Assembly (NCBI RefSeq): GCF_000186865.1 | Contig: NW_008705569.1 | Span: 127,211-191,210 of the forward strand | Source of the DNA: Aureococcus anophagefferens | Taxonomy: Eukaryota > Sar > Pelagophyceae > Pelagomonadales > Pelagomonadaceae | Direction of reading: 5' to 3' | DNA: 64,000 nt | In this document: one piece after another, positions 1 through 64,000 of the stretch | Layout of the letters: the number at the start of each line of letters is the position of its first letter | Numbering within the stretch: position 1 is the stretch's first letter | Position numbers and translations under genes: made by a program | Notes under the pieces: model-generated | What the model saw: only the letters and a program-made list of their open reading frames with translations | The model's database searches: none | Told to the model about the DNA's origin: nothing

Positions 1-106
1 CGCGGGCCGCGTCCCCGGTGGGCGCGTGGCGGTGCGCGCGTCGCCGTGAGAAGGAGACCGTCGGAGCACAGCCGTCGGCGGCCGCGGCTCGTGAAGCGCC
101 GCGACC

Positions 107-2654
107 ATGGTGCGCCTCGAGCTCGTCGAGAAGCGCGCGCACGACCAGATCGCGACGTGCGCGACCTGGGCCCCGACGAACGTGCTCTACTCCTGCTCCG
201 ACGACAAGGACATCCTCAAATGGGGCGTCGACGGCGAATCCGCGGGCAAATGCGCGCAGCTCGACACGTACCCGACGTCCATCGCCTGGATGCCGAACAT
301 CGGCAAGGGCGCGTCGGACGTTTTCGCCCTGTCCTGCGCCGACGGCACGCTGCGCCTCATGACCGGCGGCGGCCGCGAGGAGAAGAAGGTCGCCGCGCAC
401 CACGGCGCCGCGCTGCGCGTCGTCTGGAACTTCGAGGGCAGCGCGCTCTACAGCGCGGGCGAGGACGGCGAGATCAAGGTCTGGAGCAAGTCGGGCAATC
501 TAAGATCGACCCTCGTCAAGAAGGACCACCCCATCTACAGCTTCGCGACGGGCCCCGGCGGCGACCAGGTCGCGTTCGTGTGCGAGCGCAAGATCCACGT
601 CGAGCCCGTGGGCGAGCGCAAGAACTCGACGAGCTGGGTCGCCCACGACCAGGTCGTGCTGGCCCTCGACTGGAACCACGTCACGGGTTTGCTGGTGTCC
701 GGCGCGGAGGACTGCAAGTACAAGGTCTGGGACCACTTTGGCCGCCAGCTCTACCAGTCGCAGCCCTTCGCGCACGTCATCACGGCCGTCGCCTGGAGCC
801 CCAACGGCGCCTACTTCGCCGTGGGCGCCTACAACATGCTGCGCCTCTGCGACAAGACGGGCTGGAGCTGCTGCCGCGAGCGGCCCAACTCGGGCTCCAT
901 CCTGTGTGGAAATCAACCAGTGAGCTGGGACGTCGGGGCCAAACTTCAGAATTCTCTAGCTCGGTCAAATCGAAGTCGATTCGGCTGATTTTTGGACGAA
1001 TCGATTGCTCTCAGCGAGTTCTCGAAGCACGGCGGAAGTGCTCGTGTCAAAGCATTCGAATACGCGCACATTGAAGTCGGGTTGAAGATTTGATTTCCAC
1101 GCAGGCTCCGTCATGGACCTCGCGTGGACGTCCGACGGCACGCAGCTCGTCGGCGCGGGCGGCAACGGGTCCGTCGTCTTCGGCAACCTCGTGGAGCGCA
1201 AGCAGGAGTGGAACAACTACGAGGCGACGCTCGTGGGCCAGCGCCAGATCCAGGTCCAGGACGTGCTCAACGAGACGTACGAGTCGCTCGACTTCAACCG
1301 CGACCGCGTCGTCGAGATGGCGCTGGGCTACGGCTACCTCGTCGTGTCGACGACGACGCAGTGCTTCGTCTACAGCGTGTCGAACTTCAACACGCCCTAC
1401 ATCTTCGACTCGCCCGAGACCGTGAGCCTCATCGAGCTCGCGGAGAAGTTCTTCCTCGTGCTCACGCCCAGCGCGATCACGGTCTACTCCTACGACGGCC
1501 GCAAGGTGAGCCAGCCCCGCTTCCACGGCCTGCGCACGGAGTCGCTCTCCGCGAGCTCGCTGTCGCTCGCGGCGGACTGCGTCGCCGTCATCGACCCGAG
1601 CGACCGGAAGCAGGTCCGCTGCTGCGACGTGTTGACGGGCAAGCCCATGGGCGACCCCATCGCCCACAAGGCCGAGGTCGTCTACGTGGCCCTGAACCAG
1701 ACGCCCGTCACCTCGGGCTCCGTCGAGCGCCAGCTCATCGTCATCGACCGCAACGCGGAGCTCTTCTTGTATCTGGTGTCCACGGGCAAGAGCTACAAGC
1801 TCCACACGCAGGTCGACACGGCGGCCTGGAACGCGACGTCGGAGTCGCTCTGCGCCATCGCCGACGGCCGGCTGTTGGTGTGGTGCTACCCGGCCATCGC
1901 GTTCACGGACCGCGACCTGCTGCCGAGGACGCTGACGACGAAGGACGGCGCGGAGTTCGGCAAGCTGTCGACGATCGTGTCCTTCAACGCGTCGCGCATC
2001 ACCGTGCGCCGCGCCGACGGCGCCGTCGTCTCCGCGGCCGTCGCGCCCTACGCGGCGCTGCTCTACACGTTCGGCGCGGCCGCGCGCTGGGACGAGTCGA
2101 TGCGGCTCTGCCGCTTCGTCGAGGACGAGGGCTGCTGGTGCATGCTCGCGGCCATGGCCATCAACGCGCGCAATTTGGACGTCGCGGAGATCGCGCTCGC
2201 GGCCGTCGAGGAGGTCGACAAGCTCCAGTACGTGCTCTACATGAAGAAGATCCCCTGCCCGGAGGCGCAGTCCGCGGAGCTCGCGCTCTACAAGCGGCGG
2301 CCCGACGACGCGGAGCGCATCCTCCTCCAGGCGACGCCGCCGCTGCTCTACCGCGCGATCAAGATGAACATCCGCCTCTTCCGCTGGGACCGCGCGCTCG
2401 AGATCGCCGTCAAGCACCGGTCCCACGTCGACACGGTGCTCGCCTACCGCGCGAAGCACCTCGAGGCCTTCAAGAAGACGGAGACCGACGAGCGCTTCAA
2501 GCAGCTCGCGTCGTCCGTCCAGTGGAGCTGGGACGAGGTCAAGGCGAAGAAGGACCTCGAGAAGCGCGAGGAGGCCGCGCGCCACGGCAAGTCCTACGAG
2601 CCGTCCTCGTCGTCGTCCGCGCCCCGCGACGAGGGCAAGGACGACCACAAGTGA
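107..2654 (+). CDS. IFT80: Intraflagellar transport protein IFT80
   Basis: Subunit of the IFT-B complex, which carries cargo along the ciliary axoneme. The 778-aa product (human about 777) follows the family throughout: N-terminal WD40 repeats with YSCSDD near residue 25, GEDGEIKVWSKSGNLRSTL near 120 and AEDCKYKVWD near 205, then a second propeller and a helical C-terminus (ALEIAVKHRSHVDTVLAYR). Two exons, 107-893 and 1105-2654. The 211-bp intron is a family A introner plus its target duplication with a GC donor, and splicing at 894/1104 gives NSGSVMDLAW, the same length as the family's NTGSIFNIAW. The ATG lies in a good context (gcgaccATGG). With DNAAF6 it implies that the organism has, or recently had, a cilium. 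Identity is very secure. Confidence 0.95.
902..1104 (+). mobile_element. Introner family A, copy A1 (in IFT80)
   Basis: A 203-bp non-autonomous element with terminal inverted repeats, CTGTGTGGAAATCAA at the left and a copy ending ...GATTTCCACGCAG at the right. It is flanked by an 8-bp duplication, gctccatc (894-901) and gctccgtc (1105-1112). The intron is 894-1104: the GC of the upstream duplication is the donor and the terminal CAG of the element is the acceptor. It shares length, ends and core (TTCGGCTGATTTTTGGACGA) with the elements at 11351 and 45516. It has no coding capacity, so any transposase acts in trans. Confidence 0.93.
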
Positions 2655-2748
2655 GCCGCCGCCTCGATAGCCCAGTCGACGCGCGCGATCCACGTTCCCG
2701 CGCGCGCCCGTAGTAACCCGCCACTCCCTTTTCCGTAGGTAGCCCTCC

Positions 2749-3234
2749 TTACGGCGGCAGCCAGAGCCGCGCGGTTCCCGCGACGGCGGCGGCGCCGTCG
2801 TCCAAAACAACGCTCGTATCACACTCGACAAAGTCGCCGCGGCGCCGCGCGGACGTGACCTTGGTGACGACGATGGTCGCCGTGACCAATTCGGCCACGG
2901 GCACGGGCCGGAGGAAGTCGAGCGTCTGCGCTCGGTAGACGCTCCCCGGCCACTCGCCGGCGAAGAGCGCGGGGAAGAGCGACGCCAGGAGCACGCCGTG
3001 GACGATGGGCGCTGCGAAGTGGTCGCTCGGTTCCCGGTGGATCGCGTTGTCGTCGCCCGTGAGCCGCGCGAAGGCCGCGACGTCGTCGGCGTCGAAGCGG
3101 CGCGAGGTCGTGAGCGCGGCGCCGACCGTCGGTCGCTTTGCGGTCGTCGAGAGCTGGTGCGATCGATGCGGTACTCGCTGGAGGCAGCGACGCGCGACGC
3201 GCGCTGCGGTCAGAGAGCTTGGAGCGGATGCCAT
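2749..3234 (-). CDS. MaoC-like hotdog dehydratase, probably mitochondrial
   Basis: 161-aa protein with an Arg/Ser-rich N-terminus (residues 1-35) that resembles a mitochondrial presequence, followed by one hotdog domain. The hydratase-2 motif is visible as FARLTGDDNAIHRE near residue 60, with the catalytic Asp and His, and is followed by a small helix IVHGVLLASLFPALF. This family dehydrates (R)-3-hydroxyacyl-CoA or 3-hydroxyacyl-ACP, and in mitochondria it serves type II fatty acid synthesis (HTD2-like). Single exon. It converges on IFT80 with a 94-bp gap and is divergent from the sulfatase, about 65 bp from ATG to ATG. The substrate is not determined by the sequence. Confidence 0.8.
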   Translation of the reverse strand: MASAPSSLTAARVARRCLQRVPHRSHQLSTTAKRPTVGAALTTSRRFDADDVAAFARLTGDDNAIHREPSDHFAAPIVHGVLLASLFPALFAGEWPGSVYRAQTLDFLRPVPVAELVTATIVVTKVTSARRRGDFVECDTSVVLDDGAAAVAGTARLWLPP

Positions 3235-3298
3235 AGCTTGTTCACTCCACGAGCACCGCTCTTTCCCTGCAACTTACTCGATTCTTCTCGAGGTCACG

Positions 3299-4878
3299 AT
3301 GAGGGCTGCGAACTTGGGCCCCAGCTTCGCCTCGCGATGCTCGTGGAAGCGCGCGCTTTTGCTCTCGATGCTCGTCTCGGCCAGAGCCGCGAAGAAGCCC
3401 CCAAACATCGTCTGGATCATGGCCGACGACATGGGCTTCGGCGAGGTGGGCAGCTTCCCCGCGACGTCGGCCGTCGGGCGCATCCGGACGCCCCACCTCG
3501 ACCAATTGGCCGACTCGGGCCTCAAGTTCTCGCGGGCCTACGCGGGCTACACGGTCTGCGCGCCGTCGCGGACGACGCTCATGACGGGCGTCCACTCGGG
3601 CCACTTCCAGGCCCGCGGCTTCAGCGGCCAGAGCATCGCGCCGAACCAGGCGACGACGGTCGCCGACGTGCTCAAGGCCGCGGGCTACGCGACGGCGCTC
3701 TTCGGCAAGGCCGCGCCCCTCAGCGACCCGCTGCGCAGCGGCTTCGACGCCTTCGTCGGCCAGGTCGACCAGGGCGCGTGCCACGACATGTACCCCGCGG
3801 CCGTCGACTCCGGCGCGAAGCCAAATTTGACGCTCGCGCCGTCGGACCTCGGCGAGAACCCGGGCTGGGGCGACGTCGCGCTCGGCAACGCCAACGCGTC
3901 GCGGGACGCCTGCATGGCGCACCCCGATCGCTACAACTACACGACGGACGTCTTCCACGGCGCGGCCATGGCCTGGCTCCGCGAGAACCGCGCGGAGCCC
4001 TTCTTCCTCTACCTGTCCTTCACGACGCCCCACGCGGGCGGCTGGACGGCGAACAAGGCCGCGCGTCGCGCGGCGTCTCCGACGATGCCTCTCGTGTCAT
4101 GTCCCGCCCGCAGGAGGACGGCAACCCGACGCCGACGACGTTCGCGTACGATCGCTCGGGATCGTGGCCCGACGTGGAGCGCGTCCACGCGGGCGCCATC
4201 ACCTACCTCGACGCGCGCATCGGCGAGCTCGTCGCCTACCTCGACGCGCACTACCCGGACACGCTCGTGCTCTTCGCGTCGGACAACGGCGCGCGCGCCG
4301 CGTCCCGGCGGCCGCGCGCGCGCCCCAGGCGTCCGACCGCAGGCGCGCACAACGAGGGCGGCCACGTCCACACGTTCTTCAACTCGACGGGCGGCCTGCG
4401 GGGCTTCAAGCGGAGCCTCTACGAGGGCGGCGTCCGGAGCCCGTCCATCGCGCGGTGGCCGGGCACCGTCGCGCCGGGCTGGAGCGACCACGAGTGGCTC
4501 TTCAGCGACTTCCTCGCGACGGCCGCGGAGCTCGCGGGCGTCTCCGACGCGCCGGCGACCGACGGCCTCTCCATCGTGCCGGAGCTGCTGGGCGAGAAGC
4601 AGCCGACGCACGACTTTCTCTACTGGACGTGGGTCGGCGACGGCTTCTCGCCGAAGCACGGCGTCATGGGCTACGCGGCGCTCCGCGGCGACTACAAAAT
4701 CGTCTACAAGAACTGCACCACGGGTAGCCCGCGCGCGACGGACCCCGTCGAGCTCTACCACCTCCCGTCGGACCCGTTCGAGGCCGCGGACGTCGCGGCC
4801 GCGCGCGCGGACGTCGTCGACGAGATCCGCGGCGCGCTCGTCGCCGCGGACCTCTCCTGCCGCTGCTACCAATGCTAA
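3299..4878 (+). CDS. Secreted arylsulfatase-type sulfatase
   Basis: Sulfatase family enzyme (alkaline-phosphatase fold) that hydrolyses sulfate esters. A hydrophobic N-terminal segment (ALLLSMLVSARA) suggests secretion. Visible motifs are NIVWIMADDMGFG for metal binding and VCAPSRTTLMTG, where Cys87 is the expected formylglycine residue of C-x-P-x-R. Later come SDNGAHNEGGH and LRGFKRSLYEGG, as in arylsulfatase and GALNS-like proteins. Three exons are inferred: 3299-4057, 4114-4288 and 4343-4878 (489 aa). Both introns are short (56 and 54 bp) with GC donors, and splicing the second restores the family motif DNGAHNEGGH. The second intron is flanked by gcgcgcgc/gcgcgcac, so it could be an old introner. 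The stop codon overlaps that of the convergent sulfatase. The polysaccharide substrate is unknown. Confidence 0.88.
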
Positions 4879-6496
4879 GGACACGCGGGGCCCGCGCATC
4901 TGAACCAGCGGACGACGCTGGACCGGAGGTCCGCGAGGAGCGCCGCGTCCGCGCCGCCGACGGCGTTGCGCAGCTGGTGGGGGTCGTCGTCGAGGAAGAA
5001 GAGCTCCTCGTGGTGCGCGGCGCCGGCGAAGTCCACGCTCCCGTCCGTGCCATTCACGAACTTCGCGTAGAGCAGGTCCCGGCGCCGTACCGCGACGAAG
5101 TTGTTGTCGCTCTGCTCGATGGGCTCGGCCATGGAGCAGTAGGGCCCGATGCCGACGTAGGCGTACTCGACGAAGACCTCGTCGCGCCAGGGCACCGTCG
5201 CGTTGCGCAGCCAGGGCGCGAAGCTCCGGCCGTCGACGTCGTCGCCGGCGTCGACGCCCGCGAGGTCGAGGAACGTCGGCGCGAGGTCGACGTTCGTCAC
5301 GAACGGCGCGTCCACGACGGCGCCCGGCCGGACGCCCGGCCCGCGCGCGACGAGGTGGACGCGCGTGTCGAAGTCGTAGACGTGGCGCTTGTCCCAGTTC
5401 AGGTTCAATTCGCCCAGCGAGTAGCCGTGGTCCGACGTGTAGAACACGAACGTGTCCTCGAGCGCGTCGCCGAGCGCGTCGAAGATGCCGGCCACGAGAT
5501 CGTCGACGGACATGAGCGTGCGCCAGCGGTCCTTGAAGTCGTCGTCGATGCAACTGGCCACGTCGTCCGTGATCGCGCCCATGGCCGCGACCGTCGGGTG
5601 GTGCAGCCGCCGCGCGGCCTTGGAGAGGTTGAACGACGGCGGCCGCGGCGCGCCCGCCGGCCAGGCGTCGTCCCAGGCGTCGGCGTACCAGGCCGCCGGC
5701 TGGAAGGGGTCGTGCGCCGCCTTGGGCGCGACGTAGGCCAGGAACGGCGCGGCGCCCGCCTTCACTGATTCGATCCACGCCGCGGAATAGTTGCCCACGA
5801 CGCTCGTCGTGTAGGCGTCCGCCGGCGCGTCGTAGGTGCCGTCGTCGAGACCGTCGACATTTTTCACGGCGAAGGACGGACCGAAGTAGTGCCCGCCGCC
5901 GTTCGCGAGGTAGGCGTCGAAGGCTTCGGGGATCGGCGCGCCGGAGCACTCGTCGCCGCAGTCGCCGGGGCAGAAGTTTAAATACTTGCCGAACATGCCT
6001 ACGAGGTGCGTCGGTGACGCCTTTTCGTTTTCCCGGTCAAAATCTGGAAAATCGTGACGGCAGCAGGACGCTGGAACATGCCCGTGGCGTAGCCGGCGCG
6101 CTTGAGCTTGGCCGCGAAGCTCGCGTCGTGGACCTTGTCCTCCTCGACGTGCATGCAACACGCGCCGCCGGTGACGGGGTCGAAGCCGTCGTAGGGCGTC
6201 GTGCAGACGCCCGGCGTCTTCAGGTTGTGGAGGTATCGGCCCGTTAAAGTTTCCGCGCGGCTCGGGCAGCAGACGGGCGTGTGGACGAAGCTGCTCGTGA
6301 AGAGGGCGCCGCCGTCGACCAAGAGCTTCTGGGTTTGGGGCATGGGCGTCGCGCCGCTTGTCGTCGGGAAGCTGCCGCCGAGCACTTGGTCTTGATCATC
6401 GGTAAGGATGAAGACGATGTTGTTCGGTGTGTTCGGTGCGTTCGGTGCGCATTCCGCTGTCGCGAGCAGTAGGAATACCCAAGATGAGGCTGCCAT
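4875..6496 (-). CDS. Secreted sulfatase, N-acetylglucosamine-6-sulfatase/SULF-like
   Basis: A second sulfatase, of a different subfamily from its neighbour. It has a signal peptide (SSWVFLLLATAECAP), then NNIVFILTDDQD (metal site) and TPVCCPSRAETLTGRYLHN with Cys76 as the formylglycine residue, resembling glucosamine-6-sulfatase and extracellular SULF enzymes. Further motifs include YTSDHGYSLGE and KRHVYDFDTRVHL. Two exons on the minus strand, 6496-6082 and 5998-4875 (512 aa), are separated by an 83-bp family C introner intron, and exact removal gives ATGMFGKYLNF. The gene is convergent with the first sulfatase and the two share four bases (ctaa) that hold both stop codons. Two adjacent sulfatases suggest use of sulfated polysaccharide as a sulfur or carbon source. 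Confidence 0.88.
5999..6073 (-). mobile_element. Introner family C, copy C1 (in sulfatase)
   Basis: A 75-bp element beginning CAGCGTCCTG and ending CGTCACCGACGCACCTCGTAG (split for reading: CGTCACCGACGC then ACCTCGTAG) in the sense of the gene. It is flanked by a perfect 8-bp duplication, gcatgttc in gene sense (plus-strand gaacatgc at 5991-5998 and 6074-6081). The intron is 5999-6081, with a GC donor from the duplication and a TAG acceptor from the element. Confidence 0.9.
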
Positions 6497-6595
6497 CGAT
6501 CGAGAGCGTTCAACGAATTTGTTTGCCTGGGTAAACTTTGGCTCAGGCCCGGCTTATGAGCTGCAGCCCCACGCCCCTCGTTCCGCGCTGCAGAC

Positions 6596-7354
6596 ATGGA
6601 CACACCGCTTGTAGATGTATATTTCGGGCAGGCCGCCGAGGGCGGAGACGTCGATGAGATGCGTGAGCTCCGGGCGCAGGGGGCGGACGTGAACTCCGGG
6701 AGCGGGTACCCTCTGAGAAATGCTGTGCTGAAAGATCGCACAGCAGCCGTGCAGTACTTGCTCGACGAAGGGGCTGACGTCAACGTGAGAGCTGTCGAAG
6801 CATACACCCTGCTCCACTTGGCTGCATTTAATGCCAACAGCGAGATCATGGGCCTTTTGCTCGCGGCCGGCGCGGACGTGCACGCGACTGCCGAAAATGG
6901 GAAAACTCCCCTGTACGTTTTGCCCACGGGTTCCCATTTGCTTCGTAGGAATCGGAAGCAATGCGCGGAGCTACTCCTATCGCGCGGGGCGCGCATCGAC
7001 GATGCAAACAGAAATAATTCATGGACGCCCCTGAAGTGTGCAATTTATTTCGGGCGCCGCGAGGTGATCAAGATCTTTCTCCGCGCCGGCGCGCGAGAGA
7101 TCCCCACCGCGGATCTTCCGCTGCGCCGCGACCCCTTCAATGCATCCCCCTTCGCGCCCCCCTTGAACGAATCCGCCCTCGACCTGATCGCCACGATCCG
7201 CGCCGCCGGCGGCTGGCCAGAGTACGTCAACGCGCACCGCCGCGTGCTCGCGAGCTTCGTCTCCAAGCTCAGCGCAAAGAACGCCGCCCGGCCCATCCCC
7301 CTCGACGCCGCGAGCCACGTCGTCGCGTTCTGGTGTCCTCCGGGAGGCTATTAA
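6596..7354 (+). CDS. Ankyrin-repeat protein
   Basis: 252-aa protein of ankyrin repeats. The clearest are LLDEGADVNVRAVEAYTLLHLAAFNANSEIMGLLLAAGADV (about residues 57-97, in two stretches) and LLSRGARIDDANRNNSWTPLKCAIYFGRREVIKIFL (about 128-163). The C-terminus ends FWCPPGGY. Ankyrin repeats bind proteins and no catalytic domain is seen. Third positions are less GC-rich than in neighbouring genes, with AT-containing codons in the first half, so this may be a rapidly evolving member of an expanded family or a recent arrival. Single exon; it ends 20 bp before the stop of the convergent gene. Confidence 0.8.
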   Translation: MDTPLVDVYFGQAAEGGDVDEMRELRAQGADVNSGSGYPLRNAVLKDRTAAVQYLLDEGADVNVRAVEAYTLLHLAAFNANSEIMGLLLAAGADVHATAENGKTPLYVLPTGSHLLRRNRKQCAELLLSRGARIDDANRNNSWTPLKCAIYFGRREVIKIFLRAGAREIPTADLPLRRDPFNASPFAPPLNESALDLIATIRAAGGWPEYVNAHRRVLASFVSKLSAKNAARPIPLDAASHVVAFWCPPGGY

Positions 7355-7374
7355 TCGAACGAAAGACGGGCGCC

Positions 7375-8388
7375 CTAGGAAGGGCGCTGCGCCCGCCCCG
7401 TGTTTCCGGCCGCGGAGCCCGTCGGCTTCTTGGCCTCGTAGCCCTTGCCGACGCCGCCCTTGGCGTGGTCCCGGTAGTCCTTGATGAGGTTGCCGAGCGT
7501 CGTCGGCGGCAGGGGCGACTTGGCGGCGAGGAAGCCCGCGTCCTTGGGCTTGAGGGGCTCCGCGGGCTTCTTCGCGAGGTGCTCCGACGCGGCCGCCGGC
7601 GCGGCCAGGTCCGACGGCTGGGCCTCGAGGCCCGGCGTCGCCTCCCAGGCGGACACCTTCGCGTCGTCGGCGTCGTCGGCGAGGAACCAGCGCAGGCTCC
7701 CCGGCCGCTTGCCGCCGATGGGCAGGTGCAGTTCGCGCGCGGACCACTCGACGAGGTCGATCTGGAGGCTCAGCGCGTCGGCGGCGCCCGCGGGCGACGC
7801 GACGCGGCCGACGAAGAAGTCGCGGTCCAGGCCGTCGGCGCGCACCCAGACCTGGGCCGGCGCCGCGCCGCCGGCGACGAGCGCCGCGTAGCGGTCCGCC
7901 TGGGCGTCGAGCGGCTTCCGCCCCGCGGGCACGTACTCGGACCGGTCGGCCTCCGGGTCCTCGACGGCGAAGCCCGACCCCGTGGGCACGTGCACGGCGA
8001 CGACGGGCGCCTCGGCGACGGACGGCGGCGCGCCCGTGCGCCACTCGCGCAGGCCGTCGTCGAGGTAGACGTCGAAGACGTCCGCGAGTTCCGCGCGCAG
8101 CTCGTCGGCGTTGTCGTAGTTGCGGTCCCGCTTCGCGATCATGCGCAGCGCGATCATGTCGCTGATGTCGCTGAGCTCCTCCTCCGCAAAGGCCGCGCCG
8201 TCGTCGTCGGCGCAGCGATCGTAGTCGTGGTGCAGCACGATGCCGTCGGCGTCGGCGTCGTCGTCGTACTCGACGGCGAAGCCCGTCGCGTACTTCGGGG
8301 CGATGTGCGCGCGGCGCGTGACGGTCTGCGGGACGAGCAGGGCCAGGGAGGCCGGTAGCGCCAGCAATGCGACGCGGAAGCCGCCCAT
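7375..8388 (-). CDS. Predicted plastid or secretory-route protein with a Cys-tRNA-synthetase-like helix
   Basis: 337-aa protein that starts at the first in-frame ATG, giving a hydrophobic leader MGGFRVALLALPASLALLVP. Around residues 95-135 lies IAKRDRNYDNADELRAELAD followed by VYLDDGLREW, the helical pattern also seen at the C-terminal end of cysteinyl-tRNA synthetases and in some plastid proteins of algae. The rest is Ala/Pro/Lys-rich with no recognised domain; the C-terminal 60 residues are basic and probably disordered. No catalytic assignment is made. The leader suggests entry into the ER, as for complex-plastid preproteins. Nearest upstream neighbour in the same direction is the VTT-domain gene. 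Confidence 0.65.
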   Translation of the reverse strand: MGGFRVALLALPASLALLVPQTVTRRAHIAPKYATGFAVEYDDDADADGIVLHHDYDRCADDDGAAFAEEELSDISDMIALRMIAKRDRNYDNADELRAELADVFDVYLDDGLREWRTGAPPSVAEAPVVAVHVPTGSGFAVEDPEADRSEYVPAGRKPLDAQADRYAALVAGGAAPAQVWVRADGLDRDFFVGRVASPAGAADALSLQIDLVEWSARELHLPIGGKRPGSLRWFLADDADDAKVSAWEATPGLEAQPSDLAAPAAASEHLAKKPAEPLKPKDAGFLAAKSPLPPTTLGNLIKDYRDHAKGGVGKGYEAKKPTGSAAGNTGRAQRPS

Positions 8389-8655
8389 GCTGGAAAACTC
8401 GCCCTTCACCACACTTCAACTACAACCACTCATGTTGACGCACACAGCCGCGCCGCCGTCCTCTCGAGCTCCCGACGATGCGCCACGACGCTCGCTTACT
8501 TCAGACGACGAGAAGATTAGCGCCGAGGCTGATTCGCGGAGCGCGTCGGACCCGCCGCCGCGGCGAGCGCCCGCAAGCCTGAGCTCGAACTTGAAAACAA
8601 GGAGTTCACTCACAGCTTTAGCTTTCTTGCGCGGGCGTGCCCTGAAAGGCGCGCC

Positions 8656-9618
8656 CTAGGCGTCCTCCTTGACGATGCCCGAGCTCTCCTCGAGGGCCGC
8701 GGTGGCGACCTCCGTGACCTTGACGGCGATGAACGCGCCGACGCTGAGGAAGCCCGCGTAGAAGTACCACGGAAACGGCGCGCCGCCGCCGTCGTCCGGC
8801 GCCGCGGTGACGAGGCTCGCGACCTCGCCCGAGTAGACGTAGAGGAACGTGCCCGGCGCGAAGCCCAGCAGCGTCGCGGCGAGGTAGGGCCCGAACTCCA
8901 CCGCCGTGAGGCCGTAGAAGTAGTTGGACAGCGCGAAGGGGAAGATGGGGCTGAGCCGCAGGAGGAGGATGATTTTGAAGCCCTCGGCGGCGACGGCGCG
9001 GTCGATGGCCTGGAACTGCTCCGACTCCGCCGCGATGCCCTCGACCCACTTGCGGAGCAGCGACCGGCCGATGAGAAACGACGCGCCCGCGGCGATCGTC
9101 GCCGAGAAGAGCACGACGGCCGTGCCCTCGACGGCGCCGAAGAGGTAGCCCGCGGAGGCCGTGAGGGGCACGGCGGGCAGCGCGAGCACCTCCGCGAGGA
9201 CGTAGACGACGGAGAAGTAGAGCGGGCCGAGCGGGCCGAGCTTCTCGACCTCGTCCGCGACGCCGTTGATGATCTCCTTCGGGTCCACGGACGGCAGGGA
9301 CGCGAAGACCGTGTTCAGGGTGACGTCGGCGCCCTGGGACGCCGTCTCCGCGAGGAGGAAGAGCACCGCGAGCCCCGCGAACGCGTACGCGAGCGCTCCG
9401 GGCGTGAACGTCGTCCGCTCGAGCTCCTCGCGCGCGGCCAGGTCCTCGCAGGTCTCGCCGTCGCGCCGCAGGGCTCCCAGCGGCGCGGCTCGTCGTCGGC
9501 CCGCGAACGCGTGCGCCGGGCGCGCGGCGAGGGGGGCGGTGGAGCGAGCGAGTTGCCGTCGCGGCGCCTGGAAGGCGCTCGCCGCCGCCGCCGCGAGCGC
9601 GAGCGCGGCGACGCGCAT
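8656..9618 (-). CDS. Plastid-targeted VTT/DedA-TVP38-type membrane protein
   Basis: 320-aa polytopic membrane protein. From the ATG at 9618 the leader is MRVAALALAAAAASAFQAP, which carries the ASAF cleavage motif that in stramenopiles marks a signal peptide followed by a plastid transit peptide. The VTT (SNARE-associated, DedA/TVP38/TMEM64) domain follows: ALPAVPLTASAGYLFG, then a glycine-rich segment, LLLRLSPIFPFALSNYFYGL and LGFAPGTFLYVYSG, the typical R-x-x-P-x-x-P/N-x-x-G pattern. The family is linked to lipid scrambling and membrane organisation. Single exon. A longer reading from 9681 would precede the signal peptide and is unlikely. Confidence 0.85.
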   Translation of the reverse strand: MRVAALALAAAAASAFQAPRRQLARSTAPLAARPAHAFAGRRRAAPLGALRRDGETCEDLAAREELERTTFTPGALAYAFAGLAVLFLLAETASQGADVTLNTVFASLPSVDPKEIINGVADEVEKLGPLGPLYFSVVYVLAEVLALPAVPLTASAGYLFGAVEGTAVVLFSATIAAGASFLIGRSLLRKWVEGIAAESEQFQAIDRAVAAEGFKIILLLRLSPIFPFALSNYFYGLTAVEFGPYLAATLLGFAPGTFLYVYSGEVASLVTAAPDDGGGAPFPWYFYAGFLSVGAFIAVKVTEVATAALEESSGIVKEDA

Positions 9619-9902
9619 GGTGTGCGTCGAGATGCGGAGAGCTATGCGAGGTCCGCTGACCGGCGCCGGGCGCCTTCGCACGAGGCTGCGCGCTGGCTTC
9701 TGTCAGATCGACGTGCTCTCGGCTGCCGTGGCTGTCGAAGGAGTGCGCCGCGATCCTCGAGATGTTTGCAAGGCCGTGGCCGTCCTCTCGTGCGCACCTT
9801 GCGCCGTCGACGACTTCCTCGCGCGCCTCGGGACCGGACGAGCACACCTCCGAGACGCAAGGCCACGACCCTGCCATAGTCTTCTTATCCCCCGCTCCAT
9901 CG

Positions 9903-12357
9903 TCAGAACAGGTCCGGGTCCTCGAGGAGGTCCGCCGCGGCGCGCGTGAGCGGCGGCGCGACCGCGTCCTCGTCGCCGAGGTCCATGGCCGGCAGGTTCC
10001 GCTCGCGGTCGTCGTGGTTCTCGAAGGCGAAGGCGACGGCGAGGGCCTCGACGAGGAGGTGGTTCAGCGTCGCGAGGGCGCCGTCGTCCAGCAGCCCCGC
10101 GTCCCGGCGGTCCGCGTTCCTTTGCGTCGCGTCGAGCAGCACAAGGCAGTCGTTCGAGCCGAAGGGCGGCTTCGCCGGCGGGCCCGACGCCACGTAGCGC
10201 AGCGGGTCCGGCTGCGACGCCGCGGCCCGCCGGAGCACGTGGAGCACGAAGGCGAGGAGCGCCGTGAGCTCCTCGGCGACGGCGGACCCGGGCTCGCCGC
10301 GCGCCTCGCCGCGCTCGCCGAGCGCGACGACGAGCGCGCGCGGCAGCTCGCTCTCGCGGAAGCCGGCGCCGAAGGCGTCGCCCGCGACGGCCGCCAGCGC
10401 CACGCGCGCCAGCCGCAGCAGCTTGGACGCCTCGGGGCCGTGGCGCGCCGCGACGACGAGCGCGCCGAGGCCCGCGCGCTCGCGGTCCTCCGCGTCGTGC
10501 GCGCGGCCCAGAGCGTCGGCGACGGCCGCCGCGCGGTTCGCCGCGGCCTCGAAGGCCCCGGGCGCGCCGCCCGCGAGCGCCGCGCCCAAGGCCGCCACGA
10601 GGCTCGCCGCCTCGGCGCCGCAGAGCGTCTCCAACCGCCCGTCGACGGCGAACGGCCGCGCGCTCGGCTTCGGCGGCGCGCCCAGGTCCCGCTCCGCGGC
10701 GCTCTCGCGCTCGCCCCGCGCCCGTAAAGCATCATCATCCAGCAGCTCACCCCGCAGGTACCAGGCCGCGGCGCCCTGGACGTCGCCCGCGGCGGAGACG
10801 GCGTCGCCGCGCGAGTCGCAGACGCGGCGCGCGTCCGCGGCCTGGCCCTCGGCCGCCGCGAGCCGCGCGAGCTCCCAGGCCCCGGCGTCGTCGGCCGGGT
10901 CCGCCCGGGCCAGCAGGGCCCGGTAGCCCGCGCGGTCGTCGCCGAGCAGGAGCAGCCGCGCGCCGAGGCGCCAGTCCGACGCCGTCGCGCGCCCGGCGAC
11001 CGCGCCGAGCAGGCCCGCCCCGACGTCCGGCAGGGGCGCCTGGCCCGGCGGCGGGCCCGGGAAGAGGTCGCCGCGGCGCTTCGCGAGCACGGCGATCGCC
11101 GCGCAGCACGCGAGCGCCGCGGGCGACTCGCCCGCGAGCGCGTGGACGACCTTGATCGCCGACGCCGCGTCCCCGTCCTTGAAGACGGCGTTGAAGAGCT
11201 GGCGCCGCGCCTCGGAGAAGTCCTCGGCCGCCGCGCGGGACGACGCCTCGACGACGACGTCCGCGATGCGGGCGCCGTAGGGCGCGTTGCTCGCGGGCGC
11301 GTCGACGAAGAAGAGGAGACGCGCGAGCAGCCGGTCCTCCCAGCCCAGACCTGTGCCGAAACCAAATCTTCAACCCGACTTCAATGTGAGCGTATTCGAA
11401 TGTTTGGACACAAGCTCTTCGGCTGGGCTTCGAGAACTCGACGAGAGCGATCGATCCGTCCAAAAATCAGCCGAATCGACTTCGATTTGACCGAGATAGA
11501 GAGTTCTGAAGTTTGGTGGGGACCCCCCAAACCAGTGGTTGGTTTCGGCACAGGCCCAAGCCGCCGAGCGCCGCGGCCGCCGCGTCCACGTCCCCGTCCA
11601 GCAGCGCGAAGAGCGCCCGCGCCGGCGGCACGGCGCTCAGCAGCGGCGCGTTGCCCGCCTCGGCCGCGCGCCGCGCGCGCGCCGCGTCGCGCTTCCAGGG
11701 GCCGAGCCGCGCCGCGTACGTCTCGAGCGCGTCGTCGTCGGCCGCGTCCGGCGGGTCCGGGAAGGTCTCCAGCAGGCGGCCCAGGGGCGCCCAGAGCTGG
11801 CTCAGGGACCGCGACGCCATCGTCGAGTGCGTCTTGAGCACGGCCCACGCGTCCGCGCACCGGCCCCGGCACGCCAAACGGTACGCGAGCTGCCAGAACG
11901 GCGTCGCGGCCTCGGCGCCCGCGTCGCCGTCGGCCGTCCAGGCCTCGGGCGCCGTCTCGAGGCGCGCCAGCAGCGGCAGCAGCGCGTCGAACTCCGCCTC
12001 CTCGACGGCCCAGTCGACGCACCGCCGCCGGAGCCACCCGGCGAGCCGCGACCCGCGGCGCCGCGCGACGTCGAAGAACCCGATCTCGCAGAGCTCCCAG
12101 ATGGCCGCGATGGCCTCGAGCGCCTCGACGACGCCGTCGGGCTCCTCGCCGCCCTCGGCCAAAGCGTCCCGCGCGTCCAAAGTCTCCTCCAGGGCCCGCC
12201 GGCCGGCGCAGGAGGCCTCGTTGAGGTCGCCCTCTCGCTCGAGTATCGAAACGATTGACGCGATGAGCGCCGCGTCCTCGCTCGTGAGCGGGGCGTCGTC
12301 GCACTCCATCGCTGAGGCCGACGCCGCGAGGGCCGTCGACGAGCTCAGAGTCGCCAT
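9903..12357 (-). CDS. NUP85: NUP85-like nucleoporin (Y-complex)
   Basis: An alpha-helical protein of 747 aa in two exons, 12357-11562 and 11350-9903. The region ATPFWQLAYRLACRGRCADA followed by WAVLKTHSTM matches the crown region of the NUP85/ACE1 fold, and WEDRLLARLLFFVDAP resembles the W-x-x-x-L-x-A-x-L-L-Y segment after it. NUP85 is a structural member of the Nup84/Nup107 (Y) complex of the nuclear pore. The intron is a 211-bp family A introner with a GC donor; exact removal joins ALGG to LGWEDRL. The first in-frame ATG is 12357, and MECDD at 12309 is an alternative start. The C-terminus is low-complexity Ala-rich, so the subunit name is moderately sure. Confidence 0.62.
11351..11553 (-). 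mobile_element. Introner family A, copy A2 (in NUP85-like gene)
   Basis: A 203-bp element with ends CTGTGCCGAAACCAA and its inverted copy, so both ends carry the same compensating differences from A1 and A3 (GTGCC for GTGTGG). The flanking 8-bp duplication is gcccagac (11343-11350) and gcccaagc (11554-11561). The intron in the minus-strand gene is 11561-11351, with a GC donor in the duplication and a CAG acceptor in the element. Its orientation relative to the gene is the same as A1. Confidence 0.92.
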
Positions 12358-12451
12358 CGCGGCGAGATTTGAGCCCGACTCAACCAAGCCAAGCACGATG
12401 GCTTGTGGCAAGACCTCTGCGCGCGCGTGCTAGCTCGGCACACAGCACAGC

Positions 12452-13771
12452 ATGAGCCAAGACTCGTCCCAAGAGCTCGAGGAAGACCGTGTCACCTGGC
12501 AGAGCCGCCACGTGGAGGAGGTGCCCACATTCGCGCTGCAAGACGAGAGCCAGGAGGAGGAGCTCCTACCGACTCAAAAGCAACCCACCACCGCGCCGCC
12601 GCGGCGCCGCGGTGCGCGCGCCGCCGCGCCGTCGCAAGCGCCAGCGCCGAGCGCAGCGGCACCGGCGCCACCGGCGGCGAAGACCGAGACGCCGCGCGAC
12701 GCGGTCGCGGCGACGCCGCGGCCCGGCGGGCGGACGCCCGGCGGCGCGGCGACGAGCAAGTTCCCCGCGCGGCCGCGGAGCCTCTTCGGGAGCGGCGGCG
12801 GCGCGGCGCCCGCGGCGTCGGCGTCCAAGGCCGTCTTCGACCTGCGCGCGCGCCGCGTCTCGCGCGCCGGCGGCGCGCGCCGCGTTCGTACGGAACCTTC
12901 TTTTAGGCCTTCGCGGTGGGCGCCGAGCTCCGGGCGCCGGGCCCTGTCGCCGGCGCCGACGTCGGGCGCCGTGCTCCAGAAGCGGCGCGAGGCGACGCTG
13001 TCGAAGCAGCGGCCGCCGACGTCCGCGCGGCGCGTCGCGGCCGGCGGCGGAAGCGGAAGCGGCGCGCGGTCCGACGCGCGGCGGTCGCCGCTGTCGCCGC
13101 CCGGCGCCCCCTCGGCCTGGGTGTCCTTCCGCCCGTCGTTCCTCGGCGCCGCGGCGTCGCCCCCGGCCTCGTCCGGCTCCGGCCCGCCGAAGAAGAAGGC
13201 GAAGAAGGCCGCGCCGCGGAAGTCGAAATCCACGGAACCGTCGCTCCTCGAGGACCTGCAGGCCGTGCGGCGGTCGCGCGAGGGCGCGGCGCACCGCCTG
13301 CGGAGCGGCGAGTACGCCTTCGGCGCCAACAGCTACGGCGACCCGCGCACGGCGGCGGCCGCGCACGTCGACGTCACCGTCGTCCGCGACGTCGCCGCCG
13401 ACGGCGCGGGCCTCGTCGCGTCGCTCGCCTACGCGCACCGCGCGCGCGTCGCCGACGCGGCGGGCGCGCCGCCGGGCCTCGACGCGTCCCTGCCCCGCGC
13501 GTGCTTCGTCTGGATCCTGCTCCACGCGTCGACGCGGCGCGCGCTCGACGTCGCGCCGGGCGCCGCGCTCCGCGTCTACGACCCCTTCGTCGCGCCGTCG
13601 TCGACCGTGCCCCTCGTGCCCGACCCGGCCAACGTCGCGGCCGTCACGATCCTCGACGCCCAGCTCTGCGAGCGCGAGCCCACGGGCGACCTCGGCGACG
13701 CGCCGCCCGCGCCCGACGGCGCGCCCGACGCGCTCGACGCCGGGCCCCCGCTCCGCGTCGCCCTCCGCTAA
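12452..13771 (+). CDS. Largely disordered protein of unknown function
   Basis: 439-aa protein. Residues 1-260 are Ala/Pro/Arg/Ser-rich with basic patches (PKKKAKKAAPRKSKS) that could serve as a nuclear localisation signal. Residues 265-439 look folded: LEDLQAVRRSREGAAHRLRS, HVDVTVVRDV and ACFVWILLHASTRRALDVAP then LRVYDPF, a beta-rich OB-like stretch. This part has some resemblance to the OB region of the DNA-repair scaffold SPIDR, but not enough to name it. It is divergent from the NUP85-like gene with 94 bp between start codons, and its stop is 16 bp from the stop of the next, convergent gene. Confidence 0.65.
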   Translation: MSQDSSQELEEDRVTWQSRHVEEVPTFALQDESQEEELLPTQKQPTTAPPRRRGARAAAPSQAPAPSAAAPAPPAAKTETPRDAVAATPRPGGRTPGGAATSKFPARPRSLFGSGGGAAPAASASKAVFDLRARRVSRAGGARRVRTEPSFRPSRWAPSSGRRALSPAPTSGAVLQKRREATLSKQRPPTSARRVAAGGGSGSGARSDARRSPLSPPGAPSAWVSFRPSFLGAAASPPASSGSGPPKKKAKKAAPRKSKSTEPSLLEDLQAVRRSREGAAHRLRSGEYAFGANSYGDPRTAAAAHVDVTVVRDVAADGAGLVASLAYAHRARVADAAGAPPGLDASLPRACFVWILLHASTRRALDVAPGAALRVYDPFVAPSSTVPLVPDPANVAAVTILDAQLCEREPTGDLGDAPPAPDGAPDALDAGPPLRVALR

Positions 13772-13787
13772 AGACGCGCGAGGGGCG

Positions 13788-15427
13788 TTACCGGACGGGC
13801 CCCGCCGCGAGGCGCGGCAGGCGCCGCCGCACCCAGGACGGCAGGCTCCCGCGGTACGCCAGCGCCATCACAAACAGGAACGCCGCGTTGTGGACGACGG
13901 CGTAGCAGCCCAGGACCCAGAAGCCCGGCAGGACCGCGCCCGTCTCCTCCATGCAGCCCGCGAAGCGCGTGAGCCGCTCGACGGCGGCGCAGAGCCGCTC
14001 CGCGTTCAAATCGATGATCCAGGCCGAGATGACCGTGATGTTCTGCGCGAAGTTGGCCAGCACGACCCAGAGCACCTGGGCAGGACAAGAGTGCGAAATT
14101 CCCAACTTCAAAGGCTCCTCTCTCGGCCGGTTTCCACTCGTTTCGGCTGATTTTTGGACGAGCGATCATCTCTCGGAACGGTCTCGAAGCGTGGATGCTT
14201 TTTCCAGAACGGGAGCGCGCGGAACACTCACGTTGAAGCGACGTTGAATCACCCTTGTCCTGCCCTGCAGAGCACGTCCGCGGACGCGAGCGCGTGGAGG
14301 TGCAGCGTCGCGGAGAAGAGGCGGCGTCGGACGACGGGCGGCAGCGGCGCGAAGAAGACCAGAGCGAGCGCGAGGTCCGCGGCGACGTCGAGCAGCACGC
14401 AGACCGTCAAAGTCCACGCCGTCCAGAGCCGCTTCGAGCGGAGGCCCCGCGTCGCGCCGTCGATCTTCCTCGCGACGTCGACGACGCCGACGCGGCTCCG
14501 CGTGCGGTCCATGAACTTGGACGCGAGGCCGCGCGTCGTGAACCGGAGCGCGGGCCGCGTCAGCGCGAGCCAGACGAGCGCGACGTTCGCGACGATCAAA
14601 GCGCGGCCGGCGGCGAGCGCGGCGCGCTGCGCCCGGGTCGACGCGGTACACGTGTTCGAGATCGACGCGGTCCCGTCGAACGCGAGGGCCCGCGGCGTCT
14701 CGAAGGCCGACGCCATGCGCCGCGCGTCGTCGCCGTCAAAATCGTTGCCGAGGAGCGGCGCCTCGCCGGGCGGCTTCGCCGGCGCCTCGGCGGCGTGCGC
14801 GCGCGCGAGCGCCGCGGCGAGCGCGTAGCTCCCGAGGTTCGCGACCTCGAAGCCGAGCACGCCGAACCCGAAGACGACCTCGACCTCGACGTCGAGCCCC
14901 GTCGCCGGGTTTGGCGCGTCGATGTAGAGCGCGACGCAGAGCAGGATCGCCGCGAATGTGAGCATGTGCTGCGCGCGGACGGTCTGCACGAGGGCGCCGC
15001 AGAGCGCGCCGCGCGCCGCCGCGTCCAGGGGGCGGAACCAGACGTAGAGGTAGGCCAGCAGCTGCGCGTAGGGCAGCCCGCCCGTGCAGGCGCCCGTGAC
15101 GAGGGCCGTCGCGCGCGCGCCGGCGTTCCAGAAGTTGCGCAGCGTCGACCACGTGCTGAGCTGGAAGATGTCCGCCGTCAGGGCCTCGTAGTCGCCGACG
15201 GCCACGGCGAGGCGCACCCAGGTGCCCGTCGAGCCCTGGCCCCAGCAGCAGAGGCCGCCGACGGCCGCGACGGCGACGAGGAAGGCCGCCGTCTCGCGCC
15301 GCGACCGCGACGCGGCGAGGGACGTCGGCGGGGCGTTCAGGACCGCAAGTCCTTCGGCGAGATCCGCGGCGTCGAGGGCGCGGGCGTCGGCGACGCCGAG
15401 CGAGCCCGCGGACGACGTGCGGATCAT
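13788..15427 (-). CDS. PqiA-like polytopic membrane protein
   Basis: 479-aa protein in two exons, 15427-14276 and 14075-13788, with about seven hydrophobic segments. STWSTLRNFWNAGARATALV, then GLPYAQLLAYLYVWF, resembles the paraquat-inducible protein A (PqiA) domain, in which a helix is followed by a Pro and a K-L/W-rich turn. Bacterial PqiA belongs to lipid-trafficking systems of the envelope, and the role of eukaryotic homologues is unclear. The intron is a 200-bp family B introner whose donor GT is the first two bases of the duplicated target; splicing restores SADVLWVVLANF. The ATG at 15427 (MIRTSSAGS) is preferred over an upstream non-ATG reading. Confidence 0.6.
14076..14267 (-). mobile_element. 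Introner family B, copy B1 (in PqiA-like gene)
   Basis: A 192-bp element with inverted ends CTGGGCAGGACAAG and CTTGTCCTGCCCTG, flanked by a perfect 8-bp duplication, cagagcac (14068-14075 and 14268-14275). The intron in the gene is 14275-14076. Read in gene sense, the duplication is gtgctctg and its GT is the donor; the element ends CCCAG and provides the acceptor. The core TTCGGCTGATTTTTGGACGA is shared with family A. Confidence 0.92.
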
Positions 15428-15757
15428 CGGCGACGGAGCTCTAGGGCTCGAGCATCGGCGCGTCCCGGGGCGACGTCGCGACGCGGGAGCTCGCGAAGCG
15501 CGTCGAGGTCCTCGCGAGCCGGACCTGGGTCGAGCCGCGGCAGCTCCACCCGGCAGCCCTACCTTCGAATACACATCGCGCCGCCCAAGAGTGGCTCCGA
15601 ATTAAGCTTTGTTTGCATATCCACTTCAACTTGCACTGTTGCTGCCGCGCTTCGCAACCCGAGCGGCGCAGCGGCGGGCAGCCCCGGCATCGCGGCGCAG
15701 CGGCGGGCAGCCCCGGCATCGCGTCCGGACGCGCCGCGACCCTCGCGCGTCGGTGCC

Positions 15758-16371
15758 ATGGCGTCCATGTTCGGCGTGTCGGAGATGAACGCGCTGCAGG
15801 ACCTCTGCCGCGACGACGAGGACACGGCCCTGCGGCCGGCCCAGAGCGCCGTCGTGCAGCGCATCGGCCCCAACGCCGTCGCGGACGACGGCGGCGAGGA
15901 CAAGGAGAACGCGCCGGCGCCGCGGGACCCCAAGGCCATCTGGGCCGACGACGAGATCCCGCCCGAGGAGGCGCTCAATTTCGTCGACGCCGCGGACGAC
16001 AAGCGGAAGCGCGCGGCGTTCGAGATGCTCTACAAGCAGGACGTGACGACCGAGGACGCGCGTCCCCGCGGCGCCCGTCGTCCTTCCATTTCGGCGAAAC
16101 CGGCGCCGGTCCGCAGGTCTACCTGGGAACGGAGAAGAACCCGAGCTCCGCGCACAGCAACGCGATCGTCTACAAGATCAAGTTCCCGGGCCACGCGCAC
16201 TCGGAGCTCGACGTCGACGTCACGAAGACGACCCTCAGCGCGTCGTCCGACCGCCTCAAGCTCGCCCTCTACCTGCCCCAGCCCGTCCACGCGGACCGCG
16301 GCTCCGCGAAGTGGGACGACAAGAAGAAGGTCCTCACCATCGAGCTCCCCGTCGACGTGGACGAGTGGTAA
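15758..16371 (+). CDS. DNAAF6: Axonemal dynein assembly factor DNAAF6 (PIH1D3)
   Basis: 184-aa cytoplasmic co-chaperone that helps assemble outer and inner axonemal dynein arms with HSP90/R2TP-like partners. The N-terminal half is acidic and ends YKQDVTTED; the C-terminal half is a CS domain, VYLGTEKNPSSAHSNAIVYK then DLDVT-like strands, LALYLPQPVHADRGSAKWDD and a terminal LTIELPV. Two exons, 15758-16057 and 16117-16371, are joined by a 59-bp GC-AG intron, and the splice gives TTEDVYLGTEKN, matching the family's TTEDVFLG. Length is close to the human protein (about 214 aa). It supports a functional or recently lost cilium, as does IFT80. Confidence 0.88.
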
Positions 16372-16965
16372 TCGGACTCCGGGGGGGTTTTGTTATGCTG
16401 GTGGCTGGGGGGCGAGGTCGGTGCGGGGGCAGCGCGTGCGCTTGTTCAATATCACTGCATCTTGAAGTCGCACTTTTTTGTTGGCGCTGGCCTCGAGTAG
16501 GGGGGGTCAATGAACCCCGGCGCTCTCCGGCTCCGCTCCGCCTCCGCTGGCGCCTGGTTTTGGGAGGCGTCGCTGGAGCGACTTCCGGGATTTTGGGGGA
16601 CGCGAAAATTAGGGGAGCTGCGTGGGGCGTCGCCCCACGGCGAATGCGCCGATTTACGGCTCCCCCAAAACTCGCCCCGGCCGGAATGGGTCACAGTGCC
16701 CTGCACTTGACGGACCAGGGAGAGCGTTTTGTGAGAGCTGGGCTGCCCCGTGTCGCCGCCCGTCGGCCCGGCTGTGCGCCTGCGGGCGTTTGGATTCGGT
16801 TCCCCGCGCCTTGCGCCGGCCCGAGTGGCCGCAGCAACCGCAGCGCTGCTCGTCGGCGCCTAAAGCTCGCTCTGCAAGAGAGAGACTTTGCTGGGTCCTG
16901 ATCCAAACCAGGTCACCAGCGTGCTGCTATTCGCCGCGTCGACGTCTCGACAGCTTCGCGCGGTC

Positions 16966-17200
16966 TCAGAAGGTCCACGGAGGAAGGGCAAGGGCGCCAA
17001 GGACTACTACACGTGGCTCGAGGCGAAGTACTCCAAGGCCTTCTACGTGAGCGAGTCCCGCGCCTCCGGCGGGCGCCAGGACCTCGAGTTCGAGGCGACG
17101 GTCGCCGTCTACGTGAACCGCCCCCACTACGCCAAGTTCCTGGATGTCATCCTCCCGGACCCGCAGCACAGGACCATCCTCGAAACGTCCGCGCATCCCC
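16966..17200 (+). pseudogene. Gene fragment of unknown family
   Basis: About 70 codons from VHGGRARAPRTT-type sequence into a stretch with strong coding-like codon use (nearly all NNC or NNG). In the best frame it reads KGAKDYYTWLEAKYSKAFYV, then LEFEATVAVYVNRPHYAKFL and VILPDPQHRTILE. Both sides decay abruptly into AT-rich non-coding sequence and no start or partner exon is visible, so it looks like a relic or a stranded exon. No family recognised. Confidence 0.4.
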
Positions 17201-17402
17201 GACGCGCGTTCCGCGGAAAAAAAACGAGCTCTTTTAGTACCATAACTTCGCTCAATCCGGACGGATCAGGACGAACCGAAAGTCGTTTTCGAGTTCCTAC
17301 GCGGGCTCCTCGGGATGGGCGCAGCCTCGGAGCTCTGCTCGACGACGGCAAAATCCCGGGTTTTCAGTGTCGCCCCCTACCTCGAGCTCCCGCCGGGCCG
17401 GG

Positions 17403-17643
17403 GTTGGTAGCAAAGCTGTTTGTAAGTGTTACAAACACTATCCCGACCTCACGAAACACCTGTAGACACTTCCGTCAGCGCGACGGAACAGTTGCTGGTT
17501 CGACTTCGGTCTTTTTTTTTGCATATTTGGTGGTAATTTTCGCCTTTTTTTGGCCGTTGAAACACTTGCCAACACTTGCCTCTCCCCCCTAAACACTTAC
17601 ATTTTGTGCTCCAAAACACTTCACTGGAACTTTGCTACCAACC
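17403..17643. mobile_element. MITE-like element with 14-bp terminal inverted repeats
   Basis: A 241-bp stretch bounded by GGTTGGTAGCAAAG (17403-17416) and its perfect reverse complement CTTTGCTACCAACC (17630-17643). It is AT-rich relative to its surroundings, contains several AACACTT/AAGTGTT motifs in both orientations and has no coding capacity. No convincing target duplication was seen. Its ends differ from all three introner families. Confidence 0.6.
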
Positions 17644-18252
17644 ACGCGCCGGGCTAAAAACTAAAAAAAGCAACTGGACTGATTCCTCGAAAAAGCAACT
17701 CAAACAATCAGGCTGCGAGCAGCCCTTTTGCAGCGTCGATGGACGAAATTCTCGTCTTCTCCAGCCCGTAGCTCGACGCAGATGCAGAGTTGCGCAACGA
17801 TCCCCGCGGCTGCGAGGACCGGAACCCTGTTGCGGACACATTCCCCGCGGGATGTCACTCCCGAGGATTGCGCCGCATCGCGCGCGGGGCGTCCCAAGGG
17901 GTCGGAAGAGGGTTTTCGGCGTCCCCCGCACCCTTTTCGACCGTGTTCGAGCGCACGGAGCGTCGGGAATCGTTCGTCTATGTACCGCGGGCGTCCCATT
18001 TGATCCGCTCGGCCATCGACGTCGAAAACATCGACCGCCAACGCGCGCATAGAAACGTGGCGCGGCAGCCCAACCGGCCCCCACGTCCAGAAACGCGGTC
18101 TGGGCCGACACCACCGCCCGAGCCCCGTCCCCAGTATGTGTCCGGTGGGATCGAGTACATCTCCTACTGCGGAGGGCCACCCCACGGTGCCGATCTCGGC
18201 CGTTTCGTCGTCCCCATGGAGGCCCGGAACGCCGACTTCACGGCGTCGGCCG

Positions 18253-18323
18253 CTGCAGTAGGTGATGTGCTGAATCCGCCTCAATGGCCCAAAGAACCCG
18301 TCCCACGCAATCACCTACTGCAG
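18253..18323. repeat. 71-bp unit with 14-bp perfect inverted repeats
   Basis: CTGCAGTAGGTGAT at 18253-18266 is repeated as ATCACCTACTGCAG at 18310-18323, with a 43-bp spacer. It could fold as a long hairpin or be a miniature element; no flanking duplication is evident. Confidence 0.45.
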
Positions 18324-18540
18324 AGAGACACCTTCACCACTGCGGACTCGGCCACGCTCGGAGCGCGTCCATCGCGTGTAATTGCTTCAATAATCGCAAC
18401 GATGCAGCTCCTGAGCGGTTGCTTTTGTTATTTTCTAGCCCGGCGGGGCTGGCTCCTATTGGCTGCGCCGCGCAGCTCGACGCCTGCGCGCGCTCGCGCC
18501 TCGCAGCCGACAAGCACGACGCCTGCGACGCGCGCTCGAC

Positions 18541-18855
18541 ATGATGCGCTGCGTCGTCGTCGCGTCGCTGCTGCTGCAATCGGCGCTCGGCTTCCGCGCG
18601 GGCGCGCCCGGTGCGACGCTCAGCACACCACCTGCCTCCGTTGCGCGGCGGGCCAGCGACGGCTTCTCGTTGGACGAGATGAACAATCCGGCGGAGCTCG
18701 CGAAGCAGCTCAGGGCGGAGATGGAGGAGGCCAAGGCCAAGGGCGACACGGACCGCGTCATCACGCTGATGGGCACGCTCCTGTCGATCGAGGGCGGCTA
18801 CGAGTTCGAAGGCGGCGCCGGCGGCTCGTCCAAGGAGGGGCGCTGCGCGGACTAG
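18541..18855 (+). CDS. Small predicted plastid-targeted protein
   Basis: 104-aa protein. The leader MMRCVVVASLLLQSALGFRAGAP has a hydrophobic core and an ALGF|R site resembling the A-x-A-F motif of complex-plastid preproteins, followed by a Ser/Thr/Arg-rich stretch like a transit peptide. The mature part is short and helical: FSLDEMNNPAELAKQLRAEM, then EEAKAKGDTDRVITLMGTLL, and a glycine-rich tail. No family recognised. Single exon; codon use matches the neighbouring genes, which supports a real gene. Confidence 0.65.
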   Translation: MMRCVVVASLLLQSALGFRAGAPGATLSTPPASVARRASDGFSLDEMNNPAELAKQLRAEMEEAKAKGDTDRVITLMGTLLSIEGGYEFEGGAGGSSKEGRCAD

Positions 18856-19078
18856 GACGCGTAACCGATCGACGCGCGGCACCGGGCGCCGCGGCGGGCG
18901 CGCGAGGCTGCGCCGGGTTGCCGCGGCGCGATCGCGAGCTCGTCGGCGCGGCCCGAGCGACTCGTCGCTCGACGCGGAGTGGGCTCTGCTTTTTAGGCGG
19001 GGCGGAAGGAGGGCGGGGAGGCGGGCGGGCGGGGGAGGGCGGGGGAGGGCGGCGGGGCCCGCTGGGGCCGGGGCGGTT

Positions 19079-21983
19079 CTAGGCGTCGACCTCCTCGCCG
19101 AAGGTGCCCGTGAGCGACTCGGTCTCGCCGACCTCGTCGTCGTGGGTCACGTAGACGGAGCCCGTGGAGCCGCCCTCGTGGGCCTCGGTCCAGGCCTTGA
19201 GCTGGCCGTTCTCGTCGATGTACGCGTTGTAGTCGGGCGACTCGATGTTGCAGTAGAGGAGGTCGAAGCGCATGCCGAAGTGGTAGTCCTTGGCCTCGCA
19301 GGCCTGGTAGTACAGGTTGGCGAAGCCGATGGTCGTCGGCGCGCCCGTCGGCGACGGCGTGCTCTCCTCGACGTCCTCCTCGACGACGCGGACGACGGTC
19401 ACCTCGACCTCGATGTTGGTGAAGAAGTTCGTCGTGTTCGTGCAGTCGGCGTCGGCGCCCTCGAGCTGCTGGAGGTAGTCGCAGCCGAGGCCGCCGTTGC
19501 TGTTGGCCTCGTTGAGGCTCGCGGCCGCGGCCGCCGCGACCGTCGACGTGTTGTCGAAGGTCTCGCCCTCCTCGGACGCCGTGACCGTGTTCATGGACAC
19601 GGTCGACGACCCGTTGAGGAAGCTGCCCATGATCGTCGCGTTGACGCCCATGAACTCGTCCCACTCGCCCTCGGTCATGATGAGGTCCGCGTAGGACCGG
19701 TTCACGCCCTCGTCGTCGACGTAGTAGTTCGACGCGCCGAGGCGCCGGCGGCCCTCGGCCTCGACGAAGGCGCGCTGGCGGCCGTTGGACCACAAAAGCT
19801 GCCGCCGGACCTCGAGGTCGTCGCCGCACTTGAAGTTGACGCAGCTGTTCGCGCCGTCCTCGATGGAATAGGCCCACATGATGGTCACCTCGTTGAACTT
19901 GACGTAGAGGTCGTTGCCCGAGCCGTCCGTGCCCACGGGCGTCGACGCGAAGGCGTAGTTGAAGACGTTGCGCGCCGCGCCCGCCATCTCGCCGACGTCC
20001 GAGATGAGGCCGCCGTAGTCCGTCGACCCCTCCCACTCCTGGATGAACTCCGTGTTGCGGTACTCGCGCATGGGGCCCTGGTCCATGGTCGTCGTCGTCA
20101 CGAGGTAGTCCGTGTAGGCGTCCGTGTAGGCGCTCACGTTGGCCACGGCCTCCTCGGCGTACGAGTACGAGTACGAGTACGACGCGACGTCGAGGTACGA
20201 GTAGAGGTACGAGTAGGAGTAGGAGTAGGAGTAGGAGTAGGAGTAGGAGTAGGAATACTCGTAGGAGTAGTCCTCCTCGACCTCGTCGTAGACGGTGATG
20301 ATCTCGGCGGTCACCGTGATGTCCGAGAAGATGTCGATTTCCGAGCAGTCGTTCGCGTCGTCGCCGTCGGCGGCGTCGCAGTAGGACGCCGCGAGCGCGC
20401 CCGACGCGATGGCCGCGTTGAGCTCGTCGACCGTCGCCGTCTCGATGTCGCTGAGCTCGTCGTCCGTGGGCATGGGCACGCCGGACTCGAGCTCCATGGC
20501 CGTCACGAGCACCGCCTGCGAGTCGTCGTTGAGGAGGTCGCCGCCCTGGTACTCGTCGGGGCCGGCCATGGCCTCGTCCCACTCGTCCTCCGAGAGGATG
20601 AGCTCGTCCCAGGACCGCTCGACGCCCTCGTCGTCGACGTAGGTCGACGCGAGGAGCCGGCCGTGCGCCCGCGACTTCTCCGCCGCGCGCTCGGCGACGT
20701 TGTTCATGCGCACGGTCCGGAGGCGGCGGTCGCAGCCCCCGAGGTAGGCCGGGCACGAGTTCTGCGACGCCGAGTACATCCAGGCGTCGTCCATCTCGCG
20801 GCGCTTGAGGTAGCGCGGCGAGCCGTCCAGGTACGTCGACATCTGCACCGAACTCAGGCCGTTGTCGAAGAACGTCTGCGCCGTCGCGCCCATCTCGTCC
20901 TCGTCGTCCGTGAAGGGCGTGAAGCCCGTCGACGCGCCGCCCGTGTTCTTGTAGGTGTAGCCCAGGTAGGCCTGGATCAGCGACGTCCAGTAGGCGATGA
21001 ACGACGCCGCGCGGTAGCCGCCCATCGCCGACATGCGCGCGCCGACGGACACGACGAGGAACTGGGACGCGCCCGGGATGTCGACGACGAACTCGAGGTC
21101 GTAGGAGTAGGAGTAGGAGTAGGAGTAGGAGTCGAAGGAGTAGGAGTAGGAGTAGGAGCTCGCGGCCGCGAGCTCGCGGCGGTAGGACACGTCGAGCAGC
21201 GCGCGGCGCTCGAGCTCGTCGACCGTCGCCTGCTCCCGGAGGGCGCTGCGGCGCCAGATGTCGGCGCCGATCTCGCCGAGGTACTCCTTGATGGACTTGG
21301 CGTGGTCCCGCAGGTCCGTCGCCAGCGTGCCGTCGACGACGGCGCGGCCCGCGCGCGACACGAAGCTCTGGAGCACCGCCGCGCCCTTGGCCTCGTCGAC
21401 GTAGCCCGGGTGCTCGACGACGACGGCGACGTCGATGGTCGCGCCGTCGGCCGTCGCCGTGGCCACGGGGTCCGTCGTGCACGCCTCCCAGTCCTCCCAC
21501 CACTTGGGGCACACGGCCTCGCCGTCGGACGCGGCCTTGGCCAGCGCCTTCCGCAGGGGCACGCGCGCGAACCAGTCGTTGTTGAACGTCGCCGTGTCGA
21601 AGCCCGCCTCGGCGACGAGCTTCGTGCCCAGCGTGAGCGTCGACGCCGTGACGCCCCGCTTCTCCGCCGCGCGCGACCGCGCGGGCTTGTTGCCGTAGGC
21701 GACGCTGTACGGCTCGAGGTCGCGCGTCATCGCGGCCACGGCGTCGGCGTCGACGCCCCACTTGGCCATCAACCTAGAGGCGCGGTCGTGTCAGTGCGGG
21801 TTCTCTCAGCGCCCCGCCCCTCTCTCGCGCGGCGGCGGCGGCGGCGGCGCGCGGCGGCGCGGGCTGCCCGGCGGGCTGCCTCCGCGTTTTATGGGGGACG
21901 CGGGCTGCGCACGCTTCGTCCGTCGCGGCGGCGGCGGGCGCGAGCCACGCCGCGGCGCCCAGCGCCAAGCTCACCGACCGCAT
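19079..21983 (-). CDS. Large secreted acidic protein with a duplicated module and Ser-Tyr repeats
   Basis: 921-aa protein in two exons, 21983-21913 and 21773-19079. The first exon encodes only a signal peptide (MRSVSLALGAAAWLAPAAAA, then TDEA), and a 139-bp GT-AG intron joins it to LMAKWGVDADAV. The mature protein is rich in Asp, Glu, Ser and Tyr. A module occurs twice: YVDDEGVERSWDELILSEDE, then a Cys pair and DITVTAEIITV (about residues 375-500), and again YVDDEGVNRSYADLIMTEGE with EVEVTVVRVVEED (about 685-810). Runs of Ser-Tyr dipeptides separate the modules and are encoded by hexanucleotide repeats. N-glycosylation sites are frequent in the second module. It may be a cell-surface or matrix protein; no family recognised. 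Confidence 0.75.
20159..20270 (-). repeat. Hexanucleotide microsatellite coding for Ser-Tyr runs
   Basis: Plus-strand (GTAGGA)n and (GTACGA)n repeats, in frame on the minus strand as TCCTAC/TCGTAC, i.e. alternating Ser-Tyr. A second tract of the same type lies at about 21101-21160. Unit length is a multiple of three, so copy-number change keeps the frame. Confidence 0.85.
21101..21160 (-). repeat. Second Ser-Tyr hexanucleotide tract
   Basis: Same GTAGGA repeat as at 20159-20270, interrupted once by a Phe-Asp codon pair, in frame within the secreted protein. Confidence 0.8.
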
Positions 21984-22588
21984 GGTGTTGGCCAACACGC
22001 TAGGTGGTGCTTTTTTGGAGGCGATGCCGAGCTTGGCGGCCGTGTAAAATTTCGACACACCCCAGATTTTGTTTGGGCGTGCCGATTTGGCTTGGGCGCA
22101 AGTCGATAGTGAAGAGAGCTCGCATGGGCTCGTGCGGATTGTCGAGCCTCGTGAGTTGCTCATCGCCGCCCCCCCGCGGCCCCGCGCCGCCGCACCCGGC
22201 CTACGCGCGCTTCTACCCGCCCCAGCCGCCCCAGGGCGGCTGAGGCCCGCGCGCGTCGGCGCGCGCCGCGCGGCGAGGTCCGTCCGAGCCGCGCACCGCG
22301 CCGCGCCGCGCCGCGCCGGCGACTCACTCCGAACCCCTCCCCGAGTCGCCGGCGCCTCCTCCGCCCTGCCTCCGCCCCGCGCGCGTCCCACGCGCGCGCG
22401 GCGGACCGGACGCTCGCGAGACGACTTAAGCGAGCGGACGTCGTCGCTGGCCAAGTTGAATTCAATCTTGATTCATTGCTGTGCTCTTGTGGTAATCCGA
22501 GCGCATTTGATAGGGCGGCGCGGCGACAGCCGAAGAACGCGGCTCCCGGCCGGGGCGCGCGACCCCCAAAGGCCCACACGAGCAAACC
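21984..22588. other. Divergent intergenic region
   Basis: 605 bp between the start codons of the secreted protein (minus) and the R-SNARE (plus). It is very GC-rich in the middle with AT-richer ends near both ATGs. It presumably holds both promoters; no recognised element or gene. Confidence 0.5.
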
Positions 22589-23266
22589 ATGGAGGTCATC
22601 TACGTGGCGATCTCGCGGGGCGTGAACGTGCTCGCCGAGTACACGGACCCGCGCCACAGCGGCAACTACGAGACGGTGACGCGCCTCCTCCTGCGGCGCA
22701 TCGGCGAGGGCGCGTCGAAGCTCGCGCAGCTGCGCTACGACAGCCACATCTTCCACTACTCCATCGTCGAGGGCGTGACCTTCCTCTGCATGACCGACGA
22801 GTCCGCGCGGAGCCGGCTGCCGTTCGCGTTCCTCGACGACGTCGCGGACACGTTCCGCAGCGCCTACGGCGTCGACGAGCCGCTGCGCGCCATCGCCTTC
22901 CAGATGAACGAGGCCTTCTCGCCCGTGCTCAAGCAGAAGTGCGAGTTCTACGCGACGAACGGCGACGCCGACGTCATCTCCAGCGTGAAGTCTCGCATCG
23001 ACGCGACGCGCGACGTCATGGTCGAGAACATCGACCGCATCCTCGAGCGCGGCGAGAAGATCGAGCTCCTCGTCGACAAGACGGAGAACATGCAGCACCA
23101 GGCCTTCAAGTTCGAGCGCAGCGCGACGACGCTCAAGCGCGCGATGTGCTGCAAGCGGTGCAAGCTCTACGCCTTCCTCGCCTTCCTCGCCGTCGTCCTC
23201 GCCTACTTCGGCGCGGCGATGGCCTGCGGGCCCACGCTCGCAAAGTGCGCGGGGAAGAAGAAGTAA
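22589..23266 (+). CDS. VAMP7-type longin R-SNARE
   Basis: 225-aa tail-anchored R-SNARE for fusion at endosomes, vacuole or plasma membrane. The longin domain covers residues 1-115 (MEVIYVAISRGVNVLAEYTD, HIFHYSIVEGVTFLCMTDES). The SNARE helix at about 128-190 contains DVMVENIDRILERGEKIELL, where the Arg of LERG is the zero-layer residue, followed by VDKTENMQHQAF. A single transmembrane helix (LYAFLAFLAVVLAYFGAAMA, about 195-215) is preceded by basic and Cys residues (RAMCCKRCK) that may be palmitoylated. Single exon, and the ATG is the first in frame. The assignment to the VAMP7/VAMP72 group is firm; the exact organelle is not. Confidence 0.92.
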   Translation: MEVIYVAISRGVNVLAEYTDPRHSGNYETVTRLLLRRIGEGASKLAQLRYDSHIFHYSIVEGVTFLCMTDESARSRLPFAFLDDVADTFRSAYGVDEPLRAIAFQMNEAFSPVLKQKCEFYATNGDADVISSVKSRIDATRDVMVENIDRILERGEKIELLVDKTENMQHQAFKFERSATTLKRAMCCKRCKLYAFLAFLAVVLAYFGAAMACGPTLAKCAGKKK

Positions 23267-23896
23267 TGTGTAAACTGGAGAATGTCACGACGGTCGGGGG
23301 ACCAAGCGCTCGCGCACGCCGCGCTCGCGCTCCCGCGCCCGGCGCGCGGCCCCATCCGCACGCCGACGCTCCACGGAAAGCATCGCGCCGCGACAGCAGC
23401 GCGCTGCGCGCCGCCGCCGCTCGAGGTCGCGTGCTTGCGCGGCGGCGGCCACGCAGTGCACCGATCAAAACTCAGATTCTGATAGCCTGGATTTAAAAGT
23501 CAACATTTTTGTTGAACTTCAGCACTTTTGTTGAAGTTAAATCTTGCGATTTCGCGACCCGAACCAGCGACCGCGCGCAAAAAGCCATCGCAAACGTGCA
23601 ATTAACGCGCGAATATCATCAAACTTGCTTTGATACGACCATAACCCAATTTTGGCCGTGATTTCAGCCCGCGGACCGCCGCGACACCGCGCCCGCGCGC
23701 GCGGTCGACGTACAGCCTCTATGGACGACTAATGACTCTGGCTCCGCCGGCCGGAATTCGATGATTGATCTTTATTAATTAATTTCCTATGGGTGCACCT
23801 AGATGTACGTTGATCGGGGCACTGCGGCCACGGCGTGCAGCGAGTTAGCCCAGGCGAGACGGATCCCAGAACTTGAGGTTCTGATCAGCGCTGAGA
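23267..23896. other. AT-richer intergenic region
   Basis: 630 bp without a gene. At 23498-23541 a short imperfect repeat occurs, AACATTTTTGTTGAACTTCA followed by GCACTTTTGTTGAAGTT. The last 200 bp before the next ATG are AT-rich, with ttattaattaatttcc, and may be promoter sequence. Confidence 0.5.
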
Positions 23897-25045
23897 ATGG
23901 CTGTGCTCAAAATGCGCAGCCTCCTTGCAGCTCTCGCAATCACCTCATCCACCGCGCGGATCGGCTCCATCGGCCCGCGGGCGGTGCTGGGCGGGCGGTC
24001 GATGCGGTCGCTCGCCGTCGTCGAGCCGTCGTCGACGACGGACGGCCGCGAGGTGGCAGAGCTGCGCACCAACAACCGGTGGACGACGGCGCTGCGGGGC
24101 GGGGCCCGGGGCGCCGCGGCCAAGCCGCCCGCCGCGCTGCGGTGGGCGTACGCCGCGTGCGGCGCCGCGACGACCGTCGCGTGGACGACGGTCGTCCGCA
24201 CGACGATCCGGTCGAACCAGCCGCTCGGCATGATGGTGCCGACGTTCCAGCACGGCCTCTTCGCGCGCATCGGCGCCATGTCGGCGGCGCCGATCATCGT
24301 CACGTCCGTCGCCGCGCTCGCGAGCGCGGCCCGCGACACGAACTGGGACCGCCTCAAGACCCGGGCGAGCCGCCGGCTCAATCTGGCCATGGCGACGGCG
24401 TGCCTCGGCAACGCGCTCTGGGTCGGCTTCGCGCCCGTGCTCACGGCCATCCCGGGCACGGGCACGTCGCACCAGGCCTACGCCGGCCTCACGCGCGCGG
24501 CCCTCGTCGGCGCCTACGGCGCCGCGTCCGCGCTCTCCGCGGCGGTCTGGGCGAAGACGTGCCCGGAGACGAACCCGCTCCTCTGGCCCGGCCGCGTCGC
24601 CGACGGCTGCGCCAAGAGCCTCTACAGCCTCATGCCCGCGAACGTGGACGACTCGGTCAACGTCAAGTACGCCCTCCTCACCGCGTCGTTCCTCGTCTTC
24701 ACGGGCCTCGGGCTCGGCTCGTTCCCGCTCTCCGTCATCCCGAGCTGGACCGCGCGCCGCCTCCGCGGCGCCTTCCCCTGCTGGACCCTCCTCGCCGCCG
24801 CCAACTGCCTCACCCTCAAGGAGGCCGCCGAAGACGGCAGCCTCCTGAAGGACGAGACGTGCAAGACGCTCGCGGGCGGCGTCGCGGGCTTCGGCGGCGT
24901 CTACCTCGCCTCCAAGGCCGGCGCGGTCTTCCTCGACCCCTCCTTCCCCAAGTCCTACCACGCCGTCGTCATGAGCCCCGCCTGGGCCACCGCTGCCATC
25001 GTCCTCGTCGCCTTCACCCTCAAGCCCGACACCGCGGCCGCGTAG
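23897..25045 (+). CDS. Membrane protein of unknown function, possibly plastid-targeted
   Basis: 382-aa protein. An N-terminal hydrophobic stretch (LLAALAITSSTARIG) is followed by a Ser/Arg/Thr-rich region that resembles a transit peptide. From about residue 75 there are six or more hydrophobic segments, for example YAACGAATTVAWTTVV, MSAAPIIVTSVAALASAA, ALVGAYGAASALSAAVW and TASFLVFTGLGLGSFPLSVI, with TAAIVLVAFTLKP at the end. No domain family recognised. Single exon, with codon use like its neighbours. MAVLKM at 23897 or the second Met at 23912 could be the start. Confidence 0.7.
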   Translation: MAVLKMRSLLAALAITSSTARIGSIGPRAVLGGRSMRSLAVVEPSSTTDGREVAELRTNNRWTTALRGGARGAAAKPPAALRWAYAACGAATTVAWTTVVRTTIRSNQPLGMMVPTFQHGLFARIGAMSAAPIIVTSVAALASAARDTNWDRLKTRASRRLNLAMATACLGNALWVGFAPVLTAIPGTGTSHQAYAGLTRAALVGAYGAASALSAAVWAKTCPETNPLLWPGRVADGCAKSLYSLMPANVDDSVNVKYALLTASFLVFTGLGLGSFPLSVIPSWTARRLRGAFPCWTLLAAANCLTLKEAAEDGSLLKDETCKTLAGGVAGFGGVYLASKAGAVFLDPSFPKSYHAVVMSPAWATAAIVLVAFTLKPDTAAA

Positions 25046-25230
25046 GCCGCACCCCCGCGTCGCCCGTGCCGCCCGCCGCGCCCGAGCTCGAGGCGCGAAG
25101 CCGCTCCCGTACTCCAGCCAAGATCAGCTCCGTAAAGTATCCGAAACAAGAATTTCCAGGACCGGTCCAGCTCCGCCGGCGAGTCGCGCGGGCGGGCCCG
25201 GGTGCGGCGGCCCGGCCGGACGGGCCGGCG

Positions 25231-25410
25231 GGCGCCGTCGTGCCCGCCAGCTCAGGCTCGCGGGCCGCCGGCATTGTCGCGCGCGGCGGCGACGTCCGGC
25301 GCGCCGACGACCGCGGCGGCGTCCGGCGCCGTCGTGCCCGCCAGCTCGCGGGCATTGTCGCGCGCGGCGGCGACGTCCGGCGCGCCGACGACCGCGCCTG
25401 CGTCCGGCGC
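25231..25410. repeat. Tandem duplication of a GC-rich unit
   Basis: Two adjacent copies of a unit that starts ggcgccgtcgtgcccgccag and ends at gcgtccggcgcc: 25231-25324 (94 bp) and 25325-25410 (86 bp). The second lacks a short internal segment. The sequence is non-coding, between the membrane protein and PP2C. Confidence 0.8.
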
Positions 25411-25582
25411 CGGCGCGCGCGTTCGCGGAGCCCCGGTTTGTGGGGTAAGTGCAGTTGCCGACGCCGTCTATATTCTATTTTGCAGTGTGTCGCGGTGCGT
25501 GCGTCCGAGCAGCAACCTAAAACTTTTAATGAGTGGTTTAAAGCGAGCGTAGCGAGCAACCTCAATCAAACGAGTGGCCAAT

Positions 25583-25617
25583 AGCTCGCGAAGCGAGCTT
25601 GCCGGCCGAAGGCCGGC
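25583..25617. other. Two adjacent perfect hairpins with GAA loops
   Basis: AGCTCGC-GAA-GCGAGCT (25583-25599) and, one base later, GCCGGCC-GAA-GGCCGGC (25601-25617). They lie in an AT-richer non-coding stretch upstream of PP2C. They may be structured RNA, a transcript-end signal or a mobile-element end; the function is unknown. Confidence 0.6.
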
Positions 25618-25852
25618 TTGTAAAAATAAGTTTGCAGCTCACCACGTCATACGTCCGCACGAAACCGATTGTGAATTTATATATCCGCGTAGCGAATTCA
25701 CCAAAATAGGTGGCTGAGGTGTCTCGAAGCCCACGTTAGAGCGCCAAACCTCAAGACGTCGCGCGTTCCTGAGGCGAGGTAAAGTTTACCTTTATGAGGA
25801 ATGCGGCCAAGTGAAGTCTAGGAAGTGTCCCCATAAAAATGATTCAGTCCTG

Positions 25853-27564
25853 ATGGGCAGCGGCCTGAGTTCCCCGTCGGGGTCCGAGCCCGTCGCGACG
25901 GACTCGCTGTCGCCGCACCTCAGCCCCGTGGCGCCGGTCAAGGCCACCCTCGCCGGGAGCCCGAGCCCGCCGAGGCCGCCGCCGGCGAAGCCGCAGCTCG
26001 AGGGCCCGACGGAGGCCGAGCTCTTCGCCTCCGGCTTCACGGAGGACGTGATCGACTGCTGCTTCCTCAGCGCCGACGACGTGCGGGCGCGCCTCGAGGT
26101 GCAGCGCACGAAGCGCGTGTCCATCGGCGGCGACCGCACCGTCGACTACGGCGCCGTGTGCATGCGGGGCCTCTACCCCAGCGACCTCGACAAGGTGCGC
26201 CCCCCTTCCGCCCGTCCCCCCGTCGACCCCGAATCCCCCGCGCAGCCCTGCCAGGACGCCTTCTGCGTCAAAGAGGCCACCGGCGCGCACTGGTTCATGA
26301 TCTTCGACGGACACGGCTCCGCGGGGCACCACTGCGCGGACTTCGCCAAGGAGGCCCTGGAGAGCGTCGCCGCCGAGGTCCTCGAGCGCGACCCGGACAT
26401 CACCGTCGAGGAGCTGCTCGTGCAGACGAACGAGGCGGGCGCCGGCGTCGGACGTCTCCTTTTCGCGCGCGACGCGCGACCGCTCGTTCGCGCTGGTGCG
26501 GCTTCAGCGCGTGCGCGAGGCCTCGCGGCACGTCGCGGAGCGCGAGCGCCGGCGGCGCCCCCGCGCGGACCGGCGGATCGCCGCGCGCCGGCTCGGCGGG
26601 GGGCGCGGGGACGAGTCCGCGAGGAGGGTCTGGGGCGTCCACAATGAGGCGAAAATCCATCTCCTCCCGCTCTTAGGTCACGAACGCGCTCATGCACGAG
26701 GCCGTGGACACGTCCGAGTCGGGGACGACGGCCGTGAGCCTCCTCGTGCTCGGCTCGACGCTCTACTGCAGCAACGTCGGCGACTCGCGCTGCATCTTAG
26801 GCCGCCGCGACGCGCGCACGGGCCGCGTCGCGCCCGCGCCGCTGAGCGTGGACCAGACCTGCTACCGCGTCGACGAGCGGCAGCGCGTGCAGCGCATGGG
26901 CGGCCGCGTCCTGTCCATCGGCCAGATCGAGGGCCGCGTGCCGCTCGACAAGGTCTGGAAGTGCGACCTCGGCGCGGAGCTCGACGAGGAGGGCGACCCG
27001 CCGCGCATCTGGCTCGCCGACGCCTTCCGGCCGGGCTGCTCCTTCTCGCGGTCCCTCGGGGACAAGGTCGCCGAGGACATCGGCTGCATCGCGACGCCCG
27101 AGGCGCGCCTCCGGCGTCGAACGCGCGCGCGCCTTTTGTCTTCCGGCGACCGCCCCTCGTAGGTCACGTCCCACGACCTCGGCGACGCGGACCACTTCGC
27201 CGTCGTCGCGTCCGACGGCGTCTGGGAGCTGCTCACGGACCAGAACGTGCTCGACATGTGCGCGGCCGCGGGCGACCCGTCGAGGGCCGCGCACGCGATC
27301 GCCGCCGCGGCCTACAAGGAGTGGTACGAGCAGGAGGGCCGCGTCGACGACATCTCCCTCGTCGTCCTCTTCTTCGGCGTCGACGGCGTGTCGCTCCACG
27401 ACCTCCACGGCGGCGGCGCGGCGCGCGACGCGAAATCCGCGCGGTCGCAGCGCGACTACGCGCCCAGGGCATCTCTCGTGCCCATGCTCCTGCCCCTCGA
27501 GGAGGACCCCCTCGCCGAGGACCTCGTCACGGGCCGCGACTCCCTCGACGACGACCTCCAGTAG
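25853..27564 (+). CDS. PP2C-family protein phosphatase, probably N-myristoylated
   Basis: Metal-dependent Ser/Thr phosphatase. The ATG at 25853 gives MGSGLSS, an N-myristoylation consensus (Gly2, Ser6), which suggests membrane attachment. Motifs include FMIFDGHGSAGHHCADFAKE (metal site, about residue 133), SGTTAVSLLVLGSTLYCSNV then GDSRC, FSRSLGDK, FAVVASDGVWE and a late DDISLVVLFF. Four exons are inferred: 25853-26194, 26246-26446, 26677-27102 and 27163-27564 (456 aa). Introns are 51, 230 and 60 bp, all in phase 0. The third uses a GC donor, and the splice gives ATPEVTSHDLGDADHF, matching the family. For the second, a GC donor at 26435 is also possible and would remove four residues. Confidence 0.88.
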
Positions 27565-27695
27565 GGCCCCGCCGCCGGGCGCGACCGTCCTCGCTATCTC
27601 GAGCTCTCGCTGTCTCTCTCTCTCCCGCACAACAACTACCCGAGGACGCCCCCGCGACCGGCATCGCCAAATTTCGTAACATGCACATAGGAAAC

Positions 27696-30600
27696 TCACG
27701 CCACGAGCAGCTTCTGGACCTGGGCCATGGGCTCCGTGCCGAGGAGCTTCTTCCGGAGCCGCGTCGCGCGGCGCGCCATCGAGACCACGACGTCGAGGCC
27801 GCCGCAGGCCTTGGCGTGCATGCGCAGCGTCTTCTCCGCGCGGTCCAGCGCGCGCGCGTCGAAGGCGACGCAGCGCGCGGCGACCTCGGCCGCGGCCGCG
27901 CGCGCGAGGCGCCGCGCGCCGCCGTCGCCTACCAAGCAAAATCTCGTTGTTTTCCCACCCCAAATCTCTCGAAAATCGTCACGGCCACAGGACGCTGGCC
28001 GTCGCCGCCGTCGTCGTCGCTGTCGTACGTCGACTCGCTGTCGCCGGACGCGTCGTCGTCGTCGTCGACGTCCGCGCCGATCTGGCCGACGAGCGTCGGG
28101 CGCACGGCCGCCGCCGCGTGGACGTCCGGCCCCTTGAAGAGCGCGCGCGGCGACGCCGGCGACGCCTTGGGCGCCTTCGGCGTGGCCGGCGGCGTCGCGA
28201 CGTAGGCCGCGCGGCGGCCCGACTTCGCCGCCGCGCGCTCCGCGCGCCGCTCCAGGACCTCGAAGACCGCGTCCAGCTTGAGGTCCAGCGTCACGTCCGG
28301 CGTCGGGTCCATGAAGTCCGCGCAGCGGCACAAGGCTTCCAAAAATTCGAGGTACGACAGCGCCTTGTAGTCCTTGCGCTGCAAACGATCGAAGACCGTG
28401 AGCTGGCACCAGCTGAAGGCGAGGCGGCTCTCGAGGTTCGTCACGCCGCGGAAGTAGCCCGCCGCGGCGCCGGGCGTCGCCGCGTCCTTCAGGTCCTCGG
28501 CGTCGCCGAAGGACCGCGCGAGCACGGACGCGCGCGGGATCTCCGTCGTCGAGACGCGCCGCCGCGCGGACGCGCCCGCGTCCTTGGTCCAGTTCCGGCA
28601 GGTCTCGTCGACGAACATCTCCCAGCGCGGAAAGTCGATCTCCCTGGCGCGCGGCGCTCTGGCGGACTCGAAGGACGCCCGGAGCAGCGGCTCCTTCGCC
28701 TTGAGCTTCAGATCCACGGCCTCCGTGTAGAGGCGGGCGTCGCGCCACAAAAAGTTCTGGTTCAGCATGTCGTAAGGCAGCTCGCGCGCCGCCGGCAGCA
28801 CAAAATCCTCGAGCAACTTCCGCACGGCGACCGCCGGGTCCTCGGGCTCGAAGTCGTCCGGCTTGCCGAACGTCCACGTGAAGCGGCGCATGGCGACGCG
28901 GAAGAGCGCCTCGAGGAACTCGTGGCGCGCCATGCTCTTGTCCTTGACGTTGTGCACGTTCACGGCCACAAAAACCGTGTCCGCGTCGTTGGCCGTGTTG
29001 TAGTCGCCGACGACGCCGCAGTCGCGCGCGAAGCGGCGCCAGTTCTCCCAGCCCATCTCCAGCGGGTCGTCGCTGCCCAGCCCCAACGCCGAGTAGTAGC
29101 GGTGCAGGCTCCGGATGTCGCCGTAGAATTCGCCGAAGACGGCGTAGACGCGTTTCAGCACGGCCCGCGACTCGAAGCCGCGGAGCTTGAGCACGAGCGC
29201 GGCGATCTCCGTCAGCGACACGTCGCTCGTCGCGACGTGCTTCAAAAAGTGGGGCGTGTCGTGGAAGGACTTGGAGTCGGCCTCGCGGGGCCGCTTGCGC
29301 CAGATGGACCGCCACAGGCTCCAGGGCGGCCGCCGCTGCGCCTCCGCGGCCGCGGGCTCGGGCGACTGCGGCCGCCGCTCGAGGTACGTCGCGATGTACG
29401 CGTCGCCGACGACGTCGCGGCGCCGCGCCGGGTGCTCGACGGCGACGGCGCAGGGCGCGCCGCGGTCCCGGAGCGTCGCCGCCGCCAGGTCCTTGACGGC
29501 CTGCTCGCCGCCGCCCGCGACGCAGTTCTCGAGCCCCAACACCAACAGCGTCCGGTTCGTCGCGAGCGCGCCGACGATGCTCGAGGTGACGGGCGTGCCG
29601 AGCTGGTTGAAGCCGAAGCGGCATTCCCGCACGTTCTCCGGCGCGTGGGCGACGGCGTCCGCGAGCGCGGCGCCGGACTCGGGCCCCAGCGCGTTCTCCG
29701 AGACGTCGAGCGACGCGAGGCTGCAGCTCTCGAGGATGAGCGTCGCGAGCGCCGGCGTCGCGGCGTCGCGGATGCCGCAGCGCCGCGCGTACAGCGTCAC
29801 GAGGCGCCCCCGCAGCGCGCCGCGGAAGACGGCCTCCGCGCCTCTATTTCGGAGGTCGTTCTCCGACACGTCCAAATAGCACACCGACGACGCGTCGAGC
29901 GCGAGCCCCAGCGCCTCGGCGCCGGCGACGCCGATGCCGCAGCGCGCGCAGTCTAAGCGTTCGAGGTGGCCGTAGCGCACGCGCTCCGCCAGGCTCGCGG
30001 CCCCCGCGTCGCCGATGCGGTTCCGCGCGACGACGAGCGTCCGGAGGCCCGGCACGTCGCCGCGGCCGATGAGCGACGCGAGCGCCTCGGCGCCCGCCCG
30101 CCCCAGGCCGCACCGCTCCAGCTCCAGCCCGCCGAGCACGCAGCCCCGCGCCTCGTCCAAAAGCAGCTCGTCCGCGAGGGCCCGCGCGCCCGCGTCCCCC
30201 ACGCGGTGGTTCCCGCCCAGGTCCAGCGTCTCCGGGAAGGGGCTCGACGAGTCCACGGTCGCCGTGTGCGCCGCGGCCAGCGCGCGCGCGTCCAGCGCCG
30301 TCAGCGAGTCGTCGTTGACCGCCAGGCGCCTCGCGGGGAGGCGGCGCGCGACGCCGCGCCGCGCGGGCGCGCCGAGCTTCGCGCACGCGCGCGCGTACTG
30401 CAGGTCCGCCGTCGCGTCGCCGTCGACGACGTGGGCGACCTCGTCGAGGCTCACGGACCCCGCGTGGTGCGAGAAGCGCTGCTCCAGCCCCGCCCGCGCG
30501 CCGTCGTCGACGCGGACGCCGAACGCGTCCAAAAATACCAGAAACTGCTCAAAGTCCACGCGGCCGTCGCCGTCGACGTCGCCGAGGTCGCCCGACGCCT

Positions 30601-31366
30601 CGAAGGACCGGAGCACCGTGCGCGCGTCGAGGGGCCCGTGCCGCGCGAAGCGCGCGCGCATGCGCCGCAGGACGTCGTCGAGCGCGTCGTCCGTGTCGCC
30701 GCAGCACCGGAGCAGCTCGCGGTACCGCACGCCGCCGTGGCGCGAGAACCGCCGCGCGAGCAGCGCGAGCTCCGCGTCGGAGACGGGGACGCCCATCCAG
30801 GACAGCCACGTCTCCAGGTCCATGGCGTCGACGTCGCCGCCGCCCTCCTCGTCGACGACCTCGAAGAACTCCGCGTAGTGCTTGCCCGCGGCGGCCGCGG
30901 CGGCGACGGCCGCGCGGAGCTTGTCGACGACGCGGTCCGACATCTCCCCGAAGTGGCGCTCGCGCTCCTTCGCCGCGCTCACGATCTTCTCGCGCGCGCT
31001 CGGCGCCCGCGACGCCGCGGGCCGGGGCTGCTTCGGCGCGCGCGGCGCGCGCCGCGGCGCCGCCTGCCCGAGCCGCGCGGACAGGCGCCGCAGGGAGCCG
31101 AACTCGTCCGACGGGTCCGCCGCCGCGAGCCTACGAGGGGAAAGAGTGACGGCGGGTACCAAAGAATTCGCGCACTTCTGGATCTCCTCGACGAGGGGCT
31201 TGGGGTCCTTGCTCCGCCGCTCCTTGCGCTTGACCTTGCGCGGCGACGACCGCGGCGTCGACCGCGGCGTGTACGTGTGCGTGCTGTCCAGCGACGACCG
31301 CTGCGACTGCGGCGTCGGCGCGTCGCTCCAGAAGGGCGCCGGCGGCGCTGCGGGAGGCGCCAGCAT
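27696..31366 (-). CDS. Large EF-hand and leucine-rich-repeat protein
   Basis: 1197-aa protein in two exons, 31366-28006 and 27928-27696. Order of parts: a disordered basic N-terminus (SPRKVKRKERRSK); EF-hand-like region with one canonical loop DVDGDGRVDFEQF near residue 265; ribonuclease-inhibitor-type LRRs at about 370-590 (LGGLELERCGLGRAGAEALA, YLDVSENDLRNRGAEAVF, LASLDVSENALGPESGAALA); then a long helical region with MARHEFLEALFRVAMRRFTW that recalls EF-hand-related ciliary or cytoskeletal proteins; and an acidic linker before a basic C-terminal helix. The intron is a 77-bp family C introner with a GC donor. The start at 31366 is the first ATG, since the longer frame opens with TTG. Precise role unknown. 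Confidence 0.75.
27929..27997 (-). mobile_element. Introner family C, copy C2 (in EF-hand/LRR gene)
   Basis: A 69-bp element, the shortest of its family, beginning CAGCGTCCTGTGGCCGTGAC and ending TTGCTTGGTAG in gene sense. The perfect 8-bp duplication is gcgacggc (plus-strand gccgtcgc at 27921-27928 and 27998-28005). The intron is 28005-27929 with GC donor and TAG acceptor, and splicing restores DGGDGGARR. Confidence 0.9.
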
Positions 31367-31500
31367 CGGGCTCTCCGAGATCGATCGGTTTCGAGAGGCT
31401 GCCCCAAATTCACCATCGACATACTCACCAGCGCCAACGTGCCGCTGTTCGTACAAAAAGCGTGCTGTGGAACGTCGGAACCCCGTGCCTCGCTGCCACG

Positions 31501-33298
31501 ATGAACACGTTCACGTACGACGCAGAAGGCGGCGACACGAGCAGCTGGAGCGCGTGCTGCTCGACGGACGACCCGCCGCCGATGAAGGACATCGAGCTCC
31601 ACATCGATGACAACGTACGGGGCAGCCCCGAGCGCGGCCGCCACCACCGGAAGAAGCACCTTCACCGGCCGCGGAGCGCGAGCAACACGCGCCGGGCGGA
31701 GATCCGCGATGAGGTCGAGCGCAGCGTCCCGCGGCCGTGACGATTTTTGAGAGAGACTTTGTGGCTGGGAAAACGACGAACCGTCGTCGCCGACGCGTCG
31801 GTAGGTCGAGCGGGCCATGCGCGCCTACCACTTTGGCGAGCACTCGCCGGACGAGCACTCGCCGGAGCGCAAGGCGCCCGACGAGCCGGACGAGGACGTC
31901 GCCGCGCGGCGCGGCGCGGCCGAGCCGGCGCGCGTTCCGAAACGACTACGGCGGCCTTCGACGATGCTGCACGCCGGCGGGAAGCCCCGGGAGGACGCGC
32001 CGCTCGAGGAGGACGAGGACTTCAGCCGCCTGCCCATCGACCGGCTCTACGAGAAGGCCGACGAGTCGTACTACTTCCGCGTGCAGACGATGATCTTATA
32101 CAACGGCTGGTCGTGGTCGACGTGCCAGAACGCGACGATCACCGTCCTAGCGCTCCTCCTGCAGATCTTCGCCCTGAGCTCCATCTGGCAGATGAACTGG
32201 ATCGCGTCGGACGTCGCGCAGTGGGCGGACCAGTGGGGCGACGGGGGCGACGACGTCTTCCCGGACGGCGTCGACTACCCGGCGGACTACCGGCGCTACT
32301 TCCGCGGCATCGACGCCAAGGTCGACGGCCTGCCCGTCGTCATCTTCCTGCCGCTGATCCTGGTGACGCTGACGCTCGTGCTGATGACGCGCTGCGAGAG
32401 CGACGAGTGCCGCGCGGGCTACGTGCTGCTCCGGAGCAGCGCGCACGAGCTCTACGCGGACTGGTGGGAGCTCTCCTGGGGCGACGCCGGCGCGCGGGGC
32501 GTGTGCGTCTTCGTCTGCTTCGTCACGCACCTGCTCCGCGTGTCGCTGCTCTGGTACTACTACGAGGTGAGCGCGAACATGATGGGCAACTCGTCCGGGA
32601 GCTTCGAGTTGCTCCTGGACGCGCTGGCCATGACGTTCATCCTGGAAATCGACAACCACCTCTTCTTCGACCTGCCGTCGATGAATTTCTACGGCGTCGA
32701 GGACCCGAGCCTGCGGGAGCGGTACCTCCACCGCTTCCGCGCGAGCCGCGACGCGCTCCGGTCCATCGTCGAGCACGTGCAGCGCGTGCCGCGGTGGATC
32801 GCGCACGTCTACTACCTGGGGGGGCTGCTCTTCACGTGCCTGTGCTCGCTCATCGTGCTGCGCATCGCCGTGCTGGGCCAGAACTACACGTCCGCGGGCA
32901 AGGTCATGGTCTTCGACGACGACTCGCCGTTCGGCGCGCACCACCCGCAGCTCACCTACCAGTACAACTGGCTCATCTACTCCATGCTCTTCGTCATCCT
33001 CGTCGACGAGCAGATCGTCGCGTACGTCGGCAGCCCCGACAAGCGGAAGAACTCGCGCTGGGGCGTCGCGCGCTGCGCGGCCGCCTTCCTGTTCGAGTGC
33101 CTCTGCCTCGTCGTCATCCGGTACGTGGTCATCGAGTGGATCTTCGGCGTCGCCATCCCCTACTCCGTGTCGGCGGAGAGCGCGCCGATCCGGTTCTGGG
33201 ACCGCGTCGACCCCGCGCCGAACCGGCCGCGGAACGTCTACGACTACGGGTCCTACGACGAGGGCGACACCGGGGACCACCACGGCTCCCTGGGTTAG
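31501..33298 (+). CDS. Polytopic membrane protein of unknown function
   Basis: 568-aa protein in two exons, 31501-31713 and 31805-33298. A 145-residue hydrophilic N-terminus rich in His, Arg, Asp and Glu precedes about seven membrane segments, including ITVLALLLQIFALSSIW, VVIFLPLILVTLTLVLM, GVCVFVCFVTHLLRVSLLWY, YLGGLLFTCLCSLIVLRIAV and FLFECLCLVVIRYVVIEWIF. A large loop follows the first segment. No channel or transporter signature was recognised. The intron is a 91-bp family C introner with a GT donor, and exact removal gives RDEVERAMRAYHF. It is divergent from the EF-hand/LRR gene (about 135 bp) and its stop overlaps the stop of the next, convergent gene. Confidence 0.75.
31722..31804 (+). 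mobile_element. Introner family C, copy C6 (in membrane-protein gene)
   Basis: An 83-bp element beginning CAGCGTCCCGCGGCCGTGAC and ending GCCGACGCGTCGGTAG, with a perfect 8-bp duplication gtcgagcg at 31714-31721 and 31805-31812. The intron is 31714-31804; the duplication provides the GT donor. Confidence 0.9.
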
Positions 33299-34877
33299 AT
33301 GAGGACGTGGGCCGCGGGCCGGACGTCGATCTTGGGCCGGGACGCGAAGTCGCAGGACTTGGCGGACCGGAGCGACGAGAGGACGGCCTCGCCGACCATG
33401 GACGCCGTGTTGACGAAGGTCGACATGGCGCCGCGGACGAAGGTGTTGGAGAAGTGCGTGCCCCGGGCCTCGTGGGCCGGCTCCGGCGCGCCCGAGTCGA
33501 ACTGCGTGTAGACGCCGCCCGGGTTGTCGAACGCGGCCGGGTCGCCGTTCGCGCGCAGGATCCGCGAGCACGTGCCGCTGTTGAGGCGGAGCGCGAAGAT
33601 GTGCTCCGCCAGGGAGAGCGTCGCCCAGTCGAGGAAGGGCGCCGTCTGCTCGAGCAACTCCGCGGCGGTGGCGTGCGAGTCGCAGTCCGCGGCCTTGTGG
33701 CCCGCGCAGGCCGCGCCCGTGTGGGGCCGCACGCCGAAGTTGAAGAACTCGACCTCGACGTCGTCGCCCAGCGCCAAGACGCCCGGGAGCCGCTCGTGGA
33801 GGTACGCGTTGTCCGACGCGACGAAGACGCGGCGGATGCCCGACTCGTCGATCTGCGCGGCGAGCTTCTTCCGGATGCAGTGCCAGAAGGGGTCGTTGCC
33901 TAAAATCAGCCGCTCGATGGCGTGGGCCGACACGTTCGGGTTCAGCTCGTGGATCATCGCGTTGTCGACCGTGCGGATGTGCAACGCGGCCGAGTAGAGG
34001 TGCGTGGGCCTAGCAAGCATGACGGTGACGATTTCTCTCATTTCCCACCCCAAATCTCTCGAAAATCGTCGCGGCCGCGGGACGCCGGCGCGGGCTTCGG
34101 CGCGTCGAGCGCGCGCTGGAGCCGCGCGACGGAGCCGTTGAAGCGCCGGCCGGCGACGTCCAAGAGCGGCTGGGCGACGCCGGGGAGCGCGAGGCGCAGC
34201 GCCTGGCCGACGGCGCAGTTGTCGCCCGTCGCGAAGCCGTAGCAGCCCAGGAGCCGGCCGACGCAGGACGCCCAGGGGTTCTTGCTCGACGCGCCGTAGC
34301 CGCCCATGCGCGTCGACGACGCCATGCGCAGAAGCGTCGTGTTGGACCGCGCGTGGCAGCTCAGGCCCCGCTTCTCGTTGAAGAACGCTTCGTCGCACGG
34401 CTTGTGCGGCTTGTAGTTGGGCATCTTCTTGATCTCCTCCTTGCTGCGCGTCGACGCGGGGTAGCCGCAGTCGAAGACCGCGCAGAGGTAGGCGACGAGC
34501 GACGTTTGGGGCGCGTTCTCGAAGGACGTGAGCTCGAGCCGCCGACTGCTGATCAGCGAGTAGAGCACGGCGTTCGCCAAAGCCTCGAGTTGGTTGCCCA
34601 GGCCGCTGCCGGCGAGCGGGTGCCAGACGACGACGCGCCCGGGCGTCACGGGGCTCAGCGGCGCCCCGCGCTCCGCCGCGCAGCGCGTGATGTTCGCCTC
34701 GGCGCGCCGCGAAAAGGCCGCCATCGTCTCGAGGTAGGCGTCGCGCGGCACGTGCTGCCCGCTCCGCGGGTCGTAGACGCTCGTCGTCGGCGCGGTGGTC
34801 GTCGGCGCTATGCGGAGCGCGATGAGGACGGCCAGGGTGATGGACATCGGTCGGCCGGGGCAGCCCATCGAGCCCAT
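33295..34877 (-). CDS. Fucosyltransferase-like glycosyltransferase
   Basis: 498-aa type II membrane protein in two exons, 34877-34096 and 34009-33295. A signal anchor (MSITLAVLIALRIAP) is followed by WHPLAGSGLGNQLEALANAV, the G-x-G-N-Q motif near the start of GT-B fucosyltransferases, and by YSAALHIRTVDNAM, which resembles the H-x-R-x-x-D donor motif of alpha-1,6/alpha-1,2 and O-fucosyltransferases. Further on is VFVASDNAYLHERLPGVLAL. It probably acts in the Golgi on glycans. The intron is an 86-bp family C introner, GC-AG, and splicing restores APKPTHLYSAALHIR. Its stop TAA and the TAG of the plus-strand neighbour overlap in ttag. The linkage made cannot be read from sequence. Confidence 0.65.
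34010..34087 (-). mobile_element. Introner family C, copy C3 (in fucosyltransferase-like gene)
   Basis: A 78-bp element, CGGCGTCCCGCGGCCGCGAC at the start and GTCATGCTTGCTAG at the end in gene sense. The duplication is gcccgcgc/gcccacgc (plus-strand 34088-34095 and 34002-34009), 7 of 8 identical. The intron is 34095-34010. Confidence 0.88.
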
Positions 34878-34939
34878 CGCGGCCGGTGCAACTTTGTGTC
34901 GTTGCCGCCAACGTGGCAGTGCACTAGTAATCCGTGCGC

Positions 34940-35776
34940 ATGATGGTGCGCTCGCTGTTGTTGTTGTCCACCGTCCACGCCTTCCAGCGACAGCTGCGAA
35001 CCTTGCGCGCCGCTTCGCGCTGCTTTGCGTCGCGCGACGCCTTCCTGCTTTCCAGCTTCAGCGAAGGCGTCCTCGGCAACGCCGACGTCGCCGCGTTGCT
35101 GCGCGAGGCCGTCGAGGAAAAGGCCGGCGATGGAACCATCAAGCTCGCGTTCATCCCGACGGCGAGCTACGCGCTGCGGCGCACGAGCGTGCGGACGCCC
35201 GGCGTGCAGCGGCAGCGGTCGCGGCGCGACGCGAAGCAGAAGCGCGACCGCATCGTCGACTTCTTCGGCGGGCCGGAGCGCTGCGAGGCCGTGACGCTCG
35301 ACCTCTGGGATTCGTCGTTGAAGCACGTCTCCGCCGCGGCGCCGCCGGCGGCCGGCGCGGACGCGCTCGGCGCCTGGGACCCGAGCCTCGTCGTCGTCGA
35401 CGGCGGCAACACGTTCTGGCTGCGCCACTGCATGGAGGACTGGCTGGCCGCGCTCCGCGACTCGGCGGCGGTCTACGTGGGCGTCTCCGCGGGGTCCATC
35501 TGCGCGGGCAAGCACGTGGACACGGCGCTGTGGAAGGGCTGGGACGATCCCGACGTCGTCGAGCCGACGGACTGGGCGGCCGCTCCCGGCCTCGACCTCG
35601 CGGACGGGACGTCCTTCTTCCCGCACTACGGCGACGAATGGGCGGGGCTGGTCGCGGAGAGGCGGGAGCCGCGGCACGAGCCGCTGGTCTGCCTCGACGA
35701 GGCGGGCGCGTTCGTCGTCCCCAAAGCGGGCGCCGCGCGCTACGTGCCGCCGCCGGCGGGGGGTTTAAATGGTTAG
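34940..35776 (+). CDS. Peptidase S51 (dipeptidase E / cyanophycinase-like), possibly plastid-targeted
   Basis: 278-aa serine peptidase-like protein. LVVVDGGNTFWLRHCMEDW matches the D-G-G-N-x-F motif of the S51 family, and YVGVSAGSICAGK carries the nucleophile Ser183 in G-x-S-A-G-S. A conserved FFPHYGDEW region follows. Members cleave Asp-containing dipeptides or cyanophycin. The leader MMVRSLLLLSTVHAFQRQLR has a VHAF|Q site like the plastid preprotein motif. Starts at ATG 34940; single exon. It is divergent from the fucosyltransferase-like gene with about 60 bp between start codons. Confidence 0.82.
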   Translation: MMVRSLLLLSTVHAFQRQLRTLRAASRCFASRDAFLLSSFSEGVLGNADVAALLREAVEEKAGDGTIKLAFIPTASYALRRTSVRTPGVQRQRSRRDAKQKRDRIVDFFGGPERCEAVTLDLWDSSLKHVSAAAPPAAGADALGAWDPSLVVVDGGNTFWLRHCMEDWLAALRDSAAVYVGVSAGSICAGKHVDTALWKGWDDPDVVEPTDWAAAPGLDLADGTSFFPHYGDEWAGLVAERREPRHEPLVCLDEAGAFVVPKAGAARYVPPPAGGLNG

Positions 35777-35897
35777 ATGTACACACACACGAAAAGGAGA
35801 GGGGCGTCGCGCTGCGCTGGCGCCGCGGCCCGACAAGGGCTGCGCGGCGCGGCTGCTGCGACCGCGAGGGGCAATCGAATCATGATGCCGTCGATGA

Positions 35898-37166
35898 TCA
35901 GGCGAAGAACTTCGTCGGCTTCGCGGCGCGGCCGCCGGGCGACGTCGACACGCGGGCCTTGGGCGAGAGCGCGATGTGGTTGCGGCCGAGGTGGGGCGCG
36001 AGCCCCGCGCGGAGCTGCTTGAGGCTGGCGACGACCGTCGACGACTCGAGCTTGAAGTCGCCGTGGAAGGGGCGGTTGAGGTCGCTCGCGAGCGAGTTGA
36101 AGACCGCGAGCGCGCCGCAGATGAACGCGAAGAGCGCGTGGACGCCGAAGGACGCGTCGACGAGGATGCCGCTCGCGTCCTGCACGTAGCCCAGGAGGTG
36201 CGGCGGCGGCGCCTTGTCCAGCGTCAGGTAGCAATAGGCGAGCACGAGCACGACGGACAGGGCCTGGAGCACCTCGAACTGCATCACCGGAATCGACGAG
36301 CTCTCGAGGCTCAGGCGGCGGCCGCGGGCCTGGACGACGCGCTCCGTCGCGTCCAACGCGAAGCCCAGGTCCGGCGCGCGCTGGGGCGCCGCGTCCCACT
36401 GGGCCTGGGCCGTCTGGAGCGTCTCGACGATCTTGAGCAGCTCGTCGTCGTTCGAGGCGATGCCGTCGAGCTCGTCCTCGCGCGACCCGTCGATGAGGTC
36501 CGACGTGTGGGCCCACATGTGCTTGGCGCAGGTCGAGAAGACGTCGCGGGGGGCGACGGTCCCGTCGGGCGCCGGCGCGTCGCGCAGGAGCACCTCGAGG
36601 CGCTTCTTGAGCGGGAGGAGGAGCGTCACCTCCTCGACGGCCGCGGCGCGGAGCGCCTTGAGGCGGTCGCCGGCGTCGGAGATGGTGGACGCCGTGAGCG
36701 TGCCGAAGACGATGGACATGAGGCTGAAGAAATAGCCTCCCTCGCTCGGGTTCGGCGGGGGGAGGTGCGAGAGCATGGCGACGAGCGACGGGTACGCGAG
36801 GAAGCCGCAGAGCGTCACGGCGAAGCGGAACTGGGGCGCGTACCACTCGCCCGTCAGCGTCTGGACCATCGACGCGGCCTCGCGGCCCCGGGCCGCCCGC
36901 ATGGCGGAGACGAGGGGGTGCTGCCCCGGGGACCGCGCGCCGGCGGGCTGCCCCGGCGGCGCGCGGACGCCGCGGCGCGACCGGAAGTGGTCGCCCTTGG
37001 CGTAGGACCGCGACGCGCTGGGCGCGTCCGTGCGGTAGAGCGGGCGGAGCGCCGCGGCGTGGGCCCGGCGCCGCAGCCGCACGATGTGGTGGTGGGGCGA
37101 GAAGTCGCCGTAGCCGCGGACGCCGCGCGCGAGCGCGACGGCGACGACGGCGACGGCGCGGCGCAT
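35898..37166 (-). CDS. DUF4239-like (bestrophin-related) membrane protein
   Basis: 422-aa protein. The leader MRRAVAVVAVALARGVRGYG can act as a signal peptide. Hydrophobic segments lie near residues 115-135 (FAVTLCGFLAYPSLVAML), 148-165, 320-340 (LQALSVVLVLAYCYLTL) and 358-380 (FGVHALFAFICGALAVFNSL). The C-terminal LASDLNRPFHGDFKLESSTV fits the D-L-x-x-P-F-x-G-x-F signature of the DUF4239/bestrophin-like group, which is found in bacteria and plastids. Transport activity is unproven. Single exon. Confidence 0.6.
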   Translation of the reverse strand: MRRAVAVVAVALARGVRGYGDFSPHHHIVRLRRRAHAAALRPLYRTDAPSASRSYAKGDHFRSRRGVRAPPGQPAGARSPGQHPLVSAMRAARGREAASMVQTLTGEWYAPQFRFAVTLCGFLAYPSLVAMLSHLPPPNPSEGGYFFSLMSIVFGTLTASTISDAGDRLKALRAAAVEEVTLLLPLKKRLEVLLRDAPAPDGTVAPRDVFSTCAKHMWAHTSDLIDGSREDELDGIASNDDELLKIVETLQTAQAQWDAAPQRAPDLGFALDATERVVQARGRRLSLESSSIPVMQFEVLQALSVVLVLAYCYLTLDKAPPPHLLGYVQDASGILVDASFGVHALFAFICGALAVFNSLASDLNRPFHGDFKLESSTVVASLKQLRAGLAPHLGRNHIALSPKARVSTSPGGRAAKPTKFFA

Positions 37167-37388
37167 GGCGGCGACGAGGGGGCGGCGGGGATGGCGCTCG
37201 TCGACGGGGCGGCGAGGCTCTGCTGGGGCCGACGGCGGACGGCGGCGGACTGGTTTTTTGGCTTGGAATGCTCCTTGGGAGTTCGCCGACCGACGCGGCG
37301 CTAAAAATGTCTTCGGATCGGCGATGGAAGTTTACTGCTGTCAAAGTGCACGCTACATTACTAACGTCAAAGAAAAAAACGCGTTAGT

Positions 37389-38138
37389 ATGGCCCAGCCC
37401 AAAGCTGGGCGCCCTCCGCGGCCCAAGCCCCTGGGCGACGCGAACCTCCCAAAGCGGAAGAAGAAGGTCAAGGCCAAGGCGCGGCCCCAGGGCGTGCACG
37501 CGACGACGGCGGCGTCGCAGCGGCGGCGCGTGGCCAAGTTCAAGGACCGGCCGCCGCCGCCGTCGCCGGCCAAGGCCGGGGCGCGCGCCGGCGCCCTGCG
37601 GCCCGACTCGCGGCTCCTGCGCGGGTCGCGGTCCGCCCCCGCGCTGCGGCCGCGGCCGCGGCCGTCGTCGGCGTCCATGGGCATCCCCGGCGACATCGCG
37701 CCGCGCGCGACGGCCGCGACGACGCTCGTGCGCCGCCGCGGCGGCGGCGGCCCGTCGCGGGCCTGGTCCGCGGGCGAGGCGACCTTCGCGCGGCGCAACC
37801 TCTGGTACGCCGTGCTCACGCAGGCGCCCGACGCCGCGCGGCCGCGGTCCGCGGGGCTGCCGAGCGGCCGCGCGCCGGCCGTCGCGAACGGAGTGGGCGG
37901 CGCGCGCGGCGGCGCCGCGCCCCACTTCCAGCACTGCGTCGTCCCCGCGGACGACGACGACGACTGCCTCACGCCGCGGCCGACCTTCGTGCAGCGCGTG
38001 CGCCGCGAGGCGGCGCCGCGGCTCCGGAGCGACCTCATGTTCCTCCGCGACGCGGGCGAGTTCCAGCCCCTCGCCGGGTCCCCCGGCGTCGGGCGCCAGT
38101 ACGCGTACCGCACGCGCACACTCATCCCCATATCATAG
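37389..38138 (+). CDS. Basic, largely disordered protein of unknown function
   Basis: 249-aa protein rich in Arg, Ala and Pro, with a Lys-rich N-terminal patch (LPKRKKKVKAKARP). A more ordered segment near residues 130-145 reads GEATFARRNLWYAVLTQAPD, and the C-terminus is FVQRVRREAAPRLRSDLMFL then a Tyr-Arg-rich tail. No family recognised. Codon use is typical. It converges on the next gene, and their stop codons overlap by six bases. Confidence 0.6.
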   Translation: MAQPKAGRPPRPKPLGDANLPKRKKKVKAKARPQGVHATTAASQRRRVAKFKDRPPPPSPAKAGARAGALRPDSRLLRGSRSAPALRPRPRPSSASMGIPGDIAPRATAATTLVRRRGGGGPSRAWSAGEATFARRNLWYAVLTQAPDAARPRSAGLPSGRAPAVANGVGGARGGAAPHFQHCVVPADDDDDCLTPRPTFVQRVRREAAPRLRSDLMFLRDAGEFQPLAGSPGVGRQYAYRTRTLIPIS

Positions 38139-39439
38139 CCGCCGCGCCGACGCGGGCGGGGAGATGGCCGCGAGCTCGCCGTCGATGTCGAGGTTGTCGG
38201 CCCAGGAGAGGAGCTCGTCCACGGACATGGACTTGCCCGGCGCCTTGGGCGTCTTCGGCGACTTGGGCCAGGGCTTGGGCGGCGACTCGCCGCCGCCGTC
38301 GTCGTCCCCAAAGTACTTGGCGACGGCGTCGACCTGGTCCGACGACAGGTCGAACTTTGCCACGACGCCCTGCGGTCGCCGCGGGCTCGCGGGCTTCGGC
38401 GGCCGCGGCGCGAGCGCGATGGGCTGCCGCGGCGCCTCGGAGCCGCCGACGTAGGACGCGCGCATGGCGTCGATCTCGCGCTTCGCCTTGACGAGCGGGC
38501 CCGCCTTCTTCGCCGACGCGGACGACGGCCGCGGCGGCTTGTCGCCCCACTTCCAGTACGTGGACTTGAGCCGCGTCTGGCGCTCCATGCGCAGCAGCCG
38601 CGTCGCCGCGCCGGCGTCGTAGCCGCCCTTGGCCGCGAGGCGCCGCGACGCCGCCGCGACCGCGACGCCGGGGTCCGACGCCGACGACCGCGAGCTCCGG
38701 GGCGTCGCCGCGGGCGACGCCGCCGGCGCCGCGGCCGCGCCGCGCGCGCGCTGCTCGCGGCGCTTCTGCTTCTTGCGCCGCGCGGCGGACACGTTCGAGC
38801 CGAAGGACCGCCTCGGGCCCCGCGGCGGGAGGCCGCCGTCGGACCGCGCGGCGACGCCGTTCGACGACGGCGCGGCGGAGCTCGCGGCGGACCGCGCGGA
38901 CATGGGCCGCCCGGACACGGTCTCCGCGGCGAGGCGCACGGCGGCGGAGATGTCCAGGTCGGGCGGGGGCGACGAGAGCCGGTAGACGTGGTCGGGCGCC
39001 TGGACCTACGAGCGGGGGCGCGTTTTTCGCGGGAGGGCGCGGGCGGCCGCGCACCGGGTGCATCTGCGGCGGCGGCCGCTGCGGGTGCCGCGGGGGCAGG
39101 GCCGCCGCCGGGGGCAGGCCGCCGGGGTGCCGCGGGGGCCTCCGCGTGCGCGCGTTCTCCTCGGGCACGGGCGCGAGCGCCTCGCGGACCTAACGACACC
39201 GGTCCGTCTCTCGTTCGCGTCGCGCGGGGCGCGGGGCGCCGCACCTTGTGCGCCGCCTCGGGCGGCAGCTCGCCGCTCACGAGCTCCAGCGCGCGCCGCA
39301 GCCGCTCGAGCTCGTCGGCCATGTTCTGGTCTGCCGGGGGCTGCCCGCGGCGCTGGGCCATCTGGGCCATGGACGCGTGCTGCTCGGCGATGCGCGCGCG
39401 CTCCATGGCCTTGAACTCCTGCCATGGGCCGACGTACAT
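38133..39439 (-). CDS. Disordered protein of unknown function, three exons
   Basis: 400-aa protein in exons 39439-39245, 39189-39055 and 39005-38133. Both introns (55 and 49 bp) are GT-AG with GTGCGG/GTGCGC donors and phase 0, and both acceptors are followed by GTCC. The N-terminal 65 residues form a likely coiled coil (EFKAMERARIAEQHASMAQM, ADELERLRRALELVSGEL). The middle is Pro-rich. Near residue 260 is RQTRLKSTYWKWGDKPPRP, and the C-terminus has an acidic helix MSVDELLSWADNLDIDGELA. No family recognised; it may be a scaffold. An upstream 5' UTR intron is possible, because ctag precedes the ATG. Confidence 0.65.
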
Positions 39440-39641
39440 CCTAGAGTCCTGGGGCGGCGTCCCCCTAGCCCCGCATGCGTCGTCCCCGAGAGTCTGGGGC
39501 TAGCTGCCCGCTGCCATCACGAGCACTCGGCAACGAAGCTCGCGGAATCACCGACTGCATCATCGACGGTGAAGCGCTCGTAAAGCAGGCATGCGCAATG
39601 GACGCGCGCCTGGTCGAAAGCCATTGGGGCAATAAAACTCA

Positions 39642-40661
39642 ATGACTCGCCGCGCACCGATGCTAGCACCGCGCGCAACAACTTTGAGCGCACCACCAAT
39701 GCTGGCTCGACGCGTGCTGGCCGCGCTGCTCCTCGCATCGAGAGCCGATGCTTTATCGACGGCGAGCGTGCTGCGGAAGATCTCGCCGCTGCACGTCGAC
39801 CGCTACGAGCGCGAAGGCGTCGTCGTCGTGCGCGGGCTCGTCGACGCCGACGTCGTCGAATTGCTGCGCCGCGAGGTCGACGGCGCCGTGGCGGAGCCGG
39901 GCCCGCACGCCGAGGACTTGGCGCCCGGCGGCACGGGCAAATCCTACTTCACGGATCTCGAACTATCGACGAGACGGCCCGCGCTCCGCGCCTTCGCCGC
40001 CGAGGGCAGCGCCGCGTGCGCCGCGGCGCTGCTCATGAAGTCGCGGACGTCGACGTTCCTCTACGACCAAATCTTCGTCAAACACGCGCGCGATCCCGCC
40101 GCGGCGGCCGCGGCGACCGTCTTCCACCAGGACGCGCCCTACTGGAGCGTCGAGGGCTCGCAGATCGCGTCCGTGTCCATCGCGCTCGACGACGTCGACG
40201 AACGCGACTGCCTGGACTTCCTGCCGGGCACGCACCGCCTGCCCGAGTTCCAGCCCGTCCACTTCGCCTCCGGCGAGCCCTACGAGTCGGAAAGCCCGCT
40301 GCCGACGCTCGACGTCGCGGCGCTCGGCGGGCCCCGCGCGCGCTTCGACCTCTCGCCGGGCGACGCGGTCGTCTTCGACGGGCGGCTCGTCCACGGCGGC
40401 GCGGGCTCCTTCGGGCGGGCGCTCGTGCTCCGCTTCGTCGGCGACGACGTCGTCTTCAGCCGCGCGCGCTTCGACTCGGGCCACGCGATCCCGACGCGGG
40501 ACCCCGTCGGCCTCGCCGACGGCGCGCCGCTCGCGGACCACGTCGACTTTCCCGTGTGCTACGTGGACCCGTTCTTCGGCAAGCGCGGCGCGTCGCCCGT
40601 GTCCGTCCTCGAGTGGTCCAAGGGCAAGGCCGTCAACGAGGAGCGCGGGGATTTTAGCTAG
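39642..40661 (+). CDS. Phytanoyl-CoA dioxygenase (PhyH) family protein
   Basis: 339-aa Fe(II)/2-oxoglutarate-dependent oxygenase. TVFHQDAPYWSVEGSQIASV gives the H-x-D iron ligands near residue 160, and FDGRLVHGGAGS supplies the distal His near 250, with the 2-oxoglutarate-binding Arg in RALVLRFVGDD. DFLPGTHRLPEF between them is typical of the family. An N-terminal leader, best from the second Met (MLARRVLAALLLASRADA), suggests secretory or plastid routing. The substrate is unknown, as PhyH relatives hydroxylate many small molecules. Single exon. Confidence 0.85.
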   Translation: MTRRAPMLAPRATTLSAPPMLARRVLAALLLASRADALSTASVLRKISPLHVDRYEREGVVVVRGLVDADVVELLRREVDGAVAEPGPHAEDLAPGGTGKSYFTDLELSTRRPALRAFAAEGSAACAAALLMKSRTSTFLYDQIFVKHARDPAAAAAATVFHQDAPYWSVEGSQIASVSIALDDVDERDCLDFLPGTHRLPEFQPVHFASGEPYESESPLPTLDVAALGGPRARFDLSPGDAVVFDGRLVHGGAGSFGRALVLRFVGDDVVFSRARFDSGHAIPTRDPVGLADGAPLADHVDFPVCYVDPFFGKRGASPVSVLEWSKGKAVNEERGDFS

Positions 40662-40779
40662 GGTTGTTTTTGGGCCGAGCGTGCTGCGAGAGCTAATGTG
40701 CACGCGTCGGCCAGCGCTGCCATCGGATCGACACTGGACCCCCGGCGAGATCGCTGGGCCCCTGAGCATCTGATGAGCG

Positions 40780-42888
40780 ATGGGAGGCTCGGGAAGCGGA
40801 AGCAACTCCATTTCAAAAGCGCGCGACTTCGACGCCCTCAAGCTGCTCGTCGACGCGGCGAAAACCGCGGGGGTCCCGACGAAGTGTGACGACCTCTATG
40901 ACTACATCGTGAAAAATACGACAGTGAAGAAGTACGCAGTAAATGGTTATAAGAAGAGTCTCAAAGCGTTCATCTCCACTTACTTCATCCCGAAAGATCC
41001 GGACGCGCCGCCCGCCAAAGCACTCATCGTCGAGGACCTGTCGACGGCGACGCGCGAGGAACTGACCTACCCCGTCTCGACATTCGCGTCGGGCGGGCCG
41101 TATTTCACGAACGCGGCGGTCGGCGCAGACGCCGCGGAGGAGGAGGAGCGGACGCCGCAGCACGCCTTCGTCGTCGAGTTCTTCCAGGGCTACCGCGAGA
41201 CGGTCCCGGTGACGAAGCCGGTGATGGGCCGCGCGGTCGCGCGCGTGCCCGCGCCGACGCACTACGGCTCGGTGCGCGAGCGTTACCGGGACGCATCATC
41301 TCATCCGTTCGGCGTGAGCTTGGGCACGAGGCTGTTCAGCGTCGAGGAGCACGGCCCGGAGGCCGCGAAGACGATGGCTTACGAGGACGCCCTCGTCATC
41401 CTCAGCATGAAGAAGGTTAAGGGCTCTCTGGTCTACGAGGGCCAGCTCGAGCGCATCGCCGACGAGGGGACGCGCGCGCGGGTCCTCGCGGATCGCGCGG
41501 AGCTGGCCGCGAGGGGGACGCACCGCAGTCCCGTCAAACACGGGGCTACTCGTTCCGCAGCACCCGGCGTGGGGCCCGTCGTGCGCCGCGGGGGCGGCTA
41601 CCAGGTCCAGGTGAAAGGCCGCGACCAGTGGCTCGACGCGACGGACGGTGACGCGATCGAGAAGGCGTCCGAGCGCGCCGTCGCCGGCTTCGGGTCGACG
41701 CACCTCTCGAGGCTCCAGAACGCGGAGACGGCGAAGGCGTTGGACTCCGGCGAGGTGTCGTTCCGGGAGGCGACGGACTCCTGGCGGCGCCGCGAGTCGA
41801 TCGAGACCGCGTTCCGCGCGGACGCGCTCGCGAACGTCGACGACGGCGACGACGGCGACGACGAGTGCGCGTCGGCGTCATCGCCCGCGGGCCCCGGCGC
41901 GGCGCTCGAGCTCGCGAAGCAGTCCGCGGAGTCGCGCGGAAAGATCGCCGCCGTGTCGCGGCCGCGGACGAGCTCCCGCGGCGCGCGCGCCGACGACGCG
42001 GCGCCGACCCTCGACGACGACGCCGCGGACGCCCCGAGCGTCGAGTCATCCGCGAAGAGCGACGCCGCGGAGCCGCCGCAGGACGGAGAAGGCGACGCGC
42101 GGAACCCGTCGCCGTCGTCGGCGATCGACGCGCTCGCGGCGGCGCTCGTCGCCGGCGGCGTGAGCCTGGACGCGGCCGGGACCGCGGAGCTCGTCCTAGG
42201 AAGTCTGGAGGCGTCCGGCTGGTCGCTCGTCTCCTCGAACGTGCCCCGCGGCCGCTGGGACGACTTGGACTTCGGCGCGTCGTCGGACGACGACGCGTGC
42301 TTCGAGAACCTGTTGCCGTTCTTGGGTGAGGGCGCGAGCCGCTGGACGGACACGACGCTGCCAGACGAAGAAGCGGCCTGCTACGACAACCTCACGGACT
42401 ACCTGTCGTCGACAGGCATTGACATTATTATTCGTCCGAGCTTCGCGCCGCCGGCGCCGCCGACGGAAGTCTTCGGCATCGCGCGGGGCTCGCGCGCGTC
42501 GGCCGCGCTCCTCGACGCCGAAGCGCGGCGGCGGCTTGGCTCTACGTTCGAATTCAAGGCGCTCCAGGACATGGTCAACGCCCTCGCCTTCGAGGAGTCC
42601 GACGTGGGCAAGCGCCTCGTCGAGCTCCGCCTCGGCCTGCGTGCAACTCAACCACTGGTTTGGGACGTCCTCAGGCCCATGTGGTGCCTGGCTTACCTTC
42701 TCGAAGGCGAGCAGGCGACGGCCGCGGGCCTGGTGCTACGGCCCGTCAACTTCCAGCTGAGCTGGGCGGGGATGCAGAACCTGCCCGAGATCGTCAAGTA
42801 CTACGGCTCCGCCCGCTTCGCGCGCGTCTCCGACAGCGTCCTCGACGCCACCAAGGAGCGCACCTCCGACGAGCGCGCGAACGGTTAG
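40780..42888 (+). CDS. Large protein of unknown function with a possible N-myristoyl start
   Basis: 702-aa protein. MGGSGSGS fits an N-myristoylation start. Residues 15-65 are AT-richer and Lys/Tyr-rich (DDLYDYIVKNTTVKKYAVNG). The middle is Ala/Asp/Ser-rich and mostly disordered. The C-terminal 120 residues look folded: FKALQDMVNALAFEESDVGK, PMWCLAYLLEGEQATAAGLV and MQNLPEIVKYYGSARFARVS. Residues near 620-632 (RATQPLVWDV) come from sequence that matches the left end of a family A introner, so part of an element seems to have become coding, or a short unrecognised intron is here. No domain family recognised. Confidence 0.6.
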   Translation: MGGSGSGSNSISKARDFDALKLLVDAAKTAGVPTKCDDLYDYIVKNTTVKKYAVNGYKKSLKAFISTYFIPKDPDAPPAKALIVEDLSTATREELTYPVSTFASGGPYFTNAAVGADAAEEEERTPQHAFVVEFFQGYRETVPVTKPVMGRAVARVPAPTHYGSVRERYRDASSHPFGVSLGTRLFSVEEHGPEAAKTMAYEDALVILSMKKVKGSLVYEGQLERIADEGTRARVLADRAELAARGTHRSPVKHGATRSAAPGVGPVVRRGGGYQVQVKGRDQWLDATDGDAIEKASERAVAGFGSTHLSRLQNAETAKALDSGEVSFREATDSWRRRESIETAFRADALANVDDGDDGDDECASASSPAGPGAALELAKQSAESRGKIAAVSRPRTSSRGARADDAAPTLDDDAADAPSVESSAKSDAAEPPQDGEGDARNPSPSSAIDALAAALVAGGVSLDAAGTAELVLGSLEASGWSLVSSNVPRGRWDDLDFGASSDDDACFENLLPFLGEGASRWTDTTLPDEEAACYDNLTDYLSSTGIDIIIRPSFAPPAPPTEVFGIARGSRASAALLDAEARRRLGSTFEFKALQDMVNALAFEESDVGKRLVELRLGLRATQPLVWDVLRPMWCLAYLLEGEQATAAGLVLRPVNFQLSWAGMQNLPEIVKYYGSARFARVSDSVLDATKERTSDERANG
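42637..42672 (+). repeat. Introner family A left-end remnant inside coding sequence
   Basis: The bases from CTGCGTGCAACTCAACCACT on through GGTTTGGGACGTC align with the first 33-36 bp of A1 and A3 (CTGTGTGGAAATCAACCAC, then TGGTTTGGG; A1 also has GGGACGTC). The right end is missing and no clear duplication remains. The reading frame is open through it. Confidence 0.5.
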
Positions 42889-43175
42889 GCCCAAGTAAGC
42901 GCGAGCCCCCCCCCGCGGGCGACCAACGTCGATGGTCATCGAGCGGCTCGCGCCGGTCGCACCGGTCGAGCGCCACGCGGCCTACCTCGCCGTCGCCGCA
43001 GCGCGCGAGGGCGACGGCGGCGTCGCACCGCCGTGCTTCGACGGCCACGTCTATGCGACGACGCGGACGCGCGCCGCCGTCGACCGCCGCGGCGGTGCCC
43101 GGCCATGGCGACTCCTCTCGCGGCCCGCGGCGCAGACCCCAGAGGGGGCCGACCACCAGGCATACACCAGCCACG

Positions 43176-43392
43176 GCATACACCAGCATAGCAGCCGCAT
43201 AGCGGACGCATAGCGGACGCATAGCGGACGCATAGCGGGCGCATAGCGGGCGCATAGCAGGCGCATAGCAGGCGCATAGCAGGCGCATAGCAGACGCATA
43301 GCAGGCGCATACCACCAGCATAGCAGGCGCATAAGACCAGCATAGCAGCCGCATACCACCAGCATAGCAGGCGCATAAGACCAGCATAGCAG
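43176..43392. repeat. 11-bp minisatellite, array 1
   Basis: About 20 tandem units of consensus GCATAGCAGGC, with variants GCATAGCGGAC, GCATAGCGGGC and GCATACCACCA. A related array lies at 45008-45258. Because the unit length is not a multiple of three, all three minus-strand frames are open and each encodes the same 11-residue Cys/Tyr/Met-rich period. Confidence 0.9.
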
Positions 43393-43569
43393 CCCGGCGA
43401 CCGCCGTCGATGACAACCCAGGCGACGACCGCCGGAGGTTACCGACGCTCGCCGCGGCGCGGAGCCCCTGCGAGCCACACGGAACCGGGATCCCCGGGCG
43501 CGCGACCCCGGGCCGCCTAGCTACCTGGACCGACGAGTCGGCGCCCGACGAGTCGGCGCCCTCGCACGG

Positions 43570-44080
43570 TTCGCGCGGTCGCGCGGGTCGAAGCGCGGCG
43601 CGAGTTCAAACCGCGCGCGGACGTTCGAGTCCGTCGACCGCGGGCGGCTCGCTCGGATCACGAACCGAAGTCGGCGGAGGAGCACGCCACGCAGGACGAG
43701 AGAGACTCGGACGAGCGCACGCCGATTGAAGTCGCGCGCCCTCGCGCGGTTCGCGCGGACCGTCGTGATTTCGAAGTCGCAGCCCCTGGGTATCAGCTAC
43801 TGCAGGTGCACCGACGGACCGGTGCTCGCCGCGAACGGGGCTGTGGTCCATCGGTGGTTCTTTTTCGCGAGGAACCCGTGGGGGACGCGGTCGACGGCGG
43901 GCATCGCGCGGTCGCGCGCGTTTCGAAGCGCGGCGCGAGTTCAAACCGTGCGCGCTCGTCCGAGTCTCTGTGGTGTTCTCGAGGAGCGAGACGCACCGCT
44001 AAACGCGGAGGCTGCTACACTGTCGAACGCCAGCGACTGGACGAGCGCACGGGTTGTGAAGTCGCGCGGATTTTGAAGTC
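43570..44080. repeat. Imperfect direct repeats about 330 bp apart
   Basis: The segment gaagcgcggcgcgagttcaa near 43590 recurs near 43930, each followed by a ccg-rich tract and cgagtc. A second pair, gacgagcgcacg...gaagtcgcgcg, occurs near 43710 and 44040. This suggests an old duplication that has decayed. No gene is supported in 42889-44326. Confidence 0.5.
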
Positions 44081-44326
44081 CGACAGCCCGCGCCGCCCTG
44101 TTGTGGGTCGCACGCGGGCCAGTCGCAGCCCGCAGCGCCATCGATCGTGACTCCGACCTTGATCGGCGGCTTCGCGGCGGCGCGGGCGGCCCGGGGCGCG
44201 GCGAGCCCAGGGCCGTGGGGTATTATGGGATGGCGGCGAGTCGGCGAGTCGCTGCGCCGCCGCAGCCCGAATGTGCCCATATCATTTAGATATGGGCAGA
44301 TATAAAATCAACCTAGCAAGGCTTTA

Positions 44327-44468
44327 GGGCCGCGCGGACAAGGACACGCTCGGCGCCTACGACCTCGGCGAGGAGGCCTTCAACGCGGAGGCGCCGAGAT
44401 ACATCAAGGACAAGTGGGCCAAAAAGGCGATGAAGAACCTCCGCGATTCCTTCGTCAAGCAGCAGTAG
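44327..44468 (+). pseudogene. Terminal exon-like gene fragment
   Basis: After ctttag, an acceptor-like sequence, a frame with typical coding bias reads RADKDTLGAYDLGEEAFNAE, then YIKDKWAKKAMKNLRDSF and VKQQ before a stop at 44468. No upstream exon or start is visible and the flanks are repetitive, so this is probably a stranded 3' exon. Family unknown. Confidence 0.4.
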
Positions 44469-44503
44469 GCTCCCGCATTACTCCCTAAGGAGGGCCGGCG
44501 CCA

Positions 44504-44823
44504 TACTTCGCGTTGCTCGAGCTCGACAACGCGTTGCCCACGGGCCATTACAGCCTCGTCCGCCGCACGGACGAGGTCGAATACACGTAAATTCGCGGGT
44601 TCTGCGTGCTCAGCAACGACGTAGAACCCACGCAGACGTGCCTCGAGCAGGGCCGCGTCCGGCTACTTCGCGTTGCTCGAGCTCGACAACGCGTTGCCCA
44701 CGGGCCATTACAGCCTCGTCCGCCGCACGGACGAGGTCGAATACACGTAAATTCGCGGGTTCTGCGTGCTCAGCAACGACGTAGAACCCACGCAGACGTG
44801 CCTCGAGCAGGGCCGCGTCCGGC
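44504..44823. repeat. Perfect 160-bp tandem duplication
   Basis: Copies 44504-44663 and 44664-44823 appear identical by eye. Each contains a coding-like stretch (YFALLELDNALPTGHYSLVR, then RTDEVEYT and a stop). The identity points to a very recent event or an assembly artefact. Confidence 0.85.
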
Positions 44824-45007
44824 TACTAGAAGTTGAAGTAGGTATTTAGTTAATCTGAGGGCTCGGCCATCCATGGTAGGAGCGCGTAGCAGCCTAAAGT
44901 ATTATAAACTATACGTGGTGGGAGCCGCCATTAGCTAGGCACGGACGGGTCGTGTCCGTGTCGTGAGCGCGGAGCAACCGCCGCCCGATGCGGGCCCTGC
45001 CGAACCA

Positions 45008-45258
45008 CGCATACCACCAGCATACCACCGGCATAGCAGCCGCATACCACCGGCATAGCAGCCGCATACCACCGGCATAGCAGCCGCATACCACCGGCAT
45101 AGCAGACGCATACCACCCGCATACCGCCCGCATACCACCCGCATACCACCCGCATACCGCCCGCATACCACCCGCATAAAACCCGCATACCACCCGCATA
45201 CCACCCGCATACCACCCGCATAAAACCCGCATAGTAGGCGCATACCACCAGGCATACC
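45008..45258. repeat. 11-bp minisatellite, array 2
   Basis: About 22 tandem units of consensus GCATACCACCC, with variants GCATAGCAGCC, GCATACCACCG, GCATACCGCCC and GCATAAAACCC. Same period as array 1 and same phrase accaccaggcata at a border, so the two arrays share an origin. The minus strand is open in all three frames. Confidence 0.9.
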
Positions 45259-45342
45259 GGCGGTCAACCCCCTCGGGCAGACCCGGTCATCATGCGGCCA
45301 CCGCGGCGCGACCCCGACGGAGGCATCCAGTGCTATTACGCC

Positions 45343-46729
45343 CTACGCGACCTTGACCGCGCGCACCATCGCCGTAAGGCAGATCTTCAGCCACTCCCCG
45401 CAGGGAACCATCACCGCGCGCGTGTAGTAGTCCGACTTGCCCGCCATGTTGCGGAAGTCGGCGAAGTGGCAGTTGAGGGGGCCGAAGTCGAGGAACATGT
45501 TCATGGGGTGGTCGCCTGTGTGGAAATCAACCACTGGTTTGGGGGGTCCCCACCAAACTTCAGAACTCTCTATCTCGGTCAAATCGAAGTCGATTCGGCT
45601 GATTTTTGGACGAATCGATTGCTCTCGTCGAGTTCTCGAAGCACGGCAGAAGAGCTCGCGTCGAAACGGTCGCATGCGCGCACATTGAAGTCGGGTTGAA
45701 GATTTGATTTCCACACAGGTGACCACACGCCGCGGAGAAGACGTGGTCGAAGTGGACCTTCTCGACGAGGGCGTCGAGCACGTGCGGCACATCGCGCAGC
45801 CGCGGGAACCGCGCGGAGAGCACGCGCTTGATGCCCTCGGGTCCGAGCTTGTCGCGGAAGATCTTCTTGAGCCCGTCGACGCCGCGGTTGCTCCGCTTTT
45901 TCGACGCGCGGTAGGCCTCCATCACCGCCAGGTGCTCCGGACAGTCCTCGTGGCCGAGGAGGGCACAGCGGGGGTAGTCGTCCGGCAACCCAGGGTCGTG
46001 GTAGCCGATCTTGTCGCGCTCCGCCTGCCCAAAGCCCACGTCGACGCAGAGCTGCTCGAGCAGTCCGTTGAAGTCGCCGTCGATCTTCACCGCCGCGGCC
46101 GCGCCGCGGCCCCGCGCGACGTCCTGCGCGAGCAGGCGCCGCGCGATCAGCTGCACGCGCTTCATCTCGACGACCTCCTCGGTCGTCGCCGAGCCCGCCG
46201 CGGTCGCGTAGTCCGAGACGTACTCGTACTGCGCGTCGCCGAGCTCGAGGTCCCCCATATTCGTGAGGTTGACGACGACGGACTTGGAGGACGTCGTCAA
46301 AAGCCCATCATCATTCCGACAGTACTCCCGCGTCTGCAAGCACGTCTGCCCGTCGGCCCGCGCTACCATGGACTTCTTCGTCGCGAAGGTGCGCCGTGCG
46401 CCCGGCGCGCCGCGCGGCACGTCTCCTTCCCGCGCGCGGCCCGCGGCGGTTTTCAGCCGCTTCGCGATAGGGTTTTCCCACACGTCGGAGTCGTCCGGCG
46501 CGTACGAGAGCCAATTTATGCGCGCACTGTCCAGCGCCTTCTCGAACACGTCCATCCCGCTGTGTCCGCGCCGAAAATCGCAGTTCGCCGTGAAGTGAGG
46601 CCGATAATAGTCGACCGTGTCGTCGCCCGAGCCCGCGCTGTGGTCGTATGTGACCATCCCTCCATATGTGAGGGCCTCGAATGCAGCGCGGTCGCGCTTG
46701 CCCCCGCGGCCGTTCCGCGCCAACGACAT
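45343..46729 (-). CDS. Protein of unknown function interrupted by an introner
   Basis: 391-aa protein in two exons, 46729-45727 and 45515-45343. Recognisable only as a soluble mixed alpha/beta protein. Notable stretches are ALTYGGMVTYDHSAGSGDDT near the N-terminus, a Lys/Arg-rich middle, FGQAERDKIGYHDPGLPDDY, GVDGLKKIFRDKLGPEGIKR, and a Cys- and His-containing end (MFLDFGPLNCHFADFRNMAG, YTRAVMVPCGEWLKICLTAM). The 211-bp intron is introner A3 with a GT donor from the duplication; exact removal gives FSAACDHPMNMF. Codon bias supports a real gene. It may belong to a lineage-specific family. Confidence 0.65.
45516..45718 (+). mobile_element. Introner family A, copy A3 (reverse orientation in its gene)
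   Basis: A 203-bp element with perfect 15-bp terminal inverted repeats, CTGTGTGGAAATCAA and TTGATTTCCACACAG. The duplication is gtggtcgc (45508-45515) and gtgaccac (45719-45726), 5 of 8 identical with three transitions. The intron in the minus-strand gene is 45726-45516. The element is inverted relative to its gene compared with A1 and A2, yet the other end again supplies CAG. Confidence 0.9.
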
Positions 46730-47048
46730 CGCGGTCGCCGCAAGCTGGCTGGCTTTTCAAGTGCTCGACTTCATGTTTCCGTCACACTTGCCACAGCGAC
46801 CGCGCGCGTCGACTCAAAAGCTCCCGCCCATCTCGTCAGCAGCTCGAGTTTTGGCCCTGCGCCCACACGCACGCACCAAAACACACGTCGTTGCAACGCA
46901 GCGACCTCGTCGGCTCGTGAGAACCGCCGCGCACCGCTCGAAAAGCGCTGCGAAATTCAAATTTGCGGCGCTTGACGAGGTCGTCGTCGTCGCAGCGCGG
47001 TACCCGACGCGCTCACACGTCTAGCAGCGCACTAGCCCTCTCGAGACC
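46730..47048. other. Divergent intergenic region
   Basis: 319 bp between the start codons of the unknown minus-strand gene and RAD21. No repeat or gene is seen; it presumably carries both promoters. Confidence 0.5.
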
Positions 47049-49125
47049 ATGTTCTACTCGCACAGCATCCTCGCCAAGTCGGGGCCCTTCGCGCACGTCT
47101 GGCTCGCGGCGACGTGGGAGAAGAAGCTCACGCGGTCGATGATCTTCAACACGGACATCGCGACGGCCGTCGGTGCGTGGCCTCCGCGCCTCCCGCGCGC
47201 CGCGCCGCTCCTCCGCGCGCGCGCCCGCGCGCCCGCGCCCGACCGGCCCCCGCCGCGCCCGCGCAGAATCGATCGTGAACCCGTCGGCGCCGCTCGCGCT
47301 CCGGCTGTCGGCGAACCTGCTCGTCGGCGTCGTGCGCATCTACGCGCGCAAGGCGCGTCCCCGGCGTCCGCCTCGATCACCGCTCCGCCCCCGCCGAGCC
47401 CCCGGCGCCCCCCGCCCCCGGCCCCGCGCGCGGTCGCGCGCGCGCGCGCCGGCGGAACCGGCGGAACCGCAGGTCGCGTACCTCATGAACGACTGCAACG
47501 AGGCCATGGTGAAGATCCGCATGGCGTTCCGCGGCGGCGTCGTCGACCTGCCCGAGGAGAACGCCGTGGCGTCGACGGCGGCGATCACCGCGCGGCGCGG
47601 CGTCGAAGGCGGCCGCGGTTCCGCCTTTTCTCGAACGCCGCTCTCGTAGGTCGCGAACTTCGACGAGCTGGACCTGAGCTTCGAGATGAACGCGCCCTTC
47701 GGCGGCGGCGTCGGCGGCGGCGGCGACGGCGGCGCGGACGAGTGGGCCGCGGCGGCGACGACGCAGAACCTCGGCAACGCGCGCGACATCTCGCTCGCGG
47801 GCTCGGAGATGGACGACGACTCGCTCGCCGGGTCCCGGAGCCAGGAGCTCGGCGGCGCGCCCTTCTCCGCCGGCGGCGGCTCGCGGCGCTTCACGGACGC
47901 GTCGTCGATCGAGATGATGCGCGGCGTCGACGACGCCGAGGGCCGCTTCTCGAGCGTCGGCGGCCGCGACTCGTTCCTCGGCGGCGCCAACGAGGAGGAC
48001 CTGGGCATGACGGACCTCGAGCCCGTCGCCCAGGCCGACCTCCTGCCGCCGGACCTGCCGGAGGACGACTTCGCGCCCGCGTACGCGCCGGAGGACGACG
48101 AGCCCATGTTCGACGCGGCGCAGCCGCGCGACGGGTCCCTGGGCCCCGTCGTCGACGACCTCGGCGCCATCACGGGCGGGGCCATGGACGTCGACGACGA
48201 GCCGCCGCCGCCCGCCGGCGACGACGCGGAGGAGGCCGCGGCGCCGGAGCCCGCGAAGAAGAAGCGGAAGCCCGCGAAGCGCGCCGTCGACCTCCGCGAC
48301 GCGGCGACGCAGCTCGACGCGGCGACGATCAAGGGCTGGATGAAGGACCGCTCGGCCATCGTGCGCGTCAAGCGGCCCCGCGACGCCGCGCCCGCGGGCG
48401 CGCGGAAGCGCGCGTTCGGCCGCGCGCCGGAGCTCGACGCGGCCGCGGACGCGCTCGGCGGCGGCGCGCGGGGCCGCGCGGCCCTCGCGAACAACGCCGC
48501 CGGCGACGCCGCCGCCGCCGCCGCCGAGGCGGCGCCCGCGGCGCCGCGCTTCTCCGCGCAGTTCGGCGACGACGACGACGACTCCGTCGAGGTCGGCCGC
48601 TTCGAGTCGGCCGCGGCGCCGGAGCCGGGCGCGCCGGAGAGCGCCAAGGGCGACCTCCTCGACGCCGGCAGCGACGCGCCGCGCTTCGGCGAGGACGACT
48701 ACGACCTGCCGCCGCCGGACTTCGAGGCGGGCGACTACGCGCCGCGGCCCGACGACGACGACGACCTCCTCGGCCCGCCGCCGGACGACGACGGCGACGC
48801 GGGCTTCCTCCAGCCCATCGACGACGAGGACCTGCCCGCGCCCGACGACTTCGACCGGAGCGGCGCCCAGGACCGCGACTGGCACCCGAACACGATCAAG
48901 GTCGTCGGCCTCCTCCGCGACCAGCTCGACGCCGCGGAGTCCCTGAGCTTCGACGCCTTCACGGCCGGCGCGAACAAGCGCTCCGCCGTCGGCGTCTTCG
49001 TCGAGCTCCTCCACCTCAAGACCTGGGACTTCGTCCAGCTCGACCAGCCCGCGGCCTACGGCGACATCACCGTGTCCAAGGCCGCGCACTTCCACGACCC
49101 CATCCCCCAGGCCGTCGCCGCCTAG
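47049..49125 (+). CDS. RAD21: Cohesin kleisin subunit RAD21/SCC1
   Basis: Kleisin that closes the SMC1-SMC3 ring and is cut by separase at anaphase. N-terminal signature [20 protein letters not shown] with KKLTRSMIF, then [35 protein letters not shown] and VDLPEENA, as in the SMC3-binding domain. The middle is long, acidic and disordered, with a basic patch [11 protein letters not shown]. The C-terminal winged helix ([29 protein letters not shown]) binds SMC1. Four exons: 47049-47172, 47267-47352, 47473-47589 and 47650-49125 (600 aa). The first intron is GT-AG, the other two GC-AG (GCGCGT, GCGCGG). REC8 is an alternative, but the motifs favour the mitotic type. Confidence 0.9.
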
Positions 49126-49215
49126 AGCCCCGGCTCCGGGGCGACGCGCGCCAAGGCCCGCCCCGTTTCTCGCCCCGGCGCCCGCAAGGGGCGCCCGGAC
49201 GTCTGTGATCCTGTG

Positions 49216-49671
49216 TTACCTCCCCTTCTCACTCGCGAGCTGCTCCTCCAGCTGCCGCTCGAGCTCGGCCTCGCGCGCGGCGGCGGCGGCCGGGTCGAGG
49301 AGGTCGTCGTCGTAGCCGCCCGTGCCCGTCGCCTCGCCCTCGTCCTTGACGCCCGCGGCGACGCTCGGGTGGACCTCGGCCGGCGGCGCGGCGGCCGCGT
49401 CGCCGGGGTCCGAGTGGAACCAGCCGAGGAAGGCGTCGGCGTCCATGAAGCCCGTGCCCGCCGGGTCGACGGCCTTCGTCGCCGCCGCGAGCGCGCCGGC
49501 CTCGAGCTTCTCGGCGCCGATGTCGACGAGGACGGCGTTGAGCTGGCCCACGGGGCAGCCCTTGCCCCCGTCGTCGTAGGCGGCGATCTTCGCGCGCACC
49601 TCGGCGAGCAGCGGGTCCTCCGTCGACGCGTAGACCTTACTGGAGCCGCTTCTCGAGCCGCAGGCGCCCAT
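49216..49671 (-). CDS. Small EF-hand-like protein with dual acylation signal
   Basis: 151-aa protein. MGACGSRSGSS offers Gly2 for N-myristoylation and Cys4 for palmitoylation, a typical membrane anchor. Residues 18-90 resemble a pair of calmodulin-like EF-hands (LLAEVRAKIAAYDDGGKGCP, AVDPAGTGFMDADAFLGWF), but the loops lack several acidic ligands, so calcium binding is doubtful. The C-terminus ends in a short charged helix (EAELERQLEEQLASEKGR). It may be a membrane-bound regulator. Single exon; its stop lies about 90 bp from the stop of RAD21. Confidence 0.65.
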   Translation of the reverse strand: MGACGSRSGSSKVYASTEDPLLAEVRAKIAAYDDGGKGCPVGQLNAVLVDIGAEKLEAGALAAATKAVDPAGTGFMDADAFLGWFHSDPGDAAAAPPAEVHPSVAAGVKDEGEATGTGGYDDDLLDPAAAAAREAELERQLEEQLASEKGR

Positions 49672-49776
49672 GCCGCGGCGCTAGCGCTGCGACGGCGGTC
49701 AACTGGAGAAGGTAAATAACGCCAAGTTGAAGTGCATAAATACTCAGTTCTCATCATTTCAATAAATTTTTTGACG

Positions 49777-52700
49777 ATGGCCGCGGCGCCGATGCGGTGG
49801 CTGCCGATGCGGTGGCTGCGCCTGCTGCTGGTGGCGCAGTGGTCCGTCGGCTTCGAGGAGTACGAGGAGATGCCGAGCCGCTGGCAGGCGGGCAAGGACG
49901 GGTCCCAGTGCGCCTACGCCAAGCCCGGCATGCTGCCGCAAGCGATCCGGTCGCGCCTCGCCTTCTTCGCCTTCATCAGCATGGACGAGCCGGAGATGCT
50001 CGAGCACTGGCTGAGCTGGTACGGCTGGCTCGGCGCGCCCGTGAACGACGCCGCGCGGAGTTTAGTCGTCGTCCACGTGCCGCCCGGCGAGGCCGGCAGC
50101 GCGAACGCCGCGGCGACGCTGGCCCACCTCAAGGCCGCGGGCGTTTCGCGCGTCAACGAGACGGCGGTCTACAGCTCGCGCATCAAGCAGACCATGGTCA
50201 ACGACTTCATCGGTCGGCTGCCGCGCGACGCGCTCCTCATCTACCCGGACAGCGACGAGTTCTTCGCGTACCCCCGCGACGTCGAGGCCGTGTTGGCGAC
50301 CGACGGCGCGGTCCACGGCCACATGGTCGAGCGCATGGCGTCGACCTGGGAGTTCGCGGACGTGAAGCCCCCGAAGGCCGCGCCCATCTGGGACCAGTTC
50401 CCGCTCCACTGCGCCGTCACCGCGAAGCATCTGGGCGCGAACCACTTCAAGCAGATGCTGACGCCCATGGTCGACTTCGAGGGCAACCGCGTCTACTACC
50501 GGAGCTCCCACAACGTCTACTGCGTCAACGAGAAGTCGCGGAACCCGCACCCGAAGCACTGCGTCTTCCGGGGCAACCGGTCGTACGCGTTCGGACACTA
50601 CCGGTTCACGCGGCGGGCCCACGCGCTCGCGGAGCACAAGCGCGACGTCTACAAGGCCGTGCTGGACGGCGCGGACACGCCGGAGAAGGCCATCGCCGAC
50701 GCCGCGGACCGCGACATGCTCACCTACGAGCGCACGGTCGTGTCGCAGACCTGGCAGTACGTGAAAGACGCGAGCCCGAAATCGACGAAAATCTCCGAAA
50801 AGGACCTCGAGGCCTGGAACGGCCGGGACCACGACAAGAACGCGGAGCTCAAACTCGCGCTCCTGCGCAAGAACGCGGACATGCGCGACCTCGGAGGCGC
50901 CGGGCCCGCGCTCGCGCGCGCGTTCCGCAACGTCGACGGCGACGGCGACGGCTTTCTATCGAAGGCCGAATTCTTGAAATTTGGCGAGCGCACCGTCGTC
51001 GCGAAGCTCGCGGCGGCGCAGAAGGCGCGGCGCGACAAGACGAAATTCCAGTTCGACATGTACGAGGCCCTGAGCGCCGAGGTCGAGACGCGGAAGAATG
51101 GCCGCGTCGTCGTCGCCAAGGACGCGCGCGCGGCCTACAACTGCGTCGGCGAGACGCCGAAATCCAAGCCGCCGGAGCCCGGCTGCTGGCGCGGCTGCGA
51201 GCCGGCGACGGACCTCGTCGTGCTCTACCTCGTCGTCTCCGCGGACAACCACCTGCCGCTCCTGCCCCACTTCCTGGACCACTGGCTGTCGACGCTGGGC
51301 GTGGACCCGGCGCACGTCTTCGTGGACGTGAACACGAACGAGGTCGACGACGGGGCCATCGCGCGGGCCCTCGCGCCCGTCCGCGGGCTCTTGAGGGACC
51401 GCGGCGTGCCGCCGGCGCAGACCTTCGACTGGACGCACTCGCTCTTCACGTCCAAGGAGAAGCGCCGGCGGTTTGATGAAGTGCTACAGATCCCCCAAGC
51501 CGTCGCCGCGCGCGCGGGCGAGCGGGGCGCGTGGATCGCGCTCGCTGACGTCGACGAGTTCCCGCTCCTGCGGAAGGGCTTCAAGAGCCTGCCGCAGATG
51601 CTCACGGCCATGGGCGCCGAGGGGTTCACGGTGCTGGCCGGCTACACCGTGGACCGCAGCCGCCGCGACGGGTCCCTGGAGCAGCCGCGGCCCCGCGAGT
51701 CCATCTGGGCGCAGTTCCCGGTCCGATCGGGCATCACCGTCGACTGCGAGGAGTGCCGCGCGAACAAGGCCGTCGCCTACCGCTTCGCCGGGACGCCGTC
51801 GACGGACTGGAACAGCGACAAGGGCGGCCACCACGCGGAGCACTTCACGCTGAAGTCCGCGAAATGCGAGTCCGTCGAAAAATGGGTCGAGGTCGCGCAC
51901 TTCAAGTGGTGGGGCGACCTCAAGTCCTATCTGGTGAAACGAACCATCGCCGGCACGAACCAGGTCGCGGCGGCGACCCAGGAGATGCTCGACGTCCTGG
52001 GCGCGTCGAAGACGACGTCCGCGCTCGACGTGTCCAAGTACGACCTCCGGGGGGAGAAGTCCCCCACGGAGATCATGCGCCTCGAGTTCGTCAAGAACCC
52101 GGAGCTCATCCCGTCCTGCCTCGGCCCGCGGCGCACGGCGGCGCTCAAGCACCACCTCAAGTCCACGGCCGTGAGCTCGGGCGTCGTGCCCTTCCGGCCG
52201 CCTCGCGCCGCCCGGCTCAAGGCGTCCGCGTTCGACAAGACGGACGACGCGTGGCTCGCGCTCGCGCGCGAGGTCGCCAACTACTGCGAGTGCCGCGCCG
52301 CGGAGCACAAGATCTCCCAGGTGCCCGCGGCCTGCGCGAACCATCTGGCGCCGCCCACGAAACCCGCGCGGCTCGCCGTCGCGATTCTGTCCTATCTGCC
52401 CGAGAACGCGGCGAACCTCGCGGAGACGGTCTGCCACTACGCCATGGTCCCGCGCCTCGTCGCGTCCGTGCTCGTCCAGTGGAACAACGCGAAGGTGCCG
52501 CCGCCGGCCTTCAACTGCTCCCGATCCGACGACAAGTACGTCACGACGGTGACCGTCGTCGCCTACGGCGACAACACGCTCTTGAACCGCTACCGGCGGC
52601 CGGAGCTCATGGGCGACGGCTCCGTGCTCCTCCAGGACGACGACGTGCGCTACTCGCACCGCGCGCTCCGCGCGTTCGCGTCCGTGGCGTCGCTCTTCCC

Positions 52701-53562
52701 GGACCACGTCCTGGGCGTCTTCGGCCGCATGGCCTTGTACAGCGACGTCGCGCCGGGCGTCTACATGAACCCGGACAAGCACGGCGGCGACCGCATCGAG
52801 CGCCAGTACAACATGCTCACGGGCAAGACGTCGGTCCTGGACGTCGCGACGGTCGCGTCGTTCTTCGACGACGACCGGGTGCCTCCCGCGGCGCGCGACT
52901 GGATCGCGCAGCGGCACAAGCCCACCTGCGAGGACATGACGCTCCACTGGCACGCGGCGACGCTCCGACCGAACCCGCCGGTCTGGCTCCAGTTCTCCGG
53001 CGACGACGCCCTCGAGCTGGACGCGGACTTGCGGGAGCCCGCGGCCGACGGCCACCAGACGGGCGAGATGCACCTCGACGTCGCCAACTGGGGCGACCTG
53101 CGGTCCCAGTGCGTCGACCGGCTCCACGACGAGTTCGGAAATGCGCCGCTCGTGCGCTCCATGTGCCGCCTCGACCTCAAGGACTACCGGCCCGGCCCGC
53201 GGCTCGACGCCGTGAAGCAAAAAAAGTCCAAGGTCGACCAGCTCGCGGCGGCGGCGGCGCTCGAGGCGGGCGCGCGCGCCATGGCCCAGCTCGAGGAGTA
53301 CGAGCCTGTCCTCGCGACCCAGGCGAGCCAGCTCGGGGCCCTCGTGCAATCCTCGTCGGACGCGGGCTTCGTCGCCGACGCCGCGACGGCGCGCGCGGAT
53401 CTCGCCGAGGCGCTCCTCGCGCGGCGCGACGCGCGCTACGCGCGCGCGCGCCGCATCCTCCGGGCGCTCAAGCTCGCGCTCGACGGCGGCGCGCTCGCGG
53501 CCGCCGTCCTCGTCGTCGGCCTCGCGCTCTGGGCGGTTGCACGGCGCCGCGCGGGCTCGTAG
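49777..53562 (+). CDS. Three-domain glycosyltransferase with an internal EF-hand and C-terminal anchor
   Basis: 1261-aa single-exon protein. N-terminal signal (MRWLRLLLVAQWSVG). Domain 1 (about 55-330) is a GT92/GT2_4-like fold: FFAFISMDEPEMLEHWLSWY, LIYPDSDEFFAYP. One canonical EF-hand follows at about 385 (NVDGDGDGFLSKAEF). Domain 2 (about 480-760) repeats the same fold: VLYLVVSADNHLPLLPHFLD and WIALADVDEFPLL. Domain 3 (about 865-1150) is exostosin-like (GT64): LAVAILSYLPENAANLAETV, NTLLNRYRRPELMGDGSVLL then QDDDVRYS, with the D-x-D-type QDDD. A helix near 1235-1258 (AAAVLVVGLALWAVARRR) anchors it. It probably works in Golgi glycan synthesis. The domain combination is unusual; donor and acceptor are unknown. 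Confidence 0.78.
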   Translation: MAAAPMRWLPMRWLRLLLVAQWSVGFEEYEEMPSRWQAGKDGSQCAYAKPGMLPQAIRSRLAFFAFISMDEPEMLEHWLSWYGWLGAPVNDAARSLVVVHVPPGEAGSANAAATLAHLKAAGVSRVNETAVYSSRIKQTMVNDFIGRLPRDALLIYPDSDEFFAYPRDVEAVLATDGAVHGHMVERMASTWEFADVKPPKAAPIWDQFPLHCAVTAKHLGANHFKQMLTPMVDFEGNRVYYRSSHNVYCVNEKSRNPHPKHCVFRGNRSYAFGHYRFTRRAHALAEHKRDVYKAVLDGADTPEKAIADAADRDMLTYERTVVSQTWQYVKDASPKSTKISEKDLEAWNGRDHDKNAELKLALLRKNADMRDLGGAGPALARAFRNVDGDGDGFLSKAEFLKFGERTVVAKLAAAQKARRDKTKFQFDMYEALSAEVETRKNGRVVVAKDARAAYNCVGETPKSKPPEPGCWRGCEPATDLVVLYLVVSADNHLPLLPHFLDHWLSTLGVDPAHVFVDVNTNEVDDGAIARALAPVRGLLRDRGVPPAQTFDWTHSLFTSKEKRRRFDEVLQIPQAVAARAGERGAWIALADVDEFPLLRKGFKSLPQMLTAMGAEGFTVLAGYTVDRSRRDGSLEQPRPRESIWAQFPVRSGITVDCEECRANKAVAYRFAGTPSTDWNSDKGGHHAEHFTLKSAKCESVEKWVEVAHFKWWGDLKSYLVKRTIAGTNQVAAATQEMLDVLGASKTTSALDVSKYDLRGEKSPTEIMRLEFVKNPELIPSCLGPRRTAALKHHLKSTAVSSGVVPFRPPRAARLKASAFDKTDDAWLALAREVANYCECRAAEHKISQVPAACANHLAPPTKPARLAVAILSYLPENAANLAETVCHYAMVPRLVASVLVQWNNAKVPPPAFNCSRSDDKYVTTVTVVAYGDNTLLNRYRRPELMGDGSVLLQDDDVRYSHRALRAFASVASLFPDHVLGVFGRMALYSDVAPGVYMNPDKHGGDRIERQYNMLTGKTSVLDVATVASFFDDDRVPPAARDWIAQRHKPTCEDMTLHWHAATLRPNPPVWLQFSGDDALELDADLREPAADGHQTGEMHLDVANWGDLRSQCVDRLHDEFGNAPLVRSMCRLDLKDYRPGPRLDAVKQKKSKVDQLAAAAALEAGARAMAQLEEYEPVLATQASQLGALVQSSSDAGFVADAATARADLAEALLARRDARYARARRILRALKLALDGGALAAAVLVVGLALWAVARRRAGS

Positions 53563-53701
53563 GAGGCCGCTAAATCGAATTCGCAGGCTCTTCAAGTTTT
53601 TAAAGAAAGGCGCGAGATGGCGGTGTCGAGGCGGCGCTCGGCGGGGGGCGGGGTGAACAGGGGCGGCGGCGTCGAGGGACGCGGCGCGCGGCATGGTAGT
53701 C

Positions 53702-55410
53702 TCAGGCCCAGGTGTTGGACCGCGCGAGGCGCTGCTTCGAGAGCCGCGCGACGTCCGCGCGGTACTCCTGGACGTGCTGCTTCTCGACGGCGAGGGCCGT
53801 GGCCATCTTCTGGACCTCGGACTGGAGCTGGGGCAGCATGAGCGCCATCTGGGCCGTCGGGCGCCAGACGGGGTTCGGGTGGAGGAGCGCGGCGACGCAG
53901 TCGCGGAGGTCGGCGGGCGTCGTCGCGGGGAAGTCCGGGCTGCCGTCGCGGAGCGCGTGCCAGGCCGGGCCGTTGGGCGCCAACGGCGCCCGCTTCAGGA
54001 GCTCGAAGGCCGTCGCGCCGAGGGAGAAGACATCGCATTTGGTCAAATCGCGGTCGACCTTCTCCGACGCCGGCGTGAAGTCGTCGTCGTCGAGGAGCTC
54101 GCGCGACATGTAGCGCGAGTCGCCCTCGACGACGTCGCCGCCGCCGGACTGCTTCTGGGTGGCGAGGCCGAAGTCGCCGAGCTTGAAGGTCGCCTCGCCC
54201 TTGAGGAAGACGTTGCCGGGCTTGATGTCGAGGTGCACGAGGCCGTTGCGGTGCAGCAGCTCGAGCGCGAGGAACATCTGGCGCAGGAAGGCCCAGAGGT
54301 TCTCCGGCGTCGGGTGGAAGCGCTGGCGGTGCACGCGGCTCTCGAGGCTCGCGTCGCAGAGCTCCGTCTGGATGAACAGCCGCTCGTCCTCGATCCACGC
54401 CTGGGCAGCAAAAGGGTGCGAAATTCCCAACTTCAAAGGCTCCTATCTCGGTCGTTTTCCGCTCGTTTCGGCTGATTTTTGGACGAGCGATCATCTCTCG
54501 GAGCGCTCTCGACGCGTGGATGCTTTTTCCGGAACGCGCGCGCGCGGAACACTCATGTTGAAGCGACGTTGAATCACCCTTGTCCTGCCCCGATCCACGC
54601 CTGGTAGTAGCGGACGACGTGCTTGATGCCCTCGTGCGCGTCGTCGCGCGCGGACAGGGCCGCCAGCGCGAAGACCTCCTTGAGCGTGCGGTCGCGGTGG
54701 AGCTGGCCCTTGAACTGGTGCTTCGTGGCCTTGACCGCGTAGTGGCAGCCGTCGATGCGGCTCTTGACCTTGTGCACGGTGCCGAACGAGCCGCCGCCGA
54801 CGTACTTGACGACCTCGAAGTCGTGGCGGAAGCGGCTCTCGGTTTCCGCGGGCTCCGCGGCCTGGCCGAAGCCGCCGCCGAAGAGGCCCCCGCGCCGCGC
54901 GGGCGCCGCGGGCGCGCGCGCCTTGAACGCGGACGCGGCGCCGCCGCCGTCGCACGACGACTGGCTCAGGTCCACGCTGTCGCAGCGGTTCAGGTCCTTG
55001 GGCGCGAAGGGGTTCACGTTCGCCGCCGGCGGCGCGTCGACCATGGCCGCGCCGCCGCCGCCGCCGCCGAAGAGGCCCCGCGCGGGGCCGGCGCCCGACG
55101 GCATGCGCAGCGAGAACCCGCAGTCGCCCTCGTCGTCGCTCACGCCGTCCCCGACGTCCCCGTCGCTGTCGCAGATGTCCGTCGTCGTCGACGCGCAGCT
55201 CGCCGGCGTCCCCTTGGTCCGCGGCGTCCCGAGCTTGGGCTGCTTCCGCGGCCGCGAATTCGGCGGCGACGCCATCATCGCGTCGCCGTCGCTCATCGAC
55301 ATCTGCCCGAACCCGAACTTCGCCTGGGGGTAGTAGTCCTGCATGGCCACCGACGGGGGGCTCGGCGGCTCCTCGTTGGCGGGCGAGCCGGGGACCGGGC
55401 TGAGGAACAT
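53702..55410 (-). CDS. WEE1: WEE1-like protein kinase
   Basis: 502-aa kinase that in other eukaryotes phosphorylates CDK1 on Tyr15 to delay mitosis. Disordered N-terminus of about 190 residues with Ser/Thr-Pro sites. Kinase domain: YVGGGSFGTVHKVKSRIDGC (glycine loop), YAVKATK (Lys), VRYYQAWIEDERLFIQTELC, LHRNGLVHLDIKPGNVFLKG (catalytic loop), FKLGDFGLATQ and VVEGDSRYMSRELLDDDD. The EGDSRYM activation-segment motif is the WEE1/MYT1 mark. A C-terminal coiled region follows the domain. Two exons, 55410-54601 and 54400-53702, are split by a 200-bp family B introner with a GC donor, and exact removal restores QAWIEDERL. No membrane anchor was seen, which favours WEE1 over MYT1. Confidence 0.88.
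54401..54592 (-). mobile_element. Introner family B, copy B2 (in WEE1)
   Basis: A 192-bp element, exactly the length of B1. Plus-strand ends are CTGGGCAGCAAAAGGGTG and CACCCTTGTCCTGCCCCG, flanked by a perfect 8-bp duplication atccacgc (54393-54400 and 54593-54600). The intron is 54600-54401. In gene sense the duplication reads gcgtggat, so the donor is GC; the element ends CCCAG. Confidence 0.92.
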
Positions 55411-55780
55411 CGTGTGCTTCGCGGCGGTTTTTGGACGTTTGGAAGCTGCTTCGACCGTTCCGCGTCGAATTTTTTCACGCGCAGCCGGCGGTCGTGTGTC
55501 GCGGCGGTAGTGAGCGTGCTGCGATGTGTTTCAGCGCGTGAGTGTGGCCGTAACGTGGTGCGCGCGCCGCAAACCGTGGAGGCGGAGGGCCAACTCAAAA
55601 AGCTGGGAGAAAGAGCGGGAACCACCTCGGCCAAAATGTTTGGTGTTGACGAGCACTTGACGCGCAGCCGCGGATCCGAGTTAGTATTTAAGTTAGTATG
55701 TACATCGCGGGGTCGCAGCCGCCTATTCTACAGGGGGGAGGGGTTGGTGAGGAGCTGTTGACACGATACAAACGGGCAGA

Positions 55781-57070
55781 TCAATCGGCAGCCGAAATCT
55801 TCGGGCGGTAGAGCACGTAGATGTACCAGGGTCCGCGTCGAGACAAACCCGCACCCGCGCGCTGGTCGTCGTTCATGCACTCACACTGCTCAAACTCATC
55901 TGGAATGTGCGCTTCGTTCCAATAGTTGCTCGTGCCCCGGCAGAGCAATGTCAGAAGTCTGATGAGCTGGCCTTCGAGCTCCTTGGCGCGGCCCCTGGCG
56001 ACGGTCTCGTCGATCAAAACCATCGTGAGGTTCGTGTCCTCCGACTGGAGCGTAGAGTTGTGCTCCTGGAAGCGCCGCTGGTAGTTGTTGGTGATGCCGC
56101 CGTAGATTTTTAGAGCCCGTCCATGGAGATCTTCGCAATTCGCAAAGCTCGAGAGACCGTAGCGATGGTAAATTCCACCCAGCGGCTCGCGACGTTCTTC
56201 TCTCCGGCGAAGTTCCTGGTTCTTGTCCTCCATCGCCTTCACCTTGGTCACGAGGGCCTTCTCGTCCCGCTCGCGCCGGGCGCTCTCTTCCCGATGCTTC
56301 GCTAGATCGCGCTTTGCTCGCGCAAGAGCGTCCTCGGTGTAATAGAGCCGCTGCTCCTCGTAAGCTGTGTCCAACGCCGGGACGTCACGCTCGGCAGCTC
56401 CATTCTCCACCCGGGGCTCTCCGAGTGCGCGCGCCGGTGCGGGCGGGCGCGCGTCGAACTGCGCCGCGTCGTCGTCGTGGAGAGCGGCGGCGGCCGGACC
56501 CGCAGCGTCACGCCGTGGCAGCGGCCCCGCGGTCTGCTGCTGCTCGGGCGGCGGCAGGGCCAGCAGTGGTCTGGCAGAAGCTTGGGAAGAAGGCGCGCGT
56601 CGCCCTTCGAACGACTGGTCATCCAGGTCGGATACCTCCATCTCATCCATGGTGATTACGCGATCCACGATGTTCATCAGACCTCGGTCCTGCACCGGTT
56701 CCCGGTCCCGCTCCTCGTCGAAGACGCCTCCGCTGCCGACGTCCGACGCGCGTTCGATCACGACACTGCCGACATCGTCGTCGCCGCCGCCCGCGACGGA
56801 TTCCGCTGTGACCTTCACGAGCTTGACGCCCGAGTCCCGAAAGACCGAACTATAAGGCCCTTGCTGTTCACCGTTCAATTCTTGGTAAATTACCGTAATT
56901 ATACTACATGCACTAAGATCCTTTCCAGCGGCCGCGAGGAGTTCACGGACCCAGCGCTTAAGTTTTTCGTTGCTCGTCACCGCGCCTGGGAAAATTTTCT
57001 TCCGACGCTGATTCTGTCTCGTGTAGAACGCTTTGACACCGCTATAATTAGCCCTCCTCCCAGGCGGCAT
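55781..57070 (-). CDS. GIY-YIG-like nuclease-domain protein
   Basis: 429-aa protein from the first ATG at 57070; the frame is open further upstream from a TTG. N-terminal half: NQRRKKIFPGAVTSNEKLKR, SIITVIYQELNGEQQGPYSS, then acidic and Pro/Ala-rich linkers and a coiled coil (ALARAKRDLAKHREESARRE). C-terminal domain (about 315-400): GGIYHRYGLSS, ALKIYGGITNNYQRRFQEHN and RAKELEGQLIRLLTLL. This fits GIY-YIG with Y-G-G for Y-I-G, the catalytic Arg in QRRFQEH and the metal-binding Glu in KELEGQL. Third positions are less GC-biased than in flanking genes, so transfer from a virus or mobile element is possible. Activity is not certain. Confidence 0.55.
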   Translation of the reverse strand: MPPGRRANYSGVKAFYTRQNQRRKKIFPGAVTSNEKLKRWVRELLAAAGKDLSACSIITVIYQELNGEQQGPYSSVFRDSGVKLVKVTAESVAGGGDDDVGSVVIERASDVGSGGVFDEERDREPVQDRGLMNIVDRVITMDEMEVSDLDDQSFEGRRAPSSQASARPLLALPPPEQQQTAGPLPRRDAAGPAAAALHDDDAAQFDARPPAPARALGEPRVENGAAERDVPALDTAYEEQRLYYTEDALARAKRDLAKHREESARRERDEKALVTKVKAMEDKNQELRRREERREPLGGIYHRYGLSSFANCEDLHGRALKIYGGITNNYQRRFQEHNSTLQSEDTNLTMVLIDETVARGRAKELEGQLIRLLTLLCRGTSNYWNEAHIPDEFEQCECMNDDQRAGAGLSRRGPWYIYVLYRPKISAAD

Positions 57071-57262
57071 TGGCTGCCGAAGGGAGAGCTCGTACGCGTG
57101 CGTACGGTCCGAAGGAGTTTCGATGGGTAAGTTGCAGTTCAACCCGCAAAGGACGCGTCTAGAATCTTACTCCCTCCGCGCGCGCGCAGACGGGGGAACA
57201 GACGCGGAGACCTCGGCTCTCTCTCTCTTCTGGCTTTCGAGCGCACCTCCCGAACCGCGGCG

Positions 57263-57978
57263 CTAGTCCGTTTCATTCATCGCGGTGTCCCCCGGCTCCG
57301 GCGCGTCGTCTCCCGCCGCCGCCGGCTCCCCCTCCGCCGGCTCCTCGGCCGCCGGCTCCCCCTCCGCCGGCGCGTCGTCCTCGCCCGAGAGGTCGACGAC
57401 GTCGGTGGGCGCGCGGAGCTCCTCGGCGCTCTTCTCGCCCGTCAGCTGGACCTCGTCGTCGTCGTCGTCCATGGCCGCGGGCTCGGGCACGGGCGCGGGC
57501 TCCGGCGCGGCGGCGGAGGCGGCCCCGAGCTGCGCGCGGAGCTCCGACTCGGCCTCCTCGATGAGCTGGGCGTAGATCTCCGGCTCCTTGGCGTGGAGCT
57601 GCTCGAGCGTGAGCGGGTCGCTCTCGCCGAGGCTCGCCTGGAGCTGGTCGAGCTTCGCGCGCGCGGCCGCGTAGAGCGCGTCCGCGTCGATGGCGCCGGG
57701 CGCGGGCGCCTCGTCCTCGGAGTCCGAAAAGGCGCCGTCGTCGGGCCCGCGCGGCGTCACGGGCAACAGCGCGTCGGCCTCGAGCGTGCCCCGCTTGCCG
57801 CACGTCGTGTCGCGGCAGCCGCGGTGGACGACGACGCCCTCGCCGTCGTCCGCGGTGACGCGGACGGCCCCCGTGAGGATCCACTCGTTGGCGCCCGTGT
57901 CCCAGTGGATGTCGAACTTCTCGCCGCAGATGCGGCACTTGACGGCCTCCGCGTCGCTCGGCACCGCGACGCCCGCGC

Positions 57979-58009
<31 letters not shown>

Positions 58010-59851
58010 CTTGTCCGCGTCGAGGAAGGCGAGGACGTCGATGGGCTCGCCGTCGCGGTCGCCCTTCCAGGCACCCTTGGACGGGCCCCAGGGCCGCGAC
58101 GTCGTGCCCTTCTTGCGCGAGTCGCGGAGCTGGTTCTTCCGGTAGACGACGTCCATCCACTTCGCGAGGTCCTCGGCCGACATGAAGCGCGTGCCGTCGG
58201 CCTTGCACTGGTCCGGCCAGCCGTGGTAGAGCGCGTCGACGGCCGCCGAGTTCGCGCGGCCCGCGAGCGACTCCGTCGTGAGCTCGAAGACGCCCGGCTC
58301 GCGGACGACGGGCCGGTTCGCGCGCGGCGCCTGCTTCCGCGCGAGGCGCAGCGCGGCCGCGAGCTCGTCGCCGGCGACGACGACGGGCGGCGGCTCGTGG
58401 GCCGCGTCGTGGGCGTCGCGGTCGTCGGGCGCGAGCTTCGCGCGCGCCTTCAACCGCGCGGCTTCTTTGGCCGCGTCGCGCACGAACCGCGTCTTCAGCA
58501 CGTCGACGAGGTGGCCGCAGAGCTGCTCCGGGCCCGCCGCCAGGTCCGGCGTCATCGTCGACGCCGCCTCGCCGCGCTGGTACGCCGCGCCCCGGTGCTT
58601 CAGCCCCGTCAGGAGCCGGTCCGCGTGGTCCGCGACCTCCCGGAGCGCGGCCGCGAAGTCGGGCCCGAAGGCCAGCACCTTCTTCTTCTTCTTCTTCTCC
58701 GGCGTCGCGGGCTTCGACACCTCGGCCTTGACCTCGCCCTTCTTCGTCGGCGCGCGGCTCCGCGCGGCCGCGCGGACGTCGTTCGCCGCTTCTTCGAGCA
58801 GGCGCGCGTGGATGTCCGGCTGCTGCGACCGGAGCTCCTCGAGCGTCATGGGGTTCGCCTCGCCGAGGCCGGCCTGGAGCTCCGCGAGCTTGGCGCGGGC
58901 GGCCCGCGTCAGCGCGTCGTCGTCGTCGGCCGCGTCGACGCGCGACCGCTTCGCGGGCGGTTCGGCCGCGTCCGGGCGCGGTTGCTGCCGCGGCGGCGGC
59001 GCCCAGCGCCGCGTGAAGTCCGGCGCCTGGACGACGGGCGGCGCGACGTAGGAGTGGCCCATGGACCCCAGGGCCGCCGCGGCGGCGGCGGACGCGCCCG
59101 CGAACATGGCGCCCGCGCCCGTCGGCGCGCGCGCGGCCTGGAGCCCCGCGCGGCTCGCCGTCGCGCCGACGCGCGCCTGGCCCCCGAACTGGGGCCGCGG
59201 CGGCGGCGGCGCGGCGACGACCGGCGGCGCGAGTTGCTGGCGCGCCGCGCGGCGCCGCTCCTCCTCGCGCGCGGCGAGGCGCTGCGCGGCGAGCGCGGCC
59301 GTGCTCTGCTTTTGCGCGTGCTGCGCCGCGAGCTGCTGCTGCCGCGCCTGGGCCTGGGCCTGGGCCGTCGCCGCGGCGACGGCCGTCGCGGCGAACTCGG
59401 CGTGCCAGGGCGCGACGAGCGCGTTGAGGTCGTCGAGCGATTCGACGAAGATCTTCTTCTCGTTCCACGTCCGCAGCACGTGGTGGAGCCGCGTCCTGTC
59501 CTTGTCGTGGCACGCGGCGAAGGCCTTCTCGAAGGCGGCCTTGACGCGCAACCCGAAGAGGGGGCCGTAGACGTCGCCGACGTTCTTGACGACGCTGTCC
59601 ATGGCGTAGAAGAGCGGCACGCGCCGCTCCGCGGCCGTCGCCTCGGCGCCGGCGGGCGGCGCCGCGTCGGACCCGGCGTCGTCGAGCACGTCCATGACGC
59701 AGGCCGTCATCCGCTGGGCGAGCTCCATGCCGCCGGTCTTCAACCCGACCTTCGCCGTCTCCGTGACCTGGTGGATCACGTCGCGGTCCGGGAAGTTGCC
59801 CAGGCGCTCGATGAGCTTGCCCAACCGCGCGACCTGCTGGGCCGGCTCCAT
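57263..59851 (-). CDS. PCF11: mRNA 3'-end cleavage and termination factor PCF11
   Basis: 862-aa single-exon protein. The N-terminal CID domain (residues 1-150) binds the phosphorylated RNA polymerase II C-terminal repeat: PLFYAMDSVVKNVGDVYGPL, then FEKAFAACHDKDRTRLHHVL and TWNEKKIF. A Gln/Ala-rich region follows. A zinc finger near residue 640 (CRICGEKFDIHWDTGANEWI) with a second C-x(n)-C pair (HRGCRDTTCG) matches the PCF11 C-terminal finger that binds CLP1 partners. It acts in pre-mRNA 3' processing and transcription termination in the nucleus. The acidic, Ala/Glu/Pro-rich C-terminus is disordered. A second LEQLHAKEPEIYAQLIEEAE-like segment repeats LEELRSQQPDIHARLLEEAA, an internal duplication. 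Confidence 0.9.
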
Positions 59852-60152
59852 GGCGTCGACCGTCTACGCGCGGCGCGTTGTGTGGTGGGTTTGTTGCTAC
59901 TGCGCGGCGCGGCGCGGCGCGGCGGGCTCGCTGCTGCTCCCGGCGCGGGCCTCGGGCGCCCTCTCACCCTCGCGAGCTGAGCCGCCGTCGACCACTCGAC
60001 CCCCGGCCAGAGCGTGGGCAGCGTGCTGATGATGAGATGCTTCGGACTGAGAGAACTTGCGGCGTCCTGCGCGTCGACGGCGGCCCAGGCGTCACCCGCC
60101 GCGTAGCCGTCGCTTCCGACGAGCTCTCCGTCCAGGCGTCGACGGAGACGGC

Positions 60153-61547
60153 ATGAAGCTCCCAGGCGTCGTCGCCGCGGCAGCCCACACCTTGGAGGTG
60201 GGCCAGGGCAAGGCCGCGTCGTCCAGCGACGCGCCGCCGCCACCGGTCGGCCTGCGGCGCCTGTGGCTCCTCGTCCTCGTGCAGCTGTTCCCCTTCGCTT
60301 TGGGCGTCGTCGCCCTGCCCGCTTTGCTGCTCGACGCGTGCGGCGGCTCGGAGCACGAGGCGGCCACGTACGTGACGCTCGGCAACAGCCTCTTCTTCGG
60401 TTTGCAGTGGGCCTGCGCGGGCGCCTGGGGCGGCTTCAGCGATCGCGCGGGCCGGAGGCCGCTGCTGCTCGTGGGCGTCGCGTCGGACGCGTTGGGCGCC
60501 GCGCTCCTCGCGACGGTGCCGCTCGGCGCGCTGCCGAGGGTCTACGTCAGCGTCCTGCATCCGTGACAATTTCGAGAGATTTTGACCGCAAAAACGATGA
60601 AAAATCGTTACCGACGCGTGTGGTAGGTCTACGTGGCCCTCGCCGCGTGCAGGGGGATTTTCTCCCAGTCGCGCATCGCGCTCTTCGCGGCCATCGCCGA
60701 CGTGTCCGAGAGCTCGGCGCTCGCGAGGAACTACGGCGCCTTCGGCGTCGCCTTCGGGCTGTGCTTCGTCCTGGGGCCCGGCGTCGGCGCCGTGCTCTAC
60801 ACGGCGTCGCGGCGGCTCCCGTTCGTCGTGAGCTTCGCGCTGACGCTCGCGGCGTGGGCCTTAGCGTTCGCGCTGCCGGAGACGCTCGCGGGCGGCGCGA
60901 AGCGAAAAGCGGCGAGTTGGAACCCCGTCGCGCCCGTGCGCGCGGTCTGCGCGGCGCCCCTCGTCGCCGCGACGCTGCCGTCCTTCGTGCTCGCGAGCGT
61001 CGCGACGTCGACGTACGCGCTCTCCGTCTTCCTGCTCACGAAGCGCTTCGGCGCGTCGACGACGGTCGTGGGCGTCTTCCTGTCCTGCGTCGGCCTGGCG
61101 ATCTGCGTCTGCCAGGGCGTCGTGCTGCCGCTCATGCTGAAGCGGCTCGACGACCGGCGGAGCTGCCTCGTGGGCTTCGTCGCGGCCGGGACCTACTTCC
61201 TCGCCTTCGGCCTCGCGCCGACCCTGGGCTTCGCCTTCGCGTCCGTCGCGTTGGTGTTTTTCTCGGGCCTCTTCGACCCCTGCATGCGGGCCATCATGGC
61301 CTCGGTCCTCGAGGGCGACCTCGGCGCGCTCTCGGGGGCGCTCGCGAGCCTCAGCTCCGCGAGTCACATCTCGTCCTTCGCGTTCGGCGCCTTGTTCGTC
61401 GCGGCCGGGTCCGGCGCGCCCTTCGTCGTCGCGTCGGGCCTGTGCTTCGTCGCCGGCGCGCTCGCGTGGCGGGCCTTCCGGCGGCACCCGGCCGTCGCCG
61501 CCGCGGCCGTCGAGCTCCCGCGACGAAAGGAGGCTAACCTGGTTTAA
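60153..61547 (+). CDS. Major facilitator superfamily transporter
   Basis: 435-aa membrane transporter with about 11-12 helices in two exons, 60153-60539 and 60627-61547. The MFS motif between helices 2 and 3 is visible as GGFSDRAGRRPLLLVG, and NYGAFGVAFGLCFVLGPGVG marks helix 5 as in TetA/DHA1 efflux pumps. A hydrophilic loop after helix 6 (LAGGAKRKAASWN) splits the two halves. Substrate unknown; relatives include drug-efflux and hippocampus-abundant-transcript-like (HIAT/MFSD) proteins. The intron is an 87-bp family C introner with a GT donor, and splicing gives ALPRVYVALAACRG. The 3' end overlaps the hydrolase-like copy on the other strand by 14 bp. Confidence 0.85.
60548..60626 (+). mobile_element. 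Introner family C, copy C4 (in MFS gene)
   Basis: A 79-bp element beginning CAGCGTCCTGCATCCGTGAC and ending CGTTACCGACGCGTGTGGTAG (read as CGTTACCGACGC then GTGTGGTAG), with a perfect 8-bp duplication gtctacgt at 60540-60547 and 60627-60634. The intron is 60540-60626 with a GT donor. Confidence 0.9.
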
Positions 61548-61937
61548 TGACAACATCCCCCAGAAACCCCCGGACGACGCCGACGAGCTCGTCGCGGTCC
61601 GGGAAGAGGCCCGCGGCGCCGTGCTCCTGCGAGTCGACGTGGTACACGGCCATGGCGTCGCCGAGCCGCTCCCGGATGGCCCCGGCGACGGCGACGTCGC
61701 GCGCGTTGCGGCCGCCGACGACGCACTTCGCCGGCGCGGTCGTCGGGGCGAACTCGGAGAAGACGCCCGCGTCGAAGGCGGCCATGTCGTTGCGCCAGGG
61801 CGAGAACGCGACGACGGCGCCCGTCGCGCGCGACGCGTGGCGCAGAGCCCCGAACGCGCCCTGCGAGCTGCCGAGGAAGGACACCGCGTCGTACTCGCCC
61901 GCGAGGTTCGCGAGGAAGGCGCCGAGGGCGTAGGACC
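61534..61937 (-). pseudogene. Partial copy of a serine-hydrolase-like gene
   Basis: About 134 codons that end at a stop at 61534. YDAVSFLGSSQGAFGALRHA has the G-x-S-x-G-like nucleophile elbow (GSSQG) of alpha/beta hydrolases, and the later AVYHVDSQEHGAAGLFPDRD could supply the catalytic His. There is no in-frame ATG and the similarity to the second copy (63557-64000) stops near 61938, so this is probably a 5'-truncated duplicate. It overlaps the end of the MFS gene by 14 bp. Confidence 0.6.
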
Positions 61938-61984
61938 GACTCCGGCGGCACGGGGGCGCATGTTCGGCCGACCCGGTGGAGAAA

Positions 61985-62030
61985 TTCTATTTATTTCCCC
62001 TCTCCCCTAGAATCTCGAAAATTGGCTGGG
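61985..62030. repeat. Possible decayed family C introner fragment
   Basis: tttcccctctcccctagaat followed by ctcgaaaattggctggg resembles the plus-strand middle of C2 and C3 (tttcccaccccaaatctctc then gaaaatcgtc). No ends or duplication are seen. Intergenic, next to the truncated hydrolase copy. Confidence 0.25.
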
Positions 62031-62061
62031 TGGGGTGGGGGGGCGAGTCTGCCACGAGCGC

Positions 62062-63344
62062 CTACGGGCACTCGTAGCAGCGCGGCTGGTTCTCGTAGGG
62101 CTTGTTGCGGTGGCAGCCCTTCTTCTTCTCGCGCGCCGTGAGCTTGAGCTTGTAGAACCGGCACTCGCGGTGCGAGATGCGGTTGTGCGTCGTCGAGCCT
62201 ACCAAATGCGTCGGTAACGAGTTTCGTCGTGTTCCCGGTCGAACTCTCTCGGAAATCACCACGGCCGCAGGACGCTGCGTCGACCGCAGCGGCACGGCTT
62301 CAGCTTCGCGGCCTCGTGGCCGCGCTTGCACGCCGCCGAGATGGCGCGCGCCTTGGCCTTGGCGGGGAGGTTCGCGAACTTGACCTGGCCCTTCGCGCAC
62401 TTCGCCGCGTGCTTGACCTTCGCCGGCCCCGCCTTCATGCCCTTGCCCTTCGTGCTCTTGCAGCCGCCGGCCTTCGCTAACTTCTGGCCCCACTGCTCGC
62501 GCGTCTTGTGCTGCATGGACTCCTTCGCGTGTTCGGCGAGGTCGTCGCCCGTGAGCTTGTGCCGCGCCGTGCGCTCCGCGACCCAGTTGGTCGCCGTCTC
62601 GCCGGGCGGCGTCAGGTGCATGCCGTAGAGCGGATTCGTCGTGTCCGTGATCTGCGACACGTACTTCAACTGGTCCTCGTCGAGCGGGAACACCTTCCGC
62701 GGCGACATCTGGTGGCAGACCTCGGGCACCGACTCCTTGCCCATCTCGATGACCGTGGCCTCGTCGCAGAGGGTCATGGGCCCGCGGAGGGCCGGGCCGC
62801 AGATGAGCCAGGAGCGGACGTCGTGGCCGCTGCACCAGACGCGCGACGTCACTCGCGGCGACTGCGCGGACCCGCAGTAGAGCAGGTCCCCGTACTTGCC
62901 CCAGTCGACGCAGCGGTGGCTGAAGTAGACCTCGATCAGCTCGTAGCGGTCGGGCGCGACGCACCGCGCCGTGACGAGCATCTGGAGGTACGCGTCCACG
63001 TACGGCGCCACGTCCACGTCGTCCTCGTGCGTGAAGAGGCGCGAGCCCTTGGGGACCGCGTGGTGCTGCGTGAGCTCGAGGAAGTTGCGGTAAAGCGTCG
63101 TGAGGCCGAGACTCTCGATGAGCTTGTTCCGCGCGGCCTTGCGGCTGAGCTCCTTCGTCTTCGCCCACCAGCCGGTGCCGTGCGGGCCGCCCGCGCGCCG
63201 GCCGTTGCCTTTCTGAATGTACGGCTTCCGCCGCGCCGCCTTGACGAGGTGGTCGCGGTCGACGATTTCGAAGATGGTGTCGAGCTTGTGCATCCCGGTG
63301 GGTAATTTCGTCACGGAACCGCGGGGCCAGTCGTCGACGGACAT
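62062..63344 (-). CDS. Cys-rich protein with a C-x-C-G-S-x-x-H zinc-knuckle-like tail
   Basis: 398-aa protein in two exons, 63344-62285 and 62198-62062. Start MSVDDWPRGS at 63344, or MRRERST at 63365. The main part is mixed alpha/beta (DTIFEIVDRDHLVKAARRKP, VDWGKYGDLLYCGSAQSP, FPLDEDQLKYVSQITDTTNP). Lys-rich repeats (CKSTKGKGMKAGPAKVKHAA) precede a tail, CRCGSTTHNRISHRECRFYK then CHRNKPYENQPRCYECP, that could bind one or two zinc ions and resembles knuckles seen in some transposon and helicase proteins. The intron is an 86-bp family C introner. The gene lies between the two copies of the hydrolase-like sequence. Function unknown. Confidence 0.65.
62199..62277 (-). mobile_element. Introner family C, copy C5 (in Cys-rich gene)
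   Basis: A 79-bp element beginning CAGCGTCCTGCGGCCGTGGT and ending CGTTACCGACGCATTTGGTAG (CGTTACCGACGC then ATTTGGTAG) in gene sense. The downstream duplication is gctcgacg; the upstream copy reads gtcgacg, one base shorter, so a one-base deletion turned a GC donor into GT. The intron is 62284-62199, and the frame requires this reading. Confidence 0.85.
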
Positions 63345-63556
63345 TGTGCTGCGCTCTCTGCGCATCGGTTTCGGCGCAGCCAAACCACATTTTGATTGGG
63401 TCGCACGACGATCGCCGGGGCAAAAAAGACGCGTCTTCCAGCGGTAGGCGTCGCGGTGCCAAGGAGTTTCTGCCGATGATAGTATCTCGCGACCTACGCA
63501 CGGCGGTCCGCAGGACGCGGCGCGCGACGTCCGCGAAGGAAGGAGGCTAGCCTGGT

Positions 63557-64000
63557 TTAATAACATTCGCGAAACCCCCTGACCCCGACGAGCTCGTCGC
63601 GGGTAGCAACATCGGCCAGCAACCCCTTGACGACCCCGACGAGCTCGTCGCGGTCCGGGAAGAGGCCCGCGGCGCCGTGCTCCTTCGAGTCGACGTGGTA
63701 CACGGCCATGGGGCCGCCGAGTCGCTCCCGGATGGCCCCGGCGACGGCGACGTCGCGCGCGTTGCGGCCGCCGACGAGACACTTCGCCGGCACAAGCGTC
63801 GGGGCGAACTCGGAGAAGACCCCCGCGTCAAAGGCGGCCATGTCGTTGCGCCAGGGCGAGAACGCGACGACGACGCCCGTCGCGCGCGACGCGTGGCGCA
63901 GAGCCCCGAACGCGCCCTGCGAGCTGCCGAGGAAGGACACCGCGTTGTACTCGCCCGCGAGGTTCGCGAGGAAGGCGTCGAGGGCGTCCGCGTTTTGCGT
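63557..64000 (-). CDS. Serine-hydrolase-like gene, 3' part (runs off the window)
   Basis: The frame is open from the window edge to a stop at 63557 (147 codons). It has the same sequence as the copy at 61534-61937, with few changes: NAVSFLGSSQGAFGALRHAS, then RNDMAAFDAGVFSEFAP, RNARDVAVAGAIRERLGGPM and AVYHVDSKEHGAAGLFPDRD. GSSQG looks like a nucleophile elbow, and HVDSKEHG may hold the catalytic His. It could be an alpha/beta hydrolase (esterase or lipase-like) of unknown substrate. The C-terminus differs from the first copy through a small internal repeat of a gacgagctcgtcgcg phrase. The start lies outside the window. Confidence 0.6.
   Translation of the reverse strand, partial: TQNADALDAFLANLAGEYNAVSFLGSSQGAFGALRHASRATGVVVAFSPWRNDMAAFDAGVFSEFAPTLVPAKCLVGGRNARDVAVAGAIRERLGGPMAVYHVDSKEHGAAGLFPDRDELVGVVKGLLADVATRDELVGVRGFRECY

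Follow-up and report, generated by a model that had tools for sequence, protein, structure and literature searches.

Introners are already known in Aureococcus anophagefferens. Huff, Zilberman and Roy reportedly described them in Nature in 2016 for this species and for Micromonas pusilla, one splice site being, it is said, carried by the introner and one co-opted. In the accessible passages of the literature, the A. anophagefferens introners have direct and inverted repeats and canonical splicing motifs (PMC7789003); they co-opt splice sites and insert either way round (PMC10228655), and their length is characteristically ~210 bp (PMC9481584). The species also has 39.6% GC-AG introns, published as an "enigma". 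According to excerpts of a survey of 61 species made in 2011, exceptional GC-AG fractions occur only in A. anophagefferens and M. pusilla, and a normal U1 5' end is reported (PMC3033335).

The window, a stretch of 64,000 nucleotides, is genomic DNA of A. anophagefferens, a brown-tide alga. A preliminary description had referred to transposon-like introners known from Aureococcus; the host is the very species for which they are published. These introners are very probably short, non-autonomous, MITE-like DNA transposons with a donor from the duplicated target and an acceptor of their own. Insertion of an element with inverted or sub-terminal inverted repeats would duplicate 8 bp of the target. 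The 3' splice site would come with the element as its last bases (CAG in families A and B, TAG in family C), and the leading GC or GT of the upstream target copy would act as the 5' splice site. Splicing would take out the element with one duplication copy, and the old coding sequence would therefore be exactly restored.

Elements in the window

All eleven elements of the preliminary description lie where it had placed them, with 8-bp target duplications (Table 1). Six of these had been called perfect, and exactly six are. The one-base deletion proposed for one of the eleven was also recovered, at 62199: the two copies agree ungapped at 7 of 8 positions, and at 7/7 if the intron-side copy has lost one base, as it is one base shorter than GCTCGACG. 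Each element can be removed exactly with one duplication copy, as a predicted intron resembling a non-autonomous DNA transposon, which agrees with the earlier view.

Table 1. Predicted introns and associated duplication copies in the window
Feature	Position	Strand	Parts	Predicted donor	Duplication match
Intron in IFT80	894..1104	+	donor-side copy 894-901 (GCTCCATC), then family A element 902-1104	GC	7/8
IFT80 introner, second duplication copy	1105-1112	+	GCTCCGTC		
Intron in sulfatase gene	5999..6081	-	family C element 5999-6073; donor-side copy 6074-6081 (GCATGTTC, gene strand)	GC	8/8
Sulfatase introner, second duplication copy	5991-5998	-			
Intron in Nup85-like gene	11351..11561	-	family A element 11351-11553; donor-side copy 11554-11561	GC	6/8
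Intron	14076..14275	-	family B (CTG-left form) element 14076-14267; donor-side copy 14268-14275 (GTGCTCTG)	GT	8/8
Intron	27929..28005	-	family C element 27929-27997 (69 bp); donor-side copy 27998-28005 (GCGACGGC)	GC	8/8
Intron	31714..31804	+	donor-side copy 31714-31721 (GTCGAGCG); family C element 31722-31804	GT	8/8
Intron	34010..34095	-	family C element 34010-34087; donor-side copy 34088-34095 (GCCCGCGC)	GC	7/8
Intron	45516..45726	-	family A element 45516-45718; donor-side copy 45719-45726 (GTGGTCAC)	GT	5/8
Intron in WEE1-like kinase gene	54401..54600	-	family B (CTG-left form) element 54401-54592; donor-side copy 54593-54600 (GCGTGGAT)	GC	8/8
Intron in MFS transporter gene	60540..60626	+	donor-side copy 60540-60547 (GTCTACGT); family C element 60548-60626	GT	8/8
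Intron	62199..62284	-	family C element 62199-62277; donor-side copy 62278-62284 (7 bases, GTCGACG)	GT	7/8 ungapped

The sulfatase and Nup85-like products match PF00884 (E 4e-39) and PF07575 (E 4e-8), respectively; a Pfam scan of the genes holding 14076, 31722, 34010 and 45516 gave no match. Element 11351 has variant sequences at both ends (CTGTGCCGAAACCAA), and its left-end type has 99 matches in the genome and one in the reversed control. Relative to the other two A copies (902 and 11351), element 45516 lies antisense to its gene. Profile HMMs of the families find the same eleven elements and one 35-bp fragment (42637-42671, E 4e-4), all remaining matches having E > 0.6 or being cross-matches between A and B. 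Compared by BLAST with the sampled loci described below, the window returns the eleven and three further clusters, namely one coding relative and two minisatellites.

That these are old introns that later took in a transposon has a negligible probability: the duplication brackets the entire intron, in 11/11 cases there is nothing in the intron beyond element and duplication, and the reading frame runs on without it. Retention of the intron would bring in a stop 16-156 bp into the element, again in 11/11.

Families and genome-wide copies

A genome-wide search, suggested earlier as a check, matches more than 2,400 element ends with terminal patterns: 817 for A, 805 and 448 for the two forms of B, and 360 for C. 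The reversed patterns give 0 matches for each of the four, so the ends are not due to chance. A sample of 100 copies with flanks (37 A, 34 B, 29 C) yielded a coding call for 89/100, as against 57.7% of 4000 random sites in base loci. The 83 copies kept, eight of them from the window, have a duplication of at least 6/8 and a clear coding strand; the 17 dropped comprise 11 without a clear coding call and six with a duplication below 6. Among those kept, 61 duplications are perfect, 17 have one mismatch and five have two, at a cut-off of 6/8 below which six clearly coding copies were dropped. The elements thus occur as many similar copies, each a whole intron in a different gene, with target-site duplications and terminal inverted repeats.

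Three families had been distinguished, and A, B and C can indeed be told apart, but they represent only two lineages, since A (203 bp) and B (192 bp) have related interiors (profile cross-matches at E 1e-11 to 1e-13) and C (~80 bp) is separate. Terminal inverted repeats span 15 bp in A and ~14 bp in B; those of C are sub-terminal only, its outer ~15 bp being unlike. The acceptor AG forms the last bases of the element, CAG in A and B and TAG in C. Its presence in 83/83 kept copies is partly built in, as the boundary finder demanded AG for C, and in many A and B copies one end was set by the fetch pattern. In predicted RNA folds of 12 copies per family, the ends pair in 12/12 A, 12/12 B and 8/12 C copies (median z -1.9, -1.7 and -0.8). 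That an RNA hairpin might choose the donor is kept as an idea.

Family A has an acceptor-type end on both sides and is inserted in both orientations (15 sense and 16 antisense kept copies). Every kept copy of B (27) and C (25) is oriented so as to present its AG to the gene. The two forms of family B mirror each other and have their acceptors at opposite ends; their interiors are 97% alike, and their sub-terminal bases differ as well as the second base. RNA-based spread by reverse splicing, as proposed for fungal introners, is very hard to reconcile with the 8-bp duplications and terminal repeats of the copies read, or with the two orientations of A, and we regard it as highly unlikely.

The earlier claim of intense recent intron gain is supported only in part. 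Mean pairwise identity within families is 82-92%, apart from 95% in a two-copy subtype. Comparison of the same loci elsewhere had been recommended, and all three insertions examined (IFT80, WEE1 and sulfatase) are traceable in gene models built on other assemblies of this species, which speaks against a gain that is wholly recent.

The donor site and the restored junction

The predicted donor consists of the first two bases of the upstream duplication copy, which are GC or GT in 82/83 kept copies (GC 46, GT 36, GA 1; coding strand called independently). The GY background at coding sites is 19.5% (p ~4e-57), and C copies alone begin with GY in 25/25 (~2e-18). Beyond GY there is almost no consensus. 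An Rfam search for a variant U1 suited to GC donors gave 0 matches in this genome and likewise 0 in any control.

The GY rule would mainly reflect survival: an insertion lacking a usable GY would be lost from genes. A target preference of the transposase, with no splicing filter, would give the same pattern in the asymmetric families B and C, which alone cannot separate the two. GY persists in 6/11 copies without a clear coding call, and RC is in excess at the far end of the C duplications (11/25, p 0.013; B has 9/27), so some target preference is possible. In the two-orientation family A, however, GY stands at the gene's 5' side in 30/31 kept copies whatever the orientation of the element; it follows the gene strand and not the element. 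The far end in A carries RC in 7/31, against a background of 22%, without a mirror-image preference. Target preference as the whole explanation is therefore improbable, and a splicing filter is preferred.

The preliminary description held that the frame is restored in all eleven genes. With a codon-usage model, removal of element plus 8 bp does so in 10/11; 62199 needs element plus 7, which fits its one-base deletion, and fails with element plus 8. It is also the sole failure among the testable sampled copies (78/79 continuous). Frame restoration by itself does not prove the junction: moving the donor 4 bp into the element (+12 nt) would preserve the frame as well. Both splice sites would then lie within the element (CTGT^GT, CAGC^GT), and 8 + 4 = 12 nt would add four residues. 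Element bases 5-6 are GT or GC in 83/83 kept copies, in many of them fixed by the fetch pattern. Among the deposited models, that of the sulfatase (P0170) uses this donor and gains MFQR; the 8+4-nt sum is that of an Aureococcus introner already published, for which the legend of Fig. 2F in Gozashti 2022 gives 4 + 8 bp (PMC9860276). Such a donor nevertheless leaves the GY start of the duplication (82/83; C 25/25) unexplained, and the four residues are absent from homologues and from two environmental proteins; we consider it quite unlikely.

The preliminary description saw the family-conserved sequence and length restored in IFT80 and WEE1, and the protein comparisons point the same way. The spliced IFT80 product (778 aa) and IFT80 from other species align gap-free across the junction; homologues of WEE1 have no extra residues there, and the spliced 502-aa WEE1-like product is one residue apart from the environmental protein P0121. 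Extra residues occur in homologous proteins at 0/3 junctions (IFT80, WEE1, sulfatase). P0002, P0121, P0168 and P0169 match the exact junction and may represent transcripts or insertion-free alleles. The deposited gene models deviate from the homologues at 3/3 GC-donor introners compared. Together, the GY rule and these alignments favour a donor in the duplication copy over one in the element.

Transposon affinity and comparison with described introners

The ends of hAT transposons have a consensus resembling CAGGG or CAGCG. The elements share the 8-bp duplication with hAT transposons and MITEs, and the donor-side ends of B and C start with CAGGG or CAGCG. The acceptor-side end differs in having T, not A, at the second base (CTG in A and B, CTA in C). 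The elements thus work like hAT MITEs, without being classed as members, and we infer both that they are actually spliced and that a hAT-like transposase moves them.

The hAT and MULE searches, the A ends adjoining a foreign base and the pairs of typed B ends yielded no autonomous carrier with such ends. PF05699 occurs at four places in the genome at 22-24 bits, barely above the cut-off, and no A, B or C ends lie within 6-8 kb of three of them (one stretch with 392 masked bases). One protein has three hAT-type domains, one of them above the cut-off. The MULE transposase PF10551 has 0 matches (control positive in 4/14 genomes), and the KDZ (Zisupton-like) transposase PF18758 has 0 here and 0 in the control genomes too. 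A search for A ends that run into a foreign base gave 12 matches. As candidate carriers, two pairs of B ends 1-9 kb apart among the typed ends were rejected, each partner end also pairing with a nearer B end.

A change of one base may have made these elements into introns. If the second base of a hAT-like CAG end became T (CTG), the end read outward would become a 3' splice site (...CAG). A change at one end or the other of nearly the same element would have produced the mirror-image introners of family B, each spliced in one direction; in family A, a change at both ends would have produced a two-way introner. The donor would need only GY from the target in a genome of ~70% GC, and many GC donors would therefore arise. 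In its joint form, this reading would also explain the 39.6% GC-AG introns and would make the "four amino acids" of the published Aureococcus introner an artefact of GT-only gene models; we give it slightly less than an even chance. Its likelihood is lowered because the CAG/CAG parent form is found in 0/71 paired B elements. Typing covered 79/100 and 42/100 listed left ends (up to ~1.58 Mb of contig 2) and 98/100 listed right ends, and gave 71 pairs, 44 A/T and 27 T/A, with neither A/A nor T/T among typed listed ends; T/T was partly covered, the CTG-left pattern being one sub-terminal variant. Exact patterns left 50 left and 27 right B ends unpaired. The second base in A is changed on the donor side only in 5/35 and on the acceptor side only in 0/35 (p 0.03), an asymmetry given no weight because the exact left-end pattern with which many of the loci were retrieved fixes this base there. 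The CTG end of 20 fetched B2 loci was likewise set by the fetch pattern.

The origin of introns is a long-standing question, and many copies in this genome show the process at work. A single-base change at a transposon end would be a minimal step that could turn parasitic DNA into an intron. The GC-donor introns of A. anophagefferens may be a by-product of introner insertion; the two exceptional GC-AG species in the excerpted survey (PMC3033335) are the two introner species of Huff 2016. The comparisons also suggest that gene models shunning GC donors drop or add conserved residues.

As far as the accessible passages go, the Huff 2016 introners come from the same species and agree with the present elements in repeats, co-opted sites and insertion in both orientations (PMC7789003, PMC10228655), and the family A introns of 211 bp match the published ~210 bp (PMC9481584). 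Donors differ, 46/83 being GC here as against the "canonical" motifs mentioned in PMC7789003. In the parts of Gozashti 2022 at hand (PMC9860276), a Symbiodinium introner has its 3' site in the element and its 5' site from the duplication, as here. The same text lists an Aureococcus sp. introner of 77 bp with an 8-bp duplication, whose size and 4 + 8 arithmetic are like those of family C. That introner is read there as a gain of 12 nt, whereas for family C the GY rule and the homologues favour a donor in the duplication copy.

Introner families and their copies

The eleven elements of three families (A, B and C) listed in the preliminary description are present in the window. Besides all eleven, a family profile search of the window recovered a single fragment, 35 bp long and similar to family A's left end, perhaps a decayed copy. 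The flanking 8-bp target duplications are perfect in six elements and match at 5, 6, 7, 7 and 7 of 8 positions in the others; at element 62199 (elements are named by start position), the duplication matches 7 of 8 with one base lost. The claim that removing the element plus one copy restores the frame in all eleven holds for element plus 8 bp in ten, whereas 62199 fits element plus 7. Across the assembly that contains the window (49.05 Mb, 86 contigs), terminal patterns matched 817 A, 805 CAG-left B, 448 CTG-left B and 360 C ends. A further family A end type, with changes at either end (the window copy has CTGTGCCGAAACCAA), gave 99 left-end matches (control 1).

The interiors of A and B are related (consensus 63% alike over 137 aligned interior positions; profile cross-hits of E 1e-11 to 1e-13), but over the first 25 positions the likeness is no more than about 30%. 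Family C showed no kinship to either in the profile search. The two mirror-image forms of B have interiors that are 97% alike. Copies with CAG left of the core lie in one orientation (5 kept copies, as selected below), those with CTG left in the opposite one (22 kept). When typed B ends were paired along contigs 1 and 2, 44 CAG/CTG and 27 CTG/CAG elements emerged and no CAG/CAG element, so no parent form is seen there.

Introner families and other features, with positions where applicable
Feature	Location	Description
Family A		203 bp; 15-bp inverted ends, CTGTGTGGAAATCAA
Family B		192 bp
Family C		mostly 80 bp
Fragment	window 42637-42671	35 bp, like family A left end (E 4e-4)
Long family C copy	sampled locus L036, from 418	134 bp, internal tandem duplication; target duplication still perfect 8 bp
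Family A pair	G000:C2:1598848-1599417	two oppositely oriented copies within about 570 bp
Minisatellites	window 43115-43458 and 44960-45303	two 11-bp arrays; similar sequence in 3 other sampled loci
Tandem duplication	window 44504-44823	160 bp, perfect
Direct repeat	window 61551-61850 and 63607-63906	300 bp, 94% identity, 2 kb apart
hAT-type frame	sampled locus L033, 3054-6705 (-)	open frame of 1217 aa that contains hAT-type domains

The duplicated target as probable splice donor

One hundred copies with flanks were sampled: 37 of A, 34 of B and 29 of C. Most loci were retrieved with exact end patterns, so that mutations in the ends escape notice; window copy 60548, missed by the C pattern, is absent from the sample. 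The coding strand was called by codon usage alone, and the calls are statistical. Kept were 83 copies with a duplication of at least 6 of 8, a coding score >0.1 and a margin of at least 0.2; the 17 dropped comprise 11 without a clear coding call and 6 with a duplication below 6 of 8.

Read in the direction of the gene, the duplication starts with GC in 46 kept copies, GT in 36 and GA in one, a family A copy in locus L003; random coding sites give 16.1% GC and 3.4% GT. GY still stands at this position in 6 of the 11 copies without a clear coding call. All 83 elements end in AG, but this is partly a product of the procedure: the boundary finder demanded AG in C, and in many A and B copies one end was dictated by the fetch pattern. 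With 20 weak copies and 1 short one left aside, the frame agrees in 78 of the 79 that could be tested; 62199 is the single failure. Frame alone cannot decide the donor, since a GY lying 4 bp inside the element would add 12 nt and keep the frame as well. The GY rule, however, is not a consequence of such an inside donor, and aligned relatives of IFT80, WEE1 and the sulfatase carry no extra residues at the junction. A donor at the duplication boundary fits both observations.

Family A inserts in both directions (15 kept copies sense, 16 antisense), as was already reported, according to PMC10228655, for introners of these algae. GY is nevertheless upstream relative to the gene in 30 of 31; it thus follows the gene, not the element, and the rule is taken to reflect, for the most part, the survival of insertions that can be spliced. 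An RC excess at the far end of the duplication in C (11/25, p 0.013) hints at some target preference there.

GC donors and deposited gene models

According to PMC3033335, GC-AG introns make up 39.6% in Aureococcus anophagefferens, 22.2% in M. pusilla and 2.7% in Micromonas RCC299; their origin is termed an enigma, and the U1 5' end is normal. Here, 56% of 82 GY copies have GC, a lower share than the 82% among available GY sites; this amounts to a roughly 3.7-fold preference for GT, with GC still plentiful. The donors match CAG|GTAAGT at 3.1 of 9 positions (2.7 at random GY sites). Co-option of any GY in a GC-rich genome would therefore yield many GC donors. No paper tying the GC-AG share to introner co-option was found in the literature searched, as far as its text was available; such a link may be in Huff 2016. 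PMC7789003 terms the motifs of these introners canonical, an uneasy fit with the GC majority here unless GC counts as canonical.

Among the eight gene products scanned, out of eleven, Pfam recognised a sulfatase, Nup85, a protein kinase and an MFS transporter and gave no match for the other four; of the remaining three, IFT80 was identified by homology and two were left out of the scan. The spliced IFT80 product matches the A. anophagefferens record P0001 at 88% over 93% of the query, most mismatches stemming from differing gene models; a JGI protein matches it at 99% over 76%. The WEE1 and sulfatase products also match records of this species. At each of the three GC-donor introners examined, the deposited A. 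anophagefferens models diverge from homologues. In IFT80, the P0001 model continues into element sequence and misses out conserved residues. In WEE1, P0122 and P0124 lack VVRYYQ and P0123 and P0126 lose more. Sulfatase P0170 gains MFQR, exactly 8 + 4 nt. We infer GT-only prediction as the cause. P0121 (502 aa, one difference; its cluster includes contigs up to 14,414), P0168, P0169 and P0002 agree with the clean junction and may represent transcripts, or alleles without the insertion.

Age and mobilisation

Mean pairwise identity is 87% in A (30 copies), 95% in the A subtype (2), 88% in CAG-left B (6), 92% in CTG-left B (25) and 82% in C (29). Gene models from other assemblies, some of which differ in residues from the window, carry traces of the IFT80, WEE1 and sulfatase insertions; the longest of their contigs measure 232,897 to 552,779 bases, less than the window's contig, which is at least 890 kb long. 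These insertions are therefore probably older than at least some strain splits, which tempers the intense recent gain proposed in the preliminary description.

Genome searches found no carrier element with ends matching the introners. In the hAT-type frame of L033, zf-C17orf113 exceeds its cut-off and the scores of DUF4371 and Dimer_Tnp_hAT fall short of theirs; no A, B or C ends lie near this frame. The hAT transposons have a characteristic end consensus and duplication length, and both the introner ends and the length of their duplications fit these.
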